This document shows positions 1-64,000 of a DNA stretch of 64,000 nucleotides, piece after piece. Source of the DNA: a virus; the IMG/VR virus record IMGVR_UViG_3300036770_006296, positions 62,001-126,000 of that record. One strand, given 5' to 3'. How positions within the stretch are numbered: position 1 is the first letter of the stretch; each line of letters begins with the position of its first letter. The notes beneath the pieces were generated by a model. The model was given only the letters and a program-made list of their open reading frames with translations, searched no databases and was not told the origin of the DNA. The position numbers were made by a program, and so were the translations under genes.

Positions 1-1
1 G

Positions 2-823
2 GGATTCGGAGAACTTGTAGTAAACTTCCTAGCCTATGTGGGAAAAGCATGTTTCTCGTGGTTATTTAAAGCTATTACCGGTGCTTTATCAGGGATAGGC
101 AAGCTTATAAATGGAATAATGGATCTTCCCTCGAGAATAACAAAGGGAATAGATTCATTTAGAGAAAAATATAAATCATCCTTCATAGGAGGTATTCTAT
201 CAGGGGCTCTTGCAACATTTGTAAGACCTTTTTCTAGCGTTGCATCTAAAGTGATAGATGGATATGTTAAACCAATAGTTAAACCGGTTACAGGTTGGAT
301 GATAGATCTTGGTAAAAAAGAGGCATCTATTTCAGCTAAAATAAAAGCTAATCCAGTACTGGCAAAACCTCCTATACCAGGAGTAAAAGACCCAGGTAAA
401 GTAACTATCCCACAGAAAAAAGTTGAGATATCACCTAAAGATCAGGCAGCTATAAAGAAAATCGGAGTTACTGGAGTAAAAACAATGGTTAAATCTGGAG
501 GTGGATCGGAAAAAATGGTGGAAAAGATCAACAAAGCTCAGGATGAATTCAAAAAGAAATTTCCTGGGGTTTCTAAAGAAAAAGGATCCTGGGGACAAAG
601 TCCTAGCGGTAAAGCAACTTACACCATAAAATCAAAAGAAGCAGAAGGCTCAGTTACCCTGTTCAATGACGGTAAATACACAGTTGTAACAGGTCCCAAC
701 AAAAAAGCTAGAGGGGAATTTAAAGCCGACAAGGGAATAAAATTGATGGAGCCTAAGGATGGATGGAAGAAAAAGAATGAATCTAGAAGATATGTTCTAC
801 CTATAAATTCTTTCTTGGGTTGA
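2..823 (+). CDS. C-terminal part of a phage protein, 5' end outside window
   Basis: The frame is open from base 2 and continues upstream without a stop, so this is the 3' part of a longer gene. The GTG at 38 is an internal valine codon in an open frame and need not be the start. The visible part begins with a small-residue and hydrophobic stretch (about residues 13-75, rich in G, I, A and L), then a Pro/Lys-rich linker, then a Lys/Gly-rich C-terminal domain of about 90 residues. No family was recognised. It lies just upstream of an OmpA-domain gene with its own late promoter, so a virion or packaged protein is likely but inferred. Confidence 0.7.
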   Translation, partial: GFGELVVNFLAYVGKACFSWLFKAITGALSGIGKLINGIMDLPSRITKGIDSFREKYKSSFIGGILSGALATFVRPFSSVASKVIDGYVKPIVKPVTGWMIDLGKKEASISAKIKANPVLAKPPIPGVKDPGKVTIPQKKVEISPKDQAAIKKIGVTGVKTMVKSGGGSEKMVEKINKAQDEFKKKFPGVSKEKGSWGQSPSGKATYTIKSKEAEGSVTLFNDGKYTVVTGPNKKARGEFKADKGIKLMEPKDGWKKKNESRRYVLPINSFLG

Positions 824-840
824 AAACAATTTATTAATTA

Positions 841-850
841 GATATATAAA
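841..850 (+). promoter_or_regulatory. late-type promoter motif
   Basis: GATATATAAA lies 25 bp before the ATG at 866. The same GATATATA core at the same distance precedes the paralogue at 2988 and the gene at 6674. It resembles the T4 late box TATAAATA. Confidence 0.55.
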
Positions 851-865
851 ACATAAAAAAACAAA

Positions 866-2380
866 ATGAAAAAACAAGTATTATCTTTCAACGAATTTAT
901 ATTCGAAGCTTATAATTCAGTATCTAGAATAATGGAAGGAGAAGTATCCGGAGCTGAAGAATTGATAGAAGCTATAAGTAAATTGGACAAAGCCGGATTA
1001 TCAGCAGAGGCCAAGAAACAGTTAGGCAATTTATCAGGAATAGCTAAAGCAGTTCAAACTACTGAAAATCCAAATGCCGAGAAACATCTAGGAGAAGGCT
1101 TACTAGGGGTTTTGGATAATCTAACAACAACCGGTGTTGAAATAACAGGTATCGTATCAAAGGTTAATACTATTACCTATGACAATCTAATTGCTGGGCA
1201 TGTTTTACTGGAGGATGATAAAAGAGTTAATCTATTGGATTTCTTATATCTTATTAATAGTGAAAACTGTTACAGTAAAATCAATATAGGAGCTTTTGAG
1301 GAAGATGGAAAATTAGAATGGAGCAAGATTCAAACTGATAGAAGATTTACCTTAGCAATGGAGGATTACAGGAAAACAGCAGGTGGCAAAAGATTGAAAC
1401 CTGGAGCAGCTAAATTTGGCAACTTTATTGGATCTTTCTTTTCAAGAGACCCTAATGTTGAGAAAAAAACTAAAGATAGTGTTTACTTAACAGGATCTGG
1501 ATTATTAGGAAATGAAGTTATAACAGGTATCGAAAGCGGAGTTATAAAGACAGAAAAATCTGTTTCCACTTATAAAGATATGGCTCTTGGAGGTAAAAGT
1601 AAAAAAGGAAGAGATAAAAAAGGGTTTTCTAATATTGGAGGAGATAAGAGCGTAATTACTGGATATAATATTGCTCTTCCTTTAGGTGCTGAACTAACGC
1701 CCAATCAAAAATTCCCAACTAAAGGAGCTACTAAAGTATCTAAGAATCCTAAGGCTTACTTTAGTCTTGTTCTTTATACTATGGGACAATCAGAAAAATC
1801 AAATAGAGAAATACCATTTAGTGATTTAGTACTCATAGAAAAAATGAGACCTACTGGCGAAACTATCGTTGAATATACGCTTGATATGTACAACAATGAC
1901 GAAAATGGTAAGCCTCTATTATTTGCTGTGGATTCATCAGTACTTACTGCAGCAGGGAAGGACAACATTAAAGCTGCCATAGAGCAATTTTATGCAATTG
2001 AATCTATAGAGATTCTAGGATTTGCTTCTCAAGAAGGTGCGGTAGATCATAACACTAATCTTTGTAAGGCAAGAGCAAAAGCAGTTGCAGACTTTGTAAA
2101 AAGTGTAAAAGAATGGAACATTCCTGCTACTAGTGTGACTTCTTCAGATACAGCTAACATTCAACCAAAATCTCCAGCAGCAACCGAAACAGAGAGGAAG
2201 AAATGGAGAAAAGTTCAATTTAAAATTAAAGGTACTAAAACAATTACTAGACCTGGGGAAGAAAACTTTATTGAATATGTGCCTACTACTGGTAAATTTA
2301 ATCCAGATAAAGTTGATATCTACCAAACAATTATAACTATGGAAGTTAGCGCTAGATCAACTAGAGTTAAAGGAAGATAA
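866..2380 (+). CDS. OmpA-like C-terminal domain protein with MKKQVLSF leader
   Basis: 504 residues. The first 15 residues, MKKQVLSFNEFIFEA, are nearly identical to those of the gene at 2988, although the bodies differ. The C-terminal ~150 residues fit the OmpA/MotB peptidoglycan-binding fold: a strand ending FAVDSSVLTAAG, then EILGFASQEG (normally GHTD..G), an N-x-x-L-x-x-x-R-A-x-A-V helix, and a final E-x-x-K-W-R-K-V-x-F (normally R..NRRVEF). Known: this domain binds diaminopimelate in peptidoglycan. Inferred: a virion-associated or injected protein that contacts the cell wall. There is no signal peptide. A bidirectional terminator follows. Confidence 0.75.
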   Translation: MKKQVLSFNEFIFEAYNSVSRIMEGEVSGAEELIEAISKLDKAGLSAEAKKQLGNLSGIAKAVQTTENPNAEKHLGEGLLGVLDNLTTTGVEITGIVSKVNTITYDNLIAGHVLLEDDKRVNLLDFLYLINSENCYSKINIGAFEEDGKLEWSKIQTDRRFTLAMEDYRKTAGGKRLKPGAAKFGNFIGSFFSRDPNVEKKTKDSVYLTGSGLLGNEVITGIESGVIKTEKSVSTYKDMALGGKSKKGRDKKGFSNIGGDKSVITGYNIALPLGAELTPNQKFPTKGATKVSKNPKAYFSLVLYTMGQSEKSNREIPFSDLVLIEKMRPTGETIVEYTLDMYNNDENGKPLLFAVDSSVLTAAGKDNIKAAIEQFYAIESIEILGFASQEGAVDHNTNLCKARAKAVADFVKSVKEWNIPATSVTSSDTANIQPKSPAATETERKKWRKVQFKIKGTKTITRPGEENFIEYVPTTGKFNPDKVDIYQTIITMEVSARSTRVKGR

Positions 2381-2395
2381 AAAATATGACACAAT

Positions 2396-2425
2396 AAAAA
2401 AGGATCCTCTAGGGGATCCTTTTTT
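2396..2425. terminator. bidirectional hairpin terminator
   Basis: A-rich stem AAAAAGGATCC with its complement GGATCCTTTTT and a six-base loop. It sits between convergent genes ending at 2380 (+) and 2440 (-) and can serve both. Confidence 0.8.
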
Positions 2426-2439
2426 GTTTTATACTATTT

Positions 2440-2874
2440 CTAGTTTATTGCAACCACTAAGTAATATTTGCCATTCTTTTCTACTGACTCTACCCAGAAA
2501 CGATTTCCCTCAATGTAGGGTACATAATTACGGAATGTATCCTGTCCTAGCATTTTAACTAAGGAATTACATAATCCATCGACCTTATAATTTTCTGGCT
2601 TCTCAGAAAGCTCCCAAATTTGGTGGAAGTAAGCGTAGTTTTTACCTTTAACTATTTCTTTCCCATCGACCTCCTGGTCAACAAATTTAATACAGCTTTC
2701 TTTTAAAGTTGAGTCGAGTTCAACCTCATGGTTGAAAAACTGCGTGAGACTTTGGTCAAAAGAGACCTTAATCTTGTCGAGTCCTACAAATAAAGGCTGA
2801 GGACCATTACTAAAGCCTTTGTTATTAATTCCAATCAAGGATAAAAATAACAGTGATAAACCTAAATTTTTCAT
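2440..2874 (-). CDS. small secreted protein, unknown function
   Basis: 144 residues with a clear Sec-type signal peptide: MKN, a hydrophobic core LGLSLLFLSLIG to about residue 16, then a polar region. The mature part is about 125 residues with two cysteines and no recognised domain. The gene is antisense between the two OmpA-domain genes and has its own early-type promoter at 2903-2939, so it is probably expressed at a different time from its late neighbours. Leader length and layout match the other secreted gene at 4329-4775, but the bodies differ. A periplasmic protein acting on the host envelope is plausible. Confidence 0.75.
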   Translation of the reverse strand: MKNLGLSLLFLSLIGINNKGFSNGPQPLFVGLDKIKVSFDQSLTQFFNHEVELDSTLKESCIKFVDQEVDGKEIVKGKNYAYFHQIWELSEKPENYKVDGLCNSLVKMLGQDTFRNYVPYIEGNRFWVESVEKNGKYYLVVAIN

Positions 2875-2902
2875 AACATAAATTTTAAATTGTTAGACAT
2901 CT

Positions 2903-2939
2903 CAAATATAGAGCATTATCTACTGATAAAAAAAGGATT
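2903..2939 (-). promoter_or_regulatory. early-type 37-bp promoter
   Basis: Read on the minus strand: AATCCTTTTTTT at the upstream end and TATATTTG at the downstream end, exactly 37 bp overall. The leader after it contains TAACAATTTAAA before the ATG at 2874. Confidence 0.85.
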
Positions 2940-2960
2940 CTTGGAATTTATTTAAAATAG

Positions 2961-2972
2961 AGATATATAATA
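2961..2972 (+). promoter_or_regulatory. late-type promoter motif
   Basis: AGATATATAATA lies about 25 bp before the ATG at 2988. Confidence 0.55.
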
Positions 2973-2987
2973 GAAAAACTAAAAAAA

Positions 2988-4268
2988 ATGAAAAAACAGG
3001 TATTATCGTTCGCCGAATTCGTGTTTGAAGCATATAACACTATGAATGAGGAAGACAAAGTTACAATAGGATCTTTTGATCCCCTAAAAAAAACCCTAGG
3101 AGGGGGATTAAGTTTTAATAAAACTGAGACTGAAAGATTTAAGTTAACAATCGACAGACTAAATATGCTTAATCCTTCTACAAAGGTAGCTGAAGAGGCT
3201 CTTGTAAGAGCAGAAGGTATAACAGAGAAGATAAACCAATCATCAGAAGGGGTTAAGATATCATCAGCAGGAATAACACAGGCTGTTACCGTTACAAACA
3301 AATATGGATGGTTAGTAAATGGTACATGCAGAGTACAAAATGATATTACTGCCGATTCTAGTGTAGCTGAAGGAGATTCTCCTGCTTATAATGGAACAGA
3401 TGGCACTGATGTAGTTGTGGCACCAATAGCATCAGTGTTAAAAAAATTGTTTGCACATAACCTAGATTCAGCTAATGACTTGTTAGGGAAATCAAAAAAG
3501 GAACTTAAAAACGACTCAAATTTTGGAACAAAAGGTAAGAGCAAAGGGAAAAGTGAAGTGTTTTATACTATTGATGAAGACTCATTGAAAGGAGATGTTA
3601 TACAAATTATTAAATTTGAGGGGGAAGTCCCAGGAACTCCAACTGGAGAATATGGATTTGGATTCCCTGTTTATACAATTGCAGAAAATCCAGAAGGAGG
3701 TCTTGCAATTGAGACCGGAACTAACGAGATATCTAAGGATATTTACGATGTGGTTCTTCCCCCAGATCCAACAGCAACAGTTGTGACTGTAGAGAATAAG
3801 CCTTACAATTCAACGGGAGTGGATTTCTTTGAAGAAAATGCGGTTGAGATTGGTGAGGATGGTATGGCAGCTCTTAGAGCTATTCTATCCGAATTTAATA
3901 CAATTTCAAAAATCGTAGTTAATGGAGGAGCATCTAGTAAACCAACTTCCAGAGCAGGAGGAAACGAGAAACTAGCTAAAGATAGAATGGCTGCTGGAGT
4001 TGCTGCTTTGACCCAAATGAAAAAAGATGGTGTTGCTCAGCTAGCTGGTGCTACTATTTCTGCAGGTGAAGCAAAAGTACAGGCTGCAGCACCTTCAGAA
4101 AGCGATCCTAAGAATCAACAGGTTTCTTTTGTAATCTCTGGAACAATTAAAAAAATGGTGGAGAGCACAGATACAACACCCGTTGTTATAAAGAAAGTTG
4201 ATTCCAAGATGGCTCAGGTAGTAACATTGAAAAAGCAATATTTATATTGTAGTTATAATATATCTTAA
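2988..4268 (+). CDS. diverged OmpA-like domain protein with MKKQVLSF leader
   Basis: 426 residues, sharing the leader MKKQVLSFAEFVFEA with the gene at 866. The C-terminal ~130 residues keep the OmpA-like order: a strand with FFEENAVEIGEDG, IVVNGGASS in place of GHTD, an R-x-x-x-G-V-A-A-L helix and a closing QQVSFVISG strand. Several canonical residues are replaced, including the binding Arg region, so ligand binding may be lost. It has its own late motif and terminator. Likely a virion or injected wall-contacting protein; this is an inference from the fold and leader. Confidence 0.68.
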   Translation: MKKQVLSFAEFVFEAYNTMNEEDKVTIGSFDPLKKTLGGGLSFNKTETERFKLTIDRLNMLNPSTKVAEEALVRAEGITEKINQSSEGVKISSAGITQAVTVTNKYGWLVNGTCRVQNDITADSSVAEGDSPAYNGTDGTDVVVAPIASVLKKLFAHNLDSANDLLGKSKKELKNDSNFGTKGKSKGKSEVFYTIDEDSLKGDVIQIIKFEGEVPGTPTGEYGFGFPVYTIAENPEGGLAIETGTNEISKDIYDVVLPPDPTATVVTVENKPYNSTGVDFFEENAVEIGEDGMAALRAILSEFNTISKIVVNGGASSKPTSRAGGNEKLAKDRMAAGVAALTQMKKDGVAQLAGATISAGEAKVQAAAPSESDPKNQQVSFVISGTIKKMVESTDTTPVVIKKVDSKMAQVVTLKKQYLYCSYNIS

Positions 4269-4281
4269 TATCAAAGAACAC

Positions 4282-4315
4282 AAAAAAGCCTATCTTTTGG
4301 ATAGGCTTTTTTTTT
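4282..4315. terminator. hairpin terminator
   Basis: Stem AAAAAAGCCTATC with its complement GATAGGCTTTTTT and a T-run. It lies between convergent genes ending at 4268 (+) and 4329 (-). Confidence 0.8.
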
Positions 4316-4328
4316 GAGATAAGGAAAT

Positions 4329-4775
4329 TTATTCATTACCAGTGGATAAATTTCTACTAAAGTTGTTGTCTATGATAATTCCATAACGAACCATCCCGTT
4401 TTCTTTGGTAGCAGTTGCACAGAATTCGGTAAATTCACATTTTTTTAAAGCTGCATCATCCATATACAAAACTTTTTTAAGGTATTCCTTGTAAGCTGTA
4501 ACTAATTTTTCGGCTTCTACCTTTTCCTCGTTGGCTGTGTTTACCATGCCTCCTTTTTTAGTTCCGTAGCAATCTGGATACCCTGCCTCTGCCTGACTTG
4601 TAGCTCTTGTAGCAAAATTTAATGTCGTGTCCAATTTCATACCCGGAAATTGCTTATACATTTCAGAGATTAGCAGACTCTCGAATTTTTCAACTTTAAA
4701 GTTGTTGGCTTTTTGTGCTTTCAATCCCGTTACTGATACCAGGATGACAGCTAAGATTAAAAATAGATTTTTCAT
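4329..4775 (-). CDS. small secreted protein, unknown function
   Basis: 148 residues with a signal peptide: MKN, the hydrophobic run LFLILAVILVSVTG, and a likely cleavage near LKAQKA. The mature part has a CYGTKKGG segment and three cysteines (residues ~69, 112, 118). No family recognised. It has its own early-type promoter (4804-4840) and a leader with TAACAATTAAAA, as at 2440-2874. Probably exported to the periplasm of the infected cell. Confidence 0.75.
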   Translation of the reverse strand: MKNLFLILAVILVSVTGLKAQKANNFKVEKFESLLISEMYKQFPGMKLDTTLNFATRATSQAEAGYPDCYGTKKGGMVNTANEEKVEAEKLVTAYKEYLKKVLYMDDAALKKCEFTEFCATATKENGMVRYGIIIDNNFSRNLSTGNE

Positions 4776-4803
4776 AACTTTATTTTTTAATTGTTAGACC
4801 ACT

Positions 4804-4840
4804 CAAATGTAGAGCATAACCTATAATAAAAAAAAGGATT
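4804..4840 (-). promoter_or_regulatory. early-type 37-bp promoter
   Basis: Minus strand AATCCTTTTTTTT to TACATTTG in exactly 37 bp; drives the gene starting at 4775. Confidence 0.85.
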
Positions 4841-4860
4841 TCTAAAAAAATAAAGCCACA

Positions 4861-4886
4861 AAAAAAGACCCCTTTCAGGGTCTTTT
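4861..4886 (-). terminator. hairpin terminator for 4907-5188
   Basis: On the minus strand AAAAGACCC, loop, GGGTCTTTT followed by a T-tract ending in GTG. Confidence 0.75.
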
Positions 4887-4906
4887 AGTAGTTTGATCTA
4901 GGTTGA

Positions 4907-5188
4907 TTAAGCGTTAGCCCAAACAAATCCACCAGCAGTTTTCATGATTCCACGAACCACTTTAGAGATTGAGCCAGTGTTAACTCCTGTTGCTCTTTCA
5001 GCATCAGACATTGAGTTGTACTTTCTGATTCTTCTACCTCTTGGGGTAAGCTGGATAACTGCAATAGTATTTCTATTACTAGTTTTAGATTTAGTAACTA
5101 CTGCCTTAGTAGCTTTAGGAGCTGTTTTAGAAACGGCTCTAACAGTCTTAGCCGTAGCCTTAACAGTTTTCTTTGTTTTTGTACTCAT
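4907..5188 (-). CDS. histone-tail-like basic protein with NUMOD1 domain
   Basis: 93 residues. Residues 1-45 are rich in K, A, T and V (repeated TKKTVKA/AVVTKSKT blocks), like bacterial histone H1-type tails. Residues ~50-93 fit NUMOD1, a small DNA-binding module: basic RGRRIRKYNS, then MSDAERATGVNTGSISKVVRG and GGFVWA. Known: NUMOD1 usually accompanies homing endonucleases; no nuclease is fused here. Inferred: a DNA-binding protein that coats or condenses phage DNA, or a regulator. A TATAAATTATATAATC stretch upstream could be a late promoter. Confidence 0.75.
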   Translation of the reverse strand: MSTKTKKTVKATAKTVRAVSKTAPKATKAVVTKSKTSNRNTIAVIQLTPRGRRIRKYNSMSDAERATGVNTGSISKVVRGIMKTAGGFVWANA

Positions 5189-5274
5189 TTTTTTTGTTTT
5201 TTATGATTATATAATTTATACTCATTTATCATTAAAAAGTTTCATTTAAAGCGTTTTAAAAGCATTTAGATGTT

Positions 5275-5287
5275 TGATATATAGATT
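5275..5287 (+). promoter_or_regulatory. late-type promoter motif
   Basis: GATATATAGATTA lies 16 bp before the ATG at 5291, the same spacing class as at 61522 and 62232. Confidence 0.5.
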
Positions 5288-5290
5288 AGG

Positions 5291-5458
5291 ATGACAAAGA
5301 AAAAAAGGCGCATTAAAACGTTTAAAAACTGGCTTCTTGCTAGAGATTCATCTAGCCGTATATCAACTAAATCAAATTATAATGGGTTTCTTGAATCTGA
5401 AGAAACTGAAGATAAGAAGGATCCGTTATTTTTTAGATCTTCTAGGCTTAATAGATGA
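5291..5458 (+). CDS. small basic protein with leader-like start
   Basis: 55 residues, beginning MTKKKRRIKTFKNWLLARD and ending RSSRLNR. The IKTFKNWL part resembles the MKHIKLFE-type leader. A GATATATAGATTA motif sits directly upstream. The 3' end overlaps the convergent gene 5426-6433 by 33 bp. No family recognised. The start and promoter placement make it a likely late gene, but its short length keeps confidence moderate. Confidence 0.5.
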   Translation: MTKKKRRIKTFKNWLLARDSSSRISTKSNYNGFLESEETEDKKDPLFFRSSRLNR

Positions 5459-6433
5459 TTTTTTCTTATATGAAACCTTAGCCTGTCCTATTCTGTCAAT
5501 AGTAAACTTGTTTAATTCTTCAAACACTATATACTGAAATGGTTCTTCCTTGTTCTTACTCTCGTATATTATAATGGAACTCAAAGAACATAGTATAAAG
5601 TATTGCTCTAAAGGAATAGGGGAAAGATCCCCTAGCCCCAATATGTTATTCACATAATCGTTTAATTCCCTCTTTTGTACACGGGTGGTTCTGTTAGGAT
5701 CTATTATAGATGCTAGCTTCACACTTAGCATACCCCTTCCTAACCAGTTCCTGAGAGAATTTCTCACCACTGAATAATTAATATACTCCTTAGGTGATTC
5801 TGTGCTGATCTTAAATACGATTCTGTCGTCCGTCTTGGACTCTAGCTTCCAGATATTACTATTTAATTCAATGTATCCTCTAGGACAAAGAAAGCTTTCA
5901 CAAAAATGTCTTAGACCTTTCCTTATATCATTATTATTTACGTCTGTTAAGCTAGTAATAAACCCACCCTGGACTAGAGCTTGTATGATTGTCCCTAAAT
6001 CAGTAAAGAAAGATGTTGCTTCTGTTAGTCTGAAGTTTTCTCCGTAAGATTTAACCTCCATTCTTTCAGACGAATCAAGAAATAATATATCTGGATTTCT
6101 TTTACCCCCGCTGTAACTATTATCTGATAGGAGTAAACACATTATTTCACCAGGTCCCAGGTATGAATGACTCCAATCCGAAACGAAATAAAATGTCCTA
6201 GTTAATTTCTTGTCTTCCGAGAGAAACTTATTTAGAACTAATAAAGAATCCTTTAACTGATTTTCCCTGTTTTCTTTTATGAATTCCCAAAAAATCTTAA
6301 ATGGTTTTTGGTTCTCGTTTATGTGAGAGTAAAAAGAGGTTAGAAATCTTTTGGATATAGTTGGACTGATTAATTTGGTCCTGAAATATTCTTCAAATTC
6401 CTGTTTATAAATCTCAACAGTGCTTCTTCTCAT
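5426..6433 (-). CDS. putative PD-(D/E)XK-type nuclease
   Basis: 335 residues. Residues ~100-135 contain GEIMCLLLSDNSYSGG, then NPDILFLD followed by MEVKSYGE. The order PD...E-V-K, after an upstream conserved E, is the PD-(D/E)XK nuclease signature used by restriction, resolvase and repair enzymes. The remaining ~200 residues are helix-rich and unrecognised. Known: the Asp, Glu and Lys would bind Mg2+ for phosphodiester cleavage. Inferred: a phage DNA nuclease acting in recombination, host DNA degradation or DNA processing. GGATATAATATTATG just upstream suggests late expression. An annotation based on one motif may be wrong. Confidence 0.6.
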   Translation of the reverse strand: MRRSTVEIYKQEFEEYFRTKLISPTISKRFLTSFYSHINENQKPFKIFWEFIKENRENQLKDSLLVLNKFLSEDKKLTRTFYFVSDWSHSYLGPGEIMCLLLSDNSYSGGKRNPDILFLDSSERMEVKSYGENFRLTEATSFFTDLGTIIQALVQGGFITSLTDVNNNDIRKGLRHFCESFLCPRGYIELNSNIWKLESKTDDRIVFKISTESPKEYINYSVVRNSLRNWLGRGMLSVKLASIIDPNRTTRVQKRELNDYVNNILGLGDLSPIPLEQYFILCSLSSIIIYESKNKEEPFQYIVFEELNKFTIDRIGQAKVSYKKKSSIKPRRSKK

Positions 6434-6506
6434 TCATAATATTATATCCAAAAGGACATAATAAGTTACAAATCATTCTTTTGTCTTACAGTAAAAATAG
6501 GTAATA

Positions 6507-6534
6507 AAAAAACCGATTCCGAAGAATCGGTTTT
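6507..6534. terminator. hairpin terminator between divergent genes
   Basis: Strong stem AAAACCGATTC with GAATCGGTTTT. It lies between divergently starting genes (6433 minus, 6674 plus), where no terminator is expected, so it may insulate the two promoters or end an unseen short transcript. Confidence 0.65.
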
Positions 6535-6648
6535 GAGAGATATGGAGAAGCAGAAAGCCCTAGAGCTTTTGCTGGATGTATTATTTATCCGGTATTTAAA
6601 GAAAAGTTTCAATAAAACAAAAAAACCCCGGACTCCCGCAAGAAAAAA

Positions 6649-6660
6649 GATATATAATAA
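6649..6660 (+). promoter_or_regulatory. late-type promoter motif
   Basis: GATATATAATAA 25 bp before the ATG at 6674; likely serves the four-gene run to 8812. Confidence 0.55.
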
Positions 6661-6673
6661 AAAACTTGAATAG

Positions 6674-7384
6674 ATGAAAGTTAAAAATTATAAGAACTTT
6701 ATAAAACTCCAAGAAGTTAGGAGAGAGAAAAAATGCCCCGTATTAAGTTTTAAACCAATTAGAGAATCTGAAACATATCAAGATATGATCGGAATGGGAT
6801 GGATCGAGGTACTAGCAGACAATCCTAAAGGAATTTTAGCATGGGCAACAGCAGAAGAAAGAAGTCATAAAGATAGAATGGGTAACATCGCATTCTATCA
6901 TCCGGTATTTCAAGGGAGAAGATTAACAAGAAGAGCAACCTCGAATGCACCGGAGGGATATCCACACTTTAATATAAAACACGACGGTGGAGTTAGAGTT
7001 GTTGAGGGTCTTCAAAACAGTGCTGAATTTCCAAGATTAACTACAGATCTAACAAGATCTTGTATGACTATTGAGGATTACCTTTACAAAATGAGTTTTT
7101 TAATAAAATATGCTATGAGAGAGCAAGGATTTCCTATCTCAGATAGCGAACTTTATGATAATGAATCCTACAAAGATCTTATAAAAAGAAAAATGCAGGA
7201 AGATCCAACAGTAATCAAACATTTCAAAGATGTAGATGTGCCTTCAGATCCTAGAGAAACAAGTATTGCTGGATCTGAAAAAATATACAAGCAAGTTTCA
7301 CTTCCTCCTAGTTTAAAAAAGGATGATCTAGGAAAAGGAGCTGCGATGTTGAAAAGATTTGGAGCATTCGGAGAAGATGAATAA
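6674..7384 (+). CDS. phage protein with leader-like start and KGAAMLKRFG tail
   Basis: 236 residues, no family recognised. It begins MKVKNYKNFIKLQE, a basic/aromatic start like the shared leader, and ends KGAAMLKRFGAFGEDE, carrying the KGxxMLxRFG peptide seen in many proteins here. The middle part contains AWATAEERSHKDRMGN and a GGVRVVEGLQ segment. First gene of a late-promoter run with 7402, 8007 and 8426. Presumably a virion or packaged protein. Confidence 0.75.
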   Translation: MKVKNYKNFIKLQEVRREKKCPVLSFKPIRESETYQDMIGMGWIEVLADNPKGILAWATAEERSHKDRMGNIAFYHPVFQGRRLTRRATSNAPEGYPHFNIKHDGGVRVVEGLQNSAEFPRLTTDLTRSCMTIEDYLYKMSFLIKYAMREQGFPISDSELYDNESYKDLIKRKMQEDPTVIKHFKDVDVPSDPRETSIAGSEKIYKQVSLPPSLKKDDLGKGAAMLKRFGAFGEDE

Positions 7385-7401
7385 GGTTAGGGCTTAAAAC
7401 A

Positions 7402-8010
7402 ATGATAGAGATAACACAGATAATAGTAACCGGAATTTTTTCCGTAGTAGTGGCCTTTGGTACCGTTTGGTTAAAACACTATCTAGATAATAAAAAGAAA
7501 GCTACCGACGAAGAAAATTATGAGAGAATCTCACAGCAAGACATAGACTCTATGCTGGAAGTACAGGAATTTCTAGAAGATTTCAGAGAAAAATGGGGAT
7601 TCGACAGGGTAGGTATATTTCAATTTCATAATGGGGGTAAATTTTTTCACGGTATTCCGATGAAAAAATATTCACAGACCTTTGAATCAGTATCTCACGG
7701 GGTTTCTAAATCTAAGGAACATAATCAGGGCGTGTTTGTAACGGAACATCCATCTCTTATGAAACACTTAAGTGAGAAAGAATTCTTTCATGTTGATGCG
7801 GACGATCCAGTTCTTGACTATATAAGAGGAAGAGTAACAGAGGAAGGTATACTGCAGATATTTAGCTCTCCTATAAGAAGTCTTTCTGGACAACTAATTG
7901 GATTTATTCAGTTACACACTGTTAAGCACAAAGTGGATATGACGGATGAGCTAATAGTTGAGATAATAGATCTAGCTAATAATCTCTCCGGATATTTAAT
8001 AAAAAAATGA
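7402..8010 (+). CDS. membrane-anchored GAF-like protein
   Basis: 202 residues. An N-terminal membrane helix (residues ~6-24, IIVTGIFSVVVAFGTVW) is followed by a short charged linker and a GAF-like alpha/beta domain (residues ~45-200) with VGIFQFHNGGKFFHG and SPIRSLSGQLIGFIQLH. Proteins with this FQFHNGG segment are known from phages as uncharacterised GAF-like proteins. The ligand is unknown. The stop overlaps the next gene's ATG by four bases, so translation is coupled. Probable membrane-bound sensor or inhibitor on the inner face of the host membrane. Confidence 0.68.
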   Translation: MIEITQIIVTGIFSVVVAFGTVWLKHYLDNKKKATDEENYERISQQDIDSMLEVQEFLEDFREKWGFDRVGIFQFHNGGKFFHGIPMKKYSQTFESVSHGVSKSKEHNQGVFVTEHPSLMKHLSEKEFFHVDADDPVLDYIRGRVTEEGILQIFSSPIRSLSGQLIGFIQLHTVKHKVDMTDELIVEIIDLANNLSGYLIKK

Positions 8011-8429
8011 CAACAGAGTACGAGATAAATTTTTTTACCAAAGGAGAAGGGGAATTAGTTTTTACTCTTGGTATAGTAGGAGGCTCAAGAACTAAGCTTC
8101 TCTATAATATTATTACCCAGAATTGGGACCAGGGAGGATATTTCACCGTTGACGAAGATGATTGGAATGATATAGAATGGAATTTTTTAGATATAATTTG
8201 TGAGAATGTCCCTTATCATCATGAAGATCCAGATGGATATAATAAATTCATCTATAATTTAGAAATGCTTTGTGAATACAATCTTAATATAAGAGGAGCA
8301 ATATCAAAATATAATGCTGAAATAAAAGAAAAAGCTATCTTAGAAACGCTTTGTGGTTGTATACTAGAAAATTTCGATTACGAAGCGGCAGGAACTGAGG
8401 AATTTAAATTTAAGATACAAAAATTATGA
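8007..8429 (+). CDS. acidic protein, paralogue of 8426-8812
   Basis: 140 residues, acidic, no known family. It shares with the next gene the plan beta-rich start, then L-L-Y-N-I-I-x-x-x-W-D, then a helical part ending in a DYEA/DEES-type acidic turn and a closing strand. ATGA overlaps at both ends couple it to 7402-8010 and 8426-8812. Likely arose by tandem duplication. Confidence 0.75.
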   Translation: MTTEYEINFFTKGEGELVFTLGIVGGSRTKLLYNIITQNWDQGGYFTVDEDDWNDIEWNFLDIICENVPYHHEDPDGYNKFIYNLEMLCEYNLNIRGAISKYNAEIKEKAILETLCGCILENFDYEAAGTEEFKFKIQKL

Positions 8430-8812
8430 TATACGAATTTAGATTTTCAGCAGAGGAGGATCCTGAGGTATACAAGATGGTAATAGAAGCAGATACTAGA
8501 TCTAATCTACTTTATAATATATTAAATAACCAATGGGATACGGAACAAATTTATTTTGATGATACCGAAATAATTCAGATTTTGGAGAACATCTTTGATA
8601 GATTAATGAATGCGGATCCAAGAACATATTCGGAAGATCTATATGATTTTTTAATGAGATGTCAATTTAAGCTTGATCTTAGAAGATTTTTAGGTGAAAA
8701 CAGCAATGAATCTTTACAAAGACTATTACATTTATTTGGAGAATGTGTTTGTAATATTTTTGACGAAGAATCTGGAGGTCTTGATTTCGAGTACGAATTC
8801 CTAGAAAGGTAA
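8426..8812 (+). CDS. acidic protein, paralogue of 8007-8429
   Basis: 128 residues. Shares NLLYNILNNQWD with LLYNIITQNWD of the gene before, and a similar C-terminus (FEYEFLE against FKFKIQK). Function unknown. Overlaps the convergent gene 8801-9043 by 12 bp. Confidence 0.75.
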   Translation: MIYEFRFSAEEDPEVYKMVIEADTRSNLLYNILNNQWDTEQIYFDDTEIIQILENIFDRLMNADPRTYSEDLYDFLMRCQFKLDLRRFLGENSNESLQRLLHLFGECVCNIFDEESGGLDFEYEFLER

Positions 8813-9043
8813 ATCCATAGCCATTAAGAATATGTGCTCCTTATTAGCATTATACATAGCCATTTTTTCTAACATCTCCTCTTTACTTAACTTGCTAAAT
8901 AAATAAGATTTATCCTCCACGATACATTCATGATCCTCGTCTCCCAGTGTATTATCCCACAATTCGTAGAAATATTTCAACGCATGGTCATATCCATATA
9001 CGAATTCTCGATTTCCCTCTAGTTGTATAACGTATCTACTCAT
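8801..9043 (-). CDS. small hypothetical protein
   Basis: 80 residues, no family recognised; contains two Asp/Glu-rich stretches and a YNANKEHIFLMAMD end. Its start overlaps the stop of 9043-9402 by one base (TAATG), so both are made from the early-type promoter at 9407-9443. Confidence 0.65.
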   Translation of the reverse strand: MSRYVIQLEGNREFVYGYDHALKYFYELWDNTLGDEDHECIVEDKSYLFSKLSKEEMLEKMAMYNANKEHIFLMAMDLPF

Positions 9044-9402
9044 TATATTAATTGTTTTTGTTTGTTTTTAAGCTCGCTATTGAGATATTTTGCTAAGACT
9101 TGACCATGACAAAGGAAACTCTTTTCAGATCCGTCTGCGGGCTTATTACAACACCAACATCCCAATACTTTTCCCTTTAATTCATCGATATCTTTTATTA
9201 ACCCGCTTTCATTTAGATACTTTTCATATCCTTCTATAGCTTCTTTTCTAGAATCAACCTTAAATTTAGCTTGCGTCTTATCAAGATCTTTGTGTGTGTA
9301 AGGATTAGCCCACTTGCTAGGCCTTCCTATATACACATCATGGAAATATTTTTTAAAGTGGACCACATATGTTACTCCATCTATCCTTTCGAAATTCTCC
9401 AT
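9043..9402 (-). CDS. DUF4326 family protein
   Basis: 119 residues matching the DUF4326 layout: YIGRPSKWANPYTH near the start, a central R-x-E-A-I-x-x-Y-x-x-Y-L helix, then LKGKVLGCWCCNKP and CHGQVLAKYL. The GCWC...CHG arrangement suggests a metal or catalytic thiol site. Known: the family is common in phages and is proposed, not proven, to have a nucleotide-related role. The ATG is four bases after a -7 box, so the mRNA is probably leaderless. Confidence 0.85.
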   Translation of the reverse strand: MENFERIDGVTYVVHFKKYFHDVYIGRPSKWANPYTHKDLDKTQAKFKVDSRKEAIEGYEKYLNESGLIKDIDELKGKVLGCWCCNKPADGSEKSFLCHGQVLAKYLNSELKNKQKQLI

Positions 9403-9406
9403 ATCA

Positions 9407-9443
9407 CAAAGATAGTAAAATATAGATGTATAAAAAAATGATT
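9407..9443 (-). promoter_or_regulatory. early-type 37-bp promoter, leaderless class
   Basis: Minus strand AATCATTTTTTT to TATCTTTG in 37 bp; only four bases separate the -7 box from the ATG at 9402. Confidence 0.85.
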
Positions 9444-9446
9444 CTT

Positions 9447-9815
9447 TTAAATAGAGCGTACTAATCTAGCCCTTTCTCTCTGATTTTTTGGTAATCCCCC
9501 TCTCCTGCTAGTGGGGAAATAAAATTTTACTGCCCAATCTCCAGATATTTGCTCTGGATATCCATTAGGATCTACCCAATATCCGCTATCATCAAACCCC
9601 ATTATCCCCATATCATAGTATTGTTTTAAAAAGATGATTTCTTTTATTGTGGGAAGTCTCCATCCAGGACCGAGTTCTTCTGCATATTTTATGGCTTCAT
9701 CGTACATGACACGATAATCGAATCTATAATTAGCAGGAACATTAGGATTCTTACTTCTTTCGACCATAACATCCTCTGCCATAACTTCCAATATTCCTAG
9801 ATTGTAGAATTTCAT
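9447..9815 (-). CDS. DUF1566/FISUMP-like protein
   Basis: 122 residues. Contains GPGWRLPTIKEI, the G-W-R-L-P-T-x-x-E signature of the DUF1566 and FISUMP families, then a glycine-rich GYW...SGDWAVKFYF part and a C-terminal R-x-R-L-V-R typical of the fold. A related protein is encoded at 42980. Function unknown. It begins three bases after the stop of 9819-10220, giving a two-gene late unit. Confidence 0.65.
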   Translation of the reverse strand: MKFYNLGILEVMAEDVMVERSKNPNVPANYRFDYRVMYDEAIKYAEELGPGWRLPTIKEIIFLKQYYDMGIMGFDDSGYWVDPNGYPEQISGDWAVKFYFPTSRRGGLPKNQRERARLVRSI

Positions 9816-9818
9816 TAA

Positions 9819-10220
9819 TTAAAGCATCATACTTAGTGCACCCGATACGTCAGAACCAACATTCTTACCATTTAATTTGAATTCTCCGCCTTTTTTAACT
9901 ATTTGGTAATCCCCTCTTTTTGTTTTAATAGAAACAGTATTACATAAATTTCCCCCACGAGTAAAGAAGTTGTGGACTGACTCTTCTAATCCCCCTCTCC
10001 CGTCTGCTTCTCCAAAAAAGCTCATAGAAACACCTCTGCTTTTATTGAGAATTCTAGGAACACCTAGCTGTGAAGCTCTTTCCCTAATTTTATCTATTTC
10101 ATCTCTTGTAAACCAGTTAACAGATCCTTTGGATCTCTTTTCTGATAATTTAGGTATACCGCTATAGGATGTTTTTGGATTATAGCTGGTAAACTCTTCG
10201 AAAAGCTTTAGGTATTTCAT
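9819..10220 (-). CDS. small protein with MKYLKLFEEF leader
   Basis: 133 residues from the ATG at 10220, chosen because the product then starts MKYLKLFEEFTSYN, the shared leader, and a GATATATATAG motif lies just upstream; the open frame extends 31 codons further. The body is basic with NWFTRDEIDKIRERA and ends SGALSMML, a possible remnant of the KGxxML tail. No family recognised. Candidate packaged protein. Confidence 0.65.
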   Translation of the reverse strand: MKYLKLFEEFTSYNPKTSYSGIPKLSEKRSKGSVNWFTRDEIDKIRERASQLGVPRILNKSRGVSMSFFGEADGRGGLEESVHNFFTRGGNLCNTVSIKTKRGDYQIVKKGGEFKLNGKNVGSDVSGALSMML

Positions 10221-10240
10221 TTTTATTCCTATATTTACTC

Positions 10241-10250
10241 TATATATATC
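10241..10250 (-). promoter_or_regulatory. late-type promoter motif
   Basis: Minus strand GATATATATA about 20 bp before the ATG at 10220. Confidence 0.5.
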
Positions 10251-10256
10251 ATTGAT

Positions 10257-10805
10257 TTGATACTTCCCAATGAGATAAAATACAGATTCGTGAGTGACAT
10301 TGACGTCTCTCACTTAAAAGAAAAGATTATAGCCAATAATCTTGATTGGGATTCATATGATTTTAGACAATTAAGGTACAAGGACCACTCACAAACTAAG
10401 ACTATACCTCTTATATGGTCGGAAAATTTCAGTTCTCCGCAAAAATGGGATCCATATTATTCAATTTTTAAAGGGGATCTAGATAAAATAGAATTGATAA
10501 TAAGATCTTCCTTATGTAAAAGCGGAGATTTTATGAGTGCTATACTTATTAATCTTCCCGCTGGAAAATCTATAACAAGACACGTAGATGCAAATCCAAT
10601 AGGGGACAAGTTTAATAGGTGCCACAGAATACACATTCCTATAATAACAAACTCTGACTGTATATTTGAAATTGATGGAGAGGAGAAAAATATGAAGGAA
10701 GGAGAAATCTGGGAGATAAGCAACGTCAAGAAACCACATAGTGTACAAAACAAAGGTGCATCCGATCGGATACACCTCCTTATAGATTGGGATCCTTTTC
10801 TTTAA
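10257..10805 (+). CDS. 2OG-Fe(II) / aspartyl beta-hydroxylase-like oxygenase
   Basis: 182 residues. Fits the double-stranded beta-helix of Asp/Asn beta-hydroxylase-type dioxygenases: HVDANPIG (His-x-Asp iron ligands), HRIHIPIITN, then EGEIWEISNVKKPHSVQN with the distal His, and a closing DRIHLLIDW. Known: these enzymes use Fe(II), O2 and 2-oxoglutarate to hydroxylate proteins or small molecules. Substrate unknown. The start is uncertain: a TTG at 10257 is used here, no in-frame ATG is near, and an ATT upstream is possible. Overlaps the convergent gene 10802-11494. Confidence 0.75.
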   Translation: MILPNEIKYRFVSDIDVSHLKEKIIANNLDWDSYDFRQLRYKDHSQTKTIPLIWSENFSSPQKWDPYYSIFKGDLDKIELIIRSSLCKSGDFMSAILINLPAGKSITRHVDANPIGDKFNRCHRIHIPIITNSDCIFEIDGEEKNMKEGEIWEISNVKKPHSVQNKGASDRIHLLIDWDPFL

Positions 10806-11494
10806 TCTATTCCAAATCTCCTTAGCATAGATCCTCCTTTACCAGCTCTAACAAGGTCATCATACTCTTCAGGCGAAAGCTTAGCTCTAACTTTATCATC
10901 AACCCCAGAGATTGAAGAAGATGTATCCTTATACATCATAACCCCAGTTTTTGGGTTTTTATCTCTATATCCTTTTACTATGGTATCGGATAACACATCA
11001 GATAATTCTTGAGAAGTTGAATCGAGAGGATATATTTGCCCTGCTATTGCAATTTCATTATCTGAACCTCTTGAAATAACATAAACAACTCCTTCAGTCT
11101 CTATAGCTGCTTGCATGAAATCGTCGTGACATGAAGTACCCTCATAATCAAACACTCTATTCAATATATCGTCAGGATCTATACCAGGATTAGCTAGCAT
11201 TTCATATGAATTTCTGAAAACATCAAAACTTCCCCATTCATCGTAACAGTCTTCTTTAGAGCTCTTCTGACTTTCTTCCCAATCTGCATATGCTTCATCA
11301 TATTCTTCTGATGTTTCATAGTCATCCTCATCCGGCGCCTCATCCACATCGTAATCCCCCATATGCCATGCACTGTATCCGGATTCACAATAATCTTCAA
11401 CTAAAGTATCATAGTCAAGGGGTTCTTCACCATTGGTTGATTCCGGATATCCATAGTGTCCATCAGGAACGAATATAAACTTCTTTATTTTCAT
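10802..11494 (-). CDS. very acidic protein ending KGGSMLRRFG
   Basis: 230 residues. Residues ~30-90 are dominated by D, E and Y (ESGYSAWHMGDYDVDEAPDE and similar). The C-terminus is AGKGGSMLRRFGID, the shared KGxxMLxRFG peptide. No family recognised. It starts 17 bp after 11512-12072 ends; the gap holds GGATAAATAATG, a possible late box. The acidic body could mimic nucleic acid, but this is speculation. Confidence 0.72.
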   Translation of the reverse strand: MKIKKFIFVPDGHYGYPESTNGEEPLDYDTLVEDYCESGYSAWHMGDYDVDEAPDEDDYETSEEYDEAYADWEESQKSSKEDCYDEWGSFDVFRNSYEMLANPGIDPDDILNRVFDYEGTSCHDDFMQAAIETEGVVYVISRGSDNEIAIAGQIYPLDSTSQELSDVLSDTIVKGYRDKNPKTGVMMYKDTSSSISGVDDKVRAKLSPEEYDDLVRAGKGGSMLRRFGID

Positions 11495-11511
11495 TTTTTT
11501 GATTTATATCA

Positions 11512-12072
11512 TTATTTATCCATATTTCGAATTAAAAAATAAAGCTCCTTTGGAAATTCTGGTATGTCCCCTATGGAATTAAGATCGAAAACTGATCTGC
11601 CTAAGAATTTGTAAGATTTTCCCATGAATTCAGAAGGGGAAGTAAATGATTTTCCATTAAAAAGCACATCAAAATTGATGTTGCCGTGCTTACTCGCATA
11701 AATGTTTCGCATTTTCCATCCCTTAGGAACCCTAAAATATAGATGGAGACCTCCATTCATAGTGGTTTCCACCAGGAAATCTTTGATTTTTAGCGAATTT
11801 TCCTCTAAAATCCCCATGAATTCATCTACTGAATGCGGTGTTCCCTCTATATCTAAGCACATAATACCTGAATCCTTCAGGCAGATACCCAGAAAATTAT
11901 ACCCCTGATAGTTTTCTCTGAAATTTTCTGCGATATCAACAGAAAAATAAACGGAATCTTTGTGTAATTTTCTTATTCCTAACTCTTTTTCTATCTTACA
12001 TATTTTTGTTTCGATGCCTAAGCCGTACCACTTGATACAGTGTCTTAAAATCTCTGATATTTTATCTCTCAT
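11512..12072 (-). CDS. small prim-pol (archaeo-eukaryotic primase-like) domain
   Basis: 186 residues, about the size of a stand-alone domain. It shows the bifunctional primase/polymerase N-terminal pattern: GIMCLDIEG (metal-binding D-x-E), TTMNGGLHLYFRVP (the G-G-x-H-x-Y-F motif), then NINFDVLFNGKSFTSPSE (the third acidic strand and S-P-S turn). Known: this fold makes primers and may extend them. There is no helicase or C-terminal domain, so it could act with a separate phage helicase or have another nucleotidyl role. A CTATTTTTATA stretch upstream is a weak late-box candidate. Confidence 0.72.
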   Translation of the reverse strand: MRDKISEILRHCIKWYGLGIETKICKIEKELGIRKLHKDSVYFSVDIAENFRENYQGYNFLGICLKDSGIMCLDIEGTPHSVDEFMGILEENSLKIKDFLVETTMNGGLHLYFRVPKGWKMRNIYASKHGNINFDVLFNGKSFTSPSEFMGKSYKFLGRSVFDLNSIGDIPEFPKELYFLIRNMDK

Positions 12073-12110
12073 TTCTATTTTTATAGAGAAAATAGAGTAA
12101 AGATTTCAAC

Positions 12111-12137
12111 AAAAAAGCCCCTATCTCTAGGGGCTAG
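12111..12137 (-). terminator. hairpin terminator for 12183-12896
   Basis: Minus strand TAGCCCCTA, loop, TAGGGGCTTTTTTG. Confidence 0.8.
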
Positions 12138-12182
12138 CTGTAAATCGTAGATCTTCTCTACCTTGTCCTGAGACAATATTTA

Positions 12183-12896
12183 TTAGTTATTTAATGGGTG
12201 TGATAAGAAGTCCTTAGCCACCTTTGCTATTGATATCTTTGTTTTTAATTTGTCCTTCAATTCCATATTCTCCTCTGGTTTACTAAGGGCTTCTCCAACA
12301 AATTCATTTAATTCTTCGGACTCTAAATCTGAAAGACCATATCCAGCAAATATCTTTTCCAATCGGGATAGAAATTCGCCACCCTCTAGGGTTCCAACCA
12401 AAATGCTGTGAGCCAATATGAAGAAATTCTGTGTGTCTACTAAGAAACTATCGTCGCTGCTTTCGTAAACATCATAGAATGCCTTTAATACCACGCCAGA
12501 CTCCTCATCCTTGAGAAATAATATGAGCTTCTGTAACTCCTCAAATACTTCTTTATTAAGTCCATCAAAGTATTTGTTCAGTTCGTATTTATTAACATCA
12601 TATTTCGGTACTGGACTTTCGTCCTCATCAATCATTAAGTGTGTGGGATCCTGCATCACCACTTTGTATATTTTCTCGTGATACCAATTCTGATATTCCT
12701 GCAGTGCGTTGAGCGCCACATTTTGTACCATATCACGGTATTGATTACCTCCATTAATGTAAATCACTGCAGCTCTTTTAATAAGTGCAGCGGCTCTATC
12801 ATTTCTAGTGTCCTTTTCGTTGATCCCTTCTAGTTCGTGTGAAAGCAAAAGAATATCTAATCCGAAGAAAAACCTTGCTTTGTCTTTTTTTTCCAT
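12183..12896 (-). CDS. hypothetical early protein
   Basis: 237 residues from the ATG at 12896. A TTG eight codons upstream is rejected because it lies inside the -7 box TACATTTG. Helix-rich; a central acidic segment (DPTHLMIDEDESP) separates an N-terminal half with RAAALIKRAAVIYINGG from a C-terminal half with EFLSRLEKIFAGYG. No family recognised. Single-gene early unit with its own promoter and terminator. Confidence 0.72.
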   Translation of the reverse strand: MEKKDKARFFFGLDILLLSHELEGINEKDTRNDRAAALIKRAAVIYINGGNQYRDMVQNVALNALQEYQNWYHEKIYKVVMQDPTHLMIDEDESPVPKYDVNKYELNKYFDGLNKEVFEELQKLILFLKDEESGVVLKAFYDVYESSDDSFLVDTQNFFILAHSILVGTLEGGEFLSRLEKIFAGYGLSDLESEELNEFVGEALSKPEENMELKDKLKTKISIAKVAKDFLSHPLNN

Positions 12897-12917
12897 ATTT
12901 CTATTAATTTTTCTTTC

Positions 12918-12954
12918 CAAATGTAGAGTATCGAATCTGGTTAAAAAAAAGATT
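12918..12954 (-). promoter_or_regulatory. early-type 37-bp promoter
   Basis: Minus strand AATCTTTTTTTT to TACATTTG in 37 bp; its position decides the start of the gene at 12896. Confidence 0.85.
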
Positions 12955-12962
12955 TCATAAAA

Positions 12963-13691
12963 TTAATATTCACCAAATCTCCTAAGCATTCTTGATCCCT
13001 TAAAAGCCTCTTCTGGTGTTTCTCCAAAGAATAATTTTATCCTGTCCTCTAGATGAGGATAAGCTTTTATAGTTCTATGTGCCACTATGGTGAATTCAGA
13101 GAAAGATGTTTTATCAAGAATGTCCTTCAACATAGTAACAATATCGTCATCCGAAACATCCCTTATTCCTATAATCAATTTCTCCTCGTGCTGGTAGTTG
13201 CTTCTTCTCTTGCCATTCCTGAAATTAATGGAATATATTCTACTTCTATTTGGATGATCAATATCTTCAAGGTCCGATGTTCCATAATCAAGCGCTCCAG
13301 TTTCATCTACCATTTCATCATATTCTCCCATACCACCACTCTGATAGAAATCATAAAAAGCCTCCATCTCATCGATGTCCATAAGCCTCCAATTAGTAGC
13401 AGATCCACTCAATGACTCTGGTGTGTTGTGCCAGTCTTTCCCGAGCAGGATCTTCTCTCCCTCGCTGACTTTTCTAAAAGTAAGCATCCCTGGAACAAGC
13501 ACAATCTTATTTCTAAAACGTGGATCGTCAACTAGAAAAACCTGATGCACTGCATAATCTTTATGAAAATTCGAATATTGACAAAGATCCACGGGGATTA
13601 TCCTTCCCATTTCTTTATCTGATAGATCCATTCTAGGGGATTTGTCTATTCCTTCACTTAACATTTCGTAGTATCCCTTGATGTGTTTCAT
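12963..13691 (-). CDS. protein with MKHIKGYYEM start and KGSRMLRRFG tail
   Basis: 242 residues. It starts MKHIKGYYEMLSEG, like the shared leader, and ends FKGSRMLRRFGEY, the shared tail, so it carries both short peptides. The body has NSRIYSINFRNGKRRSNYQ-like strands and a DVSDDDIVTMLKDILDK helix; no family recognised. Unlike most leader-bearing genes it has an early-type promoter, four bases before the ATG, so its mRNA is probably leaderless. Confidence 0.72.
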   Translation of the reverse strand: MKHIKGYYEMLSEGIDKSPRMDLSDKEMGRIIPVDLCQYSNFHKDYAVHQVFLVDDPRFRNKIVLVPGMLTFRKVSEGEKILLGKDWHNTPESLSGSATNWRLMDIDEMEAFYDFYQSGGMGEYDEMVDETGALDYGTSDLEDIDHPNRSRIYSINFRNGKRRSNYQHEEKLIIGIRDVSDDDIVTMLKDILDKTSFSEFTIVAHRTIKAYPHLEDRIKLFFGETPEEAFKGSRMLRRFGEY

Positions 13692-13695
13692 TTTG

Positions 13696-13732
13696 TAAAT
13701 GTAGTTATTTATTTATCCAACAAAAAATGATT
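13696..13732 (-). promoter_or_regulatory. early-type 37-bp promoter, leaderless class
   Basis: Minus strand AATCATTTTTTG to TACATTTA in 37 bp, four bases from the ATG at 13691. Confidence 0.8.
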
Positions 13733-13796
13733 TCTAATTCTAATTCTATTTAATCAAAACTTAACGCTAAATAAGTTATTTACCAGCAATTGTTGC

Positions 13797-13808
13797 CATA
13801 TATAAATT
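13797..13808 (+). promoter_or_regulatory. possible late promoter
   Basis: CATATATAAATT just before the ATG at 13811 contains a TATAAAT core. Confidence 0.4.
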
Positions 13809-13810
13809 AA

Positions 13811-14488
13811 ATGAATTGCAATTTAAGTATAGTTATTCCTTGTAAAAACGAGGAAGATATAATAATAGAAACTTTAAAGTCTATAAAAAAAAGAGAGAAA
13901 TACAAAATAATTGTAGCTGACTGCTCTACCGACAAAACCAAGGAATTGATAAAAAATCACGATGCTTCTATAGAAATAGTAGATGGTGGATTACCCGCAG
14001 TAGCAAGAAATAAAGGAGCTTCTCATTCATCATCTGATCTCATACTCTTCATGGATGCTGATATGAACATATCAAATATAGATCTAGATGACATAATATC
14101 AGATTTTGAGAAAAAAAATCTTGATCTCGCTACTTGTAAGATAACAGTAGATGGATTTTTCTACAAGATACCCTATTTTTTATTCTATATAGCTCAAAAA
14201 ATAATCTCATTAAAAACTCCATTCGCTGTGGGAGGGTTCATGCTTTTTAGAAAGAGTGAATTTGATAAAATGTGTGGATTTAACGAGAACGATAAGTTTG
14301 CAGAGGACTATCATCTTTCAATGAAAATAGACCCTAGAAAATTTAAAATATACAACAAAAATATCTCAACATCAAACAGAAGACTTAAAAATAAATCAAT
14401 ATTCTACATGGTAAAAATGATGACTCTTTGCTGGATTAATAGGTACAATGATGACTTCTATAAAAAAGATTACAACTACTGGAAATAA
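13811..14488 (+). CDS. GT2-family glycosyltransferase
   Basis: 225 residues. GT-A fold: LSIVIPCKNEEDIIIETLKS at the start, VADCSTDKT, a GGLPAVARNKG segment, ILFMDADM (the D-x-D metal site at about residue 77-80), AVGGFMLFRKSEFD and NDKFAEDYHLSMK near the acceptor site. About residues 115-135 form a hydrophobic stretch that may touch the membrane. Known: such enzymes transfer sugars from nucleotide-sugars. Next to a phosphoesterase gene, it may modify host surface glycans, phage DNA or virion proteins. Confidence 0.85.
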   Translation: MNCNLSIVIPCKNEEDIIIETLKSIKKREKYKIIVADCSTDKTKELIKNHDASIEIVDGGLPAVARNKGASHSSSDLILFMDADMNISNIDLDDIISDFEKKNLDLATCKITVDGFFYKIPYFLFYIAQKIISLKTPFAVGGFMLFRKSEFDKMCGFNENDKFAEDYHLSMKIDPRKFKIYNKNISTSNRRLKNKSIFYMVKMMTLCWINRYNDDFYKKDYNYWK

Positions 14489-14512
14489 CAAACTGTGCTA
14501 AATACATTTTAT

Positions 14513-15226
14513 ATGAAAAAGTGGAGAACTATAATAATGAGTGATTTGCATCTAGGTGCAAGACAATCTCAAACAGATAAGATATTAAAATTCTTGAACG
14601 AAAACGAATCAGATATCCTAATATTAAATGGAGACATAATAGATGGATGGGCTTTGAAATCAGGGGGAAAATGGAAAAAAGACTGTTCCAAGATTTTTAG
14701 AAAATTTATGAAGAGAAGTGAAGATGGAACCAAAGTGATTTATATAAGGGGAAACCACGACGATTTTTTAAAACCTTTTGTTCCTTTTAAACTTAACAAT
14801 ATAGAAATGCTTAGAAAATATATCCATATAGGAATAGATGGAAGGAAATACTTTTGCTTTCACGGTGACGTTTTAGATTTTGTTATAATGAAAGCTAGGT
14901 GGCTAGCCGTTATAGGAGGATGGTCATATGATCTAGTAATTAAATTAAACACAGGGTATAACTACATCAGAAAAAAATTAAACCTCCCTTATCATTCACT
15001 AGCTAACACAATAAAACAGTCAGTAAAAGGAGCAATAAATTTTGTGTCCAATTTTGAGGAAAATGCTAAGGGATTAACCAAACAAAAGGGATATGATGTT
15101 GCAGTTTGTGGTCATATACATCAACCAAAAATAGATAAAGAATATATGAACTCCGGCGATTTTTGTGAGAACTCAACCTGTTTAGTGGAGGATATAAATG
15201 GTAATTGGAAAATTATACATCTATAG
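14513..15226 (+). CDS. calcineurin-type metallophosphoesterase (LpxH-like)
   Basis: 237 residues from the ATG at 14513 (an upstream GTG at 14495 is less likely). All metal motifs are present: SDLHLGA, LNGDIIDGW, RGNHDD, FHGD and CGHIHQP. The arrangement is close to UDP-2,3-diacylglucosamine diphosphatase-like proteins, which cleave pyrophosphate bonds in lipid A synthesis. A long helical insert lies between the HGD and GHIH motifs, as in that family. With the adjacent GT2 gene it may alter host lipopolysaccharide; a nucleic acid phosphodiesterase role is the alternative. Confidence 0.82.
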   Translation: MKKWRTIIMSDLHLGARQSQTDKILKFLNENESDILILNGDIIDGWALKSGGKWKKDCSKIFRKFMKRSEDGTKVIYIRGNHDDFLKPFVPFKLNNIEMLRKYIHIGIDGRKYFCFHGDVLDFVIMKARWLAVIGGWSYDLVIKLNTGYNYIRKKLNLPYHSLANTIKQSVKGAINFVSNFEENAKGLTKQKGYDVAVCGHIHQPKIDKEYMNSGDFCENSTCLVEDINGNWKIIHL

Positions 15227-15252
15227 ATTATTTATCCAATAAAAAATGATTT

Positions 15253-15600
15253 CTAAGCTCCTAATCTTTTAACCATCAATTTAAAGAGCCTCATACTATC
15301 AATTCCAGGTAGATCGGAATCCTGGGGATCATCAGTTCTAAACTCTTTAAGAATCACTTTCTGAATACCTTCGAACTCTGTGTCTTTTGGTATATCCCAA
15401 AAAGAGATGTAATATATGTTTATAAAATCTCCCCTAAAAGTGACTCTTGGCGGAATATGAAGTACACCGCTTATGTATAGAACATTATATAAGCCTCGCT
15501 TTTTCGTAACGGGGACGGATACTACTATTCTATCATCAATCAGATCTGCTCTATACCCAAGCTCCTCAATTTCACCCAAGAATTTCTTTGTCACATTCAT
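15253..15600 (-). CDS. repeat-array protein 9 (degenerate)
   Basis: 115 residues, last gene of the tandem array. The C-terminus LPGIDSMRLFKLMVKRLGA keeps the family end (GIDSKRLLNLMIKRGLFI), and the N-terminus keeps FLGEIEELGYRADLIDDRIVV. Only two worn repeats remain (HIPPRVTFRGD, DIPKDTEFEG). Function unknown. Convergent with the phosphoesterase gene. ATG overlaps the preceding gene. Confidence 0.72.
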   Translation of the reverse strand: MNVTKKFLGEIEELGYRADLIDDRIVVSVPVTKKRGLYNVLYISGVLHIPPRVTFRGDFINIYYISFWDIPKDTEFEGIQKVILKEFRTDDPQDSDLPGIDSMRLFKLMVKRLGA

Positions 15601-16040
15601 AAAAATACCCCTTGTTTAACCATAAGCTTAAATAATCTCTTGGTGTGTATATCATCTATAGATCCTTCCCATGATTCACCCCAATCACCAGATGTGCTAA
15701 ACATATATGTTCCACCCCTTTGATACCCAAGCATAATCTTACTCTTTCCGTTATTGAAAACAGTGGAGGGATGTATCTTAATACCTTGGTCGTATAATCC
15801 CAAAACAATATTGCCACCATTGTTAAATTGAACACCCTCAGGAATCTCCTGTAGCTCCGTTAGATGAACATTACCCTTGTTATTAAAGATAACACCAGAA
15901 GGCAGAGACTTTAAGTGATTAATGCCCACGTTCCACTTGTAAGCAAGCCCATTAGATCCAGTGATCTCAATCTCGTTGCCCAAGATATTATAAGTGATCT
16001 TATCACTATCTAACTGTTCTATAAATTCTTCCCTTGTCAT
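15597..16040 (-). CDS. repeat-array protein 8
   Basis: 147 residues. Family N-terminus MTREEFIEQLDSDKITYNI, three repeats of the L-x-x-L-P-x-G-V-x-F-N-N-x-G-N-x type, and the end RLFKLMVKQGVFL. The third repeat is diverged (HPSTVFNNGKSKIML). ATG/stop overlap with both neighbours suggests coupled translation. Confidence 0.75.
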   Translation of the reverse strand: MTREEFIEQLDSDKITYNILGNEIEITGSNGLAYKWNVGINHLKSLPSGVIFNNKGNVHLTELQEIPEGVQFNNGGNIVLGLYDQGIKIHPSTVFNNGKSKIMLGYQRGGTYMFSTSGDWGESWEGSIDDIHTKRLFKLMVKQGVFL

Positions 16041-16504
16041 ATAAATAAGCCTCTTTTAATCATCAAGTTCAATAACCTCTTACTATCTATTCCCTCTATG
16101 TTACCTTCCCAATTTTTAAACCATACAACATAATTCCCCATTAATGACTCCAAATAGACACTCCCTTCATTCTTAAACTCCACACCAGGCGGAAGGGTTT
16201 TTAATGAGTCCAAATAGACACTCCCTTCATTCTTAAACTCCACACCAGGAGAAATGGTTTCTAATGAGTTCAAATAGACACCCCCTTCATTCTTAAACTC
16301 CACACCAGGAGGAAGGGTTTTTAATGAGCTCAAATAGACATTCCCTCCATTCTTAAACTCCACACCAGAAGGAAGGGTTTCTAATAATGAGTTCAAAAAG
16401 ACAGTCCCATTCCTATCTCCTCTAGTCACCACTAGCTTATCTCCTTTTATCTCGTAGGAGTAACCTTCCTTATCTAACTTCTTTATAAACTTTTCTTGTG
16501 TCAT
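16037..16504 (-). CDS. repeat-array protein 7
   Basis: 155 residues. N-terminal MTQEKFIKKLDKEGYSYEI, then four 20-residue repeats (LKTLPPGVEFKNEGGVYLNS type), then GNIEGIDSKRLLNLMIKRG. The repeats form a regular beta-solenoid or LRR-like pattern. Overlaps both neighbours by four bases. Confidence 0.78.
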   Translation of the reverse strand: MTQEKFIKKLDKEGYSYEIKGDKLVVTRGDRNGTVFLNSLLETLPSGVEFKNGGNVYLSSLKTLPPGVEFKNEGGVYLNSLETISPGVEFKNEGSVYLDSLKTLPPGVEFKNEGSVYLESLMGNYVVWFKNWEGNIEGIDSKRLLNLMIKRGLFI

Positions 16505-16947
16505 ATAAATAAGCCTCTTTTAATCATCACGTTCAATAACATCTTACTATCGATACCTTCTATGTTACCAGTCCATGTATAAATCCATCCTCTGATTAGT
16601 GATTCCAAATAGACACCACCTTCATTCTTAAACCCCACACCAGGGGAAATACTAGTTAGTGATCTCAAACTGACATATCCCTCATTATTAAACTCCATAC
16701 CAGATGGAAGACTAGTTAGTGAATCCAACCAGAGATCCCCTACATTCTTAAACTCAATACCAGGAGGAAGTGTAGTTAATGAGTTCAATTCGACATATCC
16801 TTCATTCCTAAACACCACATCAGAAGGAAGACTATCTAGTAATCTCAAATCGACCCACCGTTTATGATTAATAACTATCTTATCTCCTTCTATCTTGTAG
16901 GAGTAACCTTTCTCTTCTAATATCTCTATAAATTCTTCTCTTGTCAT
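16501..16947 (-). CDS. repeat-array protein 6
   Basis: 148 residues with four repeats that are more diverged than those of its neighbours (LTTLPPGIEFKNVGDLWLDS, LTSLPSGMEFNNEGYVSLRS). Same head (MTREEFIEILEEKGYSYKI) and tail (GIDSKMLLNVMIKRGLFI). Confidence 0.78.
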   Translation of the reverse strand: MTREEFIEILEEKGYSYKIEGDKIVINHKRWVDLRLLDSLPSDVVFRNEGYVELNSLTTLPPGIEFKNVGDLWLDSLTSLPSGMEFNNEGYVSLRSLTSISPGVGFKNEGGVYLESLIRGWIYTWTGNIEGIDSKMLLNVMIKRGLFI

Positions 16948-17336
16948 ATAAACATTCCCTTACTTATCATGTAGTTCAATAGCCTCTTATTATCTATTCC
17001 TTCTATGTTACCAGTCCATTTATGAAAGTATCCTCCGATTAATGATCCCAAATAGACATCCCCTCCATTCTTAAACACAACACCAGGAGGAAGGGTTTTT
17101 AATGAATTCAAAAAGACATTGCCATTATTCCTAAACTCCACACCAGGAGAAATGGTTTTTAATAAGTCCAAACTGACATAACCTTTATTCATAAACACCA
17201 CTTCAGGAGGAATGGTTTCTAATGAGCCAAAAATAAAACCCCCAATTAAACCCCCTACAACCACTATCTTATCACCTTCTATATTGTAGGGGCAACCTTC
17301 CTTATTTAATATTCCTACAAACTCTTCTCTTGTCAT
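16944..17336 (-). CDS. repeat-array protein 5
   Basis: 130 residues, one of the short members, with three repeats (LETIPPEVVFMNKGYVSLDL, LKTISPGVEFRNNGNVFLNS, LKTLPPGVVFKNGGDVYLGS). Head and tail as in the family; ends NYMISKGMFI. Confidence 0.78.
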   Translation of the reverse strand: MTREEFVGILNKEGCPYNIEGDKIVVVGGLIGGFIFGSLETIPPEVVFMNKGYVSLDLLKTISPGVEFRNNGNVFLNSLKTLPPGVVFKNGGDVYLGSLIGGYFHKWTGNIEGIDNKRLLNYMISKGMFI

Positions 17337-17848
17337 ATAAACACACCTTGCTTAATCATCAAGTTCAGAAGCCTCTTACTATCTATTCCCTCTATGTTAC
17401 CTTCCCATTTACTAAACCGAACAAACCGCCCTCCAACTAATGATCTCAAATCGACATCCCCTTCATTCTTAAACTCCACACCAGGAGGAAGGGTTTTTAA
17501 TGAGCTCAAATTGACACCCCCTTCATTCCTAAACACCACGCCAGGAGAAATGGTTTGTAATGATGACAAATCGACATACCCCTCATTCCTAAACACCACG
17601 CCAGGCGGAAGGGTTTTTAATGAGCGCAAATAGACATGCCCTTCATTCTTAAACTCCACACCAGGGGGAAGTGTTTCTAATGATCTCAAATCGACATCCC
17701 CTCCATTATTAAACTCCACGCCAGGGGGAAGGGTTTGTAATGAGCGCAAATAGACATCCCCTCTATGAGTAACAATTATCAGATCTCCCACAATCTCGTA
17801 GGAGTAACCTTTCTCTTCTAATATCTCTATAAATTCTTCTCTAGTCAT
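17333..17848 (-). CDS. repeat-array protein 4
   Basis: 171 residues with five repeats close to the consensus LKTLPPGVEFKNEGDVDLRS. The DNA repeats are 60 bp and nearly identical, which favours slippage or unequal crossing over. Head MTREEFIEILEEKGYSYEI; tail SKRLLNLMIKQGVFI. Confidence 0.78.
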   Translation of the reverse strand: MTREEFIEILEEKGYSYEIVGDLIIVTHRGDVYLRSLQTLPPGVEFNNGGDVDLRSLETLPPGVEFKNEGHVYLRSLKTLPPGVVFRNEGYVDLSSLQTISPGVVFRNEGGVNLSSLKTLPPGVEFKNEGDVDLRSLVGGRFVRFSKWEGNIEGIDSKRLLNLMIKQGVFI

Positions 17849-18288
17849 ATAAATAAGCCTCTTTTAATCATCACGTTCAATAACATCTTACTATCTACCC
17901 CTTCTATGTTACCTTCCCATTTACTAAAATAACCCCCAACTAATGATCCCCATTTACTAAAATAACCCCCAATTAATGATCCCAAATTGACATTCCCTCC
18001 ATTATTAAACTCCACTCCAGGAAGAAGCTCCTCCACATGATATAAAATAGCATCCCCACCATTATTAAACACCACACCAGAAGGCATAACTTTTACACTC
18101 CTTAAGTCGACATCACCTTTATTATTAAACTCAACATTAGGAGGAATGCTACTTATTGAGCTTAGCCAAACATTGCCATTATTATCATCGATCCTCCCAG
18201 TATTAACCACTATCTTATCACCTTCGTTACCGTAGGTGTAATAGTAATCCATCTGTTCTAATACATCTATAAATTCCTCTCTTGTCAT
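17845..18288 (-). CDS. repeat-array protein 3
   Basis: 147 residues. Three diverged repeats, then a duplicated linker (SLIGGYFSKWG followed by SLVGGYFSKWEG) before the common tail, a visible short tandem duplication of 36 bp. Head MTREEFIDVLEQMDYYYTY is one of the more divergent ones. Confidence 0.77.
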   Translation of the reverse strand: MTREEFIDVLEQMDYYYTYGNEGDKIVVNTGRIDDNNGNVWLSSISSIPPNVEFNNKGDVDLRSVKVMPSGVVFNNGGDAILYHVEELLPGVEFNNGGNVNLGSLIGGYFSKWGSLVGGYFSKWEGNIEGVDSKMLLNVMIKRGLFI

Positions 18289-18980
18289 ATAAATAAGCCT
18301 CTTTTAATCATCAAGTTCAGAAGCCTCTTACTATCTATTCCATCTATGTTACCTTCCCATTCATCAAATCGACCACCAAATAATGAATCAAAATAGACAT
18401 CCCCTCCATTCTTAAACTCCACACCAGGAGGAAGGGTTTCTAATGATTTAAGATAGACATCCCCCCAATTATTAAACTCCACACCAGGAGGAAGGGTTTT
18501 TAATGATCTCAAATCGACATCCCCTTCATTCTTAAACTCCACACCAGGAGGAAGGGTTTTTAATGATCTCAACCAGACATCCCCTCCATTCTTAAACTCC
18601 ACACCAGGAGGAAGGGTTTCTAATGAGTTCAAATTGACATACCCTCCATTCTTAAACTCCACACCATGAGGAAGGGTTTTTAATGAGTGCAAATTGACAT
18701 ACCCTCCATTCTTAAACTCCACACTAGTAGAAAGGGTTTTCAAAAAATTCAGAAAGACATTGCCATTATTCATAAATACCACCCCAGGAGGAAGGGTTTC
18801 TAATGATTCCAAATTGACATTCCCTCTATTATTAAACTCCACACCAGGAGGAAGGGTTTGTAATGATTGCAATTCGACACTCCCATATAACCCTCCTCCA
18901 GTCACCACTAGCTTATCTCCTTTTATCTCGTAGGAGTAACCTTTATTTTTTAATATCTTTATAAAAGCTTCCCTAGTCAT
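18285..18980 (-). CDS. repeat-array protein 2 (longest)
   Basis: 231 residues with eight 20-residue repeats, the most of any member, six of them almost consensus. One repeat (LKTLSTSVEFKNGGYVNLHS) with its flanking bases is shared almost exactly with protein 1, indicating recent gene conversion or duplication. Repeats alternate a beta strand (V-x-L), a turn and a short L-P-P-G loop. No catalytic residues are evident; a binding or decoy scaffold is the simplest idea. Confidence 0.8.
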   Translation of the reverse strand: MTREAFIKILKNKGYSYEIKGDKLVVTGGGLYGSVELQSLQTLPPGVEFNNRGNVNLESLETLPPGVVFMNNGNVFLNFLKTLSTSVEFKNGGYVNLHSLKTLPHGVEFKNGGYVNLNSLETLPPGVEFKNGGDVWLRSLKTLPPGVEFKNEGDVDLRSLKTLPPGVEFNNWGDVYLKSLETLPPGVEFKNGGDVYFDSLFGGRFDEWEGNIDGIDSKRLLNLMIKRGLFI

Positions 18981-19444
18981 ATAAACACCCCTTGTTTAAT
19001 CATCAAGTTCAATAACCTATTACTATCTATTCCATCTATGTTACCTTCCCATTCATCAAATCGACCACCAAATAATGAGTCCAATTCGACCTCACCTCCA
19101 TTCTTAAAAACAACATCAGGAGAAATACTAGTTAGTGATTCTAAAACGACATACCCTCTATTATTAAACTCCACACTAGTAGAAAGGGTTTTCAAAAAAT
19201 TCAGAAAGACATTGCCATTATTCATAAATACCACACCAGAAGGAAGGGTTTTCAAAAAATTCAGAAAGACATTGCCATTATTCATAAATACCACATCAGG
19301 AGGAATAGTATCTAATTCTTCCCACTCTTCTATTGAATCCAAATAAACATCACCATCTTCTGTAACCACTATCTTGTCCCCTTCAATCTCGTAGGAGTAA
19401 CCTTTAAGATCTTCTAATACCTTGATAAATTCTTCCTGTGTCAT
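18977..19444 (-). CDS. repeat-array protein 1 (promoter-proximal)
   Basis: 155 residues, first full gene of the array. Four repeats, two of which (TLPSGVVFMNNGNVFLNFLK type) are adjacent duplicates. Head MTQEEFIKVLEDLKGYSYEI; tail SNRLLNLMIKQGVFI. It starts 27 bp after the kinase-like gene ends, so it is probably read from the late motif at 20135-20143. Confidence 0.78.
   Translation of the reverse strand: MTQEEFIKVLEDLKGYSYEIEGDKIVVTEDGDVYLDSIEEWEELDTIPPDVVFMNNGNVFLNFLKTLPSGVVFMNNGNVFLNFLKTLSTSVEFNNRGYVVLESLTSISPDVVFKNGGEVELDSLFGGRFDEWEGNIDGIDSNRLLNLMIKQGVFI
19172..19294 (-). repeat. recent ~62-bp duplications shared with 18719-18782
   Basis: A block starting near the SpeI-like ACTAGTAG and running through GAAAGACATTGCC to ATAAATACC occurs at about 18719-18782 and 19172-19233, and again in part at 19234-19294, with very few differences. 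This marks recent copying inside the array. Confidence 0.8.
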
Positions 19445-19471
19445 ATAAATAATATGTTTTAATATATTTCA

Positions 19472-20056
19472 TTAAAAATCTAATATTTTTAAATTTCCAG
19501 AACCGCTATAGCCAAATTGATCCCTATGCAAATCCATTCCTGGCTGAGATGTATTCCTCATCTTTCTCAGGTCTTCTATCCCTAAAGTGTCCAGATATTT
19601 TTTCCATTTGTCCGAGAACTTAGAAAAAATCTTTATATACCTTTCCAAACAAACTTTCCATCTTTTCCATATATTCTTTATTTCTATGGTTGAATTCTCA
19701 AGGAGATTCGAAATTATATCTAAATTACTTTGGCTTAAATCCTGTGATAGGATTTCTTCTAGATCTAATTTTGGACTCAAACTCCAAAGCCAATTGTCCA
19801 GTATATCATATTCCCTTCCAGCTTGTTTCGTGTCTAATTTCTCTATTGAGATCCAATCTTTTCCTTCGCCATAAACCACGGGAAAAATGGAAGAATCCAT
19901 TTTTAATAATTCTAAATACCACTTTTCGATTGTTTCGTATCTAGTTTTCTTGAAAACTCTATCAGTATGTAATGGATCATAGAAAACATCGTGCTCAGCC
20001 CCACTACCAAAAGAAGGGCTTTCAAAAAAATTTTCAAATATCACTATATGCTTCAT
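19472..20056 (-). CDS. protein-kinase-like protein with MKHIVIFENF leader
   Basis: 194 residues. Starts MKHIVIFENFFES, the shared leader. Then a kinase-like order: GSGAEHDVF (glycine loop), RVFKKTRYE (candidate lysine), a hinge WISIEKLDT, and near the C-terminus MDLHRDQFGYSG followed by NLKILDF, matching the catalytic H-x-D/N loop and the D-F-(G) metal site. Known: similar short kinase-like proteins occur in other phages, mostly uncharacterised. The protein ends at the LDF motif, so the usual C-lobe is missing; activity is uncertain. Inferred: a packaged, injected kinase or pseudokinase that acts on host proteins. Confidence 0.65.
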   Translation of the reverse strand: MKHIVIFENFFESPSFGSGAEHDVFYDPLHTDRVFKKTRYETIEKWYLELLKMDSSIFPVVYGEGKDWISIEKLDTKQAGREYDILDNWLWSLSPKLDLEEILSQDLSQSNLDIISNLLENSTIEIKNIWKRWKVCLERYIKIFSKFSDKWKKYLDTLGIEDLRKMRNTSQPGMDLHRDQFGYSGSGNLKILDF

Positions 20057-20076
20057 AATTTTATATTATGTACTCT

Positions 20077-20130
20077 CTAATTTAGATATCCTTTCTTGTC
20101 TAATATCTTTATAAAACTCTCTCTAGTCAT
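20077..20130 (-). pseudogene. 17-codon remnant of the repeat-array family
   Basis: Directly after a late motif, an ATG opens a frame reading MTRESFIKILDKKGYLN and then a stop. This matches the array head (MTREEFIKILxxKGYSYEI) and then breaks off. It is likely a deleted tenth member whose promoter now drives the kinase-like gene 20 bases downstream. Confidence 0.7.
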
Positions 20131-20134
20131 ACAT

Positions 20135-20143
20135 CTATATATC
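20135..20143 (-). promoter_or_regulatory. late-type promoter motif
   Basis: Minus strand GATATATAG followed by ATGTATGA, the same arrangement as at 61522 and 62232. It probably starts the transcript covering 20130 down to 15253. Confidence 0.55.
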
Positions 20144-20282
20144 GTTATTCACATCGCCTCGTTACCCCGAGGCAAGCACCTATAAACTTGCCCCGTTTTC
20201 GCCCCGTTCCTCACCAAATACTCCACTTCGCCCCGCAACCTCTAATTAAACTATCTTAAAGCGCGGAATAGAAAAATCCCCA

Positions 20283-20347
20283 TTTAGTCCCCCGATTTTT
20301 CCACTAAAATGATCAGAAATTTCTACCCTAAAAATGGGGGGACTAAA
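20283..20347. repeat. inverted repeat TTTAGTCCCCC / GGGGGACTAAA
   Basis: Perfect 11-bp arms separated by 43 bp in the boundary region. Confidence 0.75.
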
Positions 20348-20839
20348 ACGATAAAAACCCCCAAACACGCCCCCGCTCTTATACATACTACTACTAGCTA
20401 TTACCACCTATTAACACCTACTACTAACTAGACATATACCTATACATATACAGTACAGCATACACATATACACTAGACACACTCCTACCCCTATAAATCA
20501 ACATACCTTAATTAAACTAATAAAAACAAAAAGAATCACTACATCTACTATAGTACATAGAGTACCCATATCTATATAGACACCTACCCCTACTGTATAC
20601 ACAACCCATACCCCTACTGTATATGAAAGGGGACGTATAGATGACCCCGCGCTCACACGTATACACGTACTTAATAGATAGAGACACAAGGGCATTTTTA
20701 TAGCGTCCCGTGCATCCAAAATACTCCATGATAACTACCCCTTTGACCTCCCGTGGAAAGGCCCGTAGAATATACCACAGAGTGAGCAAGGTTAAACCCA
20801 CTTTCTACGTGCGCCTCGGAAGGCCCCCAGGGGGACCCC

Positions 20840-20960
20840 ACGCGGTCTCGAGCGGGCGATTATCTGGGATTTTCTGGGAATCTCCTGGAGATCTAGGATA
20901 CCTTCCCGGGGAACTCCCGAGGATTCCCTGGGATTCCCCTGGATATTCTTAGAAACTCTT
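20840..20960. repeat. cluster of CCTGGGA/TCCCGGGG words
   Basis: Repeated short dyad-like words (CTGGGAATCTCCTGGAG, CCCGGGGAACTCCCG, CCTGGGATTCCCCTGG) in a locally GC-rich stretch. They look like several worn copies of the intergenic dyad found downstream. Confidence 0.6.
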
Positions 20961-21099
20961 GGAAACCCCTGGATGCGTGCGAGTGCGGGGGCGAATCCGG
21001 GTGATCCCGGGAGTCACGAAAAATATTTGGATAGGGGGATTTACTTTTTGATAAACTTTTTATATAATTGAAATATAAGAAAGGAGGGGAAAATTTAGG

Positions 21100-21136
21100 A
21101 ATCGTTTTTTTCTTCCGAGGAGAACTGCTAAATTTG
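21100..21136 (+). promoter_or_regulatory. early-type 37-bp promoter
   Basis: AATCGTTTTTTT to TAAATTTG; first promoter of the rightward early region, before the gene at 21161. Confidence 0.8.
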
Positions 21137-21160
21137 CAAAAAATAAAAACGTAAAAAGCG

Positions 21161-21532
21161 ATGATTATAAAAAGAAAAAAAGAAACTCCCCCGAACGATT
21201 CCCGTCTGTGGTCTAAAGGAGATCGTAAGACTTTGAAGGCTATGGTGAAGGAGGGTAAGACACTTAAGGATATCGCAGAGGAGCTTGGGCGAACCCCTGC
21301 TGCTGTGCAATATCAGAAGAGTGCGATGGGATTGGTTAAGAAGGACAAGAAGGTGAGGATGAAGACTAAGGAGGGTAAGAAGATTGAAGTTAATGTGTCT
21401 GCTGAGGTTCTCCCTGATAAGGAGATGACCCCTAGAGATAATGCCAAGGAGTTGGCGAGGGTTGCTCGTGGAATAGCCCGAGCAAATGGTAAAAGGATAA
21501 CGATGGCTATGTTCTTCGTTGAAGATTTGTAA
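21161..21532 (+). CDS. Myb/SANT-like HTH DNA-binding protein
   Basis: 123 residues. Residues ~14-50 form a Myb/GcrA-like helix-turn-helix: RLWSKGDRKTLKAMVKEG, then TLKDIAEELGRTPAAVQYQ. The C-terminal ~60 residues are basic and end in RITMAMFFVEDL. It precedes another HTH gene by 20 bp, forming a two-gene regulator unit at the very start of the rightward region. Codon choice is less AT-biased than in the genes to its left. Probably a transcriptional regulator. Confidence 0.75.
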   Translation: MIIKRKKETPPNDSRLWSKGDRKTLKAMVKEGKTLKDIAEELGRTPAAVQYQKSAMGLVKKDKKVRMKTKEGKKIEVNVSAEVLPDKEMTPRDNAKELARVARGIARANGKRITMAMFFVEDL

Positions 21533-21552
21533 ACAATTAAAATCAAATAAGT

Positions 21553-22197
21553 ATGGGAAAACAAATTCCAAAAAATGTAAAGGTGGCTGCTATGAAGGCA
21601 TATGTGGCCGATGGTAAAAACCTAAGGGATGCTGCGTCAGAGCACGGGGTTAATCCAGAGAGTCTACGTAAATGGTTAGGTAGCAAAGTGCGTAAGAGAG
21701 GTGCACATCTTAGAGGTAAGAGAATCACTATGTCTCCTGTGCCTACTCCAATTAATGCTCGTAAGCCTAGAACATCTAAGGCATCTCCGGAGAACAACCG
21801 TTCTAATAAGCGATGGAGCCGCACAGAGGATGAACTACTAAGAGACGCGGTTCTTAGCAAGATGACTGTTAAGGAGACTGTTGAATTGTTAGGAAGAACC
21901 TCCGTGGCTATCTACTGTCGTAAGAACTACCTAACCGATAATGGATTCATTAACGAGACGAGTAAGTTTGTTATGCCGACTGGCATCAAGAGAGTACGTA
22001 AGCAGATGGAGACTCCTTTCGATACTGCTGAGGTGGAAGCTATTGTGGATATCCCTGAGACTGAGCCATTACAAGAATCTAATGGAGCTTACCAGAACAT
22101 TGAGCTTTCCGATCTTGCTAAAGTTGTCCGAGACTATGGTGTTAACATCACCGTGTCTATGACACCACGAGGTATGGAAGTTAAAATGAGTAACTAG
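21553..22197 (+). CDS. two-HTH regulator (transposase-type HTH plus Myb/SANT)
   Basis: 214 residues. Residues ~8-45 resemble the IS3/IS911 OrfA-type HTH (KVAAMKAYVADGKNLRDAA...NPESLRKWLG). Residues ~85-125 are a Myb/SANT domain (KRWSRTEDELLRDAVLSKMT, then LLGRTSVAIYCRK). The tail (DLAKVVRDYGVNITVSMTPR) has a beta character. There is no transposase catalytic domain, so a domesticated DNA-binding regulator is the best reading. Confidence 0.75.
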   Translation: MGKQIPKNVKVAAMKAYVADGKNLRDAASEHGVNPESLRKWLGSKVRKRGAHLRGKRITMSPVPTPINARKPRTSKASPENNRSNKRWSRTEDELLRDAVLSKMTVKETVELLGRTSVAIYCRKNYLTDNGFINETSKFVMPTGIKRVRKQMETPFDTAEVEAIVDIPETEPLQESNGAYQNIELSDLAKVVRDYGVNITVSMTPRGMEVKMSN

Positions 22198-22224
22198 TCT
22201 CAAACCCCTCGAGATTAAAAAAGA

Positions 22225-22252
22225 AGGCCAGTCTTATGACTGGTCTTTTTTG
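22225..22252 (+). terminator. hairpin terminator
   Basis: GGCCAGTC, TTAT, GACTGGTC then TTTTTTGTG. Confidence 0.85.
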
Positions 22253-22253
22253 T

Positions 22254-22300
22254 GGGAGGGCCCTTGATAGGACCCCTTGCGTGTGTGCGTGCGTATGTGG
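22254..22300. repeat. GGACCCC / GCGTGCGT intergenic repeat, variant
   Basis: AGGACCCCTTGCGTG followed by GTGCGTGCGTATGTG; a member of the G-rich plus alternating CG/TG repeat family best seen at 54663 and 57752. Confidence 0.5.
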
Positions 22301-22306
22301 ATTTTT

Positions 22307-22759
22307 CTAATATTTATCCTCTTCCCCTAGGTGTAGGGTGATCTTCCAGAGTTTAGTGTCTTCTGAGTTGTTCATATAGATTTCTATTGAGGTGAGGGAT
22401 AGAGGAAATCTGTGTACTTCTGCGGTGAATGTGTCGTATTCAAAATCTGATTCTGTGAGTTCGATGGTGTCTTCTTCAGGATCTCCTGTGGCGGGATCGT
22501 CCATCTCAATAGTCATGGAGAGGGATTTTAGTTTTATTCCATTAGATCCTATGTCGATGCCCCAGTTTCTGTAATCCAGATCTATCGTCCATTCTGCGGT
22601 GCCGTCGATGACTCTTGCCATGTAGAGAGATTTGGGTTCGTCATAGAAGTCTATGGATGTGGGAGCGCCACTGCGGGAGTAGGTGGCTATTTTTGTGCGG
22701 TACACTAGGGTGTCCGATGCGGATTCCGAGATGTGTCCGAATGTTTTAATACGTTTCAT
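22307..22759 (-). CDS. small protein with MKRIKTFGHISES leader
   Basis: 150 residues, minus strand inside the rightward region. The start MKRIKTFGHISESA fits the shared leader. The body is acidic and beta-rich (EWTIDLDYRNWGIDIG, LKSLSMTIEMDDPATG). No family recognised. The late-type box GGATAAATATC lies just before its ATG. Candidate packaged protein. Confidence 0.7.
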   Translation of the reverse strand: MKRIKTFGHISESASDTLVYRTKIATYSRSGAPTSIDFYDEPKSLYMARVIDGTAEWTIDLDYRNWGIDIGSNGIKLKSLSMTIEMDDPATGDPEEDTIELTESDFEYDTFTAEVHRFPLSLTSIEIYMNNSEDTKLWKITLHLGEEDKY

Positions 22760-22761
22760 AA

Positions 22762-22772
22762 GATATTTATCC
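22762..22772 (-). promoter_or_regulatory. late-type promoter motif
   Basis: Minus strand GGATAAATATC, close to the T4 late box, two bases before the ATG at 22759. Confidence 0.5.
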
Positions 22773-22775
22773 GTG

Positions 22776-22812
22776 AATTGTTTTTTTATTCCGAGAAGGA
22801 GCCGTATATTTG
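22776..22812 (+). promoter_or_regulatory. early-type 37-bp promoter of a short non-coding unit
   Basis: AATTGTTTTTTT to TATATTTG in 37 bp, with a terminator about 85 bp later and no gene between. Confidence 0.75.
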
Positions 22813-22816
22813 CAAT

Positions 22817-22900
22817 GTAAAAACACTTCTTTGTTTTTCCATATTATTTAGGTTTATAATTGGTTATCATAAGACCGAGTCCACAAAGGCTCGGTTTTTT
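22817..22900 (+). ncRNA. candidate phage small RNA (~85 nt)
   Basis: Bounded by the promoter at 22776-22812 and the terminator at 22873-22900. The only ATG (22815) is followed at once by TAA. No homology recognised; the end is placed by the T-tract and the start by the usual -7 to +1 distance. Confidence 0.55.
22873..22900 (+). terminator. hairpin terminator
   Basis: ACCGAG, loop, CTCGGT followed by TTTTTT. Confidence 0.75.
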
Positions 22901-22904
22901 GTTG

Positions 22905-23040
22905 TCCGTGAATTTGCGGACATCCCAGAATTTCTAAGAAAATCCCAGCGGCATCCCGAGCGGAACTCGAGCGGAATCCGAGCGGAAGGTCTGCGGCATC
23001 TCTGCGGAAGTCTCCGAGGATTAATCCCCAGGGGAGCCAC
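22905..23040. repeat. CGAGCGGAA-type short direct repeats
   Basis: GAGCGGAA and GCGGCAT words recur (AGCGGCATCCCGAGCGG, CGAGCGGAATCCGAGCGG, CTGCGGCATCTCTGCGG), then CCCCAGGGGAGCC. A locally GC-rich non-coding stretch, probably decayed copies of the intergenic dyad. Confidence 0.6.
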
Positions 23041-23092
23041 CGGGAAATATAATGCGAGGGAAATTTATCGGATCGGATTGGAATTTTTTGGA

Positions 23093-23129
23093 AATCATTT
23101 TTTTGATTGTAGAGAATTTTCTATCTTTG
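23093..23129 (+). promoter_or_regulatory. early-type 37-bp promoter
   Basis: AATCATTTTTTT to TATCTTTG, 15 bp before the ATG at 23145. Confidence 0.85.
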
Positions 23130-23144
23130 TAAGAAAAAGGGATT

Positions 23145-23675
23145 ATGAAAGACACTACCAAAGTTGCAGCATTAGCGGTCACAAGGAACATCGCAGACAA
23201 GCTTTACGAGGGTAACGACGTGAGCAAGCGTATGGGACGCATATTATCTATAACATCTGCCGTGCTGGAAAAGAGCGATGCTCGATTTGATAGAATGCGG
23301 GAAGAGTTACAGAGTGTATACGAGGAGATGTCCCGTGTACATAATAAATTGTATCAGGATTTGGGCGGGCAATTAGGTTCCGGTGAATTCTTCGGAGTGG
23401 ACATTGAGGATCTCGAAGGTAAGACGGATTTAAACTTTAAGCGGCTGGTTGAAGGAATCGATCCCGACGGATTTATGAGTCTTCAGCTTTCCCTTGGAGG
23501 ATTACGAGAGCTCATTGGTAAACTCTCGGCCGGTGTTCCCTTTAGAACCCCAGACTTGATTTTTGCCGAGAGACTACAGTTTGCTCATTGGTTGACGTTC
23601 ATGAGTGTGTACGAGAGTAAGCACCGAGATCGGGTTTTAAAAATAATCTCTAAGTACGATCCAAAAGCTTCTTAA
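23145..23675 (+). CDS. hypothetical early protein
   Basis: 176 residues, helix-rich, no family recognised. Residues ~20-75 could form a coiled coil (SAVLEKSDARFDRMREELQS). A Gly-rich SLQLSLGGLRELIGKL segment follows. The promoter of the next gene overlaps its stop codon, showing how tightly the cassettes are packed. Confidence 0.7.
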   Translation: MKDTTKVAALAVTRNIADKLYEGNDVSKRMGRILSITSAVLEKSDARFDRMREELQSVYEEMSRVHNKLYQDLGGQLGSGEFFGVDIEDLEGKTDLNFKRLVEGIDPDGFMSLQLSLGGLRELIGKLSAGVPFRTPDLIFAERLQFAHWLTFMSVYESKHRDRVLKIISKYDPKAS

Positions 23676-23711
23676 ATCATTTTTTTAATTAAATAGAATT
23701 TTCTACATTTG
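23675..23711 (+). promoter_or_regulatory. early-type 37-bp promoter
   Basis: AATCATTTTTTT to TACATTTG; its first base overlaps the stop of the gene before. Confidence 0.85.
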
Positions 23712-23726
23712 TAAAAACAATCAAAC

Positions 23727-24599
23727 ATGCCAAATCACATTTCTAACATTTTGACTATCGAAGGCGACTCCAAGAGGGTAGCACAGATTAAGAGCGATAT
23801 CATTTCCGTTGATGAGGAAGGGAATATCAGACACATTGATTTCAACAAGATCGTTCCGATGCCGGAGAGTTTGCATATCACGAGTGGCAGCAGTACGAGT
23901 AACGGGCTTGCTATCTTGAAATATCGTGCAGGTGATCCCACGGAGATTAATCAGATAATGGGATATCAATGGGCGACTGAGTTTGCGACCCCGGAGGATT
24001 TAATCAATCATATGCTCGAGAAGGGTACGGCTAATCTCGAAGAGGCTCAGAAGGCTTTGGATAACGAGAAGTTATACGGACACCTAGATTGGTATTCTTG
24101 GAGTATTGCTAATTGGGGTACTAAGTGGAACGCATATGACACCAACGAGAATGAAGACGACGGGATTTATTTCCAGACGGCTTGGAGTAATCCATATCCT
24201 GTCATGGAGGCTTTAAGCCGTAAGTATCCGGATGTTGTGTTTCATGTGAGATTTGCCGACGAGGATTTCGGTCACAATGTGGGCGAGTACAGTTTGGAAA
24301 ACGGAGAGGTTATCTCGGAGAACATTCCCGAGGGTGGTTCCGAGGAGGCTTATGATCTGGCCGCTGATATCACGGGATATGAAAGTTATCTCACTGACCG
24401 TGTGTATGATATCGAAGCAGAGACTATCGACGAGCTTGAGGATTACGAGAAGACTTATATCAAATCGGTTTACAACAAGGGTGTCATTGAAGACTTCCCG
24501 AGAGTTGTGATTGACTACATGTTGGAGTTAGCCGTTGCTGATGAGAACTTCGAGTTAGCTACTCAGCTAAGAGATATGATCGCTTGTAATGACGAGTAA
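23727..24599 (+). CDS. Api92-like (DUF1281-type) phage protein
   Basis: 290 residues. N-terminal MPNHISNILTIEG, then DFNKIVPMPESL, WYSWSIANWGTKWNAYD, FQTAWSNPYPVMEALSRKYP and FADEDFGHNVGEY, the ordered signature of Api92-like proteins with a ferredoxin-like fold. The last ~70 residues are an extra acidic helical tail (TIDELEDYEKTYIK). Known: widespread in phages and plasmids, biochemical role unknown. Confidence 0.88.
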   Translation: MPNHISNILTIEGDSKRVAQIKSDIISVDEEGNIRHIDFNKIVPMPESLHITSGSSTSNGLAILKYRAGDPTEINQIMGYQWATEFATPEDLINHMLEKGTANLEEAQKALDNEKLYGHLDWYSWSIANWGTKWNAYDTNENEDDGIYFQTAWSNPYPVMEALSRKYPDVVFHVRFADEDFGHNVGEYSLENGEVISENIPEGGSEEAYDLAADITGYESYLTDRVYDIEAETIDELEDYEKTYIKSVYNKGVIEDFPRVVIDYMLELAVADENFELATQLRDMIACNDE

Positions 24600-24634
24600 T
24601 CATTTTTTTTAACAACAAACGTTTTCTATATTTA
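24598..24634 (+). promoter_or_regulatory. early-type 37-bp promoter, nearly leaderless
   Basis: AATCATTTTTTT to TATATTTA; five bases separate it from the ATG at 24640. Confidence 0.82.
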
Positions 24635-24639
24635 GGTGG

Positions 24640-25458
24640 ATGGACGATAAATCTAAGATAGTTAGAATGCGAGATATAAGCTTCGATCCCTCCTTATTCG
24701 AAACAATGAGGACGGGAAAGAAGATTGATAACTTGCTAAGCTCTGAAGGTGGATTTACAAGATCCACCAATTTTATTTTGGTGGGTGACCCAGGAATTGG
24801 TAAGAGTACGGTTTCGATGGATATCTTAGCGGATTTAAAGCGGAATGGTTATTCTGTTCTTTTTATCTCTGGTGAGATGGACCGCGTGGATTTATACCGC
24901 TATGTTAAACGATATCCTAAGTTTGCCGATCTCGACATTCTTTTCCTCGGTGAGTACATAGACGAAAATCCGATGAGAGTTATAGAGAGTACACTCGACC
25001 TAGGATACGATGTGGTGCTGATAGATTCATTCATCGAAGTTTGTGACACGGTCAAGGAAGGATGTAAGATCACTTCGAATGCTGCGGAAAAATGGCTGAT
25101 TGATTTAATGCGTAAGAACAATGCGGGTGGCAATTCTAAATCCGCTTACACCTCGTTCCTTTGTATTCAACAGGTTACTAAGGAAGGTGTGTTCGTCGGT
25201 TCGAATAAACTTAAACATAATACGACCGGTATGATGGAGCTTCGATTTACACCAGACGGATCCCGTTTTATTATGTTTACTAAGAACCGAAGAGGCGAGG
25301 TCAACAAGAAATTATACTTCGACCTTTCTTCCACTTCGGATGTAAACTATGAATACGAGACATTTAATATTTCCATAGAGAAAGCCGCAAAACACGTGAC
25401 GTCACGTAAGGATGACGAGGACGAAGAGAACACCACTAGTATATTTTTCGGGATGTAA
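24640..25458 (+). CDS. RadA/KaiC-like RecA-fold ATPase
   Basis: 272 residues. Walker A GDPGIGKST (about residue 49-57), a VLFISGEMD strand as in RadA/DnaB-type ATPases, Walker B VVLIDS (residue ~125-130), a QQV sensor-like strand, and KNRRG, which corresponds to the KNRFG motif diagnostic of RadA. There is no N-terminal zinc finger and no Lon-like C-domain, so it is a core ATPase. Inferred role: branch migration or helicase loading in phage recombination or replication. A DnaB-type helicase is the main alternative. Confidence 0.78.
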   Translation: MDDKSKIVRMRDISFDPSLFETMRTGKKIDNLLSSEGGFTRSTNFILVGDPGIGKSTVSMDILADLKRNGYSVLFISGEMDRVDLYRYVKRYPKFADLDILFLGEYIDENPMRVIESTLDLGYDVVLIDSFIEVCDTVKEGCKITSNAAEKWLIDLMRKNNAGGNSKSAYTSFLCIQQVTKEGVFVGSNKLKHNTTGMMELRFTPDGSRFIMFTKNRRGEVNKKLYFDLSSTSDVNYEYETFNISIEKAAKHVTSRKDDEDEENTTSIFFGM

Positions 25459-25507
25459 TTCCTGCTTTTTTGCATCCCGAGGCCCAAGAGCGATCTTGGG
25501 TTTTTTT
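25449..25507 (+). terminator. double hairpin terminator
   Basis: First hairpin CGGGATG...CATCCCG (25449-25480), then CCCAAGA, GCGA, TCTTGGG and TTTTTTTGTG. Confidence 0.8.
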
Positions 25508-25511
25508 GTGG

Positions 25512-25548
25512 AATCATTTTTTATATTAGAAAATTCTATCTACATTTG
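25512..25548 (+). promoter_or_regulatory. early-type 37-bp promoter
   Basis: AATCATTTTTTA to TACATTTG; followed by a repeat ACAAACAACAAACAAAC leader before 25587. Confidence 0.85.
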
Positions 25549-25586
25549 AATTAGAAACAAACAACAAACAAACGACTATAATTGAT

Positions 25587-25841
25587 ATGGCAAAAAGAAA
25601 GATATCAAGAAAGAAGTTAGAGGAAAGGTTATCAAGGGGTGAGGTTAATTTCTCTTATGAGAAAATCGATGGTACTACACGTAAGGCTAGAGGTACCACT
25701 AATGTTGATTTGATACCTGAGGAGTGGAGACCTACTGGAGGTTCATTAGCGCATGATGGCACTGCGTATTTTGATTTGGATATCCAGGAGTGGCGTTCAA
25801 TTTCGTCGGTTGTTTCTAAGGTTAATCTTTTGGGACTATAA
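25587..25841 (+). CDS. Sm/SH3-like small protein (DUF2693/WYL_2 type)
   Basis: 84 residues. A short basic helix (RKKLEERLSRGEVNF), then a small barrel pattern F-x-Y-x-K-x-D-G-T-x-R-x-A-R-G-T and YFDLDIQEWRSI, matching DUF2693/WYL_2 proteins common in Bacteroidota genomes and their phages. A paralogue lies at 41712. Function unknown; nucleic acid or ligand binding is likely from the fold. Confidence 0.75.
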   Translation: MAKRKISRKKLEERLSRGEVNFSYEKIDGTTRKARGTTNVDLIPEEWRPTGGSLAHDGTAYFDLDIQEWRSISSVVSKVNLLGL

Positions 25842-25851
25842 ATCAAATAAT

Positions 25852-26268
25852 ATGACTAATCGGAAAATTAAACTTAAGTTTTGGAAAATGGTCAGGTGGA
25901 TGGACAGAAAAATGATAAAGCCCACGCCTCTAACCGACACACAGCAAATGGGTGTTAAAATATTTGAAAGAACTGTGTCGATTAAGGATGCTGAAATCTT
26001 TTTCTCCCCCTTGAGCGACTCAATCTATATAGAGGTCGACGACATTTATATTATACTAGAGGGTAGCGATCTTCAAATCATCAACGGGAAATTCAGATAC
26101 GATTTACACTATCCAGATTCGGTTAGATCTAAGCTCGTAAGGAAAGTGCTTAACACGCTGGAGCAAAGAAGAATAGAAGTTGAAAGAAGAATAAAAGCTA
26201 AAAGCGATCGCACACTTAATTCCATAATGGAAGAAATCGAAGATATTCGAAAAGAAAAGGGACAATAG
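25852..26268 (+). CDS. hypothetical early protein
   Basis: 138 residues from the ATG at 25852, chosen because it follows the previous stop by 10 bp; the longer open frame overlaps that gene. Basic at both ends, with a long charged C-terminal helix (RRIEVERRIKAKSDRTL). No family recognised. Confidence 0.68.
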   Translation: MTNRKIKLKFWKMVRWMDRKMIKPTPLTDTQQMGVKIFERTVSIKDAEIFFSPLSDSIYIEVDDIYIILEGSDLQIINGKFRYDLHYPDSVRSKLVRKVLNTLEQRRIEVERRIKAKSDRTLNSIMEEIEDIRKEKGQ

Positions 26269-26290
26269 TTTGTTTTGTTTGTTCATAGAA

Positions 26291-26322
26291 AAGGACCGGG
26301 GTTTTTACTTCGGTCTTTTTTT
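26291..26322 (+). terminator. hairpin terminator
   Basis: GACCG, loop, CGGTC then TTTTTTTGTG. Confidence 0.7.
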
Positions 26323-26354
26323 GTGGTCTGCTGTGTGGTTGCACTGCACATCTC

Positions 26355-26368
26355 CTGAGGAACCCCCG
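26355..26368. repeat. intergenic dyad, variant CTGAGGAACCCCCG
   Basis: First clear copy of a dyad with consensus CTGnGGnnCCnCAG that sits between terminators and promoters throughout 26-61 kb. As DNA it is a near-perfect palindrome; as RNA it could form a five-base-pair stem with a four-base loop. Confidence 0.7.
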
Positions 26369-26395
26369 GAAGGATGCTAAAAAGTTTTCTTGGAA

Positions 26396-26432
26396 AATCA
26401 TTTTTTTCTTTATATAGATTTTTCTACATTTA
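26396..26432 (+). promoter_or_regulatory. early-type 37-bp promoter
   Basis: AATCATTTTTTT to TACATTTA, before 26460. Confidence 0.85.
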
Positions 26433-26459
26433 TTAGGTAACCAAATAAAAAATTATGTC

Positions 26460-27269
26460 ATGAAATTATTTGATGAACGCCAGGTGAAGATGATGAAATA
26501 TCTTTCCTCTGGACTTCCACCACAGAGTAGATGGCGGTACAATCCGGTAACAGACCTTATAGATATAGAGGGGGATTTCAATTGTGGATGGACGGGTTTT
26601 AAAGATTTTAGAGGAGTTAAATTTGGAAAGATCACTGGACATTTCGATTGTTCCGGTATAGGACTCACCAGTTTAATAGGAGCTCCTGAAGAGGTCGGAA
26701 AAGATTTCAATTGTTCGAAAAACAATTTAACTAGTCTTGAAGGTGCACCTAAAAAGGTTGGTTATAGTTTCAATTGTTCAAAAAACTCTCTAGAAAGCCT
26801 AGAAGGAGGTCCTGAATATGTTAGGGGAAATTATGATTGTTCGAGTAATAAGCTCGTTACTCTTAAAGGATCCCCTAAAGCTTTACGCAGGGGGAGTAAA
26901 TTTATTTGCTCCAATAATCTTTTAAAAGATTTAAACGGGTTAATAGATAATGATTTTATGGGATTTTTTACATGTAAACGCAATCCCCTTACTAGTCTGG
27001 AAGGAGCACCAATCAACATAGAACCTTATTGGGATGGAAGTTATGAAGGAAAAATTTCATATTATGGAAATAAAGGTGTTTCGGGAAAGGTGCTCGAATT
27101 AATTCATCTCACGATGATTGAAAAGAAAGTGCCATTTATTATCGCTCTAGGTATTCTTAAGAACGAGATAAAATCGAGCGATCTTAAGAAGCTACTTCCT
27201 TCGGATCAGGAGAACGTAGAAGATGTACTAAAAGGAGCTAGCATGTTAGCTAAATTTGAATCTTTCTAA
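26460..27269 (+). CDS. LRR-like repeat protein, ends KGASMLAKF
   Basis: 269 residues. After an N-terminal YNPVTDLIDIEGDFNC-type cap come about seven ~21-residue repeats of the form F-x-C-S-x-N-x-L-T-S-L-E-G-A-P-x-x-V-G. The C-terminal ~70 residues are helical and end LKGASMLAKFESF, a version of the shared KGxxMLxRFG tail. Four relatives lie at 33151, 39293, 39930 and 44512. Known: similar phage LRR-like proteins exist, function unknown; the fold usually binds proteins. Confidence 0.82.
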   Translation: MKLFDERQVKMMKYLSSGLPPQSRWRYNPVTDLIDIEGDFNCGWTGFKDFRGVKFGKITGHFDCSGIGLTSLIGAPEEVGKDFNCSKNNLTSLEGAPKKVGYSFNCSKNSLESLEGGPEYVRGNYDCSSNKLVTLKGSPKALRRGSKFICSNNLLKDLNGLIDNDFMGFFTCKRNPLTSLEGAPINIEPYWDGSYEGKISYYGNKGVSGKVLELIHLTMIEKKVPFIIALGILKNEIKSSDLKKLLPSDQENVEDVLKGASMLAKFESF

Positions 27270-27270
27270 G

Positions 27271-27307
27271 AATCATTTTTTTATTTAGGTAGATTTTTCT
27301 ATATTTA
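27271..27307 (+). promoter_or_regulatory. early-type 37-bp promoter
   Basis: AATCATTTTTTT to TATATTTA, directly after the stop at 27269. Confidence 0.85.
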
Positions 27308-27331
27308 TGATAACCAATTAAACTTCCAGTT

Positions 27332-27559
27332 ATGGAAATGAACTTCATTAAAGTTATAGACGAGAGAACAAGAGACACAGTAGGATTTGCTGTTGTTGAG
27401 AAAGGCTCTCTGGAAGAGTCAATGATAGTTGACCGCTTCATAGACGAGGGAATGATTTTTGTAGCCTCGAATGAAGAGGAATTTAGTAATTTTGATGGAG
27501 ACTTCGTGAAGAGGTTTGGTAATGGAATGTTTTGTACTCACGCACCAATGGCAGATTAA
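27332..27559 (+). CDS. small hypothetical protein
   Basis: 75 residues, starts MEMNFIKVIDERTRDT, contains DRFIDEGMIFVASNEEEF. No family recognised. One base separates its stop from the next ATG. Confidence 0.65.
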   Translation: MEMNFIKVIDERTRDTVGFAVVEKGSLEESMIVDRFIDEGMIFVASNEEEFSNFDGDFVKRFGNGMFCTHAPMAD

Positions 27560-27560
27560 T

Positions 27561-27833
27561 ATGACAAATAACGAAAGAATAGAGGCTTTAATAGTTGATT
27601 TAGTTGCTAAGAGTCCTTCGCAGGTTAATGTATGTGATTTGTTAATCGACTACATTAAGACTTTAACAAAAGACGAGATTATTGAATTCGTTGACAGAAC
27701 TACAACTGAAGTTTGGCCAGCTAGGTTTGACGAAGAAAGAAGCGGGTGTTTACACAAGGAGACATATGCTGCTGTTCGTCACGAGTCCGGGATGGCTTTG
27801 TACCGATGTAAAAAATGTAACGCCAAGGTATAA
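27561..27833 (+). CDS. small protein with C-terminal zinc-ribbon half
   Basis: 90 residues from the ATG at 27561; the longer frame overlaps the preceding gene. An N-terminal helical part, then CLHKETYAAVRHESG and YRCKKCNAKV: C-x2-C with an upstream Cys/His pair may bind zinc. Its stop codon overlaps the next promoter. Confidence 0.65.
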   Translation: MTNNERIEALIVDLVAKSPSQVNVCDLLIDYIKTLTKDEIIEFVDRTTTEVWPARFDEERSGCLHKETYAAVRHESGMALYRCKKCNAKV

Positions 27834-27869
27834 ATCATTTTTTTCTTTAGATAGAATTTTCTACATTTA
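27833..27869 (+). promoter_or_regulatory. early-type 37-bp promoter, leaderless class
   Basis: AATCATTTTTTT to TACATTTA, four bases before the ATG at 27874. Confidence 0.85.
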
Positions 27870-27873
27870 CAAT

Positions 27874-28164
27874 ATGGAAACATCAGTAATTATAACACCT
27901 AACCCTTATGGCTTCGGAAGGAACTGGAGCTTACTTGTTAAGACGCCAGAACACACCAAGAGTTTTTATCTTGGACAGGACGTAAAGTTTTGTTCGAGAG
28001 TTCTTGGTATGGAGCCAAGAGATGTCGTTGAGGCTATAGGTACTGGAGAGATCTCGGAAGGTCAACCAGGAAATAAGAAGCTCGCCGAGTTTATTTGTGA
28101 GTGTTTAGAATTAAATGAAACCAACGTCATGGAGTTAGAGCCATGGAGTTTAAGCGCAGAATAA
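27874..28164 (+). CDS. small hypothetical protein
   Basis: 96 residues from the ATG at 27874, set by the promoter. Contains a helix pair DVKFCSRVLGMEPRDVVEAI that could be HTH-like. No family recognised. One base before the next gene. Confidence 0.68.
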   Translation: METSVIITPNPYGFGRNWSLLVKTPEHTKSFYLGQDVKFCSRVLGMEPRDVVEAIGTGEISEGQPGNKKLAEFICECLELNETNVMELEPWSLSAE

Positions 28165-28165
28165 T

Positions 28166-28489
28166 ATGGAAAGGATATACGTAGCAATCATTAAAGGACC
28201 TAAGGAATATTTACCAGGAGGCATTAAGTTCGAGAAGTTCGAAATCCATCAACATGAGATAGACGACTTTTTAGAGGATGGCGAAGAGGGAGAGACCGAG
28301 GAGGATGCTATCCAATACTATAAGGAAGAGTATGCTGCGGAGTGGGAGCAACGATGGTGCTCAGTTACTTTCCTGAGTGAGTCTGAGTTTAATTCCCTCT
28401 ATGGAGCGGTTCAGGAATTCTTTATCGACAATGGGGATGACGGAGAAGAGGAAGAGCAAGAAGAAGACGAATGGCAAGATTGGAAGTAA
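28166..28489 (+). CDS. acidic small protein
   Basis: 107 residues; two runs of Glu/Asp (DDFLEDGEEGETEEDA and DDGEEEEQEEDE), the second at the C-terminus. Resembles phage proteins beginning with YVAIIKG but no family can be named. Very acidic phage early proteins sometimes mimic DNA or bind host polymerase; not shown here. Confidence 0.65.
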   Translation: MERIYVAIIKGPKEYLPGGIKFEKFEIHQHEIDDFLEDGEEGETEEDAIQYYKEEYAAEWEQRWCSVTFLSESEFNSLYGAVQEFFIDNGDDGEEEEQEEDEWQDWK

Positions 28490-28499
28490 ATTAAAAAAT

Positions 28500-28724
28500 A
28501 TGAGACAGGTAGATATTAAAATTTCTGGTAGGAAGATCGAAGGCTATCCTACAGTTACAAGAACTATAAAGTTCAATAACGTCGAAGAATTTATATCAAA
28601 GGCGGATGAAGCTATAGACGAAACTGATTTTGGTAAGGTTGATTGCTATGTCGATAACTTTGATAATGTATTTAACGATGAGGAGATTAAGCTTCTAGAG
28701 GAGCAATGGTTTATTATTGAATAA
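28500..28724 (+). CDS. small hypothetical protein
   Basis: 74 residues from the ATG at 28500; acidic, with VDIKISGRKIEGYPTV strands and a terminal helix LLEEQWFIIE. No family recognised. The next promoter starts on its last base. Confidence 0.65.
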   Translation: MRQVDIKISGRKIEGYPTVTRTIKFNNVEEFISKADEAIDETDFGKVDCYVDNFDNVFNDEEIKLLEEQWFIIE

Positions 28725-28760
28725 ATCATTTTTTTAATTAATTAGAATTTTCTATATTTG
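28724..28760 (+). promoter_or_regulatory. early-type 37-bp promoter, leaderless class
   Basis: AATCATTTTTTT to TATATTTG, four bases before the ATG at 28765. Confidence 0.85.
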
Positions 28761-28764
28761 AGAT

Positions 28765-29256
28765 ATGGCAACAAGGAGTAGAATAGGAATAGTAAACGAG
28801 GACGGAACAGTTTCCTCAATATATTGTCACTGGGACGGATACGTATCTCACCACGGTCCACTCTTACTTACGCATTATACAGACCGTGAAAAGGTTAAAG
28901 CCCTTATCGAATTGGGAAGTATTAGTGTCTTAGCTCAACACGTTGAGCCGCCTTCAGTCGTTGACGAGAATGATATCGATGGTAAGAAGGGTGAGAGGAT
29001 GCTTAAGAGATTTGGAGTCATAGGAAAACATTCTTTCTACGATCCACTACCAGGTGTTACTGTTGCTTATCATCGAGACAGAGGAGAGGAATACATCAAA
29101 CCGAGAATTAATAAGTCGCTAGAGGATTATTTTCTAGCAGACAATGAAGAATATGGCTACGTCTTTACCCTTGAGGGTGAATGGCTAGTCAAGTCGGGGT
29201 ACAACGAAAGTGCTCCAATTAGACCAATCGCTGAGGTTTTAGCAGAAGAAACTTAG
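28765..29256 (+). CDS. conserved phage MATRSRIG-family protein with inserted KGERMLKRFG
   Basis: 163 residues. N-terminus MATRSRIGIVNEDGTV, then SIYCHWDGY, LLTHYTDREKVKALIELG and VAYHRDRGEE mark a very widespread phage/plasmid family of unknown function. Between the ALIELGSIS region and the AYHRDRGEE motif it carries KKGERMLKRFGVIGKH, the short peptide that ends other proteins in this window; as I remember the family, this segment is not a usual part of it. Leaderless start. Confidence 0.83.
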   Translation: MATRSRIGIVNEDGTVSSIYCHWDGYVSHHGPLLLTHYTDREKVKALIELGSISVLAQHVEPPSVVDENDIDGKKGERMLKRFGVIGKHSFYDPLPGVTVAYHRDRGEEYIKPRINKSLEDYFLADNEEYGYVFTLEGEWLVKSGYNESAPIRPIAEVLAEET

Positions 29257-29277
29257 TGTTTAATTGGTTTAACGCTG

Positions 29278-29307
29278 AGGGGATCGAGAAATCGGTCCCT
29301 TTTTTTG
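29278..29307 (+). terminator. hairpin terminator
   Basis: AGGGGATCG, loop, GGTCCCT with a G-T pair, then TTTTTTTGTG. Confidence 0.7.
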
Positions 29308-29340
29308 TGTGCTGGTTTTTTTGCAGCATATGCTAGATTC

Positions 29341-29356
29341 CCGGGGGCTCCTCAGG
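29341..29356. repeat. intergenic dyad, variant CCGGGGGCTCCTCAGG
   Basis: Diverged copy with G-T-type mismatch in the arms. Confidence 0.6.
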
Positions 29357-29400
29357 AATCTCCCACGGTTGCGTGGTAATTTTTTTTAGAAATTTCTGGA

Positions 29401-29437
29401 AATCATTTTTTATATTACATAGAAGTTTCTACATTAG
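29401..29437 (+). promoter_or_regulatory. early-type 37-bp promoter
   Basis: AATCATTTTTTA to TACATTAG, before 29463. Confidence 0.85.
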
Positions 29438-29462
29438 CTATGTAAATCAAAAAACGCTACCA

Positions 29463-29813
29463 ATGAAAAGCCATTGTACACACTGCGGAGCCATACATGA
29501 AAGAAAGAGTAAATTCTGCTCAAAGAAATGTAGCGATGCAGCCTACAGAGCCAGTAAGAAAGAGGAACCGATCGAGCCAAAGGCTTCAACATCCGACCCA
29601 GAAGTAGTGGTCGAGAAATTCACCAAAGCATTCGGTTTTCCTGTCAGACTATATTGGAACCGTAGGTTAGAGGGTAAGAACTCCTCTTGCGCTAAAGCCG
29701 GTACAGTACTCGAGTTCGAGCAGATAACAAAAGTGGGCGGCAAGGTGATCTACAGGGTAAGAAGGGGTAAGCGTAACTTCTTTACCTCAAGTCGAGAGAT
29801 TGAGGAAATTTAA
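29463..29813 (+). CDS. zinc-finger plus RVRR-domain protein
   Basis: 116 residues from the ATG at 29463. Residues 1-35: HCTHCGAIHERKSKFCSKKC, a four-cysteine zinc finger, then AYRASKK. The C-terminal ~65 residues match the domain of the genes at 51704, 55657 and 58436: VRL...SSCAKAGTVLEFEQI and YRVRRGKRNFFTSS. It therefore links the zinc finger of 37595 with that domain. Function unknown; nucleic acid binding likely. Confidence 0.75.
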   Translation: MKSHCTHCGAIHERKSKFCSKKCSDAAYRASKKEEPIEPKASTSDPEVVVEKFTKAFGFPVRLYWNRRLEGKNSSCAKAGTVLEFEQITKVGGKVIYRVRRGKRNFFTSSREIEEI

Positions 29814-29833
29814 GAAAGCCATGGGGGCAAAAA

Positions 29834-29862
29834 TAGCCTGGGTTAAACGCCCAGGCTTTTTT
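29834..29862 (+). terminator. hairpin terminator
   Basis: AGCCTGGG, loop, CCCAGGCT then TTTTT. Confidence 0.85.
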
Positions 29863-29866
29863 ATGA

Positions 29867-29903
29867 AATCATTTTTTTAATTAAATAGAATTTTCTACAT
29901 TTA
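29867..29903 (+). promoter_or_regulatory. early-type 37-bp promoter, leaderless class
   Basis: AATCATTTTTTT to TACATTTA, four bases before the ATG at 29908. Confidence 0.85.
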
Positions 29904-29907
29904 CAAT

Positions 29908-30219
29908 ATGAACAAAAGGGAAAACAAAAGAGGTGAGTTATTAGTTTGGCCGGGAATTGGTCCTTGTGGTAGCACGCCAGCGGAAGTTAAAGAATTCGAG
30001 AATTATGTGAGTTCGGAGTTCAACATTAGGGTGGAGTTCGTACAGGATTTGGAACGGAAGGACGGTAACGTCGACACAATCATTCGGGTGTTTGCCGAGG
30101 ATGCTTGGGGATCGGACCTCATCTTTAGAATGTTCTGCGTACATGTGGGGATCTATCCGATTGAAATGATTAGTCGCACAGATTATGATGTTGTTTCGGC
30201 TTCAAAAATTTTCAAATAA
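29908..30219 (+). CDS. small hypothetical protein
   Basis: 103 residues, alpha/beta pattern with RVEFVQDLERKDGNVDT and FRMFCVHVGIYPIEM. No family recognised. Single-gene leaderless cassette; no terminator before the next promoter. Confidence 0.66.
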   Translation: MNKRENKRGELLVWPGIGPCGSTPAEVKEFENYVSSEFNIRVEFVQDLERKDGNVDTIIRVFAEDAWGSDLIFRMFCVHVGIYPIEMISRTDYDVVSASKIFK

Positions 30220-30226
30220 TTTCCAA

Positions 30227-30263
30227 AATCATTTTTTTTATCAAGTAGAATATTCTACTTTAG
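30227..30263 (+). promoter_or_regulatory. early-type 37-bp promoter
   Basis: AATCATTTTTTT to TACTTTAG, before 30292. Confidence 0.83.
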
Positions 30264-30291
30264 CAATGTAAACCAATAAACACAAATAAAA

Positions 30292-31314
30292 ATGGCAAGA
30301 ACAAAAAAAGCAGAAGGGTCGGTAACGACCGAGACAACGGCTAAGAAAGGTCTTAGTGAAGAGACAAAAGCAAAGATCTCTGAGGCGTTAAAACGCAGAA
30401 AGACTTCAGTGGTCGAAGCAGCGGAAGCGCTATCTCCTAAGTTGGTAGCGGATGAGTCCAAAATCAAGGAGGAAGGAAACATCGTTACTCTTAACGACTA
30501 CTTCAAAGTCGAGAAGGGGACTTTCGAGATACTCAAGCACAACATCGGCTATGGTATCAATACGATGCTTATCGGGGCAACGGGTACTGGAAAGACGGAA
30601 GTCGTGGCTAACATCGCTAAGGTGTTCAATGTTCCGCTGACTATCTTCGACATGGGTACAATGACCGATCCTGTAATGGGACTTGTGGGTACTCACGTCA
30701 TCACAGTTGAGAATGGGGTGACTAAGTCGGAGTTCAAACGCTCTCGCTTCTCGGAACTCATTCAGCAACCAGGTATCATACTCTTAGACGAGATCTCCCG
30801 AGCCGGAGCGATGGCTAACAACCTTCTCTTCCCTTGTCTCGACTTCCGTAGAGAGTTACCGATGGAGTACTCGTTCCACGACACAACTCCAATCCCGGTT
30901 CACCCACAGTGCGTATTCTTCTCAACGGCTAACATGGGAAGTCAATATACGGGAACTCACAAATTAGACCGTGCCTTACTTGACCGTTTCATGCTCATCG
31001 AAGTAGACTCGATCAAACCAGAGGACATCATCGCAACACTAACCGCAGAGTTTCCGAAAATCACTAAGACGAAAATCAAGAAGTTGGTAAGCGTGTTCAC
31101 CAAAATCAACAAGGAACACGACGAGTTCAAAATCTCGTTCAACCTCTCAGTTCGTCACCTTAAGACTATCGCCAAATTGGTCTCTAACGGCTTCACAATC
31201 TACGACGGTTATGTCGCTCTTTGTAAAGGTCTCGGTAGTCAAGAAGGTTTGAAAGCGATTAACGCAATCTTGGACGATGCTAAAACCTCAACGGATACAG
31301 ATACAGAATCCTAA
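30292..31314 (+). CDS. MoxR/CobS-type AAA+ ATPase
   Basis: 340 residues. A basic N-terminal ~65 residues precede the AAA+ core: Walker A GATGTGKT (residue ~101-108), Walker B IILLDEIS (~162-169), sensor STANMGS, and an arginine-finger LLDRF. The layout is that of CobS/NorQ/MoxR proteins. Known: these work with VWA-domain partners as metal-chelatase or protein-remodelling pairs, and CobS-like genes are frequent in large phages. The two VWA genes downstream (31434, 33932) are its likely partners. Codons are notably more GC-rich and regular than in the neighbours. Confidence 0.9.
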   Translation: MARTKKAEGSVTTETTAKKGLSEETKAKISEALKRRKTSVVEAAEALSPKLVADESKIKEEGNIVTLNDYFKVEKGTFEILKHNIGYGINTMLIGATGTGKTEVVANIAKVFNVPLTIFDMGTMTDPVMGLVGTHVITVENGVTKSEFKRSRFSELIQQPGIILLDEISRAGAMANNLLFPCLDFRRELPMEYSFHDTTPIPVHPQCVFFSTANMGSQYTGTHKLDRALLDRFMLIEVDSIKPEDIIATLTAEFPKITKTKIKKLVSVFTKINKEHDEFKISFNLSVRHLKTIAKLVSNGFTIYDGYVALCKGLGSQEGLKAINAILDDAKTSTDTDTES

Positions 31315-31332
31315 TTCGTAAGGACTCAACAG

Positions 31333-31365
31333 GACTGGCGGCAAAACACCGCCAGTCTTTTTTTT
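31333..31365 (+). terminator. hairpin terminator
   Basis: GACTGGCGG, CAAAACA, CCGCCAGTC then eight T. Confidence 0.88.
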
Positions 31366-31367
31366 GA

Positions 31368-31404
31368 AATCATTTTTTTCTCTAAGTAGAATTTTCTATA
31401 TTAG
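31368..31404 (+). promoter_or_regulatory. early-type 37-bp promoter
   Basis: AATCATTTTTTT to TATATTAG, before 31434. Confidence 0.85.
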
Positions 31405-31433
31405 CTATGTAAACCAATTAAAACAAAAAAACA

Positions 31434-32984
31434 ATGGGTAAGTATGGATATGGATCTTGGGGCTCAGGCTACGGTAGGAAGACTTGGTCTTCAACATCGG
31501 GCTGGGAGAACTCACACTACGGAGGGTACAATCGACTAATTTACGATTATCCCTTCATCAAGTTCGATTATAAGGCAAACATCGAAGTCTCGCAAGACTT
31601 AAGAACCCAATTAGGTATCTGGTCGGCGGAAAAGCTTATCAAGATGTATCTTATGAAATGTAAGGAGAAAGGACTTCTTAAACGTTTAATTCGTGAACGT
31701 ATAACTAAGAAAAACTTTCTTGGGCAGGAAAAACATTACGACGTTCTTAAGCTAGATAACGAAGTCGTTCTAGAAGCGGTGATGAAAGAGTTCAAAGAAT
31801 TTGCTCCTCTCTTCGACCACTATCGTAATGAGATACTTTCGAGTAGCCTACAAATCGAAGTTCCGCCACCAGGAAACGAAGGTGGAGGAGGACAAGGTAA
31901 AGGCGAAGGGGAAGACAAAAAAGAAGGCCAAGGTAAAGGAAAGGGTGAAGGCGAGGGAGAAGGTGAAGGAGAAGGTGAAGGTGAAGGTGAAGGAGAGGGC
32001 AAAGGTAAAGGACAAGGTAAAGGACAAGGCGAAGGGGAAGGCGAAGGGGAAGGCGAAGAAGGTAGAGGCGAGGGTAAAGGAAAACCGAGTAAGAAAGGCG
32101 GAGGTTGGGGACCTTCGGATGGTGATGCTCCGGACTTCAAAGAACTTGAACGAGTACTTAAGGAAATGTCGGAACAAAAACCTTTCGAGAGCTTTAAAGG
32201 TCTCGGAGCAGAATGTAACCCTAAATTCGTTCCACCAAAAAAGAATGCGAAAGACTACAAGTTCAAGACCGATGAGATTAGAAATGCCGAGATGATGCTC
32301 AAACAACTCGACATCAGTTTTGAACCAAAGAGTGACGAAGTAAAGAACCTTAAACTCGGTAAGCTTGACACTTCAAAATTGGCAGAAGTACCCGCAGGTA
32401 ATATCTCCGTCTACAAACAAACTTTGGAGGATCAAGATACGAAACCATTTGCGGTATGTGTGTTGGCAGACATGTCGGGTAGTATGCAAGGTGCTAGACT
32501 CGATACTCAACTTAAGGTACTTAACGCTTTATATCTTGCCTTAAGCGAAATTATACCGGAAGAGGACCTACACATTTACGGTCACAGTGGAAATTCGTCA
32601 GAACCTAAGATATACACCTTCTGTAATCCGTATCACCCAGACTACCGAAAGAATATTCAAGACTATTATAGGATAGAGAATAACACTAATTACGACGGGA
32701 TTGTTATAGAACAGGTACACAAAAAGATACGTGAGAAAACAGATCGCCCAGTAATTCTGATTAGTCTTTCTGACGGTCAACCTTGTGATAGCGTGGCAGA
32801 CATGAAACGAATTCTTGAAAGAGCTAGACGAGACTCATTCGTTACAGTAGGTATCGGTATTGGTACAGACTACGTCAAAAAACTCTACACTTATTCGAGA
32901 GTGGTACACGACGAAAAGCTACACGAAATGCCGAGAGAGGTAGCGGGAATTATCAACCATGTTGTTAAAGCCGAATTCAAATAA
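31434..32984 (+). CDS. CobT-like VWA protein 1
   Basis: 516 residues. A Gly/Ser/Tyr/Trp-rich start ([12 protein letters not shown]), a helical domain (~50-145), a long low-complexity linker of [12 protein letters not shown] type (~150-225), then a VWA domain from about residue 335 with the MIDAS motif DMSGSM, a LHIYGHSG strand and SLSDGQP. Known: CobT/MoxR-partner VWA proteins bind metal through MIDAS and recruit substrates to the ATPase. It pairs with the ATPase at 30292. The linker length probably varies by slippage. Confidence 0.87.
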
Positions 32985-33005
32985 ATCCATATCCATACCC
33001 GAGAA

Positions 33006-33035
33006 GGGGAAGACTTCGGTCTTCCCTTTTTTTTG
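33006..33035 (+). terminator. hairpin terminator
   Basis: GGGGAAGAC, TTCG, GTCTTCCC then TTTTTTTTGTG. Confidence 0.88.
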
Positions 33036-33067
33036 TGGGCTAAACCTTAGTCCTGCCGGCAGATTCT

Positions 33068-33081
33068 CTGGGGAACCCCAG
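33068..33081. repeat. intergenic dyad CTGGGGAACCCCAG
   Basis: Perfect consensus copy, between the terminator at 33035 and the promoter at 33097. Confidence 0.85.
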
Positions 33082-33096
33082 GAAACTGGATACAGA

Positions 33097-33133
33097 GATC
33101 ATTTTTTTCTTTAATTAGAATTTTCTACATTAG
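33097..33133 (+). promoter_or_regulatory. early-type 37-bp promoter
   Basis: GATCATTTTTTT to TACATTAG, before 33151. Confidence 0.85.
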
Positions 33134-33150
33134 CTATGTAACCAATTAAT

Positions 33151-33867
33151 ATGAAAATACTAGGATTTAATTTCCTTACTCTAAGACAGATAATATTTTT
33201 AAACGAGTTCACTTATGGCAAGTGGACTCTTAACAAGAAGACTGGACTGGTCGATATAGAAGGAGATTTCAATTGTTCAGATAAAAAATTAACCGGCTTT
33301 AAAGGTGTTCGGTTTGGAGTGGTTACTGGGAGTTTCTATTGTTACGATAACAATCTCACAAGTCTTGAGGGAGCGCCACAAAAGGTTGGATGGTATTTCG
33401 ATTGCTCCCATAACTCTCTCACAAGTCTTGAGGGAGCGCCACAGAATGTTGGGAGGGATTTCCGTTGCTACAATAACAAGCTCACAAGTCTTGAGGGAGC
33501 GCCGCAGAAGGTTGGATGGAGTTTCTATTGCCCATATAACAGGCTCACAAGTCTTGAGGGAGCGCCACAGGAGGTTGGAGGGTGTTTCTATTGCTACAAT
33601 AACTCTCTCACAAGTCTTGTGGGAGCGCCACAGGAGGTTGGAGGGAGTTTCGATTTCTACGGTAATCCGATCTCAGAGAAGACGTTAAAGTTGGTATGGG
33701 AGACGATGAGAGATAATAAGATCGACTATTGGTTTGCTTTATCGATACTTAAGAGCCAGATCGAGAGTGAGGATTGGAAGAAGATGTCTATAGGCTTAGA
33801 CGAGAGATTATCTAAAGACGCTCTGAAGGGTATTTCAATGATGGATCGGTTTGGACATTTTGATTAG
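33151..33867 (+). CDS. LRR-like repeat protein, ends KGISMMDRFG
   Basis: 238 residues. Cap GKWTLNKKTGLVDIEGDF, six repeats (LTSLEGAPQKVGWYFDCS type), and a helical C-terminal domain ending LKGISMMDRFGHFD. It is inserted between the two VWA genes of the MoxR system, with its own promoter. The 63-bp DNA repeats are almost identical. Confidence 0.82.
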   Translation: MKILGFNFLTLRQIIFLNEFTYGKWTLNKKTGLVDIEGDFNCSDKKLTGFKGVRFGVVTGSFYCYDNNLTSLEGAPQKVGWYFDCSHNSLTSLEGAPQNVGRDFRCYNNKLTSLEGAPQKVGWSFYCPYNRLTSLEGAPQEVGGCFYCYNNSLTSLVGAPQEVGGSFDFYGNPISEKTLKLVWETMRDNKIDYWFALSILKSQIESEDWKKMSIGLDERLSKDALKGISMMDRFGHFD

Positions 33868-33904
33868 AATCATTTTTTTCTTTAAATAGAATTTTCTACA
33901 TTAG
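33868..33904 (+). promoter_or_regulatory. early-type 37-bp promoter
   Basis: AATCATTTTTTT to TACATTAG, directly after the stop of 33151-33867. Confidence 0.85.
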
Positions 33905-33931
33905 CTATGTAATTAAAAACAAAATAAGGGT

Positions 33932-35440
33932 ATGGGTAAATATGGATATGGATCGTGGAATTCTTGGGGTTCCGGTTGGGGATCTGGAAAAGGAAAGGGT
34001 AGTGTTTCCGGATGGGAGAATTCGCACTTCGGTGGATACAACAGAGTACTAACGGATTACCCTTACATCAAGATCGACTTCGAACTTGATATTAAAGCGG
34101 GTAAAAAGATTGGAGAGGATCTCGGATCGTGGATGGGTGACAAACTAATCAAGCTTTATATTCTTAAAGCGAAGGAATTAGGTTTAATCGAGCAATTACA
34201 AACCGAGGTTGTTGAGCGGATGAAATTCTTGCAACTTAAAAAGTACGTAGTTGCAAAATTGGACGATGAGCTTGTGTTTTCCCTTATCTGTGGAGCTTAT
34301 ACCGAGCTAGCTCCTATGTTCGAACATTACAAAGAAGGGATCTTTGAAAGCACCCTAGAGATGGAAATAAAAGACGGAGAGGAGGGTAAGGGTAGTAAGA
34401 GCGATAAAGGAGAAGAGAACGAAGGCGAAGGTAAAGGAAAAGGTGAAGGCCAAGGCGAAGGCGAAAAACAGGGCGAGGGTCAAGGTGAAGGCCAAGGTGA
34501 AGGTGAAGGTGATGCAAAAGATTCACCAGGAAAAGGAACGGGTCAGCCTACAAGAAACGGTAAGACGATACATCAATACATGAACGATATAGGGGAGGTT
34601 AAACCTTATAGCTCGCATAGTTCGTTAAGTGACTTCTCCGAAAAACCTAAATTTATCTCGTTCGCTCAAAGAATAAAAGAGGAAGGAAAGTCTCCTTATA
34701 AATTCTCTCCAGTAGAGATAAAAGATGCCGAAGCTTTAATTAAGTTATTGGATATCGATTTTGACCCAAAAAGCGACGAGGTTAAAAATCTTAAGCTCGG
34801 TAAGCTAGACGTCAGTAAGATAGCAGAGGTACCCGCAGGTAATGTATCGGTCTACAAACAGATAGTCGAAGAACAAGATACCAAACCATTCTCCGTCTGT
34901 ATCTTAGCCGATATGTCTGGTAGTATGGGATATGGTAATCGGATAGCTTCTCAGCGTCATATATTAAACTCGCTTTATCTGGCAATGTCGCAGATACTTC
35001 CGCCAGATAAACTTTACATCTACGGACACAGCGGAGAATACACCCCGGAGATCTATACGTTCTATAGTCCTTACGATCCCGACTACGAAAGGAACATCAA
35101 ATACTACCAGAAAGTACATTGGTGTCAGAACTACGACGGTCCGGTTATCGAAGCTATCCATAAGAAGATACGAGAAAACTCAGAAGACCGTATTATCTTC
35201 ATATCACTATCCGACGGTGAACCAGCAGGTAACAACTACGGAGGTCTTAAAGATAACGAAGAGCTCAAAAGAATACTTGAGAGAGCTAGACGAGACTCAT
35301 TCGTTACAGTAGGTATCGGTATTGAAGCAGGCCACGTATCAAGCCTATACACATACGCCAAACCAGTATGGGATTTATCAACCCTACCGAAAGACGTAGC
35401 AGGTATCATCAATCAAGTGGTTCGAGCCGAGTTCAAGTAA
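33932..35440 (+). CDS. CobT-like VWA protein 2
   Basis: 502 residues, paralogue of 31434. Same Gly/Trp-rich start (KYGYGSWNSWGSGWG), same helical domain, a shorter GEGQGEGEKQ linker (~150-200), then the VWA domain with MIDAS DMSGSMGYG, LYIYGHSG and SLSDGEP. The segment [12 protein letters not shown] and the region from [12 protein letters not shown] to AGN are near-identical to copy 1, including many DNA bases. Two VWA partners for one ATPase suggest different substrates or a hetero-complex. Confidence 0.87.
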   Translation: MGKYGYGSWNSWGSGWGSGKGKGSVSGWENSHFGGYNRVLTDYPYIKIDFELDIKAGKKIGEDLGSWMGDKLIKLYILKAKELGLIEQLQTEVVERMKFLQLKKYVVAKLDDELVFSLICGAYTELAPMFEHYKEGIFESTLEMEIKDGEEGKGSKSDKGEENEGEGKGKGEGQGEGEKQGEGQGEGQGEGEGDAKDSPGKGTGQPTRNGKTIHQYMNDIGEVKPYSSHSSLSDFSEKPKFISFAQRIKEEGKSPYKFSPVEIKDAEALIKLLDIDFDPKSDEVKNLKLGKLDVSKIAEVPAGNVSVYKQIVEEQDTKPFSVCILADMSGSMGYGNRIASQRHILNSLYLAMSQILPPDKLYIYGHSGEYTPEIYTFYSPYDPDYERNIKYYQKVHWCQNYDGPVIEAIHKKIRENSEDRIIFISLSDGEPAGNNYGGLKDNEELKRILERARRDSFVTVGIGIEAGHVSSLYTYAKPVWDLSTLPKDVAGIINQVVRAEFK

Positions 35441-35467
35441 ACCCACAATCCAATCCATCATACACAA

Positions 35468-35491
35468 GAAAAGACCTTCGGGTCTTTTTTT
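35468..35491 (+). terminator. hairpin terminator
   Basis: AAAAGACC, TTCG, GGTCTTTT then T-run and GTG. Confidence 0.88.
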
Positions 35492-35529
35492 GTGGGTCAC
35501 AGTTTAACTGCAGACGGCCTCTGAATTCT

Positions 35530-35543
35530 CTGGGGAACCCCTG
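35530..35543. repeat. intergenic dyad, variant CTGGGGAACCCCTG
   Basis: One-base change in the right arm; followed by GGAAGTTTGATCAGG leading into the promoter. Confidence 0.8.
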
Positions 35544-35557
35544 GAAGTTTGATCAGG

Positions 35558-35594
35558 AATCATTTTTTTCTTTAAATAGATTTTTCTACATTTA
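35558..35594 (+). promoter_or_regulatory. early-type 37-bp promoter
   Basis: AATCATTTTTTT to TACATTTA, before 35614. Confidence 0.85.
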
Positions 35595-35613
35595 CTTTAT
35601 AAATAAAACCTAT

Positions 35614-36063
35614 ATGTCAAAAGAAAGACAAAAAGCAGCAGAAGAGATTAAGAGCATGGCTGATGCTAATGGAGGTAAGATCTTTATGGGAATGGTGCAT
35701 CATATGTACGGTCCTTTAAGAGGTCTCAACTTTATTGTAGATAACCCGAATATTGAAGAGGTTATGTTGGCTATGGATTCGCAAGCTGAAGGGATGGAGC
35801 TGGAGGATCAATTAAAGCTCATTGAGGACATCAAAACAAGAGAGCCCAATAATGTTATTGAGTTATGTTTTAAGATTTGGACGGAGACTGCATTATCACC
35901 AAGGTTAATGATATTGCCTTTCGAGATGGTTGAGCAGGCGGAGAACTATCCTAACATTGTCAAGGACATCGATGGTGGAATCAAAGAGGTTTATTCGGCA
36001 TTAAAGATGACTTCGTCTTTGCAGGGTAAGGACGCATTCTTTTATCGTACTGGTATTATTTAG
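35614..36063 (+). CDS. hypothetical early protein
   Basis: 149 residues from the ATG at 35614 after the promoter; the longer frame runs back into the VWA gene. Helix-rich, with MVHHMYGPLRGLNFIVDN and an acidic central part. No family recognised. Confidence 0.68.
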   Translation: MSKERQKAAEEIKSMADANGGKIFMGMVHHMYGPLRGLNFIVDNPNIEEVMLAMDSQAEGMELEDQLKLIEDIKTREPNNVIELCFKIWTETALSPRLMILPFEMVEQAENYPNIVKDIDGGIKEVYSALKMTSSLQGKDAFFYRTGII

Positions 36064-36066
36064 CGG

Positions 36067-36103
36067 AATCTTTTTTTTATTCCGATCGGTTTATCTAGAT
36101 TTG
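36067..36103 (+). promoter_or_regulatory. early-type 37-bp promoter
   Basis: AATCTTTTTTTT to TAGATTTG. Confidence 0.8.
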
Positions 36104-36124
36104 ATAAGAACAATATCTTAACAA

Positions 36125-36220
36125 ATGAGCGGAAAGAAAAAGGGGGAAAAGGGGGCAAAACCGAAATTTAATTATTATGAAATCGCTAAAGGTACAAAGC
36201 CAATTAATAAGCCGAAATAA
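36125..36220 (+). CDS. possible 31-residue basic peptide
   Basis: First ATG after the promoter at 36067; reads MSGKKKGEKGAKPKFNYYEI and ends KPINKPK. Overlaps the next gene by 44 bases in another frame. It could be a real basic microprotein or a leader that controls 36177. Confidence 0.35.
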   Translation: MSGKKKGEKGAKPKFNYYEIAKGTKPINKPK

Positions 36221-36704
36221 TAAACACTCGGTCAGGAACTATTTGAACGCTCATGGTATAATGAACATGAGCGTTTCTAGTCTAGATGGGTTCTTTTCTG
36301 GAGTTTTCAAATCGTTGGGTTTAGACATTAACGGTACATACACAGTGGCCGATCTGTTTAAGATATTCAACGGAAAGAAGATTAAGATCCTTTCAGTATG
36401 CGGTATAGAGTGTCCTCCTTTAGAGATAAACCCTGACATTCGTGATGTGATAATGCAGAGCAATTCGCGTAAGAAGATATTTGGGAATATGCTATTTAGC
36501 GAGAGTGAGGACAGAGATGATTTTTACGAGATACTCAACCGCTTAGACGATTCTTACAAGATAGTTACTGCTAAGATACTTCCATCCTTTACTGAGTTAA
36601 ATCACAACCTTTCGATCAAGGACAGATACACAATAATAATATTTGGTAGTAAATCGGACGGTAAATCGGCATCTGAGCCGGTTATGGCCGTAGAATTATC
36701 TTAA
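36177..36704 (+). CDS. hypothetical early protein
   Basis: 175 residues, no family recognised. The ATG at 36177 lies inside the short frame at 36125; a later start at MNMSVSSLDGFF is possible. Contains VSSLDGFFSGVFKSLGLDIN and a C-terminal RYTIIIFGSKSDGKS strand. Confidence 0.62.
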   Translation: MKSLKVQSQLISRNNKHSVRNYLNAHGIMNMSVSSLDGFFSGVFKSLGLDINGTYTVADLFKIFNGKKIKILSVCGIECPPLEINPDIRDVIMQSNSRKKIFGNMLFSESEDRDDFYEILNRLDDSYKIVTAKILPSFTELNHNLSIKDRYTIIIFGSKSDGKSASEPVMAVELS

Positions 36705-36715
36705 AAATATTCGGA

Positions 36716-36752
36716 AATCATTTTTTTTATTTAGAAAAAACTATTACCTTTA
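36716..36752 (+). promoter_or_regulatory. early-type 37-bp promoter
   Basis: AATCATTTTTTT to TACCTTTA, before 36774. Confidence 0.8.
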
Positions 36753-36773
36753 CGGTATATAAACCGGACAAAA

Positions 36774-37001
36774 ATGAACGACTGGGAACGATGCAGAAAT
36801 TACGGATTAGTACAAATCGACAACAATGTTATTCGCTTGTATTACAACCCTTACAGTTATCAACTAGCTGGCAATCCGCTTTTCTTAAATGTTAACGAAG
36901 CCTACTGGCAAGGCGAAAATTTAATCTTAAGAGGAACGGACACATCGGGATACCCAAGAGTTTATGTAATGAACGGATTCAACAATTATCGACAAATTTA
37001 A
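36774..37001 (+). CDS. small hypothetical protein
   Basis: 75 residues, rich in N, Y and R (RLYYNPYSYQLAGNPLF, YPRVYVMNGFNNYRQ). A beta-rich domain likely. No family recognised. Confidence 0.66.
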   Translation: MNDWERCRNYGLVQIDNNVIRLYYNPYSYQLAGNPLFLNVNEAYWQGENLILRGTDTSGYPRVYVMNGFNNYRQI

Positions 37002-37020
37002 ACTTAAATTAAAAAAAAAC

Positions 37021-37236
37021 ATGAACAGGACGTTAACAGTAACGCTAGCCGAATCAGTTAAATTATACGCTAGCTTGAAGTTCGAAGAGAAGGGGATAAC
37101 TCGATTAAAAGAAGGTGCAACGGTAACATTTGAAGAAACGGGTAAAGTCCACATAAATTCCGAGGGTAAAGAATGTAAGGTATTACGCCTTCGTAAAAAC
37201 ACTCGTAACTATTACGTATTAGAAGAGTTAAAATAG
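37021..37236 (+). CDS. small beta-rich basic protein
   Basis: 71 residues. MNRTLTVTLAESVKLY, then FEETGKVHINSEGKECKVLR and LRKNTRNYYVLEEL. The last part faintly recalls the FRVRRTGRRTFFTT end of the 51704 family. Second gene of the 36716 cassette. Confidence 0.64.
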   Translation: MNRTLTVTLAESVKLYASLKFEEKGITRLKEGATVTFEETGKVHINSEGKECKVLRLRKNTRNYYVLEELK

Positions 37237-37272
37237 AAAGCGGATATACTGCCTGTCCGCTAACTGCCGTCA

Positions 37273-37306
37273 GAGAGCCTAGATATAAATCTAGGCTCTT
37301 TTTTTG
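37273..37306 (+). terminator. hairpin terminator
   Basis: AGAGCCTAGAT, short loop, ATCTAGGCTCT then TTTTTTTGTG. Just before it, GCGGATATACTGCCTGTCCGC could form another stem. Confidence 0.88.
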
Positions 37307-37393
37307 TGTTCTAATGCGATATCGTAGCAAATATATGTGTTATAATGTTACGAGAAATAAAGTGTCTTAAACGTAAAGTATTTAATATTTATT

Positions 37394-37433
37394 GGGGTCC
37401 TTAGCAGGGGGGCTAGCGTATACGTACGCGTAG
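37394..37433. repeat. GGGGTCC / CGTATACGTACGCG intergenic repeat
   Basis: GGGGTCC, then CAGGGGGGCTAGC and an alternating TATACGTACGCG tract. Same family as 43595, 51068, 54663 and 57752. It lies in the 358-bp gene-free stretch 37237-37594, which otherwise holds only the terminator, a dyad and the -7 boxes. Confidence 0.75.
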
Positions 37434-37486
37434 AGGGGTTAACAGCTGAAAACACCTTGAAGACATCTGAAAACACCTGAACTTTC

Positions 37487-37500
37487 CTGAGGATCCCCAG
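37487..37500. repeat. intergenic dyad, variant CTGAGGATCCCCAG
   Basis: Preceded by GAAAACACCT-type direct repeats (AAAACACCTTGAAG, AAAACACCTGAAC). Confidence 0.7.
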
Positions 37501-37524
37501 GGAAATATGTGTATTTCACATACT

Positions 37525-37551
37525 TACTTTTGTAATCTTTACTTACTTTTG
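37525..37551 (+). promoter_or_regulatory. tandem -7 boxes, atypical promoter
   Basis: TACTTTTG occurs twice, 19 bp apart, inside a direct repeat TTTACTTACTTTTG. There is no AATCATTTTTT box at the usual distance, so 37595 seems to use a different promoter type. Confidence 0.5.
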
Positions 37552-37594
37552 GACTATAACTAACAACATAATGTTCTAAAACCAAACCAAAGAT

Positions 37595-38005
37595 ATGCAA
37601 TGTGTTCAATGCGGTGCTAATCACGAAAGAAAGGGTATGTACTGTTCTAAAAGCTGTACGGATAAAGCATACAGAGAAAGAAAGAAATTAAAAGATCTTA
37701 AACTAAAGTATAATCACGAGGAAACCCCCGAGGAAGAATCTGAACCTCATGTAAACATACCAGAGGAAAAGGGTGAAAAACAAAGATGGTGTAACTTCTG
37801 TGGCGCTACTATCGAGAATTCCCCTAAGCTAGGGTTCTGCGACGGACAACACGAACGGGACTACTGGCGATCGATAAGCTTAAATCTCCCGCTTAAGATA
37901 AGAATCGACTCTAAAACAATAGTAGAGACTCGGAGGTACCACAAGGTGCAAGACATAATAGAGGCTATGCTCAGCCGAAACAAAATGGGTGTCACCTTCT
38001 TTTGA
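37595..38005 (+). CDS. two-zinc-finger protein
   Basis: 136 residues. Finger 1: CVQCGANHERKGMYCSKSC, nearly the same as in 29463, followed by AYRERKKLKDLKLKY as in the 51704 family. Finger 2: WCNFCGATIEN...FCDGQHERDYW, a second four-ligand site. The C-terminal ~45 residues are a basic, beta-type end. Likely nucleic-acid binding. Only cassette here with a non-standard promoter. Confidence 0.74.
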   Translation: MQCVQCGANHERKGMYCSKSCTDKAYRERKKLKDLKLKYNHEETPEEESEPHVNIPEEKGEKQRWCNFCGATIENSPKLGFCDGQHERDYWRSISLNLPLKIRIDSKTIVETRRYHKVQDIIEAMLSRNKMGVTFF

Positions 38006-38043
38006 AACTTTTTAGTGGTTTTATCTATAATTCGAAAATTCAT

Positions 38044-38334
38044 ATGAACAAAAATTACCGGCTTATAATTATTCTTATATTCCTGTGTCTGATGTCGCTT
38101 GTCGTGGCTTCGTGTAAATCCTCGAAAAGCGGATGTGATGCCTATGGTATTCGATGGGAGAACCCCCGGATAGATTCACTGGCTGTTGTAAAGGACGATA
38201 AAACATATCTTCCTTTTATTCCCGTTAAAGATGCAAGAGAATTTCATATCAGCTATGCGGAGCGTGGGAAGTATATGATCCTCTTAAAAGACGGAGACGT
38301 AATAGTTGAGGAGAAGTCTTTCGTGTTAAAATAA
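38044..38334 (+). CDS. small lipoprotein
   Basis: 96 residues from the ATG at 38044 (a TTG at 38002 is rejected). N-terminal NKNYRLIIILIFLCLMSL and the lipobox VVASC at about residue 17-21 predict a lipid-anchored envelope protein. The mature part has no recognised domain. Phage lipoproteins often block superinfection (as Llp or Cor do), which is a possible role here. Confidence 0.75.
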   Translation: MNKNYRLIIILIFLCLMSLVVASCKSSKSGCDAYGIRWENPRIDSLAVVKDDKTYLPFIPVKDAREFHISYAERGKYMILLKDGDVIVEEKSFVLK

Positions 38335-38341
38335 ATTTCTG

Positions 38342-38378
38342 AATCATTTTTTTCTTCATATAGAAATTTCTATATTTG
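38342..38378 (+). promoter_or_regulatory. early-type 37-bp promoter
   Basis: AATCATTTTTTT to TATATTTG, before 38404. Confidence 0.85.
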
Positions 38379-38403
38379 AGATAACCAATTAAATCAAATA
38401 GAA

Positions 38404-38679
38404 ATGACTGATGAAGAAAGAGAAAGAAAACACGAGCTGCTATCTAAAATAGCAAACCTCGTAAAGTTAGCTTCCGCACTAGGAGAAGTTACCGATGATG
38501 AGCAAACTAAATTTATCTCGGAAACATGTAAGCTAGTTCTTATAGCAGGAAGCGACCCAGAAGACACGCTTCTCCTTTCGGAACACATAATAAATTATCT
38601 CGAAAGCCAAGCAATGAGGAAAGGCGAAAAAACAGCAACGGAGTATTTAACTAAGGACTATAAAGTCCAATTAAATTAA
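38404..38679 (+). CDS. small helical protein
   Basis: 91 residues, all-helical and acidic, starts MTDEERERKHELLSKI. No family recognised. Five bases before the membrane-protein gene at 38685. Confidence 0.66.
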   Translation: MTDEERERKHELLSKIANLVKLASALGEVTDDEQTKFISETCKLVLIAGSDPEDTLLLSEHIINYLESQAMRKGEKTATEYLTKDYKVQLN

Positions 38680-38684
38680 AAGGG

Positions 38685-39119
38685 ATGACGAGTATATTTT
38701 TTATTCTAGCAGTATTCTTCTTTTTCTACGAGATCAGAGTAGCTTTAAACCCTTCTAAGTCCACAGCGAGGTTAAAGCAGCTTATGGATAAGGAAGAGTT
38801 TAAAAAAGCTAAGACGGATGACAAAATTGGAGGATGTCTTTTTGCACTCAATCAGATGTTCTATTTAACATGGACTATTATCGGTCTTGCCTTTGCCACC
38901 CAGTGGATATCATTCGCCTTACTATTTTTAATAAGCGTGATATCATGGTTAGTACAAAAGGCTTTCCGTATGAAATCACTAGATAATTCAAAAGTCGCAT
39001 TAGGCCTAAGATCCATTGACGCTTTATTATGTGCCTTTATAATCTTCGACATCTTCATGACTCATTTCCGGGGAGATGTTTGGGGAACAGGACTTGTCAG
39101 AATGCTGATTGGTTTATAG
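38685..39119 (+). CDS. integral membrane protein, about four helices
   Basis: 144 residues with hydrophobic stretches at ~2-16, ~50-68, ~70-90 and ~108-125; the loop between the first two is basic and polar. No family recognised. Co-transcribed with 38404. Confidence 0.7.
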   Translation: MTSIFFILAVFFFFYEIRVALNPSKSTARLKQLMDKEEFKKAKTDDKIGGCLFALNQMFYLTWTIIGLAFATQWISFALLFLISVISWLVQKAFRMKSLDNSKVALGLRSIDALLCAFIIFDIFMTHFRGDVWGTGLVRMLIGL

Positions 39120-39139
39120 TTTGATTGATTAACAATAAG

Positions 39140-39166
39140 AGCCTAGGATTTTATCCTAGGCTTTTT
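39140..39166 (+). terminator. hairpin terminator
   Basis: AGCCTAGGAT, TTT, ATCCTAGGCT then TTTTTGTG. Confidence 0.88.
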
Positions 39167-39201
39167 TGTGTGCTAAGGTTTTGCAGCATATGCTAGATGC
39201 A

Positions 39202-39215
39202 CTGGGGAACCCCAG
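39202..39215. repeat. intergenic dyad CTGGGGAACCCCAG
   Basis: Consensus copy, preceded by GATGCA and followed by GAAGTTTAATCAGG. Confidence 0.85.
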
Positions 39216-39229
39216 GAAGTTTAATCAGG

Positions 39230-39266
39230 AATCATTTTTTTCTTTAAGTAGAATTTTCTATATTAG
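39230..39266 (+). promoter_or_regulatory. early-type 37-bp promoter
   Basis: AATCATTTTTTT to TATATTAG, before 39293. Confidence 0.85.
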
Positions 39267-39292
39267 CTAGGTAATCAATAAAACAAAAAGAC

Positions 39293-39889
39293 ATGCCTGG
39301 AATATTAATGGATCTAAGAAAATTAACGGAATACCAACCTTGGTTATTTAGAAACAAACACATGCAGCCAGTTATGGAAGCTCTTATGGAAGCACGTATA
39401 AATATCTTTAAGGACGAGGTACTATCCTCATTGAAAGGAGGTGATTCACTAACCGAGGATCAGATACGTATACTAGCCCTTTCTACCGATGCTTCTATTC
39501 ACATTAGGAAGGATGGAAAGATTAACGTGAATGGAATTTTTAACTGCTCTGGATTAGGACTAACTGATTTGTGTGGACTTCGATTTGGTAGAGTAAAAGG
39601 AAGATTTATTTGCAGAAATAATTCTATAACAAATCTTGAAGGGTTTCCTATTGAGGGAGATCCGGAGGTATTCTTTGACAGAAACAAAGGTATATCCGAC
39701 GGAACCTTAGATCTTATATTTGAAGCTATGAGAAAGAACCAAATGGACTATTGGTCGGCTTTATGTGTTGTTAAAAGCGAGATAGACTCTAAAGAATGGG
39801 TTGTTATGTCTAAAGGGATAGACGAGAGACTTTCACAAGACGCTCAGAAGGGAGCTTCGATGTTGGGACGATTTGGACATTTTGATTAA
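39293..39889 (+). CDS. repeat-poor member of the LRR-like family, ends KGASMLGRFG
   Basis: 198 residues. An N-terminal helical ~65 residues not found in the relatives, then KINVNGIFNCSGLGLTDL and only about two repeats, then the family's helical C-domain and the end KGASMLGRFGHFD, identical over the last residues to 39930. It shows that the C-domain and tail are kept even when the repeats are nearly gone. Confidence 0.78.
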   Translation: MPGILMDLRKLTEYQPWLFRNKHMQPVMEALMEARINIFKDEVLSSLKGGDSLTEDQIRILALSTDASIHIRKDGKINVNGIFNCSGLGLTDLCGLRFGRVKGRFICRNNSITNLEGFPIEGDPEVFFDRNKGISDGTLDLIFEAMRKNQMDYWSALCVVKSEIDSKEWVVMSKGIDERLSQDAQKGASMLGRFGHFD

Positions 39890-39925
39890 ATCATTTTTTT
39901 CTTTAAGTAGAATTTTCTACATTTA
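39889..39925 (+). promoter_or_regulatory. early-type 37-bp promoter, leaderless class
   Basis: AATCATTTTTTT to TACATTTA, four bases before the ATG at 39930; its first base is the last base of the preceding gene. Confidence 0.85.
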
Positions 39926-39929
39926 TAGT

Positions 39930-40688
39930 ATGGAACTTAATAAAGAACAAATAGAATTTTTAAACGGGTTTACTAAAGGCAAATGGACTCTTAACAAGAA
40001 GACCGGACTAGTTGATATAGAGGGTTATTTTGATTGTTCATGTGAAGAATTAACCGATTTTAAAGGTGTTCGGTTTGGAGTGGTTACTGGGAGTTTCAAT
40101 TGCAGCGGTAACAATCTCAAAAGTCTTGAGGGAGCGCCACAAGAGGTTGGACTGGGTTTCGATTGCGACAATAACAATCTCAAAAGTCTTGTGGGAGCGC
40201 CACAGAAGGTTGGAGATTATTTCAATTGTTACTGGAACAAGCTCACAAGTCTAGTGGGAGCGCCACAAGAGGTTGGAGGGATTTTCGATTGTTCCAGTAA
40301 CAAGCTCACAAGTCTAGTGGGAGCGCCACAAGAGGTTGGAGAGATTTTCGATTGTTCCTATAACAAGCTCACAAGTCTAGTGGGAGCGCCACAGAAGGTT
40401 GGGCGTTTCGATTGTTGCTATAATAAGCTCACAAGTCTAGAGGGAGCGCCACAGAAGGTTGGGGAGGGTTTCTATTGCTACAATAACCCAATCTCGGAGA
40501 ATACTCTGAATTTAGTGTGGAACACTATGCAAGAAAAAAAGATCGACTACTGGTCGGCTTTATGTATTCTTAAGAGTGAAATCTCAAGGAGTGATTTCGA
40601 GAATTTAGAGGGAGAGTTGGAAAAGAGACTTTCACAAGACGCTCAGAAGGGGGTTTCTATGTTGGGACGGTTTGGACATTTTGATTAA
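39930..40688 (+). CDS. LRR-like repeat protein, ends KGVSMLGRFG
   Basis: 252 residues from the ATG at 39930. Cap GKWTLNKKTGLVDIEGYF, about seven repeats (LTSLVGAPQEVGGIFDCS type), helical C-domain with KIDYWSALCILKSE and tail KGVSMLGRFGHFD. Repeats 3-6 are almost identical at the DNA level. Confidence 0.83.
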   Translation: MELNKEQIEFLNGFTKGKWTLNKKTGLVDIEGYFDCSCEELTDFKGVRFGVVTGSFNCSGNNLKSLEGAPQEVGLGFDCDNNNLKSLVGAPQKVGDYFNCYWNKLTSLVGAPQEVGGIFDCSSNKLTSLVGAPQEVGEIFDCSYNKLTSLVGAPQKVGRFDCCYNKLTSLEGAPQKVGEGFYCYNNPISENTLNLVWNTMQEKKIDYWSALCILKSEISRSDFENLEGELEKRLSQDAQKGVSMLGRFGHFD

Positions 40689-40723
40689 ATCATTTTTTCT
40701 TTAAATAGATTTTTCTACATTTG
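40688..40723 (+). promoter_or_regulatory. early-type promoter, 36 bp
   Basis: AATCATTTTTT (one T fewer) to TACATTTG; the only clear copy with 36 bp instead of 37. Confidence 0.8.
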
Positions 40724-40743
40724 ACTTAACCAATTAAAATAAT

Positions 40744-41082
40744 ATGAAAGACAATTTTGATGTAACCTATGTTCCTTGCGGTTCGATAAAACCTGATAAC
40801 AAGGATTACGAAAGAGCACTCGATTTTGCATACTCGGATGATCCAGAAACACCGCAAGCATCTAAGGCGGAGAAGATGTCCAAGCTCATAAAAGATCCTC
40901 TTAAGTTAGTACGAAGATCCAAAGCCGTAGTAGGTATCTGGGGTACTGACGACTACTACAACAACAATGAAGGAACAGAAAATGTTTGGCTTCCGTTCAA
41001 GAGAGCTTTGATCGCTATGGGATTCACCCCCGATCAAATAGCGGAGATAAGTGAATTTGAAATTGACGAAGAAAATTTATAA
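40744..41082 (+). CDS. hypothetical early protein
   Basis: 112 residues, no family recognised. Contains SKAVVGIWGTDDYYNNNEG and a closing acidic helix. Single-gene cassette. Confidence 0.68.
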   Translation: MKDNFDVTYVPCGSIKPDNKDYERALDFAYSDDPETPQASKAEKMSKLIKDPLKLVRRSKAVVGIWGTDDYYNNNEGTENVWLPFKRALIAMGFTPDQIAEISEFEIDEENL

Positions 41083-41094
41083 AATAATTTCAGG

Positions 41095-41131
41095 AATCAT
41101 TTTTTATATTAAATAGAATTTTCTACTTTAG
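41095..41131 (+). promoter_or_regulatory. early-type 37-bp promoter
   Basis: AATCATTTTTTA to TACTTTAG, before 41159. Confidence 0.84.
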
Positions 41132-41158
41132 CTACATAAACCAATTAAATCTTTTAAC

Positions 41159-41581
41159 ATGGCTGAAAAAAATCAAACAATCACAGGAGGACTCGGCATT
41201 CGGGAAGGCTATTTCGAAGTTGCTCAAGAACGAGTCGTTAAAAAACTTAAAGACCTCGACACCATCTCTGATGCGTTAGAGGCAGTTGCGGAAGAGATCC
41301 GGGACGAGGAGTTCGGAGAGTCTAATCTTCGAGTATCTGATTACGAGAAAAAGCTTATTTTGTCGGGATTCATTATGGGATGTGTTCGCTCAGAAGCTCA
41401 GATGTCGCAAAAGCTCGACGAGCTAAAAATGATGTTTCATCTTATGGCGATGAGTAAGCAGGTCGGCACGAACAAAGACGGAAGTCCTATCTTAGGAGGT
41501 ATGATCGACGCTAAAGATATGCCGAAGGAGCTTCGAGATCTTTTAGAAAAATTATCAGGCGAGGATGACGAAGACGATTAA
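41159..41581 (+). CDS. hypothetical early protein
   Basis: 140 residues, helix-rich with an acidic C-terminus (SGEDDEDD). No family recognised. The GC-leaning codon choice resembles the MoxR and sigma genes. Confidence 0.68.
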   Translation: MAEKNQTITGGLGIREGYFEVAQERVVKKLKDLDTISDALEAVAEEIRDEEFGESNLRVSDYEKKLILSGFIMGCVRSEAQMSQKLDELKMMFHLMAMSKQVGTNKDGSPILGGMIDAKDMPKELRDLLEKLSGEDDEDD

Positions 41582-41596
41582 TTGGTTAAGGTGAGC

Positions 41597-41631
41597 AACC
41601 CGAGGGGGAAATAGGATGCCTCCTCGGGTTT
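41597..41631 (+). terminator. hairpin terminator, weak T-tract
   Basis: AACCCGAGG, 14-base loop, CCTCGGGTT then TTAG. Confidence 0.6.
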
Positions 41632-41645
41632 TAGAAATTTCCAAA

Positions 41646-41682
41646 AATCATTTTTTTAATTAGAATAAAATTCTTATATTAG
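41646..41682 (+). promoter_or_regulatory. early-type 37-bp promoter
   Basis: AATCATTTTTTT to TATATTAG, before 41712. Confidence 0.84.
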
Positions 41683-41711
41683 CTAAGTAAATCAATTAAA
41701 GATATAGAGAT

Positions 41712-41960
41712 ATGGCATCAAAAACGAAAATTAGTCATTCGGATCTTAAGAAGAAATTAAATGGTGGTTCACTAAAGTTTTATTACCGAAAGGTTGGAGG
41801 CGAGCTTAGAGAAGCACTCGGAACCTTAGACTTAAGTCGAATCCCTAGTGTTAATCAACCTAAAGGTGGAAAGGTTTCTGGAGACCAAACCGCTTACTAC
41901 GATTTGGAAGTTGGAGCATGGAGATCGGTTTCAAGCTCGCAAGAAATTTGGATAGATTAG
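41712..41960 (+). CDS. Sm/SH3-like small protein (DUF2693/WYL_2 type), copy 2
   Basis: 82 residues. Paralogue of 25587: the same basic helix (SHSDLKKKLNGGSLKF), Y-Y-R-K-x-G-G-x-L-R-E-A-x-G-T and AYYDLEVGAWRSV. Followed two bases later by 41963. Function unknown. Confidence 0.74.
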   Translation: MASKTKISHSDLKKKLNGGSLKFYYRKVGGELREALGTLDLSRIPSVNQPKGGKVSGDQTAYYDLEVGAWRSVSSSQEIWID

Positions 41961-41962
41961 TC

Positions 41963-42247
41963 ATGGCGAAAAAAATTAAGGACGAAGAAATAATGCACGA
42001 GCTCTATAGAAGAGCTTTTGCTGTGAGTACGCCTCCGGGTGATTTTGATGAGTTAATGACTAAAGCAGAGATCAACGAGTTTGGACAAAAAGTAATTCCT
42101 TTTATGGACTACGAATGTCCGCACGAAGTAATGGAAAAAATACTAGAGGATGCGATGGTTGAATTCAAAGTACCTAAGCATAGAATCAAGGCTTTCTCAT
42201 TTAACTTCTGGCTTGGATGTTCACCTAAATCAGCCCAACCAAAATGA
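41963..42247 (+). CDS. small hypothetical protein
   Basis: 94 residues from the ATG at 41963. Mostly helical; contains VIPFMDYECPHEVMEKIL and ends with Lys/Pro-rich residues. No family recognised. Confidence 0.65.
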   Translation: MAKKIKDEEIMHELYRRAFAVSTPPGDFDELMTKAEINEFGQKVIPFMDYECPHEVMEKILEDAMVEFKVPKHRIKAFSFNFWLGCSPKSAQPK

Positions 42248-42250
42248 TGA

Positions 42251-42287
42251 AATCATTTTTTTCAATTAATAGAATTTTCTACATTAG
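42251..42287 (+). promoter_or_regulatory. early-type 37-bp promoter
   Basis: AATCATTTTTTT to TACATTAG; followed by an unusually long leader. Confidence 0.85.
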
Positions 42288-42291
42288 CTAT

Positions 42292-42380
42292 GTAACCCAA
42301 TTAGGTCTTGTTAAGTATCACCAGAGAGATGATATGATGAGTCTGGTAAGGTTCCAGGCGACAAACTAAAAGTAAAGAAT
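42292..42380 (+). promoter_or_regulatory. structured ~90-nt 5' leader with competing stems
   Basis: Most leaders here are 0-35 nt; this one is about 90. Stem A pairs ACCAGA (42320-42325) with TCTGGT (42342-42347). Stem B pairs GTCTGG (42341-42346) with CCAGGC (42354-42359). They share TCTGG and exclude each other, as in switches. No known riboswitch class recognised. Confidence 0.45.
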
Positions 42381-42563
42381 ATGAGACGCTACAATCCAAA
42401 CAATTTAATAATTTCAATTTTAGCTGTAATCGGGATCTCTTTTGCATTTGAGAGCTATCCAATTATTGTAGGTCTTGTTTCTTTCGGTGTTGGGATAGCT
42501 TACAAATCCCTTTCCTGGGAGAAAGGGAATTCAGACAAGAAGATCGGAGACGTCCTTGATTAA
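42381..42563 (+). CDS. small membrane protein, two helices
   Basis: 60 residues: RRYNPNN, hydrophobic stretch ~8-25 (LIISILAVIGISFAF), second stretch ~28-45 and a charged tail. No family recognised. Its leader looks structured. Confidence 0.66.
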   Translation: MRRYNPNNLIISILAVIGISFAFESYPIIVGLVSFGVGIAYKSLSWEKGNSDKKIGDVLD

Positions 42564-42585
42564 CTTGTAAGTAGGTAAAAAGATT

Positions 42586-42611
42586 AGGCTTCCTTATGGA
42601 AGCCTTTTTTG
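42586..42611 (+). terminator. hairpin terminator
   Basis: AGGCTTCC, TTAT, GGAAGCCT then TTTTTGTG. Confidence 0.88.
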
Positions 42612-42643
42612 TGTGGTAAATCCTAGGGTCTGCATGGAGATGC

Positions 42644-42657
42644 ACTGGGGAACCCCA
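42644..42657. repeat. intergenic dyad CTGGGGAACCCCAG
   Basis: Consensus copy followed by GAAGTTTGAGCAGG and the promoter. Confidence 0.85.
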
Positions 42658-42672
42658 GGAAGTTTGAGCAGG

Positions 42673-42709
42673 AATCATTTTTTTCTTCATGTAGAATTTT
42701 CTACATTTG
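42673..42709 (+). promoter_or_regulatory. early-type 37-bp promoter
   Basis: AATCATTTTTTT to TACATTTG, before 42729. Confidence 0.85.
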
Positions 42710-42728
42710 TATTGTAACCAATTACAAT

Positions 42729-42983
42729 ATGAATATGAAATTACTAAAATTAAGAAGAGTTAAAAGAGGTCCATTCAATTTTTATGAGAGAGGAGGATAC
42801 ACTAGCTCTAATGTAGTAGAGGTAAAACTTTTCTTCTTATTCATCCCAATCAAAACAGTACGCGTTTATCGTGAATCCTATATTGGTAAAATGGAGCCTC
42901 TCGAGGATTTAAGTTTTAAAGCAAAAACTTTTAGATACGTCGAGGCTTTGGGTGTTGTTGCTTCAATAATACTTAACAAATGA
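42729..42983 (+). CDS. small basic protein
   Basis: 84 residues; basic start (KLLKLRRVKRGPFNF), an aromatic strand FFLFIPIKTVRVYRES and a C-terminal hydrophobic helix (VEALGVVASIIL). May touch a membrane. Stop overlaps the next ATG by four bases. Confidence 0.65.
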   Translation: MNMKLLKLRRVKRGPFNFYERGGYTSSNVVEVKLFFLFIPIKTVRVYRESYIGKMEPLEDLSFKAKTFRYVEALGVVASIILNK

Positions 42984-43327
42984 CGAAAGTAACTATAGGT
43001 GATTTAGAATATGACTTATCTCATAGGGAAAGTATGACCTTCGAAGAAGCAAAGTCTCTTTGCATTGATGGATGGAGAATACCAAAGATTGAAGAGCTAG
43101 CTATATTAGGTTCAGAATACTACGTTAAAGGTAAAAAGATTTTCTTAGGTGGAAGACATTTCTCTCCTAGATTATATTGGACGCCAGGTATGGTTAAGAA
43201 TATGAGAGGTGGACTCATAGACGAAACAAAAGGATGGTCCACTCTATTCTATTTTGATCTTAATTGTGGATGGTTCATTTCACCTCACGAGAACAAGCAT
43301 TTTCTAATATTGGTTAGGAATATTTAG
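42980..43327 (+). CDS. DUF1566/FISUMP-like protein, copy 2
   Basis: 115 residues. EEAKSLCIDGWRIPKIEEL is the G-W-R-(L/I)-P-x-x-x-E-L signature; FSPRLYWTPG and a final HFLILVRNI follow the fold. Related to 9447-9815. Translationally coupled to 42729-42983. Function unknown. Confidence 0.65.
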   Translation: MTKVTIGDLEYDLSHRESMTFEEAKSLCIDGWRIPKIEELAILGSEYYVKGKKIFLGGRHFSPRLYWTPGMVKNMRGGLIDETKGWSTLFYFDLNCGWFISPHENKHFLILVRNI

Positions 43328-43328
43328 A

Positions 43329-43365
43329 AATCATTTTTTATATTAAATAGAATTTTCTACATTTA
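43329..43365 (+). promoter_or_regulatory. early-type 37-bp promoter
   Basis: AATCATTTTTTA to TACATTTA, before 43390. Confidence 0.85.
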
Positions 43366-43389
43366 CATTAACCAATTAAAACAGTAACT

Positions 43390-43593
43390 ATGACACCAAA
43401 AGCAAAAGAGGTATTTATTAACGTAACTCCTCAAGATGAATTGAACCAAAGAATCGCTGATGCTGCAGCAAACTGCGAGGAGTTAATCCACAACCTTCGT
43501 TTAAGCTATGATATCCAACCTAACAAGAGGTTATCCGATATCATCATAGCTCAGGAGGTGTCATTAAGGGAACTTAAAGCCCTTGTAAAATAA
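43390..43593 (+). CDS. small helical protein
   Basis: 67 residues: DELNQRIADAAANCEELIHN and LSDIIIAQEVSLRELKAL form two amphipathic helices, perhaps a coiled coil. No family recognised. No clear terminator follows, only the G-rich repeat at 43595. Confidence 0.65.
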   Translation: MTPKAKEVFINVTPQDELNQRIADAAANCEELIHNLRLSYDIQPNKRLSDIIIAQEVSLRELKALVK

Positions 43594-43594
43594 G

Positions 43595-43632
43595 CGGGGA
43601 CCCTCCCAGGAGGCCACGCGTATACGTGCGTA
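43595..43632. repeat. GGGGACC / CGCGTATACGTGCG intergenic repeat
   Basis: GGGGACCCTCCCAGGAGG then CCACGCGTATACGTGCG. Immediately follows a stop codon and may replace a terminator. Confidence 0.75.
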
Positions 43633-43650
43633 GCAATAGATAAGATCAGG

Positions 43651-43687
43651 AATCATTTTTTTATTCAGTTAGAGTTTTCTACATTAG
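43651..43687 (+). promoter_or_regulatory. early-type 37-bp promoter
   Basis: AATCATTTTTTT to TACATTAG, before 43709. Confidence 0.84.
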
Positions 43688-43708
43688 CATTATTAAACAA
43701 ACGAAACT

Positions 43709-44029
43709 ATGAAATATTTTGGAATTGCAGATGCCCACGGAATTGAAAGCTTCATTAAAGGAGACCCAACCGAGGGAGAACACTCTCATCAAGCTATGAT
43801 TCTAAACCTTAGAGCAGGAGCTAACCGTCACAGACACGCTGTAGTCTATGTGGTTGACATACCAGAAGACACTGCAGAAGAGGTAGATGATCTTATCATT
43901 GCTGGTAATTATATAGGTGCATTAGAACATCTAAAAGATTCAGTGAAATCCCTTCAACTAACTAGTCTACCCGGCGCAGAAAAGAGCTGGGGACTTATCC
44001 CGAATCCAGATTTGGATCCTTACAACTAG
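43709..44029 (+). CDS. conserved phage protein, MKYFGIADAHG type
   Basis: 106 residues. Starts MKYFGIADAHGIESFI; contains AMILNLRAGANRHRHAVVYV and PEDTAEEVDDLIIAG. I recognise the start as recurring in phage genomes without known function. It may be a small enzyme, but no catalytic motif can be named. Confidence 0.68.
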   Translation: MKYFGIADAHGIESFIKGDPTEGEHSHQAMILNLRAGANRHRHAVVYVVDIPEDTAEEVDDLIIAGNYIGALEHLKDSVKSLQLTSLPGAEKSWGLIPNPDLDPYN

Positions 44030-44048
44030 GCGGAACCTGTCCGCTGCG

Positions 44049-44075
44049 GCCTGGGTGAATCACCCAGGCTTTTTT
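44049..44075 (+). terminator. hairpin terminator
   Basis: GCCTGGGTGA, AT, TCACCCAGGC then TTTTTTGTG. Preceded by GCGGAACCTGTCCGC, a second short stem. Confidence 0.88.
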
Positions 44076-44113
44076 GTGCGCTAAGGTTTCCGAATGATTC
44101 TTTGATTCGCTCT

Positions 44114-44127
44114 CTGGGGAACCCCAG
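44114..44127. repeat. intergenic dyad CTGGGGAACCCCAG
   Basis: Consensus copy followed by GAATCTTGATCAG. Confidence 0.85.
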
Positions 44128-44141
44128 GAATCTTGATCAGA

Positions 44142-44178
44142 AATCATTTTTTTATTTGTAGAAAAATCCATACATTAG
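44142..44178 (+). promoter_or_regulatory. early-type 37-bp promoter, leaderless class
   Basis: AATCATTTTTTT to TACATTAG, four bases before the ATG at 44183. Confidence 0.85.
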
Positions 44179-44182
44179 CTAC

Positions 44183-44512
44183 ATGAAAGATAAGGATATA
44201 CTAGCGAGAATAAAAGAACTATCAAATGAAGATTGGTTCCAGAACGGTGATGATTCACCGGAAGAGGTCTACGAGGAGCTTTACGGGATAGAAGCTGAAA
44301 ACGATGATCTTGCATATCTTCTCGAGTTAACTATTGGTGGACCGGGATACTCGGATGTTTGGCTTTCACGAGGTGTACTTATAGGAGATGTGCTTGCTTA
44401 CGGAGATGGATTAGAAGAGGGTGAGGAAGTTACTGAGGATGATATCTACGAAGATAATCAAATGTTTATTGCGGAAAGAAGAATGGGTTTACTTGATGAA
44501 ATAATTTTGTAA
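44183..44512 (+). CDS. acidic hypothetical protein
   Basis: 109 residues, strongly acidic, with LLELTIGGPGYSDVWLSRG in the middle and DGLEEGEEVTEDDIYED after it. The GGPGYSDVW segment recurs in phage hypothetical proteins. Its last base is the first base of the next ATG. Confidence 0.67.
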   Translation: MKDKDILARIKELSNEDWFQNGDDSPEEVYEELYGIEAENDDLAYLLELTIGGPGYSDVWLSRGVLIGDVLAYGDGLEEGEEVTEDDIYEDNQMFIAERRMGLLDEIIL

Positions 44513-45372
44513 TGGGATTAACTAAAGATCAAATAGAATGGCTAAATAGCTGCCACGGATGGGCTGGTCTAAAAAAGACTAAATGGACATTTAACGAAGA
44601 AACCGGACTAGTAGACGTAGAGGGTGATTTTATAACCCCCAATTCATATGGTTCTTGTAAAGCTTTAGGACGGAAAGGAGGTGGTGGATATGGAGGTATT
44701 AAGGATTTTATGGGTATTAAATTCGGTACTGTTACTGGGACCTTCGATTGCTCGTATAACAATCTAACAAATATAGAGGGAGCGCCTATTTACGTAGGAG
44801 GGGATTTCGATTGCTCATATAACAAACTCACAAGCTTAGTGGGAGCACCACAAGAAGTTGGAGGTTCCTTCAGTTGTATAGATAATAATCTCACAAGTCT
44901 TATTGGATCTCCTCGAAGGGTTAAGCTTCACTTCCACTGTGCTTATAACAAACTACCAAATCTAGTAGGAGCTCCTATGTACGTGGGAGGGGATTTCTGG
45001 TGCACTGATTTATCCAATGATCTACATATAGAAAGTCTGCACGGAGCAGAAGAATGTATAATAGGTGGAGATTTCGATTGTCATTACAACAAATTGAAAG
45101 ATTTAAAAGGTGCTCCTAGATTAATTTACGGTCAATTTATGGTCTATGGTAATTACGAAGGAAATTACAAAAGAGTTAAAAAAGATACATTCATTCTAAT
45201 AACTAGTACAATGAAAGAAAAAAATCTAGACTATTTTGGCGCTTTGTGCTTATTAAAAGATTCCCTCGATAAGAAGGAATGGAATAAGTTATCTAAAGGT
45301 ATAGACGAAAGATTGTCGAAAGAAGCCCAGAAGGGTCTTAGAATGTTGGACAAGTTTAAAATTTTTGAATAA
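44512..45372 (+). CDS. LRR-like repeat protein, ends KGLRMLDKF
   Basis: 286 residues, the longest of this family. Cap KWTFNEETGLVDVEGDF, a ~25-residue Gly-rich insertion, about six repeats (LTSLVGAPQEVGGSFSC type), the helical C-domain with NLDYFGALCLLKDS, and tail KGLRMLDKFKIFE. Unlike its relatives it lacks its own promoter and is coupled to 44183-44512. Confidence 0.82.
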   Translation: MGLTKDQIEWLNSCHGWAGLKKTKWTFNEETGLVDVEGDFITPNSYGSCKALGRKGGGGYGGIKDFMGIKFGTVTGTFDCSYNNLTNIEGAPIYVGGDFDCSYNKLTSLVGAPQEVGGSFSCIDNNLTSLIGSPRRVKLHFHCAYNKLPNLVGAPMYVGGDFWCTDLSNDLHIESLHGAEECIIGGDFDCHYNKLKDLKGAPRLIYGQFMVYGNYEGNYKRVKKDTFILITSTMKEKNLDYFGALCLLKDSLDKKEWNKLSKGIDERLSKEAQKGLRMLDKFKIFE

Positions 45373-45408
45373 ATCATTTTTTTCTTTATGTAGAATTTTC
45401 TACATTAG
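45372..45408 (+). promoter_or_regulatory. early-type 37-bp promoter
   Basis: AATCATTTTTTT to TACATTAG, starting on the last base of the preceding gene. Confidence 0.85.
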
Positions 45409-45432
45409 CTGTGTAACCAAATAAAAAATAAT

Positions 45433-45981
45433 ATGAGTAACCATCTAAACCCCCACGGAGCCACAGCACAAGAACTAAAGGAACAAGAATTATTAGACTC
45501 ATTATTACACGCAGAATTTGCATGGAACGATTCAAAGACCTTAGAAGAAAAGAAACAAGCATTAGCTCAAGTCAACCTCGCTTTAGAGGCTATCGAAAAG
45601 TTCGAAGAGGAGAAAAAAGCAAAACCTAAAAGACCAAATCTTTATTTCGATGTAGATCCCTCGCTTATCCCTATGATGATGCAAGAGATGGAAGCTCGTG
45701 TAGCACGCCATGAAAGATTACAAAATTGGCAAAATCCTGAATGGATGGATAGACAAGCTGAGGAGTTTAGTAACTTGAAAGAGATGGGTTACTCCGAAAG
45801 CGAAGCAGAGAAATACGTAGGTATACTCGGTAATTCCGTAAAGGAGGTAAAAGAAATCTTGGACTTAGAAGCCAAAGACTACTCGCAATTGAATTGGTGC
45901 CATCCGATCGACGACTATGATTTTGATATCAACCCAGTAGATGAGTGGGACAATCAATCTTGGGCAGAACAAAGAGGGTAA
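45433..45981 (+). CDS. hypothetical early protein
   Basis: 182 residues. Helical N-terminal half with a Lys/Glu-rich linker (KFEEEKKAKPKRPNL), then EMGYSESEAEKYVGILG, which resembles a UBA-like three-helix bundle, and an acidic tail. No family can be named. Confidence 0.67.
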   Translation: MSNHLNPHGATAQELKEQELLDSLLHAEFAWNDSKTLEEKKQALAQVNLALEAIEKFEEEKKAKPKRPNLYFDVDPSLIPMMMQEMEARVARHERLQNWQNPEWMDRQAEEFSNLKEMGYSESEAEKYVGILGNSVKEVKEILDLEAKDYSQLNWCHPIDDYDFDINPVDEWDNQSWAEQRG

Positions 45982-46018
45982 AATCATTTTTTTCTTTAAA
46001 TAGAATTTTCTACATTTA
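45982..46018 (+). promoter_or_regulatory. early-type 37-bp promoter
   Basis: AATCATTTTTTT to TACATTTA, before 46046. Confidence 0.85.
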
Positions 46019-46045
46019 TAGAGTAACCAAATAAAAATTAAAGTA

Positions 46046-46588
46046 ATGGAGAACACACAAGAAGAAAACGCGAGAAAAGGTGAAGCGATGCTAACCAAAT
46101 TCGGAGTAATTAAAAAAATCGGGGTTTATTGCTACGATGTTACAATAGAGAATCATAATGGAGCGGTAGGTACAATATCGAGTGAAGAGGAGCAATTAAT
46201 CATAATCGGTATTAACGAAGAATCTTTAGAAGAGAGAACTAAGGAAGAACACTACGAAGACGATGGATTCATGAGATCAACTACATATTCCTTAGTATTC
46301 AAAGAAGAAGGTTGGACCTCCGACGAGGTCATGGAAAGATTTAATCTAAGCGAATATGAGATAGAGGAAATCCTAGATGGGGAAAACCTTGAATTAGATG
46401 ATTGGGACTTAAGAGATACATATTATTTTGATGAGTGTAAGCTCTCAATTAAAGAGTTAAGGGAGAAAAGAAAGATCGATTCAGAACCTTTCGATGCCGA
46501 CGAGATCATAAGCAAGATTGCTAGCGAGTATGTTCTTACTACAAGAAGAAAAGCATCGCTTGTTAAAAGTATTAAAAAATTATCCTAA
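46046..46588 (+). CDS. protein with N-terminal KGEAMLTKFG peptide, copy 1
   Basis: 180 residues. Starts MENTQEENARKGEAMLTKFG, placing the shared KGxxMLxRFG peptide at residues ~11-20. The C-terminal ~45 residues (ELREKRKIDSEPFDADEI...RRKASLVKSI) are nearly the same as in 47778; the middle parts differ. No family recognised. Confidence 0.74.
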   Translation: MENTQEENARKGEAMLTKFGVIKKIGVYCYDVTIENHNGAVGTISSEEEQLIIIGINEESLEERTKEEHYEDDGFMRSTTYSLVFKEEGWTSDEVMERFNLSEYEIEEILDGENLELDDWDLRDTYYFDECKLSIKELREKRKIDSEPFDADEIISKIASEYVLTTRRKASLVKSIKKLS

Positions 46589-46604
46589 ACTAAAAACGTA
46601 ACAA

Positions 46605-46970
46605 ATGGCAAAGTGTAATAATTGTAAAGGAGAAATGAAGAGGACAAAAAAATTAACAACCTGCGACTTAACAGGAACCCATCAATATATCGAATTCGGA
46701 GAATGTGATTGTGACGACATTTCAGGAAGAATGATAGATTTCGGAGAGAAACCATATTACGAAGAGGTACAGGCTAAAAAAAAGCTTTATCCACCTCATA
46801 TTCAAAGAAAGATCGATCAGCTTGAAGAGCTAGAAGAAATGAATGCTGCTTTAGGACTTCATGATAAGATAGATTCGATTAGACATTTGATTGCTAAAGA
46901 GATCGAAGAGGAAGCAAAAAAAGAAGCACAAGTTTCAAACAAAAGGATAGAATCCGGAGGGTTCATGTAG
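46605..46970 (+). CDS. small zinc-finger-like protein
   Basis: 121 residues. AKCNNCKGEMKRTKK, then TTCDLTG and GECDCDD: C-x2-C plus later cysteines could bind zinc. The C-terminal half is helical with HIQRKIDQLEELEEMNAALG. Second gene of the 45982 cassette. Confidence 0.68.
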   Translation: MAKCNNCKGEMKRTKKLTTCDLTGTHQYIEFGECDCDDISGRMIDFGEKPYYEEVQAKKKLYPPHIQRKIDQLEELEEMNAALGLHDKIDSIRHLIAKEIEEEAKKEAQVSNKRIESGGFM

Positions 46971-47028
46971 ACATGAACGTAATTATATAGCCGCTGCAAA
47001 ACCGAGGGGTGGAGAGATGGCAAACTAA

Positions 47029-47056
47029 GAGAGGACTTTTAAGTCCTCTTTTTTTG
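47029..47056 (+). terminator. hairpin terminator
   Basis: AGAGGACTT, TT, AAGTCCTCT then TTTTTTTGTG. Confidence 0.86.
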
Positions 47057-47094
47057 TGTGGTAAGCCAAAGGGTCAAAGGGCAGATCTAGATGC

Positions 47095-47108
47095 ACTGGG
47101 GAACCCCA
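47095..47108. repeat. intergenic dyad CTGGGGAACCCCAG
   Basis: Consensus copy. The flanks (CTAGATGCA before; GAAGTCTGATCCA and TTAACCTATAGGTTTATT after) are repeated at 53141, so a ~90-bp block was copied. Confidence 0.86.
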
Positions 47109-47149
47109 GGAAGTCTGATCCAGCTTAACCTATAGGTTTATTTTTTTAG

Positions 47150-47186
47150 AATCATTTTTTTATCTGTAGAAAATTCTATATATTAG
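47150..47186 (+). promoter_or_regulatory. early-type 37-bp promoter
   Basis: AATCATTTTTTT to TATATTAG, before 47212. Confidence 0.85.
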
Positions 47187-47211
47187 CTAAGTAACCAATT
47201 AAAACAATAGT

Positions 47212-47754
47212 ATGAAAAGAGTTAATTTAGTAGAAATTTTAGGGGCAGATATATTAGATATATTCAATCGCTCCAGGTATCACTCCAGTCTAGAAAGATT
47301 TAGTGTCTTTGCAGTAGCATCAGACCTTTCTCCTTCTTCCGCAGATTTTATAGAGGAGGTTAAATCTTTAGCGGGATCATATGCCTTTAACTTCTTCCGT
47401 CATATGAGTCTCGAGAAATCAAAAAAGCTATTAGAAAAAGCACAAACTATAGAAGAGATAGAAGATATCATTAAAGAAGAGCTAACTGACTACAGAGACG
47501 GAGACGACGAATATCGGGAGACCTTGGGGATATTCGTAACAGAAATTAAAAATCCGGACATATTAGATGGACTAGTTCATCTTCCCGAAAATTCTTTTAG
47601 TTGTGATGTTGATGTGGAGTCAAGAATAAAAGAGCTTAAGAGTGATGAAAATTTTAAAGAAGCTCTTGAGCTAACCGAATCTTTTAATGAATTAAAAGAT
47701 CTGATAAATAATAATGGACCCAGCAAATACCAAGAAATTCTCGGAAATAGCTAA
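47212..47754 (+). CDS. hypothetical early protein
   Basis: 180 residues, helical, acidic in the second half. No family recognised. Its last codons and stop lie inside a promoter-leader-like sequence (see 47731-47768), so the C-terminus may have been created by a deletion that joined it to the next cassette. Confidence 0.68.
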   Translation: MKRVNLVEILGADILDIFNRSRYHSSLERFSVFAVASDLSPSSADFIEEVKSLAGSYAFNFFRHMSLEKSKKLLEKAQTIEEIEDIIKEELTDYRDGDDEYRETLGIFVTEIKNPDILDGLVHLPENSFSCDVDVESRIKELKSDENFKEALELTESFNELKDLINNNGPSKYQEILGNS

Positions 47755-47768
47755 GTAACCAATTAAAA
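47731..47768 (+). promoter_or_regulatory. remnant of an early promoter and leader
   Basis: AGAAATTCTCGGAAATAG then CTAAGTAACCAATTAAAA: the leader is intact but the -7 box is damaged (GGAAATAG for TATATTAG) and the upstream box is absent. Confidence 0.6.
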
Positions 47769-47777
47769 ATTAGAGTA

Positions 47778-48260
47778 ATGAAGAGCACACAAGAAGAAAA
47801 CGCTAGAAAAGGTGAAGCGATGCTAACAACATTTGAGGTAATTAAAAAAATATACGTATCACCATATATTATTGAAGGCGAGGATGAGCGGGAAATACAT
47901 GTAGTATTATTAGGTGCTAAGGAAGAAGATTTAGAAGATTTTTTCGAAAGAAATGATGACGATGCTGATATCATTGGTACGCCTGAAATTATAGAGATGC
48001 TGCGATCAGAGGCAGAAGAAAGGTACGGGAAGGATCGGATAGAATATATTTTAGGAGCAAGAGATGGATACGTTGATTGGATTCACGGTGAGAATATTTT
48101 TGTCGAAACTCTGATGCCCATAGAAGAATTAAGAGAAAAAAGAAGAATTGAGTCTGAGCCTTTCGATGCTGAGGAGATCATAAGAAAGATTGCTAGCGAA
48201 TATGTTATTACCCAGAGAAGAAAAGAATCGCTTATTGAAATTATAAATAAATTACTCTAG
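47778..48260 (+). CDS. protein with N-terminal KGEAMLTTF peptide, copy 2
   Basis: 160 residues. Starts MKSTQEENARKGEAMLTTFE, parallel to 46046, and ends with ELREKRRIESEPFDAEEI and RRKESLIEII. The central acidic part (DFFERNDDDADIIG) is its own. It has lost an intact promoter and is probably read from 47150. Confidence 0.74.
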   Translation: MKSTQEENARKGEAMLTTFEVIKKIYVSPYIIEGEDEREIHVVLLGAKEEDLEDFFERNDDDADIIGTPEIIEMLRSEAEERYGKDRIEYILGARDGYVDWIHGENIFVETLMPIEELREKRRIESEPFDAEEIIRKIASEYVITQRRKESLIEIINKLL

Positions 48261-48296
48261 ATCATTTTTTTCTTTGTAGAAAATTCCATATATTAG
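48260..48296 (+). promoter_or_regulatory. early-type 37-bp promoter
   Basis: GATCATTTTTTT to TATATTAG, first base at the preceding stop. Confidence 0.84.
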
Positions 48297-48314
48297 CTAA
48301 GTAAATCAATCAGA

Positions 48315-48662
48315 ATGAAATGTCAAAGATGCGGTAACGAGGCCAAGGCACACACGATGTCTATGTTCAATGTACAAACTATTTGTTTACCTTGTAAGGA
48401 GATCGAGAAGAAGCATCCTAAATATGAAGAAGCTTGTAAAACCGATCTCGAATATATTAGGGCAGGCGACTATAACTTTCCTGGTATCGGTTGGGATGCT
48501 TTGACGTACGAGGAAAGGATAGCTTGGTTCGTTAGCAAGTATTACGAGAGTGGTATGGAATACCAGAGCTTACTCGTTACTATGAAGGACGAAGACCTTG
48601 ACAATTTCAAATGGTACGATGACGTGATTAAGTTTCCTAAATATAGATGCGAAATTAAATAG
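48315..48662 (+). CDS. zinc-ribbon phage protein
   Basis: 115 residues. MKCQRCGNEAKAHTMSMFN and ICLPCKEIEKKHPKYEEAC form a C-x2-C...C-x2-C zinc ribbon; GDYNFPGIGWD follows. The arrangement (zinc ribbon, HPxYxxA, G-x-x-N-F-x-G-I-G) is common in phage proteins of unknown function. Confidence 0.76.
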   Translation: MKCQRCGNEAKAHTMSMFNVQTICLPCKEIEKKHPKYEEACKTDLEYIRAGDYNFPGIGWDALTYEERIAWFVSKYYESGMEYQSLLVTMKDEDLDNFKWYDDVIKFPKYRCEIK

Positions 48663-48664
48663 CT

Positions 48665-48910
48665 ATGATAATAATTGACGCAGACTACACTCCAGAATCT
48701 TCAGCGAAACAAGCAGAAAAAGAGTTTGGTAATATGTTGCCACTAGGTATGAAATTTAGAATTGGTACTACACCTAGAGGTAGAAAAAGATTGCAGATTA
48801 AAGAGGGAAGAAAACTAGTGTTTGAATTTAGTACCATCATCGGACAGAAAGATTACCTAACTCGTGATAAGGTTAAGCACGCATTAGAATATATTAAAAA
48901 ATACGGGTAA
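48665..48910 (+). CDS. small hypothetical protein
   Basis: 81 residues, basic, with MKFRIGTTPRGRKRLQIKEG and a C-terminal helix. No family recognised. Two bases after the zinc-ribbon gene and one base before the next. Confidence 0.65.
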   Translation: MIIIDADYTPESSAKQAEKEFGNMLPLGMKFRIGTTPRGRKRLQIKEGRKLVFEFSTIIGQKDYLTRDKVKHALEYIKKYG

Positions 48911-48911
48911 C

Positions 48912-49247
48912 ATGGCAGAGAAAATAGACCCACTAAAAATTGCAAGGTCCTCCAGAGACATGGACGTGAAAGGACTCGTAGGATTCTTTTATGCACACCA
49001 AAGTAAGTTCTGGTCGTGGGGACCGCACAATTTTGTAGATATAAAAAGTAGAGGCTTACGCTTTAATGTTCAAGGACACCACCACACTGGACATGTGTAT
49101 CTGTTCGTCAATGGATTGGACTTGTTCGATATTTACCTTACCTCATCCCATGGTACGATAAAAGAAACTATAAATGATATTTACTTAGACGATTTGTTTG
49201 ATACTCTTGATAAGAAGATCGAGTGGATTGATATCTATGAAGATTAA
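48912..49247 (+). CDS. hypothetical early protein
   Basis: 111 residues. Contains FWSWGPHNFVDIKSRGLRFN and VQGHHHTGHVYLFVNG, a His-rich beta segment that could bind metal. Third gene of the 48260 cassette. No family can be named. Confidence 0.67.
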   Translation: MAEKIDPLKIARSSRDMDVKGLVGFFYAHQSKFWSWGPHNFVDIKSRGLRFNVQGHHHTGHVYLFVNGLDLFDIYLTSSHGTIKETINDIYLDDLFDTLDKKIEWIDIYED

Positions 49248-49249
49248 GA

Positions 49250-49286
49250 AATCATTTTTTTCTTTAGGTAGAAATTTCTATATTAG
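49250..49286 (+). promoter_or_regulatory. early-type 37-bp promoter
   Basis: AATCATTTTTTT to TATATTAG, before 49313. Confidence 0.85.
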
Positions 49287-49312
49287 CTAGGTAACCAATT
49301 AAAATAATAAAA

Positions 49313-49777
49313 ATGGATAATAAAGTTTTTGTTCTCTCTTATTACAATGGATATTATGATGAGTGGAAAAAGAAAAAAACCTATTCAAACTATAACGAAG
49401 TCCTGAAATTTTTATGGAAAAAATTTACTAAATCAACGAAGAAAGACTTTTATGGGAATCCAATGGAACCTGAAGTAAACAGTTATACTTTTGAGGATAC
49501 TATTTATTGTAGTTATCTTGAAAGTACCGAAGAGGGAGCTGAAATTCTCAAAAAATCGAATTCTTGGAAAGAATTTTTAGAAGCTATAAAAGATGTTGAT
49601 TGTATAGAATCTTTCTGCTTGGACGAATTTTCTTCTAAAGATAAAGCGATAGTTGGTGAGGTAGGAGACGGAATTGAAATAAGTCAAGCTCAGATTTTAT
49701 TAGACCTTGATCTATCCGAAGGACTTAATAACCTATATGATTTTAATAAATTCAAAAAGAATTATTTGTCTTGTTAA
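49313..49777 (+). CDS. early paralogue (no leader) of the late gene 61536-62153
   Basis: 154 residues. Matches 61536 in TIYCSYLESTEEGAEILKKS, then NSWKEFLEAI, and ISQAQILLDLDLSEGLNNL (against ISQNQILLDMNKLPGGLDSL). It lacks the MKHIRLFESF leader of that protein and has an early promoter. Function unknown. The pair suggests one domain used in two phases, once made in the cell and once possibly packaged. Confidence 0.75.
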   Translation: MDNKVFVLSYYNGYYDEWKKKKTYSNYNEVLKFLWKKFTKSTKKDFYGNPMEPEVNSYTFEDTIYCSYLESTEEGAEILKKSNSWKEFLEAIKDVDCIESFCLDEFSSKDKAIVGEVGDGIEISQAQILLDLDLSEGLNNLYDFNKFKKNYLSC

Positions 49778-49794
49778 TCAATTAAAATAATATC

Positions 49795-49986
49795 ATGGGA
49801 ACAAAAAATGTTTATGTCTTAGTCCACTCTAATCCGGATTACGTGAATGTTGAAGTTTATGAAAAAGAGGAGGATGCGATACAAGCTCTTGAAGAGTTAG
49901 CAAATGAGTACGATATGGAAGTGGACGGGAGTGAAGCTTTTGGAGACGAAGATCATGCTATAGTAGAAGAGAAGGAAGTGATATAA
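49795..49986 (+). CDS. small acidic protein
   Basis: 63 residues, acidic, starting MGTKNVYVLVHSNPDYV; helix EEDAIQALEELANEYD. No family recognised. It is preceded by AATCAATTAAAATAATATC, a leader-like A-rich stretch. Confidence 0.65.
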   Translation: MGTKNVYVLVHSNPDYVNVEVYEKEEDAIQALEELANEYDMEVDGSEAFGDEDHAIVEEKEVI

Positions 49987-50008
49987 AATAATTTCAATTA
50001 TTTTTCAG

Positions 50009-50045
50009 AATCATTTTTTTATTCATGTAGAAATTTCTATATTTG
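50009..50045 (+). promoter_or_regulatory. early-type 37-bp promoter of the sigma gene
   Basis: AATCATTTTTTT to TATATTTG, before 50075; the sigma gene thus has the promoter class it might itself read. Confidence 0.85.
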
Positions 50046-50074
50046 TAATGTTAATCAATTAAACAAAAACAATT

Positions 50075-50920
50075 ATGAAACATCACATTTTTCAGCAATC
50101 AGTTACAGGACGTAACGAAGTAGTAGACGCTTACCTAAGCGAAATCAACAAAATCTCGATGGTCAATCCGGACGAGGAAAAAGTTCTTTGCGACCGTATC
50201 ATCTCTGGCCAGAATGGCTTAGACGAAAAGGCTCGTCAAAGATTTGTCGAGGGCAACTTAAGATTTGTCGTATCGGTTGCGAAACAGTACCAAGGTTCGG
50301 GACTAGAGTTAATGGACTTAATCAACGAAGGGAATGTCGGCTTAGTTAAAGCTTCCCAACTATTCGACCCGACCAGAGGTATACGTTTCATCTCATTTGC
50401 AGTTTGGTGGGTTCGCCAGGCAATCATGGAGTCGCTAAAAGAGAAAGGGCGTTTGGTAAAACTCCCTCTAAATCAAATCAACGCTCAAAAGAAAATCTCC
50501 CGTGAAATGGACCAAATCCTAAAGACGGAAGGGTTCACATCGGTTGACTTGGCAGCGGCTTCTTTAGGACTCGAGCCGGAAAAATACCAAACACAATCTT
50601 CAGTTTCGCTAAGTACACCTATCGGAGAAGAAGACTTCACACTAGGCGATACTCTATCAGACGGAACAGTTTCAGATGAGGGATTAGAAAAACTAAGTTT
50701 TATCAAACAGATATCCGCAGTACTTAAAACGTTAGAGGAAAGAGAAAGCTTCGTAATCTCTAACTGGTTCGGAGTCAACGGTCAGTCACAAAGACCAAAA
50801 AGCGATATTGCAAAAGACCTCGGAATCTCAGAAGAGCGAGTAGAACAAATCTACCACAAAGCAATTCGCAAACTCAAAGCTTCTAACCGCTCTCGCCTAC
50901 TAAAACATTTTGTTTCATAG
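50075..50920 (+). CDS. phage-encoded RpoD-like sigma-70 factor
   Basis: 281 residues, colinear with the Bacteroidota primary sigma: region 1.2 (NEVVDAYLSEINKISMVNPD), region 2 with NLRFVVSVAKQYQGSGLELM, DLINEGNVGLVKA, FDPTRGIRFISFAVWWVRQA, region 3, and region 4 with LEERESFVISNWFGVNG and DLGISEERVEQIYHKAIRKL. Region 2.4, which reads the -7 box, is well kept, while region 4.2 is more divergent. Known: such factors direct RNA polymerase to promoters. Inferred: it may reprogram host polymerase to the AATCATTTTTTT promoters or to late promoters. Codons are notably more GC-rich. Confidence 0.93.
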   Translation: MKHHIFQQSVTGRNEVVDAYLSEINKISMVNPDEEKVLCDRIISGQNGLDEKARQRFVEGNLRFVVSVAKQYQGSGLELMDLINEGNVGLVKASQLFDPTRGIRFISFAVWWVRQAIMESLKEKGRLVKLPLNQINAQKKISREMDQILKTEGFTSVDLAAASLGLEPEKYQTQSSVSLSTPIGEEDFTLGDTLSDGTVSDEGLEKLSFIKQISAVLKTLEERESFVISNWFGVNGQSQRPKSDIAKDLGISEERVEQIYHKAIRKLKASNRSRLLKHFVS

Positions 50921-50935
50921 GTTTGGTTGATTAAC

Positions 50936-50967
50936 AAAAAGAGAGGAGACTTCGGTCTCCTTTTTTT
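50936..50967 (+). terminator. hairpin terminator
   Basis: GGAGAC, TTCG, GTCTCC then TTTTTTTGTG. Confidence 0.88.
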
Positions 50968-51002
50968 GTGGACCTAAGTTTATTATCCAGTGAATGATAA
51001 AT

Positions 51003-51019
51003 CCCCAGAGGTACCCCAG
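51003..51019. repeat. intergenic dyad, variant CAGAGGTACCCCAG
   Basis: The left arm differs, but the centre GGTACC is still palindromic. Confidence 0.6.
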
Positions 51020-51067
51020 GATCTGGATTTATAACCTGTAATATTGGATTTACATTAAAATAATAAT

Positions 51068-51100
51068 GGGGTCCTCACCAGGGGGCCACGCACGCGTAGG
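51068..51100. repeat. GGGGTCC / CCACGCACGCG intergenic repeat
   Basis: GGGGTCCTCACCAGGGGG then CCACGCACGCGTAGG. Confidence 0.75.
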
Positions 51101-51120
51101 GTATTTTAGAATAAACCACA

Positions 51121-51157
51121 AATCATTTTTTAGTTTAGTTAAGATTACTTATATTAG
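51121..51157 (+). promoter_or_regulatory. early-type 37-bp promoter, leaderless class
   Basis: AATCATTTTTTA to TATATTAG, four bases before the ATG at 51162. Confidence 0.84.
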
Positions 51158-51161
51158 CTAT

Positions 51162-51485
51162 ATGGAAACAATCAATAGAGACACATTCAAAACACATGAA
51201 TTCTTTGCAGAGATTATGAAGAAAGAGTCTCATCACAGCCATGAGATTGTAGATGAAGGTCATGGTGCAAGATGGAAGGAAGATCCTGATGTATGTAAGT
51301 TGGTTGATGACATGGGAGGTTTAAATAACATTATAAGACTTTTCTTTTCACTTGGTATAACAAAGAATTCTGAGGAATGGAGAAAGCTTTACAGAGATAT
51401 AGGTTATTCACTCTATGGATATTGGGAGATATTCTATTGGGAAACGAATAACGAAGATGCTGCTGATTATCGTTCAGATTGTTAG
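51162..51485 (+). CDS. hypothetical early protein
   Basis: 107 residues from the ATG fixed by the promoter. His-rich start (HEFFAEIMKKESHHSHEIVD) and an aromatic C-terminus (YSLYGYWEIFYWETN). No family recognised. Confidence 0.68.
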   Translation: METINRDTFKTHEFFAEIMKKESHHSHEIVDEGHGARWKEDPDVCKLVDDMGGLNNIIRLFFSLGITKNSEEWRKLYRDIGYSLYGYWEIFYWETNNEDAADYRSDC

Positions 51486-51506
51486 TAGTTTGATTGATTA
51501 ACAGGA

Positions 51507-51535
51507 AAAGGTCGGATTCGCATCCGGCCTTTTTC
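51507..51535 (+). terminator. hairpin terminator
   Basis: AAAGGTCGGAT, TCGC, ATCCGGCCTTTTT with one wobble pair, ending CGTG. Confidence 0.82.
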
Positions 51536-51573
51536 GTGCTCCAAGGTTTGCTGGATGTTGGCTGGAAGATGCA

Positions 51574-51587
51574 CTGGGGAACCCCAG
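51574..51587. repeat. intergenic dyad CTGGGGAACCCCAG
   Basis: Consensus copy preceded by GATGCA. Confidence 0.85.
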
Positions 51588-51639
51588 GAGCTTTAGGCCT
51601 GCCTGGAATTATTTTTAGAAATTTCTATTTTTTTCTAAG

Positions 51640-51676
51640 AATCATTTTTTTCTAAGTAGAAAAATCCATATATTAG
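51640..51676 (+). promoter_or_regulatory. early-type 37-bp promoter
   Basis: AATCATTTTTTT to TATATTAG, before 51704. Confidence 0.85.
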
Positions 51677-51703
51677 CTAAGTAACCAATTAAATTATTTA
51701 TTT

Positions 51704-52006
51704 ATGAAAAAGGAGATGTCAGTAGAACAAAAAGCAAAAAAAGCAGCAGCTAACAAAGCTTATCGTGAGCGCAAGAAAATGCAATCTCAAGACTGGATGG
51801 TATTGGATAAATTTGAAATGTCGTTTGAACATAAAATTCGACTTTTCAAAAACCTTAAATTGGAAATTGAAAATTCCTATTGCGCAAGTCCCGGTACGGT
51901 CTTAAAGTTTGAGCGAATCAAAAATGAAGACAATAAGATTATCTTCCGAGTCCGTAGAACAGGGCGAAGAACTTTCTTTACGACTTCTGAATTCCTAGTC
52001 GTATAG
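51704..52006 (+). CDS. RVRR-domain small protein, copy 1
   Basis: 100 residues. A Lys/Ala-rich start (VEQKAKKAAANKAYRERKK), then WMVLDKFEMSFEHKIRLFKN, SYCASPGTVLKFERIKN and FRVRRTGRRTFFTTS. The NKAYRERKK segment equals the piece after the zinc finger of 37595, and the rest matches the C-domain of 29463. Two close paralogues follow at 55657 and 58436. Basic, beta-rich; nucleic acid or ribosome binding is plausible. Confidence 0.75.
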   Translation: MKKEMSVEQKAKKAAANKAYRERKKMQSQDWMVLDKFEMSFEHKIRLFKNLKLEIENSYCASPGTVLKFERIKNEDNKIIFRVRRTGRRTFFTTSEFLVV

Positions 52007-52025
52007 GAATTCAGAAGAACCCTGG

Positions 52026-52051
52026 AAAAGGAGCCATTGGCTCCTTTTTTT
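52026..52051 (+). terminator. hairpin terminator
   Basis: AAAGGAGCC, ATT, GGCTCCTTT then T-run and GTG. Confidence 0.86.
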
Positions 52052-52083
52052 GTGACCAAAACCTATGGCTGTCCTATTCTTCT

Positions 52084-52097
52084 CTGGGGAACCCCAG
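52084..52097. repeat. intergenic dyad CTGGGGAACCCCAG
   Basis: Consensus copy followed by GAAGTTTGATCAGG and the promoter. Confidence 0.85.
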
Positions 52098-52111
52098 GAA
52101 GTTTGATCAGG

Positions 52112-52148
52112 AATCATTTTTTAGTTTCCATAGAATTCGCTACATTTA
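52112..52148 (+). promoter_or_regulatory. early-type 37-bp promoter, leaderless class
   Basis: AATCATTTTTTA to TACATTTA, four bases before the ATG at 52153. Confidence 0.85.
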
Positions 52149-52152
52149 CCAC

Positions 52153-52530
52153 ATGGCTAGATACAAGATAAGATTTAATTTAAGCAAGGGTGTCAACTAC
52201 ATGAAATGGAAGGTGACACATCCTGATGGTGAGGTTGAATACTTAGATCCAAATAAAGTGCGTCTAACGCTTAAAAATTGTCACCTCAAGAACAATCCTA
52301 AGACAGCTAATAAAATCTTAGCAGGCGCAAATAAAAGCGTGTGTGCATGGATCCTTTGTGATGATGTAATCCTTGAGGAACCCCACGGTGGAGATCCAAT
52401 GGAAGAAGTGCAAAGACTCCGGTTCAACCCCAGGGTAGCAGCAAACTGGATGTTCAGAGATGTCAATGTTGACTTTGTGAAGTACCACAGGATAGAAAGC
52501 AGGGGTGATCGCCTTTATGTTATTTATTAG
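52153..52530 (+). CDS. hypothetical early protein
   Basis: 125 residues, basic and beta-rich. Contains WKVTHPDGEVEYLDPNKVRL, an N-x-H-L-K-N-N-P-K-T-A segment, and SVCAWILCDDVIL. No family recognised. Confidence 0.7.
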   Translation: MARYKIRFNLSKGVNYMKWKVTHPDGEVEYLDPNKVRLTLKNCHLKNNPKTANKILAGANKSVCAWILCDDVILEEPHGGDPMEEVQRLRFNPRVAANWMFRDVNVDFVKYHRIESRGDRLYVIY

Positions 52531-52531
52531 A

Positions 52532-52568
52532 AATCATTTTTTTCTTTGTAGAAAATTCTATATATTAG
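52532..52568 (+). promoter_or_regulatory. early-type 37-bp promoter
   Basis: AATCATTTTTTT to TATATTAG, before 52594. Confidence 0.85.
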
Positions 52569-52593
52569 CTAAGTAACCAATTAAATAAAATAA

Positions 52594-52851
52594 ATGAAAA
52601 AGAATTTTTTAGCAGTAGTTGTTTTTAAAGAATATTTAGGAGGACCTGGAGGAGCTGGAGAAGGAATACAGATTCATAAGATCGAGGCATCAGATAAAGA
52701 TGAAGCAAGAAGCATTGTTTATGAAATGCACGGTATTCCTGAAGGACCATCTGAGGATGATTACGAAGATGAGGACGAATATTATGAAGCATCCGAAGAA
52801 TGGGAGGAAGATAATGATGGTGTATGTGTCGAGATCTTTGATTACATTTAA
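52594..52851 (+). CDS. acidic small protein
   Basis: 85 residues. A beta start (FLAVVVFKEYLGGPGGAGEG), then a very acidic second half (SEDDYEDEDEYYEASEEWEE). Similar in composition to 28166 and 53932. No family recognised. Confidence 0.68.
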   Translation: MKKNFLAVVVFKEYLGGPGGAGEGIQIHKIEASDKDEARSIVYEMHGIPEGPSEDDYEDEDEYYEASEEWEEDNDGVCVEIFDYI

Positions 52852-52874
52852 AATTAGGAATCATTTTTTTTAAG

Positions 52875-53051
52875 GTGAAACAGATAGAACAAGCTAAAAC
52901 AATTTTAGAATCCCACGACATACTCGATGGCAGGGATTATATAATTTCCCTACAAGGACCGACAGTGATACTAACCATAGAAGGTAAGACTAAAATCACT
53001 CCGCAGATAATTGACGAATTAATTCCCACAGGTGTAGGCGTAATGCTTTAA
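52875..53051 (+). CDS. 58-residue protein with GTG start, promoter truncated
   Basis: Reads VKQIEQAKTILESHDILDG then RDYIISLQGPTVILTIEGK and ends PTGVGVML; a plausible alpha/beta microdomain. Just upstream at 52859 stands AATCATTTTTTTT, but no -7 box follows at the right distance and the coding frame begins almost directly after the T-run. It is probably expressed by read-through from 52532. Confidence 0.55.
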   Translation: MKQIEQAKTILESHDILDGRDYIISLQGPTVILTIEGKTKITPQIIDELIPTGVGVML

Positions 53052-53080
53052 AGTTATGGGATTTTTTTATTTAAATAAAG

Positions 53081-53104
53081 CCAGCCTTAGAGCTGGTTTT
53101 TTTG
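53081..53104 (+). terminator. hairpin terminator
   Basis: CCAGC, CTTAG, AGCTGG then TTTTTTTGTG. Confidence 0.8.
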
Positions 53105-53140
53105 TGGATCTTAGAAATCAACTAGGCAGATCTAGATGCA

Positions 53141-53154
53141 CTGGGGAACCCCAG
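53141..53154. repeat. intergenic dyad CTGGGGAACCCCAG
   Basis: Consensus copy within a ~90-bp block that is nearly the same as at 47085-47150 (including TTAACCTATAGGTTTATT). Confidence 0.86.
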
Positions 53155-53193
53155 GAAGTCTGATCCAACTTAACCTATAGGTTTATTTTCAGA

Positions 53194-53230
53194 AATCATT
53201 TTTTTCTTTGTAGAAAAATCTATATATTAG
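53194..53230 (+). promoter_or_regulatory. early-type 37-bp promoter
   Basis: AATCATTTTTTT to TATATTAG, before 53254. Confidence 0.85.
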
Positions 53231-53253
53231 CTAAGTAACTAAATAAACAGAGA

Positions 53254-53490
53254 ATGAAGAAGGGAGATAGAATTAAGGTGACATTTACCAAAGACACATT
53301 ACTAGTTGTATACCCAAAGTCAGACAAGCGTTATAGGGAAGGGTGTGAAGAAATGTTTTTGGAGGGACAAACATTAGAATTTGAGATCTTAGAAATCAAG
53401 AACGAAGGTGAGACTATAGAAGTTAAATTTCTTAGCGAGCTTTATTCAATCCATTACATGGGAGTTATAAGTAATATTATTTTTGTTTGA
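53254..53490 (+). CDS. small beta-rich protein
   Basis: 78 residues. MKKGDRIKVTFTKDTLLVVY and EGQTLEFEILEIKNEGETI suggest an SH3-like or OB-like small barrel. No family recognised. Overlaps the convergent gene 53477-53662 by 14 bp. Confidence 0.66.
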   Translation: MKKGDRIKVTFTKDTLLVVYPKSDKRYREGCEEMFLEGQTLEFEILEIKNEGETIEVKFLSELYSIHYMGVISNIIFV

Positions 53491-53662
53491 GTTCTTCAAT
53501 AAAATTCAATATACTTTCCTCACCATCAATTGTTTTAACCGAGTCATCTAGATAAATAACAACAATTCTTGGCGGTAAATCGTTCTCCATAAATGATTGA
53601 ATTTTTTCTATTCCTTTAGCATCTAATATTGTTTCATCAATATCTTTTAAATAATCTTTCAT
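53477..53662 (-). CDS. small protein on the minus strand
   Basis: 61 residues: MKDYLKDIDETILDAKGIEK, then RIVVIYLDDSVKTIDGEES. It is the only clear minus-strand gene between 22.8 and 64 kb. The leader contains TAACAATTAAAAAAG, as in the minus genes at 2440 and 4329, and TATTTTTG lies upstream. No family recognised. Confidence 0.58.
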   Translation of the reverse strand: MKDYLKDIDETILDAKGIEKIQSFMENDLPPRIVVIYLDDSVKTIDGEESILNFIEELKQK

Positions 53663-53685
53663 AATTTTCTTTTTTAATTGTTAAA

Positions 53686-53693
53686 CAAAAATA
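53686..53693 (-). promoter_or_regulatory. -7 box TATTTTTG, atypical promoter
   Basis: Fits TAnnTTTG, but AATC...T7 is absent at the 37-bp distance; perhaps a host-type promoter for 53477-53662. Confidence 0.45.
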
Positions 53694-53867
53694 ATACATA
53701 CTTATAACAACAAATATAAGAAATAAATCTTACTTTGTCTATTTTTTAATGAAAAGATTTACTTCTCATATTTGCAACCGATAAAACTTTTTTATTCCCT
53801 TCTGGGTTTAAAAATAATGATACGCATGGGAGAAGACAGTATTTTAAAATTATCTAAAATCCCAAGG

Positions 53868-53904
53868 AATCATTTTTTTCTTTAGATAGAATTTTCTACA
53901 TTTG
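53868..53904 (+). promoter_or_regulatory. early-type 37-bp promoter
   Basis: AATCATTTTTTT to TACATTTG, before 53932. Confidence 0.85.
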
Positions 53905-53931
53905 TATCGTAACCACTAAAAAATAAAAAAA

Positions 53932-54297
53932 ATGGATAATCAAGAAGAAGAAAACATAAGGAAGGGCAAAAGTATGCTAGTAAAATTTGGGGTGATTGAT
54001 CCCAGATTAGATAGAGCTGTTAGGAAATATTATAATGGAAGAAGATCAAACGATTCAGCTTTTGATGATATTTTTGAATTCTATTACGATAAAGGAGACC
54101 TTTCAGCCGCGGGTATAACTATAGCGGAGTACGATGAATTAGATTGGAATCCTAGCGTCAGTGTACGAGCGCAGGTTGTAAACTGTGCAGAGCTTGATGA
54201 TGAATTATTTGATTATCTAAGAGGTATTGTAGATCCTGATTGGTACGATGATGACGATGATGACGATGATGACGATGATGACGATGACGGATGGTAG
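53932..54297 (+). CDS. protein with N-terminal KGKSMLVKFG peptide and Asp tail
   Basis: 121 residues. MDNQEEENIRKGKSMLVKFG places the shared peptide at residues ~11-20, as in 46046 and 47778. The body is acidic and ends in a run of about 13 aspartates before GW. The GATGATGAC repeat is prone to slippage. No family recognised. Confidence 0.72.
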   Translation: MDNQEEENIRKGKSMLVKFGVIDPRLDRAVRKYYNGRRSNDSAFDDIFEFYYDKGDLSAAGITIAEYDELDWNPSVSVRAQVVNCAELDDELFDYLRGIVDPDWYDDDDDDDDDDDDDDGW

Positions 54298-54319
54298 AAA
54301 AAGAATTAAAAAGATTTGG

Positions 54320-54356
54320 AATCATTTTTATTATTGTAGAAGAATCCATATATTAG
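54320..54356 (+). promoter_or_regulatory. early-type 37-bp promoter
   Basis: AATCATTTTTAT to TATATTAG, before 54384. Confidence 0.84.
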
Positions 54357-54383
54357 CTAAGTAAATCAATTAAACAAAATCAA

Positions 54384-54560
54384 ATGGAAAAACTAGCAGC
54401 AAAAATTAATCTAATTGTTGTAGCACTACTCGTTTTATCAGCAGCAGCGATCTTCTTCATCTCAGTGGTAAGAGGAGATTTAATAATTGGTATCATCGGA
54501 GGAGCATTAACTTGGATAGGAATACAAATCTTAAAAATCACAATCAATGAATCAGCGTAA
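54384..54560 (+). CDS. small membrane protein, two helices
   Basis: 58 residues: hydrophobic stretch ~8-28 (INLIVVALLVLSAAAIFF) and a second ~33-51 (LIIGIIGGALTWIGI), ending KITINESA. No family recognised. Overlaps 54547-54657 by 14 bp. Confidence 0.66.
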   Translation: MEKLAAKINLIVVALLVLSAAAIFFISVVRGDLIIGIIGGALTWIGIQILKITINESA

Positions 54561-54657
54561 ACCAAACAAAACACTAGGAGACCTATACGTTGAGGTTGTC
54601 CTGGTAATAGGGATACCCTTAGGAATAGTAGCACTACTCAACTGGCTGACCCTATAA
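54547..54657 (+). CDS. 36-residue membrane microprotein
   Basis: MNQRKPNKTLGDLYVEVVLV then a hydrophobic helix VIGIPLGIVALLNWLTL. A single predicted membrane helix with positive residues at the N-terminus. Coupled to 54384-54560. Confidence 0.55.
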   Translation: MNQRKPNKTLGDLYVEVVLVIGIPLGIVALLNWLTL

Positions 54658-54662
54658 TATAA

Positions 54663-54703
54663 CGGGGTCCCCACCCGGAGGCCGCGTGCCTACGTGCGTA
54701 CGT
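54663..54703. repeat. GGGGTCC / CGTACGTG intergenic repeat
   Basis: CGGGGTCCCCACCCGGAGG then CCGCGTGCCTACGTGCGTACG, directly after the stop at 54657 with no standard terminator. Confidence 0.78.
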
Positions 54704-54727
54704 GAGGAATAAATCAGAAAAAAACGG

Positions 54728-54764
54728 AATCATTTTTTTAACCAGAGCATTTTAGATACATTTA
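54728..54764 (+). promoter_or_regulatory. early-type 37-bp promoter, leaderless class
   Basis: AATCATTTTTTT to TACATTTA, four bases before the ATG at 54769. Confidence 0.84.
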
Positions 54765-54768
54765 CCTC

Positions 54769-55056
54769 ATGAACACTTACAAATTTAGAGCAGAATGCCT
54801 TCACGATGTGATACAATTCATGAGTCATGCTCCAGAGGTAATACAACAGATAGATGTACAAAAGGATGAAAGGTTTCCTGATTGCTATGTCACTCTTAAA
54901 ACCACCTCAGAGATGTCAGAAGTACTAAATAAAATACTTGAAATGCAAGGAGACGTTCACGTTATGTTTGAGAGTCTTCAACCAGAAGGGGAATACACAG
55001 GAGAAAGAATAAGAAGCTTTCATTCATCATCAAAAGACAACTTCATGGAGAAGTAA
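54769..55056 (+). CDS. hypothetical early protein
   Basis: 95 residues, alpha/beta, with FRAECLHDVIQFMSHAPEV and VTLKTTSEMSEVLNKILEM. Could be a small ferredoxin-like fold. No family recognised. Confidence 0.67.
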   Translation: MNTYKFRAECLHDVIQFMSHAPEVIQQIDVQKDERFPDCYVTLKTTSEMSEVLNKILEMQGDVHVMFESLQPEGEYTGERIRSFHSSSKDNFMEK

Positions 55057-55100
55057 AAAAGACTATTCTGTGATTAGTTTAGTTTGATTAACACCCAAGA

Positions 55101-55134
55101 TAGGGATTCGGCTTCGGCTCGGATCCCTTTTTTG
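55101..55134 (+). terminator. hairpin terminator
   Basis: GGGATTCGGC, TTCG, GCTCGGATCCC (imperfect) then TTTTTTGCG. Confidence 0.72.
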
Positions 55135-55170
55135 CGAGCCGAGGTTTTTTGACCTGGCCTGGATTAATCT

Positions 55171-55184
55171 CTGGGGAACCCCAG
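55171..55184. repeat. intergenic dyad CTGGGGAACCCCAG
   Basis: Consensus copy followed by GAATCCTGATCCAGC. Confidence 0.85.
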
Positions 55185-55230
55185 GAATCCTGATCCAGCA
55201 GATGTAAGAGAAGTGTAAACTTTTTTCAGA

Positions 55231-55267
55231 AATCATTTTTATTCCTGTAGAAAATTCTATATATTTG
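55231..55267 (+). promoter_or_regulatory. early-type 37-bp promoter
   Basis: AATCATTTTTAT to TATATTTG, before 55295. Confidence 0.84.
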
Positions 55268-55294
55268 TATTGTTAATCAATCAAACAAAAATAA

Positions 55295-55444
55295 ATGAAA
55301 GCAGAAACAAAAAAGAAATTAGAATTCTTAATGGAATTAGGTTTAACCCAAAATGAAATTAATGAACTTCTAGATAATCAATCTATTCTTGATGAATCAA
55401 AAGAATTCAAAAAAGAAGAAGTTGAAGAAGATGAAGATTACTAA
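55295..55444 (+). CDS. 49-residue acidic helical protein
   Basis: MKAETKKKLEFLMELGLTQN, then EINELLDNQSILDESKEF and an acidic end EEVEEDEDY. It has its own promoter and terminator, which supports it as a gene despite its length. No family recognised. Confidence 0.65.
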   Translation: MKAETKKKLEFLMELGLTQNEINELLDNQSILDESKEFKKEEVEEDEDY

Positions 55445-55465
55445 GGGGTTAGTAATAAAAAAGGG

Positions 55466-55491
55466 AAGGAGACTTAGGTCTCCTTTTTTTG
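55466..55491 (+). terminator. hairpin terminator
   Basis: AAGGAGAC, TTA, GTCTCCTT then T-run and GTG. Confidence 0.86.
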
Positions 55492-55520
55492 TGGGGAAAA
55501 TCTAGACCAGCTAGATGCTC

Positions 55521-55534
55521 CTGCGGTGCCCCAG
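55521..55534. repeat. intergenic dyad, variant CTGCGGTGCCCCAG
   Basis: Outer arms kept, fourth position unpaired. Confidence 0.75.
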
Positions 55535-55590
55535 GAATCCTGATCCAAACCCCAATAAATTTTTTTTAGAAAATTCCACTTTTTTCCAAG

Positions 55591-55627
55591 AATCATTTTT
55601 TATATTAGAATATTCTACATATATTTG
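55591..55627 (+). promoter_or_regulatory. early-type 37-bp promoter
   Basis: AATCATTTTTTA to TATATTTG, before 55657. Confidence 0.84.
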
Positions 55628-55656
55628 TATAGTTAATCAATTAAACAATATCAATT

Positions 55657-55968
55657 ATGAAAAAGGAAATGACAGCAGAACAAAAAGCAAAAAAGGCGGC
55701 AGCTAACAAGGCGTACAGAGAGCGCAAAAAAATGCAATCTCAAAACTGGATGGAACTCGACAAGTTCGAAATGAGTTTCGAGCATAAAGTTCGACTTTTC
55801 AAAAACCTCAAATTGGAAATCACAAATTCCTATTGCGCATCTCCGGGGACAGTTTTGAAATTTGAAAAACTCACTAATAACGATAACACAATCGTTTATC
55901 GGGTTCGCCGCACAGGTCGAAGAACTTTCTTCACCACCTCCGTCCACCTTCACGCTCCCGCTGAATAG
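55657..55968 (+). CDS. RVRR-domain small protein, copy 2
   Basis: 103 residues, very close to 51704 along its length: TAEQKAKKAAANKAYRERKK, WMELDKFEMSFEHKVRLFKN, SYCASPGTVLKFEKLTN and YRVRRTGRRTFFTTS. The upstream ~60 bp (TTTTTAGAAATTTCCACTTT type) is also copied, so the whole cassette was duplicated. Confidence 0.75.
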   Translation: MKKEMTAEQKAKKAAANKAYRERKKMQSQNWMELDKFEMSFEHKVRLFKNLKLEITNSYCASPGTVLKFEKLTNNDNTIVYRVRRTGRRTFFTTSVHLHAPAE

Positions 55969-55984
55969 CCGGGACTCACCATAG

Positions 55985-56009
55985 AAAGGAGCTTAGGCTC
56001 CTTTTTTTG
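55985..56009 (+). terminator. hairpin terminator
   Basis: AAAGGAGC, TTA, GCTCCTTT then T-run and GTG. Confidence 0.86.
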
Positions 56010-56046
56010 TGCCCAAAGGTTTCTGGATGTAGGCTGAGATAAACTC

Positions 56047-56060
56047 CTGGGGCTCCTCAG
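56047..56060. repeat. intergenic dyad, variant CTGGGGCTCCTCAG
   Basis: Wobble-type change in the right arm. Confidence 0.75.
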
Positions 56061-56093
56061 GAAATTTTCACATCTTCCTTATCTATAAGATTT

Positions 56094-56198
56094 ATGGAAG
56101 AGATAGATAAAATAAAAAGATGGGGTTGTATAGGAATAGTATTCATTACTATCCTATGGACTTCACTTATCTACTGGGCATTGTCCAAAGCATTCTGA
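56094..56198 (+). CDS. 34-residue membrane microprotein
   Basis: MEEIDKIKRWGCIGIVFITI then LWTSLIYWALSKAF: a charged start followed by one membrane helix. It lies between two dyads and has no clear promoter, so confidence is limited. Confidence 0.45.
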   Translation: MEEIDKIKRWGCIGIVFITILWTSLIYWALSKAF

Positions 56199-56208
56199 GG
56201 ATCCTCCG
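56195..56208. repeat. intergenic dyad, variant CTGAGGATCCTCCG
   Basis: Overlaps the stop codon of 56094-56198; GAGGATCCTC is a perfect palindrome. Confidence 0.6.
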
Positions 56209-56241
56209 AGAATCCCAGCTGGCCCAGAAATAATAATCAGG

Positions 56242-56278
56242 AATCATTTTTTTATTTGTGGAAAAATCTATATATTAG
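56242..56278 (+). promoter_or_regulatory. early-type 37-bp promoter
   Basis: AATCATTTTTTT to TATATTAG, before 56305. Confidence 0.85.
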
Positions 56279-56304
56279 CTTGTTAATCAATTAAACAAAA
56301 GCCA

Positions 56305-56460
56305 ATGTATTCTTTAGATTGTGATTATTACACAAAACAATTCCCATCCATCGATGATCTCATATCGGATATTATATCATCTGGCATGGACCCAAATTAT
56401 GTAATAACCTATAATGGTGTACCCATAGGTTATCAAGCTATTGAGCTAATTCAATTTTAA
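56305..56460 (+). CDS. 51-residue protein, tandem copy A
   Basis: MYSLDCDYYTKQFPSIDDLI, then DIISSGMDPNYVITYNG and a tail GYQAIELIQF. Clearly paralogous to 56518. Function unknown. The end of this gene is part of an 82-bp repeat. Confidence 0.7.
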   Translation: MYSLDCDYYTKQFPSIDDLISDIISSGMDPNYVITYNGVPIGYQAIELIQF

Positions 56461-56462
56461 GA

Positions 56463-56499
56463 AATCATTTTTTTCTTCAAATAGATTTTTCTACATTTA
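56463..56499 (+). promoter_or_regulatory. early-type 37-bp promoter
   Basis: AATCATTTTTTT to TACATTTA, before 56518. Confidence 0.85.
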
Positions 56500-56517
56500 C
56501 ATTATAAAACAAATTTT

Positions 56518-56757
56518 ATGTATTCATTAGACTGTGATTACTACAAAAAAGAATTCTCAACCCTTGATGAACTCTTGGACGATATTATACTATCTGGTAT
56601 GGACCCAAATTATTTAATAACATACAATGGGGCCACCTTCAACTACCAAGCTATTGAACTAATAACTGGACGTATGAGCCAGCATTTCCCGAATGTTAAC
56701 ATTACCAAAGAACTCATGATGACATTTTGCAGTTGGGTAAAGTCCCGGAAGAATTAA
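56518..56757 (+). CDS. 79-residue protein, tandem copy B
   Basis: MYSLDCDYYKKEFSTLDELL, then DIILSGMDPNYLITYNG and NYQAIELITG as in copy A, plus 28 extra residues (MSQHFPNVNITKELMMTFCS and on). Copy A looks like a shortened form. Function unknown. Confidence 0.72.
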   Translation: MYSLDCDYYKKEFSTLDELLDDIILSGMDPNYLITYNGATFNYQAIELITGRMSQHFPNVNITKELMMTFCSWVKSRKN

Positions 56758-56787
56758 TCAAGCTATTGAACTAATTCAATTTTAAGA

Positions 56788-56824
56788 AATCATTTTTTTC
56801 TTCAAATAGATTTTTCTACATTTA
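56788..56824 (+). promoter_or_regulatory. early-type 37-bp promoter (copied in the 82-bp repeat)
   Basis: Identical in sequence to 56463-56499; now drives 56846. Confidence 0.85.
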
Positions 56825-56845
56825 CATTATAAAACAAAGACCTAC

Positions 56846-57076
56846 ATGTTAATTTACACAATAATTTTTACCCTAGCTCTCTTGGTCCTAATAGCTACAA
56901 AAACGACAGGGATTGACCAACCCACACTAGATTATAAAGAGAGCTATGCAGCGGAGGTGAGTAATGCCAGCTACTTTACTCTGCCTCGAGGACAGCCCAG
57001 TAGATTGTGGGCTTCTATCATAACAAATAAATCACCGCCCCGTAACAAGGGTAAGCCCGGATATAATACAAGTTAA
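56846..57076 (+). CDS. small protein with N-terminal membrane helix
   Basis: 76 residues: LIYTIIFTLALLVLIATK is a membrane helix or uncleaved signal, followed by ~55 polar residues ending in a basic SPPRNKGKPGYNTS. No family recognised. Confidence 0.66.
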   Translation: MLIYTIIFTLALLVLIATKTTGIDQPTLDYKESYAAEVSNASYFTLPRGQPSRLWASIITNKSPPRNKGKPGYNTS

Positions 57077-57077
57077 A

Positions 57078-57105
57078 GAAAGACCCTTATTACAGGGTCT
57101 TTTTT
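57078..57105 (+). terminator. hairpin terminator
   Basis: AAAGACCC, loop, GGGTCTTT then T-run and GTG. Confidence 0.84.
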
Positions 57106-57143
57106 GTGGACTATTGTTTACAATAAACCTCCTATTGTAAACC

Positions 57144-57157
57144 ACTGGGGCTCCGCA
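57144..57157. repeat. intergenic dyad, variant CTGGGGCTCCGCAG
   Basis: Same variant, with flanking AAACCACTGGGG, is repeated at 57704. Confidence 0.75.
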
Positions 57158-57178
57158 GGAAAATCAAGAAGAAGATAA

Positions 57179-57190
57179 GATATATATAGT
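57179..57190 (+). promoter_or_regulatory. late-type promoter motif
   Basis: GATATATATAGT, 26 bp before the ATG at 57205, in the midst of early cassettes. Confidence 0.55.
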
Positions 57191-57204
57191 ATAAAAAACA
57201 AATT

Positions 57205-57645
57205 ATGAAACATATTAGGCTTTACGAATACTATTCTGAATTACCAACTTCATTCAGTGTAGCAGAGATCCAAAACATGTCGGAGACGGACTTTTTAACA
57301 AACCTTAAAATGTTAAAAGATAAGGGAGACGAAGAGCAGGCTTTTTCGTTATTACAAATTTGGATGAATCACCATAAAGATGCGGCGAACGACATGGATT
57401 TCAATGCGAAACTCGGAGGTATATTTCGTGACGTTTCTCTTGAATCAGATGACAGCCCTAAGTCTGGCAATTTCCTTCATGATAAAGCAGTGCAATTGAA
57501 CACTTATCTTGCTAAGAACAAACGTGAAGGCGTGGTAAAACAAATAGAAGAGGTAAAAAGAAATATAAAAAATTACGAAGAAATGCTTAGAGTGGCTAAA
57601 GATAGATTAGATAGATTAGAATTTGAAATGACAAAAACTATGTAA
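57205..57645 (+). CDS. late protein with MKHIRLYEYYSE leader and coiled coil
   Basis: 146 residues. Starts MKHIRLYEYYSELP, the shared leader, and is preceded by the late motif in place of an early promoter. Residues ~105-145 form a coiled coil (VKQIEEVKRNIKNYEEMLR). No family recognised. An isolated late cassette inside the early region. Confidence 0.74.
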   Translation: MKHIRLYEYYSELPTSFSVAEIQNMSETDFLTNLKMLKDKGDEEQAFSLLQIWMNHHKDAANDMDFNAKLGGIFRDVSLESDDSPKSGNFLHDKAVQLNTYLAKNKREGVVKQIEEVKRNIKNYEEMLRVAKDRLDRLEFEMTKTM

Positions 57646-57666
57646 TTTGAATTCATATAATAATAA

Positions 57667-57691
57667 GAAAGACTCTTAGGAGTCTTTTTTT
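57667..57691 (+). terminator. hairpin terminator
   Basis: AAAGACTC, TTA, GAGTCTTT then T-run and GTG. Confidence 0.86.
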
Positions 57692-57703
57692 GTGATCTAA
57701 ACC

Positions 57704-57717
57704 ACTGGGGCTCCGCA
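57704..57717. repeat. intergenic dyad, variant CTGGGGCTCCGCAG
   Basis: Second copy of the 57144 variant. Confidence 0.75.
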
Positions 57718-57751
57718 GGAAATCCAATGGTAGATGTGATTTATACTCTCA

Positions 57752-57795
57752 TGCCCCCTCCGGGGGGACGCGTGCGTACGTATGCACGCGTAGGC
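57752..57795. repeat. GGGGGG / CGTGCGTACGTATGC intergenic repeat
   Basis: CCCCCTCCGGGGGG then ACGCGTGCGTACGTATGC and ACGCG; the longest alternating purine-pyrimidine run of the family. Confidence 0.78.
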
Positions 57796-57807
57796 ACTTT
57801 TTTCAGG

Positions 57808-57844
57808 AATCGTTTTTTTATCTGTAGAAAATTCCATACATTAG
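57808..57844 (+). promoter_or_regulatory. early-type 37-bp promoter
   Basis: AATCGTTTTTTT to TACATTAG, before 57872. Confidence 0.83.
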
Positions 57845-57871
57845 CTATGTTAATCAATTAAATAAATACAA

Positions 57872-58006
57872 ATGGAAAAGGCAGTAAATGTTTTAGCAGC
57901 AATTTGGGTAGGTGTTTTAATGTCAATGACAATCATCTCATTAGGCTATGCAATAGTTCAAGTTGTAACCGGCAATGTACATTCCACAGCAAGTTTTGAA
58001 TTTTAA
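57872..58006 (+). CDS. 44-residue membrane microprotein, copy 1
   Basis: MEKAVNVLAAIWVGVLMSMT, then IISLGYAIVQVVTGN and HSTASFEF. One membrane helix and a conserved G-N-x-H-x-T-A-S-F-E-F tail shared exactly with 59097. Its stop abuts the next ATG. Confidence 0.68.
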   Translation: MEKAVNVLAAIWVGVLMSMTIISLGYAIVQVVTGNVHSTASFEF

Positions 58007-58171
58007 ATGAAAACAACAATCACAAAAGAAGCCCTAAGAAAAGCCAGAATGGGCTCAGTAAGAGAAGACCAGAAAGCACAAGGTTTCTTTGATGGTAGAT
58101 TTGTAACAAGATGTGAGGAAGACAAAAAGAAATACACAAGAAAAGAGAAACACAAATCTAAATCCTACTAA
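58007..58171 (+). CDS. 54-residue basic protein
   Basis: MKTTITKEALRKARMGSVRE, then GFFDGRFVTRCEEDKKKY and a Lys-rich end. No family recognised. Second gene of the 57808 cassette. Confidence 0.6.
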   Translation: MKTTITKEALRKARMGSVREDQKAQGFFDGRFVTRCEEDKKKYTRKEKHKSKSY

Positions 58172-58188
58172 ACAAAAACAAAATCTTT

Positions 58189-58218
58189 TAAACCCTAGGT
58201 TCGGCCTAGGGTTTTTTT
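58189..58218 (+). terminator. hairpin terminator
   Basis: AAACCCTAGG, TTCG, CCTAGGGTTT then T-run and GTG. Confidence 0.88.
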
Positions 58219-58251
58219 GTGGGCTAAAAATCCCAAGCTATGGTAAATCCT

Positions 58252-58265
58252 CCGAGGCACCCCAG
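58252..58265. repeat. intergenic dyad, variant CCGAGGCACCCCAG
   Basis: Diverged left arm. Confidence 0.65.
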
Positions 58266-58309
58266 GAACTTTTCCATAGATTTATTTTTTATATTTCTCT
58301 ATTTCTCCC

Positions 58310-58323
58310 ATGCGGCACCCCAG
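58310..58323. repeat. intergenic dyad, variant ATGCGGCACCCCAG
   Basis: Second diverged copy in the same gap. Confidence 0.55.
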
Positions 58324-58368
58324 AGTAACCCTATAAATTTTTTTTAGAAATTTCCACTTTTTTCCAAG

Positions 58369-58405
58369 AATCATTTTTTAGTTTGTAGAAAAGTCTATAT
58401 ATTAG
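58369..58405 (+). promoter_or_regulatory. early-type 37-bp promoter
   Basis: AATCATTTTTTA to TATATTAG, before 58436. Confidence 0.84.
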
Positions 58406-58435
58406 CTAAGTTAATCAATTAAACAAAAACAAATT

Positions 58436-58753
58436 ATGAAAAACACAGAAAAAAAACCAGTTGCTAAAAAAGCTACAAAAACCACTAAAGTTTCTAACAC
58501 CCCTGATTGGATGACTTTGGACAAGTTCGAAATGAGTTTCACCCACAAAGTTAGATTATTTAGAAATCTAAAATTGGAAACCACAAACTCCTACTGTGCA
58601 AGCCCAGGGACTTCCCTAAAGTTTGAAAAAATCAAAAATGAAGATAATACAATTGTCTTCCGGGTTCGCCGCAATGGCCGCCGCACCTTCTTCACCACCA
58701 ACGCGGAACTCCAGGCGCCAGCTGAAATCCCCGCTGAAATCCCCGCTGAATAA
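58436..58753 (+). CDS. RVRR-domain small protein, copy 3
   Basis: 105 residues. A different Lys/Thr-rich start (TEKKPVAKKATKTTKVSN) replaces the NKAYRERKK segment, then WMTLDKFEMSFTHKVRLFRN, SYCASPGTSLKFEKIKN and FRVRRNGRRTFFTTN. Ends with a repeated AEIPAEIPAE. Third copy of the family in 7 kb. Confidence 0.75.
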   Translation: MKNTEKKPVAKKATKTTKVSNTPDWMTLDKFEMSFTHKVRLFRNLKLETTNSYCASPGTSLKFEKIKNEDNTIVFRVRRNGRRTFFTTNAELQAPAEIPAEIPAE

Positions 58754-58773
58754 CCGGGGTTTCACAAAACTTC

Positions 58774-58798
58774 AAAAGACCCTTCGGGGTCTTTTTTT
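58774..58798 (+). terminator. hairpin terminator
   Basis: AAAAGACCC, TTCG, GGGTCTTTT then T-run and GTG. Confidence 0.88.
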
Positions 58799-58830
58799 GT
58801 GACCAAATTTTAGGACAGATCCTAATCCTC

Positions 58831-58844
58831 CTGAGGCACCCCTG
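58831..58844. repeat. intergenic dyad, variant CTGAGGCACCCCTG
   Basis: Both arms show single changes. Confidence 0.65.
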
Positions 58845-58858
58845 GAACTTTACCATAT

Positions 58859-58895
58859 ATTCAGTTTTTATATTTAAAAAAAATTCTTATATTTG
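58859..58895 (+). promoter_or_regulatory. degenerate early promoter of small RNA copy 1
   Basis: ATTCAGTTTTTA at the upstream end and a perfect TATATTTG, 37 bp overall. Confidence 0.6.
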
Positions 58896-58900
58896 TAGTT

Positions 58901-58959
58901 CATAAAATATTTATTCTTTGGAGTAAGCCAGGAACCCTAGATTTATCTAGGGTTTCTTG
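58901..58959 (+). ncRNA. candidate small RNA, copy 1 (~60-65 nt)
   Basis: After TATATTTG comes TAGTTCATAAAATATTTATT and CTTTGG, then a hairpin AACCCTAGAT / ATCTAGGGTT. No ATG-started frame of any length. Nearly the same unit recurs at 59233-59332, so it is kept as a unit. Confidence 0.62.
58933..58959 (+). terminator. hairpin terminator of small RNA 1
   Basis: AACCCTAGAT, TT, ATCTAGGGTT then TCTTGTGTG. Confidence 0.75.
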
Positions 58960-58992
58960 TGTGTAAAGAAATCTAGATCTATGGTAAATCTC

Positions 58993-59006
58993 CTGCGGAA
59001 CCCCAG
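58993..59006. repeat. intergenic dyad, variant CTGCGGAACCCCAG
   Basis: One mismatch at the fourth position. Confidence 0.75.
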
Positions 59007-59031
59007 GAAAAGAATCCAAAAAGATTCAAGA

Positions 59032-59068
59032 AATCGTTTTTATCTTTGTAGAAAAATCCATATATTTA
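59032..59068 (+). promoter_or_regulatory. early-type 37-bp promoter
   Basis: AATCGTTTTTAT to TATATTTA, before 59097. Confidence 0.83.
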
Positions 59069-59096
59069 TATAGTTAATCAATTAAACAAAATAAAA

Positions 59097-59228
59097 ATGA
59101 AAACAGCAAATGTAATTGGAATGGCTTGGGTAGGAATTTTAATAGCAACAGTTATAGTTGCTTTAGGTTTCACAGTTTATCAAGTATGCACGGGGAACTA
59201 CCACGGCACAGCAAGTTTTGAGTTTTAA
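59097..59228 (+). CDS. 43-residue membrane microprotein, copy 2
   Basis: MKTANVIGMAWVGILIATVI, then VALGFTVYQVCTGN and HGTASFEF. Paralogue of 57872 with the same tail. A small inner-membrane peptide; role unknown. Confidence 0.68.
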   Translation: MKTANVIGMAWVGILIATVIVALGFTVYQVCTGNYHGTASFEF

Positions 59229-59232
59229 TTAA

Positions 59233-59269
59233 AGTTTTGAATTTCAATTAAAAAAAATTCTTATATTTG
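59233..59269 (+). promoter_or_regulatory. degenerate early promoter of small RNA copy 2
   Basis: Perfect TATATTTG preceded by AATTAAAAAAAATTCT as in copy 1; the upstream AATCATTTT box is not recognisable. Confidence 0.55.
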
Positions 59270-59274
59270 TAGTT

Positions 59275-59332
59275 CATAAAATATTTATTCTTTGGGATAA
59301 ACAAGAAACCCTAGATTCATCTAGGGTTTTCT
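59275..59332 (+). ncRNA. candidate small RNA, copy 2 (~60-65 nt)
   Basis: TAGTTCATAAAATATTTATT and CTTTGG as in copy 1, then AACAAGAAACCCTAGAT and its complementary arm. The two copies differ mainly between CTTTGG and the hairpin. Confidence 0.62.
59306..59332 (+). terminator. hairpin terminator of small RNA 2
   Basis: AAACCCTAGAT, TC, ATCTAGGGTTTT then CTGTGTG. The loop differs from copy 1 while the stem is kept. Confidence 0.75.
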
Positions 59333-59366
59333 GTGTGTAAAGAAATCTAAATCTATGGTAAAACTC

Positions 59367-59380
59367 CTGCGGCGCCTCAG
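59367..59380. repeat. intergenic dyad, variant CTGCGGCGCCTCAG
   Basis: Centre GGCGCC palindromic, one arm mismatch. Confidence 0.75.
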
Positions 59381-59406
59381 GGATGAAGAATCAAAAAAGA
59401 TTCAAG

Positions 59407-59443
59407 AATCATTTTTATCTTCGTAGAAAAATCCATATATTTA
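59407..59443 (+). promoter_or_regulatory. early-type 37-bp promoter
   Basis: AATCATTTTTAT to TATATTTA, before 59471. Confidence 0.84.
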
Positions 59444-59470
59444 TAATGTTAATCAATTAAAATCTATCAC

Positions 59471-59542
59471 ATGAAAAAACCACTTGTAATCTTCATCACA
59501 CCAAATGGATTAATGGTTATAGAAGATATCATAGCTAACTAA
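59471..59542 (+). CDS. 23-residue microprotein
   Basis: MKKPLVIFITPNGLMVIEDI then IAN and a stop. It is the only frame between a full promoter with its standard leader (GTTAATCAATTAAAA) and a terminator, so the cassette appears to exist for this peptide or for the RNA itself. Confidence 0.5.
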   Translation: MKKPLVIFITPNGLMVIEDIIAN

Positions 59543-59563
59543 CACAACCACACATCAGAAATC

Positions 59564-59593
59564 AAAAGGGAGGATTGTATCTTCCCTTTTTTT
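59564..59593 (+). terminator. hairpin terminator
   Basis: AAAGGGAGGAT, loop, ATCTTCCCTTT then T-run. Confidence 0.78.
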
Positions 59594-59625
59594 GTTTAAC
59601 AATTTTTAAGAATCTATTAGACAAC

Positions 59626-59642
59626 CGAGGAGGCACCCCACG
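59626..59642. repeat. intergenic dyad, variant CGAGGAGGCACCCCACG
   Basis: Strongly diverged copy just before a late-type motif. Confidence 0.5.
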
Positions 59643-59654
59643 AATATATAATAG
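59642..59654 (+). promoter_or_regulatory. late-type promoter motif
   Basis: GAATATATAATAG, about 20 bp before the ATG at 59663. Confidence 0.5.
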
Positions 59655-59662
59655 ACCAATGT

Positions 59663-60046
59663 ATGGTTAAAGTGCCAGTGAGTATAGGAGAACTAATTGA
59701 TAAGTTATCAATCCTCCAAGTTAAAAAGACAAAAGTCAAATCACAAGAGAAATTATCATTTATAGAGAAAGAGTATAATCTCTTATATGAGATGAGTTGT
59801 GATTATCTAAAAAACAATGACATTCAAAACACATTTAATGAATTAATAGCAATCAATCTTGCTCTTTGGGAAATAGAAGATTCACTAAGAGTAATAGAAA
59901 GCACAAAACAATTTGATGCCCATTTCATTGAATTAGCAAGAAGTGTTTACTACACCAATGATGAGAGATTTAGACTCAAAGATAAAATCAACTCTCTTAC
60001 ACATTCAGAAATCAAAGAACAAAAAGATTACCAAGGCTATCTATAA
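59663..60046 (+). CDS. DUF6165 family protein
   Basis: 127 residues. VPVSIGELIDKLSILQVKK, then INLALWEIEDSLRVIESTKQ and FIELARSVYYTNDERFRLKD match the ordered motifs of DUF6165. Known: this family is often found near glycosyltransferase and polysaccharide genes, function unknown. It is helix-rich and soluble. It precedes the TerC-like gene but uses a late-type motif. Confidence 0.8.
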   Translation: MVKVPVSIGELIDKLSILQVKKTKVKSQEKLSFIEKEYNLLYEMSCDYLKNNDIQNTFNELIAINLALWEIEDSLRVIESTKQFDAHFIELARSVYYTNDERFRLKDKINSLTHSEIKEQKDYQGYL

Positions 60047-60051
60047 ATTCC

Positions 60052-60065
60052 CTGCGGAGCCTCAG
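60052..60065. repeat. intergenic dyad, variant CTGCGGAGCCTCAG
   Basis: Immediately downstream of the DUF6165 stop. Confidence 0.72.
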
Positions 60066-60121
60066 GGACTCTTCATTAATTTGCAAATGCCTAAGAAAAT
60101 AATAGATAGAATCTTCTCTGG

Positions 60122-60158
60122 AATCATTTTTTTATTTGGAGTATAATGAATATATTTA
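60122..60158 (+). promoter_or_regulatory. early-type 37-bp promoter
   Basis: AATCATTTTTTT to TATATTTA, before 60177; last promoter of the rightward early run. Confidence 0.84.
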
Positions 60159-60176
60159 CTCTATAACACACAACAC

Positions 60177-60806
60177 ATGATAGCAACAATAATAGTTATA
60201 ATAAACATAGTACTTCTAGAAGTCATCCTAAGTATAGATAATGCAGCAGTGATGGCAACCATGGTTAAAAAGCTTCCACAATCCCAACAAAAGAAAGCCC
60301 TCACCTATGGTATCTTAGGAGCATACCTCTTCAGAGGACTTGCACTCCTCTTTGCATCCCTACTCCTCTCCATAGCATGGCTGAAAATAGTCGGAGGCGC
60401 ATATCTGTTCTATATAGGTGTCAAAAGCCTCTCCCCTAAAACACCAGAAGGAGAAATTAAATCATCTCCCTCATTCTGGACCACAGTACTATCAATAGAA
60501 GTAATGGACCTTGTCTTTAGTATAGATAATGTCTTAGCTGCAGTAAGCTTCACCAAAAATCTCAACCTCATTATAGCAGGAGTATTCATAGGCATCCTTG
60601 GTATCAGATTTGCCACCACTAAATTCATCAACATCATCAATCAAAACCCACAGATAGAAAAAATAGCATACATAGTTATATCAGCACTAGGACTAAAACT
60701 CATCCTCTCCTATTTCTTACCATCCCTAAACACTGAATCAGTAGACCTAGCCTTCTCTATCCTCACTCTAGCAGCATTTACCATCCCACTAATCAAAAAG
60801 AGATAA
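60177..60806 (+). CDS. TerC-family integral membrane protein
   Basis: 209 residues with about seven membrane helices. Family motifs are present: LEVILSIDNAAVMA in helix 1 and IEVMDLVFSIDNVLAAVSF in helix 4, with a charged KKLPQSQQKKAL loop between. Known: TerC proteins take part in tellurite resistance and in metal (Mn, Ca) export or metallation of exported proteins. Homologues occur in some large phages. Probably early expressed and placed in the host inner membrane. Confidence 0.9.
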   Translation: MIATIIVIINIVLLEVILSIDNAAVMATMVKKLPQSQQKKALTYGILGAYLFRGLALLFASLLLSIAWLKIVGGAYLFYIGVKSLSPKTPEGEIKSSPSFWTTVLSIEVMDLVFSIDNVLAAVSFTKNLNLIIAGVFIGILGIRFATTKFINIINQNPQIEKIAYIVISALGLKLILSYFLPSLNTESVDLAFSILTLAAFTIPLIKKR

Positions 60807-60825
60807 AATAACACCTCTATTATAC

Positions 60826-60849
60826 AAGGGCCTTTTAGGCCCTTTTTTG
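60826..60849 (+). terminator. hairpin terminator
   Basis: AAGGGCC, TTTTA, GGCCCTT then T-run and GTG; ends the rightward early region. Confidence 0.86.
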
Positions 60850-60886
60850 TGACCCCACTTTTTGCCAACTCTTATCACTTCTTTCT

Positions 60887-60900
60887 CTGGGGCTCCTCAG
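60887..60900. repeat. intergenic dyad, variant CTGGGGCTCCTCAG
   Basis: Same sequence as the copy at 56047. Confidence 0.72.
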
Positions 60901-60933
60901 AGGGCTAAAGCTACCCAAGCAAGATTAAGCTCC

Positions 60934-60947
60934 CTGAGGCACCCTAG
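60934..60947. repeat. intergenic dyad, variant CTGAGGCACCCTAG
   Basis: Last recognisable copy in the window. Confidence 0.6.
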
Positions 60948-60981
60948 CGAAACCCCTCATCAACCCAAATATTAACCCCAC

Positions 60982-61056
60982 AAAAAAGGCCCCTTTAGAA
61001 GAGACCCTTTTTGCTTAGTTCTGTAACCAACTAAAAAAGATATATGGAGATCTTTT
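60982..61056 (-). ncRNA. candidate minus-strand small RNA
   Basis: Runs leftward from the promoter at 61063-61099 to an A-rich/T-rich hairpin at 60982-61013 (AAAAAGG...CCTTTTTTG on the minus strand). The leader contains GTTGGTTACAG, resembling the usual AACCAATTAA leader in reverse complement only by chance. No frame of useful length follows; beyond it lie only dyads and the opposing terminator. Confidence 0.45.
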
Positions 61057-61062
61057 ACATAG

Positions 61063-61099
61063 CTAATATAGAGATATTTCTACAATTAAAAAAATGATT
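61063..61099 (-). promoter_or_regulatory. early-type 37-bp promoter, leftward
   Basis: Minus strand AATCATTTTTTT to TATATTAG in exactly 37 bp, pointing away from the late genes at 61.5 kb and toward the end of the early region. Confidence 0.82.
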
Positions 61100-61129
61100 C
61101 CTGGGACTAGCTGAAGTTTTTTTAGTGGT

Positions 61130-61231
61130 CCAAAATGGCTAAAATGAGGGGCCTAAAAAGAGAGGTTTTTAGGGGGCTAAAATGGCTAAAATAAGGGGGC
61201 TAAAAAAGGGGGCTAAAATGGCTAAAATAGG
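61130..61231. repeat. GGGGGCTAAAATGGCTAAAAT repeats
   Basis: Three imperfect copies (about 61130, 61172 and 61211) of GGCTAAAATGGCTAAAAT, with GGGGGC in two of them. They lie in the gene-free boundary 60807-61535. The inverted repeat at 20283-20347 in the other boundary has similar GGGGGACTAAAA words. Confidence 0.78.
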
Positions 61232-61521
61232 CCCTTTTTGACCCCCTTATAAAAGTGTGCTATGGCCCCGGGGGATATATGTAATTTGGCCCCCGGCTTA
61301 GGGCTAGCAAAATTTTACGAGCCTCCCAAAATGGGTTTCTCTAGGGTTTACTCCGGACTATCTAGGAGGGTCTTGGATTGGTCTAAGGGAGTTACCCCTG
61401 TACATTATATAGGTTATCTCTGATTGTATAGGGGTGGGGCTGGGCCTTGAACAAGTGGTGTGTTCCAAAACCAAAATTTTTTTTTACAGAGAAACTATGG
61501 GTTCCTAGGGCTTCGCCTCGG

Positions 61522-61530
61522 TGATATATA
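61522..61530 (+). promoter_or_regulatory. late-type promoter motif
   Basis: GATATATAG and then ATGTATGAAACAT; preceded by GGTTCC...GGCTTCGCCTCG, a block repeated at 62177-62240 and 63205-63230. Confidence 0.58.
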
Positions 61531-61535
61531 GATGT

Positions 61536-62153
61536 ATGAAACATATTAGACTATTTGAAAGTTTTAAATCGAAACCAAAATATATCATAATGTATATTAA
61601 TAATTATCTGGATGAAGAGAGAAAGCTAAAGATTTTTGATGATTACGAAAAATGCCTTTATTATTTATTTTGGTTATATCTAAATCATAAGGAATTTGAT
61701 AAAAGACGGGATAAAAAGGAAGATACTCCTATTCCTGGGCCTAATCCATTTTCATCTTCTTTAGGAATTCCTGATGGTCCATGGAAAATATCGGTAACTA
61801 AGCAAGACACCCCTGGTGAGATAGGATTTGGTGAATTCATATATCTTAGTTATCTTGAGGGATACAATCAAATAGATTCGGAAAAAAGATTGGACATTTT
61901 AAAAAGAAGTAATTCATGGGATGAATTCCTGAAAAATTTCAAGCCTCAGGGATCATTAGATATTATTGAATACATCTACATATCTATGGATGATATAGAT
62001 CCTTCTTCTGATAGCTTTTATCCTACTCCTGATCCTCTTGAAGATATTAGTCAAAATCAGATACTTTTAGATATGAACAAGCTTCCTGGAGGATTAGATT
62101 CTTTGATACCTTATTCTGTGTATAAGGAAGATCCTTTTTTATATGTTAATTAA
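61536..62153 (+). CDS. late protein with MKHIRLFESF leader, paralogue of 49313
   Basis: 205 residues from the second ATG (61536), which gives MKHIRLFESFKSKPKY. After the leader, the body matches the early protein 49313 in IYLSYLEG, LKRSNSWDEFLKN and ISQNQILLDM, with extra Pro/Asp-rich insertions (TPIPGPNPFSSSLG). Unknown function. The presence of the leader only in the late copy fits a packaging role for the leader. Confidence 0.76.
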   Translation: MKHIRLFESFKSKPKYIIMYINNYLDEERKLKIFDDYEKCLYYLFWLYLNHKEFDKRRDKKEDTPIPGPNPFSSSLGIPDGPWKISVTKQDTPGEIGFGEFIYLSYLEGYNQIDSEKRLDILKRSNSWDEFLKNFKPQGSLDIIEYIYISMDDIDPSSDSFYPTPDPLEDISQNQILLDMNKLPGGLDSLIPYSVYKEDPFLYVN

Positions 62154-62231
62154 TAGGGCCGGGGTCCTAAAATCTGGGTGTGTTCCAAAACGAAATTTTT
62201 GCGTGCGTACTGGAATGGGTGTTCCCTCGAT

Positions 62232-62240
62232 GATATATAG
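62232..62240 (+). promoter_or_regulatory. late-type promoter motif
   Basis: GATATATAG then ATGTATGAAG, as at 61522. Confidence 0.58.
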
Positions 62241-62244
62241 ATGT

Positions 62245-63117
62245 ATGAAGTATATTAAGCTATTTGAAAATTTTAATGAGCCTGAACAGTTCTGTGAGTA
62301 TTGTTTAGAGCCTGTTGATCTTAAGCTTCTTTCTTATGAAGATAAAAGATCTTTTATAAACACAGGGTTATGCTCTAAGTGTTTAGCTGCAAAGAATGAT
62401 AAAAAATTTAATCCCGAGATAGGTTTTGATGACGTTGATGATTACCCTGAAATTGGTAAGAGAGGCAGTGAATTAGATTCTGCAGCTCTTGATGAATTGG
62501 AAAGCCTAGTGGAAAGGGCTATGAACTATCCGGTAACTAAGGATGGATATTTTAGGTTTTGGGCAGATTTCTTTAGATGGGAGGTTGCTAATAATTATTA
62601 TGGGGGCACACAGTTTTTTACTTTTGAAGTAGGAGGTAAACCATCTAAGGATAGAAAAGAATGGATTTATAAGGAGTATTCTCCTAGAACTTTAAAAGCA
62701 AGACCTGCTCTTAGAATAGGGGTTAAGCTTTTGGCTCTTAGAAAAAGATTTGCACCTGTATGGAAGGAATCTTCTGACTCTTCTTTTATGAGAAATACAA
62801 ATCCAGACGTTTCACCGAATACTCCATACCAGGATGATCTTAACAGGCTTGAGACATCTATTAAAGGGAACGTAAGAGGAGCCGTTATACATAATTGGAG
62901 TAATGCTGACCGTAAGGAATTCCATATGACACTTAGAAGAAATGCGTTGAGAAAAGTTGGATTGGCTAATAGACAAAAATTAATGGCTGATCTTGATTCA
63001 GGTGAATATTTTAAAAACCTTAGCTCTAGAGAACTTGAGGAATTAATGAATAATGCCTTAGATTCTGGTGATTTTAAAACTGTAGAGATTTTAAGAAAAA
63101 TTATGTATCCTGGATAG
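62245..63117 (+). CDS. late zinc-finger protein with MKYIKLFENF leader
   Basis: 290 residues from the ATG at 62245. Leader MKYIKLFENFNEPE is followed at once by FCEYCLEPVDLK...GLCSKCLAAK, a C-x2-C...C-x2-C zinc ribbon (residues ~16-50), an acidic linker, and a helical domain with FRFWADFFRWEVANNYYGG and KGNVRGAVIHNWSNADRKEF. The C-terminus is again helical. No family recognised; a packaged nucleic-acid-binding protein is possible. Confidence 0.72.
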   Translation: MKYIKLFENFNEPEQFCEYCLEPVDLKLLSYEDKRSFINTGLCSKCLAAKNDKKFNPEIGFDDVDDYPEIGKRGSELDSAALDELESLVERAMNYPVTKDGYFRFWADFFRWEVANNYYGGTQFFTFEVGGKPSKDRKEWIYKEYSPRTLKARPALRIGVKLLALRKRFAPVWKESSDSSFMRNTNPDVSPNTPYQDDLNRLETSIKGNVRGAVIHNWSNADRKEFHMTLRRNALRKVGLANRQKLMADLDSGEYFKNLSSRELEELMNNALDSGDFKTVEILRKIMYPG

Positions 63118-63321
63118 TAATCCTATTTCTTCTATAATGGTGGGGCCAGGCCCTAAAAATCATCATTGATTGGTTTTAAAAATTTTACGAGCGCGGTGGA
63201 ACAGGGGTTCCTATGGCTTCGCCTCGATTACATACCTTGCCCTCCGGGCTCCTAGATTTTTCTACAGATCTTAAAAACGGCCCTTGGGGCCTTGAGCCTA
63301 AGAATTCATTGATTAGATCTT

Positions 63322-63332
63322 GGATATATAAG
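63322..63332 (+). promoter_or_regulatory. late-type promoter motif
   Basis: GGATATATAAG, about 12 bp before the ATG at 63335. Confidence 0.55.
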
Positions 63333-63334
63333 AT

Positions 63335-63847
63335 ATGAAACATATTAAGCTATTTGAGGGTTTTAACGAGGAGCCTATTGTTATACCACAGTTTGTTAAG
63401 GATAGGTTAAGAGATCTGTGTCAGTACTTACGGTCAAGAGATTTATGGGGTTTGAGTATAGATTGTAATATTTATTATAGGGATGACGGGACCTGGAAAA
63501 GCGATTGGCCTATTAGAATTCAAAATAACGAGGGTAAATATGGAGTTTATATTCACTTTAATAGAACCCCAGAGAATTTAAGTGCTAGTGGGGGTATGTA
63601 CTCTGATAAGAATCCTCATATCTATTTTACTAAGGAGACTAATCCTCGTGAAGTGGGTGAGGATATTTATATCCCTTCAGACAATCCATTGGGTAGAGCG
63701 GCTTCTGGGACTCTATATAAAGGAACATATTTATCTGGACGTGGCTATATCAACCATGTAATTTCTAGAGCTTGCGGAGAGGATGAAGAATTTAAAAAAT
63801 TATTATGGGCTCTAATAACAGATATACAAGGAATTTTACCTTATTAA
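63335..63847 (+). CDS. late protein with MKHIKLFEGF leader
   Basis: 170 residues. Leader MKHIKLFEGFNEEPIV, then a helix (FVKDRLRDLCQYLRSRD) and a beta-rich part (VYIHFNRTPENLSASGGMYS). No family recognised. Third leader-bearing late gene in a row. Confidence 0.73.
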   Translation: MKHIKLFEGFNEEPIVIPQFVKDRLRDLCQYLRSRDLWGLSIDCNIYYRDDGTWKSDWPIRIQNNEGKYGVYIHFNRTPENLSASGGMYSDKNPHIYFTKETNPREVGEDIYIPSDNPLGRAASGTLYKGTYLSGRGYINHVISRACGEDEEFKKLLWALITDIQGILPY

Positions 63848-63860
63848 TCAAATATATCGT

Positions 63861-64000
63861 ATGATCTTTGTTAATGTATACGAGTACTCTTCAACATCAC
63901 ATGGCGATTATATAGTGTATAGATTTTACTCTGGTGACACCGAGGATTCTGTGAAACGTATGATTATAGAGCATACCATCGATTCGTGGGATGGTGCCGG
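63861..64000 (+). CDS. start of a gene cut by the window end
   Basis: 46 codons visible from the ATG at 63861: MIFVNVYEYSSTSHGDYIVY, then RFYSGDTEDSVKRMIIEH. The frame is open to the window end. ATATATCG lies just upstream. No family recognised. Confidence 0.6.
   Translation, partial: MIFVNVYEYSSTSHGDYIVYRFYSGDTEDSVKRMIIEHTIDSWDGA

Follow-up and report, generated by a model that had tools for sequence, protein, structure and literature searches.

A movable peptide, KGxxMLxRFG, recurs in unrelated families of phage proteins and may serve as an address tag

The window analysed here, a stretch of 64,000 nucleotides corresponding to bases 62001-126000 of a 206,617-base virus record (called G000 among the compared records), encodes a short peptide, the KG tag, which stands at the end, near the beginning or in the middle of phage proteins. 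The question it raises is what a peptide that moves in this way does for the proteins that carry it. A first-pass annotation had named twelve positions of the motif, and all of them are real: in a six-frame scan, 11 match the strict pattern KGxxM(L/M)x(R/K)F and the remaining one is a weakened copy, KGEAMLTTF (Table 1).

Table 1. Copies of the KG tag in the window; coordinates are window positions, flanking residues are in brackets, and the last column gives the position at which the six-frame scan placed the motif.
Span	Strand	Sequence	Placement	Protein	Remarks	Scan position
7334..7363	+	KGAAMLKRFG(AFGEDE)	C-terminal	6674-7384	six-frame scan	7334+
10811..10840	-	KGGSMLRRFG(ID)	C-terminal	10802-11494	six-frame scan	10840-
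12972..13001	-	KGSRMLRRFG(EY)	C-terminal	12963-13691	N-terminus capsid-targeting-like	13001-
27231..27260	+	KGASMLAKFE(SF)	C-terminal	26460-27269	repeat family; six-frame scan	27231+
28957..29025	+	VVDENDIDGKKGERMLKRFGVIG	23-residue insert	28765-29256	phrog_1987 protein; tag proper 28987-29016	28987+
33826..33855	+	KGISMMDRFG(HFD)	C-terminal	33151-33867	repeat family; six-frame scan	33826+
39848..39877	+	KGASMLGRFG(HFD)	C-terminal	39293-39889	six-frame scan	39848+
40647..40676	+	KGVSMLGRFG(HFD)	C-terminal	39930-40688	repeat family; six-frame scan	40647+
45331..45360	+	KGLRMLDKFK(IFE)	C-terminal	44512-45372	repeat family; six-frame scan	45331+
46076..46105	+	KGEAMLTKFG(VI)	N-terminal	46046-46588	six-frame scan	46076+
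47808..47837	+	KGEAMLTTFE(VI)	N-terminal, weakened	47778-48260	paralogue of 46046	47808+ (weakened)
53962..53991	+	KGKSMLVKFG(VI)	N-terminal	53932-54297	six-frame scan	53962+

Occurrence and modularity of the motif

A search of the whole phage and its relatives, which had been proposed as a check, recovered four further strict matches in the rest of the record (53595+, 126494+, 142023+ and 153031+) and two copies with LL in place of ML (152335+ and 179730-), bringing the record to 17 intact or near copies in addition to the weakened one. Their consensus is KGxx(M/L)(L/M)x(R/K)F(G)x(F/I), in which K1, G2 and F9 are invariant. The copies are C-terminal in 13 of the 17 cases, N-terminal in two (plus the weakened copy) and internal in two. 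Genes were called as the longest open frames, and several of the relatives are fragments. Counted in called proteins alone, the record holds 14 strict matches, compared with an expectation of 0.005 from 200 shuffles within each protein (maximum 1), so the pattern is not equally common in random sequence, and four distant relatives contain no match.

When the tag is removed, its hosts cluster into 13 families in the record, seven of which are represented in the window, and the motif is thus not confined to proteins related over their full length. The description of the window hosts as twelve unrelated proteins went too far: unrelated families do exist, but 26460, 33151, 39293, 39930 and 44512 are paralogues of a leucine-rich-repeat-like family, and 46046 and 47778 form a pair. 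Between unrelated hosts, identical residues are encoded by identical codons in 304 of 730 pairs (0.416), compared with 0.425 predicted from codon usage; because this agreement is no higher than predicted, selection operates at the level of the protein and not on copied DNA. Moreover, the tag behaves as a module. The 28765 protein matches phrog_1987 (E 2e-30), a family widespread among phages, and its 23-residue tag insert is missing from the orthologues in G001, G004 and G006; similarly, the 22-residue N-terminal module bearing the tag in 53932 is missing in the G006 homologue. In two host families the C-terminal tag is kept across six relatives while the remainder of the protein diverges, and that of the 6674 protein is kept in five relatives, with one copy weakened. 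The motif is therefore a real, selected and movable short linear motif. An explanation that gives the tag no function of its own, by common descent or by copying of a gene end at the DNA level, would suit the five repeat-family paralogues and the 22-residue N-terminal module common to 46046 and 53932, but it is already disfavoured and highly improbable, as codons are randomised among the other hosts, the hosts as a whole share no homology beyond the peptide, falling into 13 families, and the tag is kept while linkers diverge.

The hosts themselves are largely refractory to annotation. When 16 tagged proteins were searched against Pfam and PHROG, the matches were phrog_1987 for 28765 and repeat-family matches without an assigned function for 26460 and 33151, the other matches being Laminin_II and DUF7518 (Pfam, below cut-off) and one weak PHROG match for the coiled-coil 179686 protein; no recognised nucleic-acid domain was found in these searches. 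In the AlphaFold2 model of the 6674 protein (mean pLDDT 64), a partly confident core is flanked by two termini with pLDDT <50, the tag included (residues 220-236), and no fold match was found for this model.

Dialects of the tag in related phages

Relatives were located via the C-terminal half of the split DNA polymerase, and each was read over most or all of its length. In G000, G001 and G006 this polymerase half is 90-93% identical, yet the tag reads ML.RFG in G000, LL.(N/K)FG in G001 (KGxxLLx(N/K)FGI) and LL.R(F/L)G in G006 (KGxxLLxR(F/L)G). These dialects are consistent inside a genome and different between genomes, and they shift in concert on several proteins. Because close relatives carry such coordinated dialects, the partner of the tag is probably phage-encoded. 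For the 52626 protein, no relatives were found by tblastn in the phage collection or by the viral-contig scan.

In giant phages that are less closely related the tags are different ones, ELFSGFDELGLF and NADDFGFFDN. When C-terminal 18-mers were clustered and compared with shuffled tails, the C-terminal tag DDFELFSGFDELGLF emerged in G002, mostly on repeat-family paralogues, and NADDFG(F/L)(F/I)DN in LR756500, a 462-kb phage, where it is borne by 14 proteins of eight families. The same search gave no clear C-terminal tag in Lak-A2, read with TAG as glutamine, from which the N-terminal capsid-targeting-like peptide described below is also absent. The observation is thus wider than first stated, because other giant phages carry C-terminal dialects of their own. 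The G002 and LR756500 tags may belong to the same system as the KG tag or may be unrelated to it; the part common to them is a loose (F/L)G(hydrophobic) core alone.

Other conserved protein ends were also recorded. The protein at G000:51251-52108 and its orthologues in G001, G005 and G015 are about 30-66% identical and all end in the same 16-mer, LLPNIDTAADLGDLGF, and two G004 proteins also end in LGDLGF. Nine paralogues lie in tandem on the minus strand of the window (15253-19444); they contain LPPGVEFKNEGDVxLxSL-type repeats, and all of them finish with KRLLNLMIKRGLFI-like peptides, which could be a further C-terminal tag. Sigma-factor tails were considered as relatives of the tag and rejected, since they are merely the end of region 4.

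Two groups of tagged proteins

In phage T4, an N-terminal capsid-targeting sequence (CTS) sends proteins into the head (PMC9026906). Of the 317 proteins called in the whole record, some 50 to 74 start with a T4-like peptide of this kind (MKHIKLFExF, SFxxFINE), window examples being 9819-10313 (-), 12963-13691 (-) and 63335-63847 (+), and this abundance suggests that unusually many proteins are packaged into the head. The peptide was called with a home-made profile which, at the cut-off used, accepted 507 N-termini over all records, compared with 81 after shuffling. The protein at G000 26743-27556 (L010) and its homologues in G003 and G016 have FKDFIKK-like ends, resembling the N-terminal capsid-targeting motif at the C-terminus.

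C-terminal tags and the N-terminal peptide occur together in 22 proteins of seven records against 7.5 expected, counts which are inflated because orthologues and paralogues are included. Both are present in 18 of 21 tagged proteins in G002 (mostly paralogues) and in 10 of 14 in LR756500 (P 7e-9); in G000 alone, with six of 15, the enrichment is not significant (P 0.11). This co-occurrence is what would be expected if the tag were a second head-loading or head-anchoring peptide, binding a prohead scaffold or core protein alongside the N-terminal CTS or in its place. Replacement would also account for the repeat family, which has a CTS in G002 and G003, whereas its G000 members begin where the CTS would end and bear the KG tag instead. 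A precedent for a C-terminal head propeptide exists in T4, whose prohead protease acts on both ends of Alt (PMC9026906). However, about nine in ten proteins with the N-terminal peptide carry no tag, so the tag is not a general requirement for loading or packaging; many tagged proteins, conversely, have no N-terminal peptide and belong to a cluster whose promoters look early; and a consistent protease-like site of the (L/I)xE type was not found before the tag. Head loading is accordingly a possible but doubtful role.

The second group is distinguished by its upstream regions. Upstream of several tagged window proteins without a CTS stands AATCATTTTTT-N-TAGAATTTTCTA and then a TAnnTTTG-like box, and the window proteins that are tagged and lack the N-terminal peptide lie mostly within the gene cluster with these elements. 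There are 51 such sites against one in the reversed sequence, largely at 23-61 kb of the window, and the genes they precede include two sigma-factor genes. Such an early-looking promoter lies no more than 90 bases upstream of seven of the 17 tag hosts, compared with 39 of 317 genes overall (P 0.002). Between 23000 and 61000 of the window, dozens of genes each have the element, palindrome included, together with the TAnnTTTG-like box, forming a candidate early promoter. The element looks like a host-type early promoter: TAnnTTTG is the Bacteroidota -7 box, and it is on this resemblance that the presumed early timing is based.

Candidate partners and comparison with known systems

A partner acting on replicating DNA can be considered, since the phage encodes a sliding clamp of the PCNA/gp45 type. 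The gene (G000:45747-46514) adjoins the C-terminal half of the polymerase; all matches of its family in a PDB profile search are clamps, and the top Foldseek matches of its structure are PCNA and beta clamps (E 5e-9), although a direct profile comparison with RB69 gp45 failed. The family B DNA polymerase itself is split into two genes about 16 kb apart, at 28919-30325 and 46516-47685 of the record (L010, L011), and in L054 an additional ORF breaks up the second half as well. If the tag were a clamp-binding motif of the PIP-box or T4 sliding-clamp-binding motif (SCBM) type, it would recruit its hosts to this clamp. KGASMLSRFGLF aligns without gaps to the RB69 polymerase tail KKASLFDMFDF, and T4 SCBMs are interchangeable and also functional internally (PMC2988020). 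The spacing of the PIP/SCBM consensus (QxxhxxFF or SLFDMF-like) fits through this RB69 tail, but the first aromatic position is occupied by R, K or N. Furthermore, the phage's own polymerase ends in SPNLLLVRALF, with similar tails in phages that have other tags (LIYSSSLF in LR756500), and thus does not track the dialects; the SSB and the sigma factors, which would represent known clients, carry no tag, and none of the tag hosts searched has a recognised nucleic-acid domain. Clamp binding is consequently unlikely.

A bacterial partner, with dialects tracking different hosts, would agree with tagged proteins that look delivered or made early and with a dialect that varies between phages, but nothing ties the tag to any bacterial protein, and we regard this too as improbable. 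The termini of MinD and MreB are amphipathic membrane-targeting helices, and the KG tags of G000 are hydrophobic and basic (mean charge +1.7); a membrane-targeting role is nevertheless very unlikely because other dialects are neutral (mean charge 0 in G001) or acidic (-4.7 in G002, -2.3 in LR756500), no basic amphipathic helix is conserved among homologous tags, and a generic helix would not need the strict G2, F9 and G10.

Taken on balance, and with moderate confidence, the tag appears to be a short docking motif that directs virion cargo and early proteins to a single common reader, which the phage itself probably encodes. Of the sorting, docking or processing functions initially proposed, movable docking or sorting fits the unrelated hosts, the placement at either terminus or in a loop, the lack of DNA-level copying and the coordinated dialects; processing is not supported, as no fixed protease site precedes the tag. 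Otherwise unrelated accessory proteins would have acquired KGxxMLxRFGx(F/I) at one of their ends, most often the C-terminal one, or within a loop; selection on the protein maintains it there, and one common partner would read it as an address, this reader being presumably encoded by the phage and diverging together with it. Two main groups would be tagged, namely likely virion cargo with a T4-type N-terminal CTS and CTS-less proteins mostly in the early-looking-promoter cluster; given these groups, the most likely role would be to gather the proteins of the start of infection, whether virion-delivered or made early, at one site. Phyletic profiling for the reader yielded 31 genes that occur with KG dialects and are absent from four distant records, with no clear candidate among them. 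More generally, it is plausible, though short of probable, that a peptide address code specific to each phage is in use among giant T4-like phages. Its dialect tag, C-terminal but sometimes N-terminal or internal, would evolve together with a reader encoded by the phage; it would mark effectors that are delivered with the virion or made early, and would do so independently of the capsid-targeting peptide. If it is an address, the tag picks out at a stroke a coherent set of phage proteins that otherwise resist annotation; it also predicts one common binding partner for them and provides a handle for finding it, and its dialects would be an example of a phage-borne address changing jointly with its reader between close relatives.

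No account of the tag turned up in literature searches, and the statement that it has no described equivalent holds for its sequence; it does not hold for its kind, since phage T4 already offers two comparable short tags that can move, the capsid-targeting sequence and the sliding-clamp-binding motif (PMC9026906, PMC2988020). Like the SCBM and the PIP-box, the KG tag is about ten residues long, hydrophobic, C-terminal or internal and found on unrelated proteins, but it is absent from the polymerase tail, has a basic residue in place of an aromatic one, and its hosts are not replication proteins. The encapsulation or cargo-loading peptides of bacterial compartments are short helical tags at either end of unrelated cargo, and the KG tag resembles them in being a short tag at either end of unrelated proteins, a likeness of form and placement. 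The T4 CTS is an N-terminal propeptide of the FxxF(I/V)xE type, whereas the KG tag has another sequence, is mainly C-terminal and shows no sign of a cleavage site, and most CTS-like proteins do not carry it; both are nonetheless short, modular and borne by otherwise unrelated phage proteins, and many hosts of the KG tag also possess a CTS-like N-terminus.

Follow-up and report, generated by a model that had tools for sequence, protein, structure and literature searches.

What do nine adjacent genes for closely similar small repeat proteins do in a virus genome? The question is raised by a 64,000-nucleotide stretch of DNA (hereafter the window), which covers bases 62001-126000 of a virus record 206,617 bases long and in which nine related open reading frames lie on the minus strand at 15253-19444, transcribed from 19444 to 15253. 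A preliminary description had reported a nine-gene array of 20-residue-repeat proteins here, and all nine reading frames were recovered at these positions. We read the array, with a probability of roughly 0.45, as a repertoire of small soluble solenoid binders whose faces diversify and whose ligands are host proteins. The layout of the genes, their turnover among related phages, the predicted fold, the pattern of selection within the repeat, and the genomic neighborhood each bear on this reading and on its alternatives.

The genes share one plan, a conserved head followed by 0-8 repeats of 20 residues and a conserved tail, and the repeat numbers of none to eight reported earlier agree with our counts. 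The spacing between the array repeats is exactly 20 residues (60 bp). Identity at a 60-base lag is 0.493, compared with 0.275 (maximum 0.298) in 200 shuffles, and the 60-bp arrays were also reported independently by Tandem Repeats Finder. The genes are co-directional and a 4-base ATGA overlap is found at every junction between successive members, as the proposal of overlapping start and stop codons on one message had held. The features are listed below in the order of transcription.

20089..20131, minus strand: head remnant of a lost tenth array gene, MTRESFIKILDKKGYLN and then a stop, detected by nhmmer with the head model (E 7.6e-6), just upstream of the 19472-20056 gene
19472..20056, minus strand: neighbor gene, co-directional, between the head remnant and g9
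18977..19444, minus strand: g9, 155 aa, 4 repeats, first gene of the array, with an exact 71-bp block in common with g8
18285..18980, minus strand: g8, the longest in the window at 231 aa, with 8 repeats
17845..18288, minus strand: g7, 147 aa, 3 repeats; 33 bp are tandemly duplicated near the C-cap
17333..17848, minus strand: g6, 171 aa, 5 repeats, the member modelled with AlphaFold2
16944..17336, minus strand: g5, 130 aa, 3 repeats
16501..16947, minus strand: g4, 148 aa, 4 repeats
16037..16504, minus strand: g3, 155 aa, 4 repeats
15597..16040, minus strand: g2, 147 aa, diverged, 2 recognizable repeats
15253..15600, minus strand: g1, 115 aa, degenerate, no recognizable repeat, truncated in the related contig G002

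The statement that all genes keep head and tail needs correcting for g1, whose head and tail have diverged and whose score against the family profile is weak (E 1e-5). Family proteins are 115-286 aa long and consist of head, coils, and tail only; no obvious signal peptide or membrane segment was found in the array proteins, except for a moderately hydrophobic stretch in g5. The product of the 19472-20056 gene begins with MKHIVIFENFF, resembling putative capsid-targeting N termini that are common in this phage, and its single-sequence structure model is poor (pLDDT 45).

The units had been expected to be prone to recombination, and the array carries its traces. In addition to the 71-bp block of g8 and g9, g6 and g8 share an exact block of 66 bp, internal exact repeats of 41-52 bp occur at 60- or 180-bp offsets in g9, g8, and g3, and g7 contains the 33-bp duplication. 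Heads and tails also partner differently, the head of g4 being 98% identical to that of g6 and its tail 95% identical to that of g7. The shared blocks, the g7 duplication, and the mixed head/tail pairings therefore indicate duplication and exchange by recombination. A tree built from heads and tails has mostly low support and leaves the order of duplication unresolved.

The family was found in about eight other contigs, all of them viral (G001, G002, G003/G008, G004, G005, G006, G007, and G042), and the number of paralogues in these related phages ranges from 1 to about 12. G001 has 11 array genes among those listed and one separate gene, G004 has five, G006 has three plus one elsewhere, and G007 has two single genes. 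At the syntenic locus, G002 retains one intact gene, one frameshifted gene, and one truncated gene. A regulator gene adjoining the array is common to the window's own record, G002, G004, and G006, so the locus is syntenic while the gene number changes (9, 5, 3, and 1 intact plus 2 broken). Contigs G003, G005, G008, and G042 stop within the array, as expected because repeats break assembly; G003 and G008 are identical across 8189 bp, up to the end of G008 inside the array. Copy number thus changes between relatives, and the paralogue set is best read as gained and lost over time. Searches farther afield returned no tblastn match at E 1e-5 among 50,697 phage records, and no relative in 84,980 bacterial and archaeal genomes (two pattern scans). 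A match in Tetrasphaera phage TJE1 (37%, E 0.04) was set aside as unconvincing, the annotated genes there being unrelated hypothetical ORFs.

Such turnover could also be a by-product of recombination, in which near-neutral tandem duplicates persist under weak constraint and the apparent diversification comes from relaxed selection together with recombination. Broken copies, namely the frameshifted and truncated genes of G002 and the head remnant in the window, speak for this explanation, as does the absence of the family from 33 longer searched records that share the neighboring phosphoesterase gene, which marks it as dispensable. Eight of the nine array genes in the window are nevertheless intact, and g2 is under purifying selection relative to its ortholog in G002 (79% identical, pN/pS 0.27). 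The by-product account is judged clearly unlikely, for reasons that also include the selection pattern in the repeats given below.

AlphaFold2, run on g6 with 32 family members, gave a model (pLDDT 94.1, pTM 0.87) in which a helix + hairpin cap is followed by coils, each made of two short strands, and by a helix at the C terminus, so that the structure prediction of head, repeat, and tail proposed in the preliminary description yielded a capped solenoid. The leucine-rich repeat (LRR) superfamily is recognized by a capped solenoid whose coils of 20-30 residues contribute parallel strands; such a solenoid is present in this prediction, and the array proteins are accordingly predicted to be N- and C-capped LRR-like beta-solenoids. 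The repeat consensus is PPGVEFKNxGDVYLxSLKTL. The canonical motif LxxLxLxxNxL (or CxL) had no match in the 32 members even in a relaxed pattern allowing L, I, V, or F at each L position, and with a limit of E 1 none of the nine array proteins matched a Pfam LRR model. Since the canonical motif is absent, "LRR-like" describes the fold and not membership. No known Pfam family scored above its cut-off; weak matches to DSRB, Hyphal_reg_CWP, and STN were sub-threshold and repeat-driven, and were rejected.

A Foldseek search of the PDB with the g6 model returned nothing at E 0.001. The top VIA-align match was a flagellar-motor chain (8z5u_0, Z 9.5), and at Z 6-8 the Nogo receptor, PcpA, variable lymphocyte receptors (VLRs), repebodies, and TpLRR were mixed with beta-helices. 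The LPX-type LRRs of YopM, SspH, and IpaH have the same 20-residue period and L-P-P spacing as the array repeats. Searched against the PDB, the profile of the family finds YopM chains (E 2.7e-8), but the hydrophobic positions do not correspond, and a member of another array (L015) reaches yopM by tblastn at 1e-9. LPX repeats carry LxV, whereas the array repeats carry VxF...VxL; the best PDB structure match of the array model is another protein, not YopM; and the array consists of small, separately capped tandem phage genes with no ligase or secretion domain. The similarity to YopM may reflect only the common period and composition. The predicted fold class is also found among uncultured Caudovirales solenoids in BFVD named "Leucine-rich repeat", where the best match is A0A6J5SXX7 (E 9.7e-5, probability 1.00, TM 0.51, 26% identity) and where A0A6J7X691 is also annotated as a leucine-rich repeat. 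These entries are single proteins, whereas the array members are tandem genes. The earlier statement that no phage system of this form has been described stands for the open-access literature and databases searched, with the qualification that LRR-type annotations exist for isolated proteins of uncultured phages. Tandem repeat expansion with a presumed binding role is also seen in the BACON-domain repeats of crAssphage, a phage of Bacteroidota (PMC6949934), although there an unrelated whole domain is repeated inside one protein whereas the array is made of separately capped genes. The array is unusual and is best regarded as a variation on LRR-like solenoid binders, of a form that was not found described in the open-access papers and databases searched.

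In manner of working, the array proteins can be compared with VLRs and repebodies, which are likewise capped LRR-type solenoids that combine a constant framework with residues varying along a single face. VLR B59/B61 and repebodies align with the model at VIA-align Z 6-7, where values below 8 may mean a common arrangement only. VLRs differ in being secreted and somatically assembled, whereas the array members are complete phage genes.

The division between framework and variable positions is apparent across the 33 repeats of the window. No variation is seen at F6, N8, and G10 and almost none at V4, V12, L14, and L17, whereas positions 9, 11, 13, and 15 vary freely, position 13 being rich in Y, W, F, D, and N. 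A codon maximum-likelihood model with fixed site classes, with recombination outside the model, was tested array by array. In the window, omega is 0.12 at framework positions and 2.57 at positions 9/11/13/15 (LR 22.7, p 1.9e-6), a p value that is optimistic because the four positions were picked after the data had been seen. Among the other arrays, omega at these positions is 3.1 in L011 (p.007) and 1.8 in L012 (p.006), and is not significantly above 1 in L015 (1.4, p.19) and L009 (0.97, p.89). The four non-window arrays, which are only semi-independent tests of these positions, give a combined p of.002. A comparison of repeats in related phages for diversifying selection, suggested in the preliminary description, thus finds omega significantly above 1 in the window and in two of four other arrays. 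When recently diverged repeats of five arrays are compared in pairs, the four positions have a nonsynonymous rate of 0.31 against an overall synonymous rate of 0.147, and the synonymous rate at those four codons is 0.16 (p.002 against 0.31). As the nonsynonymous rate exceeds the synonymous rate at the same codons, no local mutation hotspot is needed.

The framework is therefore under strong purifying selection. Diversification of positions 9, 11, 13, and 15 is supported, not proven, because the positions were chosen with data in view and recombination between repeats, which can inflate omega, lies outside the model. The strong framework constraint makes neutral expansion less likely, and the rate at the exposed positions, being above the synonymous rate, goes beyond what relaxed constraint alone would give. 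The array had been suggested to generate variants, and the preliminary description had taken identical copy numbers together with purifying selection across the repeats as the outcome that would speak against this. Between related phages the gene number instead differs and part of the repeat evolves in a non-purifying manner. A diversity-generating retroelement is an unlikely source of the variation because no RVT_1 reverse transcriptase was found in the phage's own 206,617-base record, which is possibly incomplete, while control genomes behaved as expected.

On the binder-repertoire reading, each product would be a capped beta-solenoid in which the helix + hairpin head and the C-terminal helix of the tail close the stack of coils. 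The 20-residue coils would be held by the fixed V4, F6, N8, G10, V12, L14, and L17, and positions 9, 11, 13, and 15, alternating with the framework, would presumably face outward as a ladder on one side of the stack. Selection would diversify this one-face ladder, recombination between near-identical units would duplicate, remove, and swap both genes and coils, and the operon would amount to a small evolving repertoire of binders. The variable ladder would bind ligands, and these would be changing host proteins met in infection (defence or takeover targets) in preference to a fixed phage partner. A more specific version, a germline VLR-like phage repertoire with a selection-diversified face and a recombination-tuned gene number that neutralizes changing host immune proteins, is possible but unlikely.

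The setting of the array differs among the phages, and it is here that the main rival arises. The array members could be virion accessory parts, associated with the tail or baseplate or decorating the particle, which bind variable host surface molecules, so that the array varies receptor binding. In G003 and G005 the array is flanked by a tail-tube gene and by a baseplate-wedge region that includes a 2266-aa protein, of the two single copies in G007 one comes after the tail tube and one after collagen-like tail-fibre genes, and solenoids are common in tail proteins; the placement in these three contigs fits a virion role as well. In the window and in its close relatives G002, G004, and G006, however, the array lies outside tail clusters, the proteins show no trimerization or tail-attachment domain beyond head, coils, and tail, and a PHROG search gave no useful match and no tail family. 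We regard the virion role as rather unlikely on balance.

The genes beside the arrays often begin with a motif like MKHIKLFEEF, which seems to resemble the capsid-targeting N termini of T4-type phages. By a simple pattern, such N termini are commoner beside arrays (6/15) than elsewhere (23/173, p.015). None of eight array heads (MTREEFI..L) matches the pattern, and the head as a capsid-targeting sequence was set aside on that ground. Directly downstream of the array in G001 lies a gene with a capsid-targeting-like N terminus and a domain of the Thoeris inhibitor Tad3 (E 1.5e-21), an adjacency that only one of the nine or ten records shows, and in G042 array members are interleaved with cell-wall-hydrolase-domain genes bearing such N termini. 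From this context, the array may be expressed with late head-associated genes. The T4 internal proteins IPI, IPII, and IPIII are clustered, diverse small proteins proposed to act against host defence (PMC3012670), and by analogy with this varied anti-defence group an anti-host role is plausible for the array, whose heads differ from them in lacking the N-terminal pattern.

The same neighbors, with the tail genes, could instead indicate that the array proteins serve in virion structure or assembly, as scaffold, chaperone, or head-core components with phage-protein partners, the conserved head and tail being common docking parts and the variety of members reflecting several partners. A paralogue number of 1 to about 12, the lack of the family in most phages with the neighboring phosphoesterase gene, and the diversifying selection, not expected at a fixed phage interface, make such a role very unlikely. 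Diversified faces on tandem paralogues are typical for immunity repertoires, and the array, as an accessory locus, could encode proteins for superinfection exclusion or for immunity to rival phages, with a different competitor product neutralized by each member. Neither a toxin partner nor a competitor target was found in the neighborhood, and PADLOC, which covers defence and not anti-defence families, gave only a marginal chance-level match (E 0.009 to Csm3); this alternative, too, has a small probability.

The virus is large and its host is probably a member of the Bacteroidota. A promoter-like element with TACATTTA or TACATTTG at its end occurs about 35 times on the plus strand at 23-57 kb, close upstream of genes, and a Bacteroidota host is likely because these elements fit the Bacteroidota -7 consensus TAnnTTTG (PMC6847099). 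None was found ahead of the array operon, which therefore probably belongs to another expression class. A Shine-Dalgarno sequence encoded in the tail codons KRG was noticed and dropped, the probable host being a Bacteroidota, members of which are without SD sequences (PMC6847099).

Whatever its function, the array is a case of a gene family that turns over and diversifies at specific sites in uncultured, probably Bacteroidota, phages. If the face binds host proteins, these phages would possess small binders that evolve as a set, with a logic comparable to that of immune receptors; the array would point directly, member by member, to host targets, and its framework with a defined four-position variable ladder would make a natural binder scaffold. 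Should the VLR-like version be correct, the locus would represent a previously undescribed type of multi-specific anti-defence system.

The same phage also encodes 21-residue LTSLEGAPQKVGG repeat proteins with a similar split between framework and variable positions. No homology to the array was detected (hhalign probability 0.7%, E 0.077, in the head region only). The similar split makes a method artefact common to repeat families harder to exclude, and the two families may equally both be diversifying binders.

Genes of several kinds adjoin the repeat-gene arrays of this phage and its relatives, as listed here together with a Tad3-like gene of a further virus record and a second remnant of an array-gene head.

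Window 13811-15226: gene pair for a glycosyltransferase (PF00535) and a metallophosphoesterase (PF00149), adjoining the array
L010:4499-4987 and L012:5496-5996 (loci in two relatives): HNH_3 endonuclease gene, directly 5' of the repeat genes
L009:6488-7225 (locus in a relative), also L105:12853-13593: Tad3-like gene (Type I Thoeris inhibitor, PF25185)
G009:C1:162424-162783 (another searched virus record): Tad3-like gene (PF25185)
L105:13778-13840: head remnant (MTREEFIETLKIEK, then stop)

Viral contigs hold at least 231 relatives of the metallophosphoesterase. The HNH_3 endonuclease gene may have moved with the array or into it. Of the virus records searched, two contain Tad3-like genes; one of these genes lies immediately 3' of a repeat-gene array and carries a capsid-targeting-like N terminus. 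The head remnant in L105 adjoins genes with N termini of this kind, the same setting as that of the window remnant at 20089-20131.

Elsewhere in the window, four related genes encode 21-residue repeats, a promoter-like element recurs, and two genes share a near-identical N terminus.

Window 26460-27269, 33151-33867, 39873-40688 and 44512-45372: 21-residue repeat genes (LTSLEGAPQKVGGSFDCSYNN)
Window 23091-56839, + strand: promoter-like element AATCATTTTTTTCTTTAAATAGAATTTTCTACATTTA/G, about 35 sites
Window 866-2380 and 2988-4268: genes with N terminus MKKQVLSF(N/A)EF(I/V)FEAY

In the 21-residue repeats, the framework is constant while positions 13, 14, 16, 18, 19, and 21 are highly variable; in this small sample their rate of change reaches about five times the synonymous one at most. 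The promoter-like element lies close 5' of many genes, and because its 3' part matches the Bacteroidota -7 element TAnnTTTG (PMC6847099), the sequence suggests that this is an early region and that the host belongs to the Bacteroidota. The gene at 866-2380 additionally contains an OmpA-like domain.
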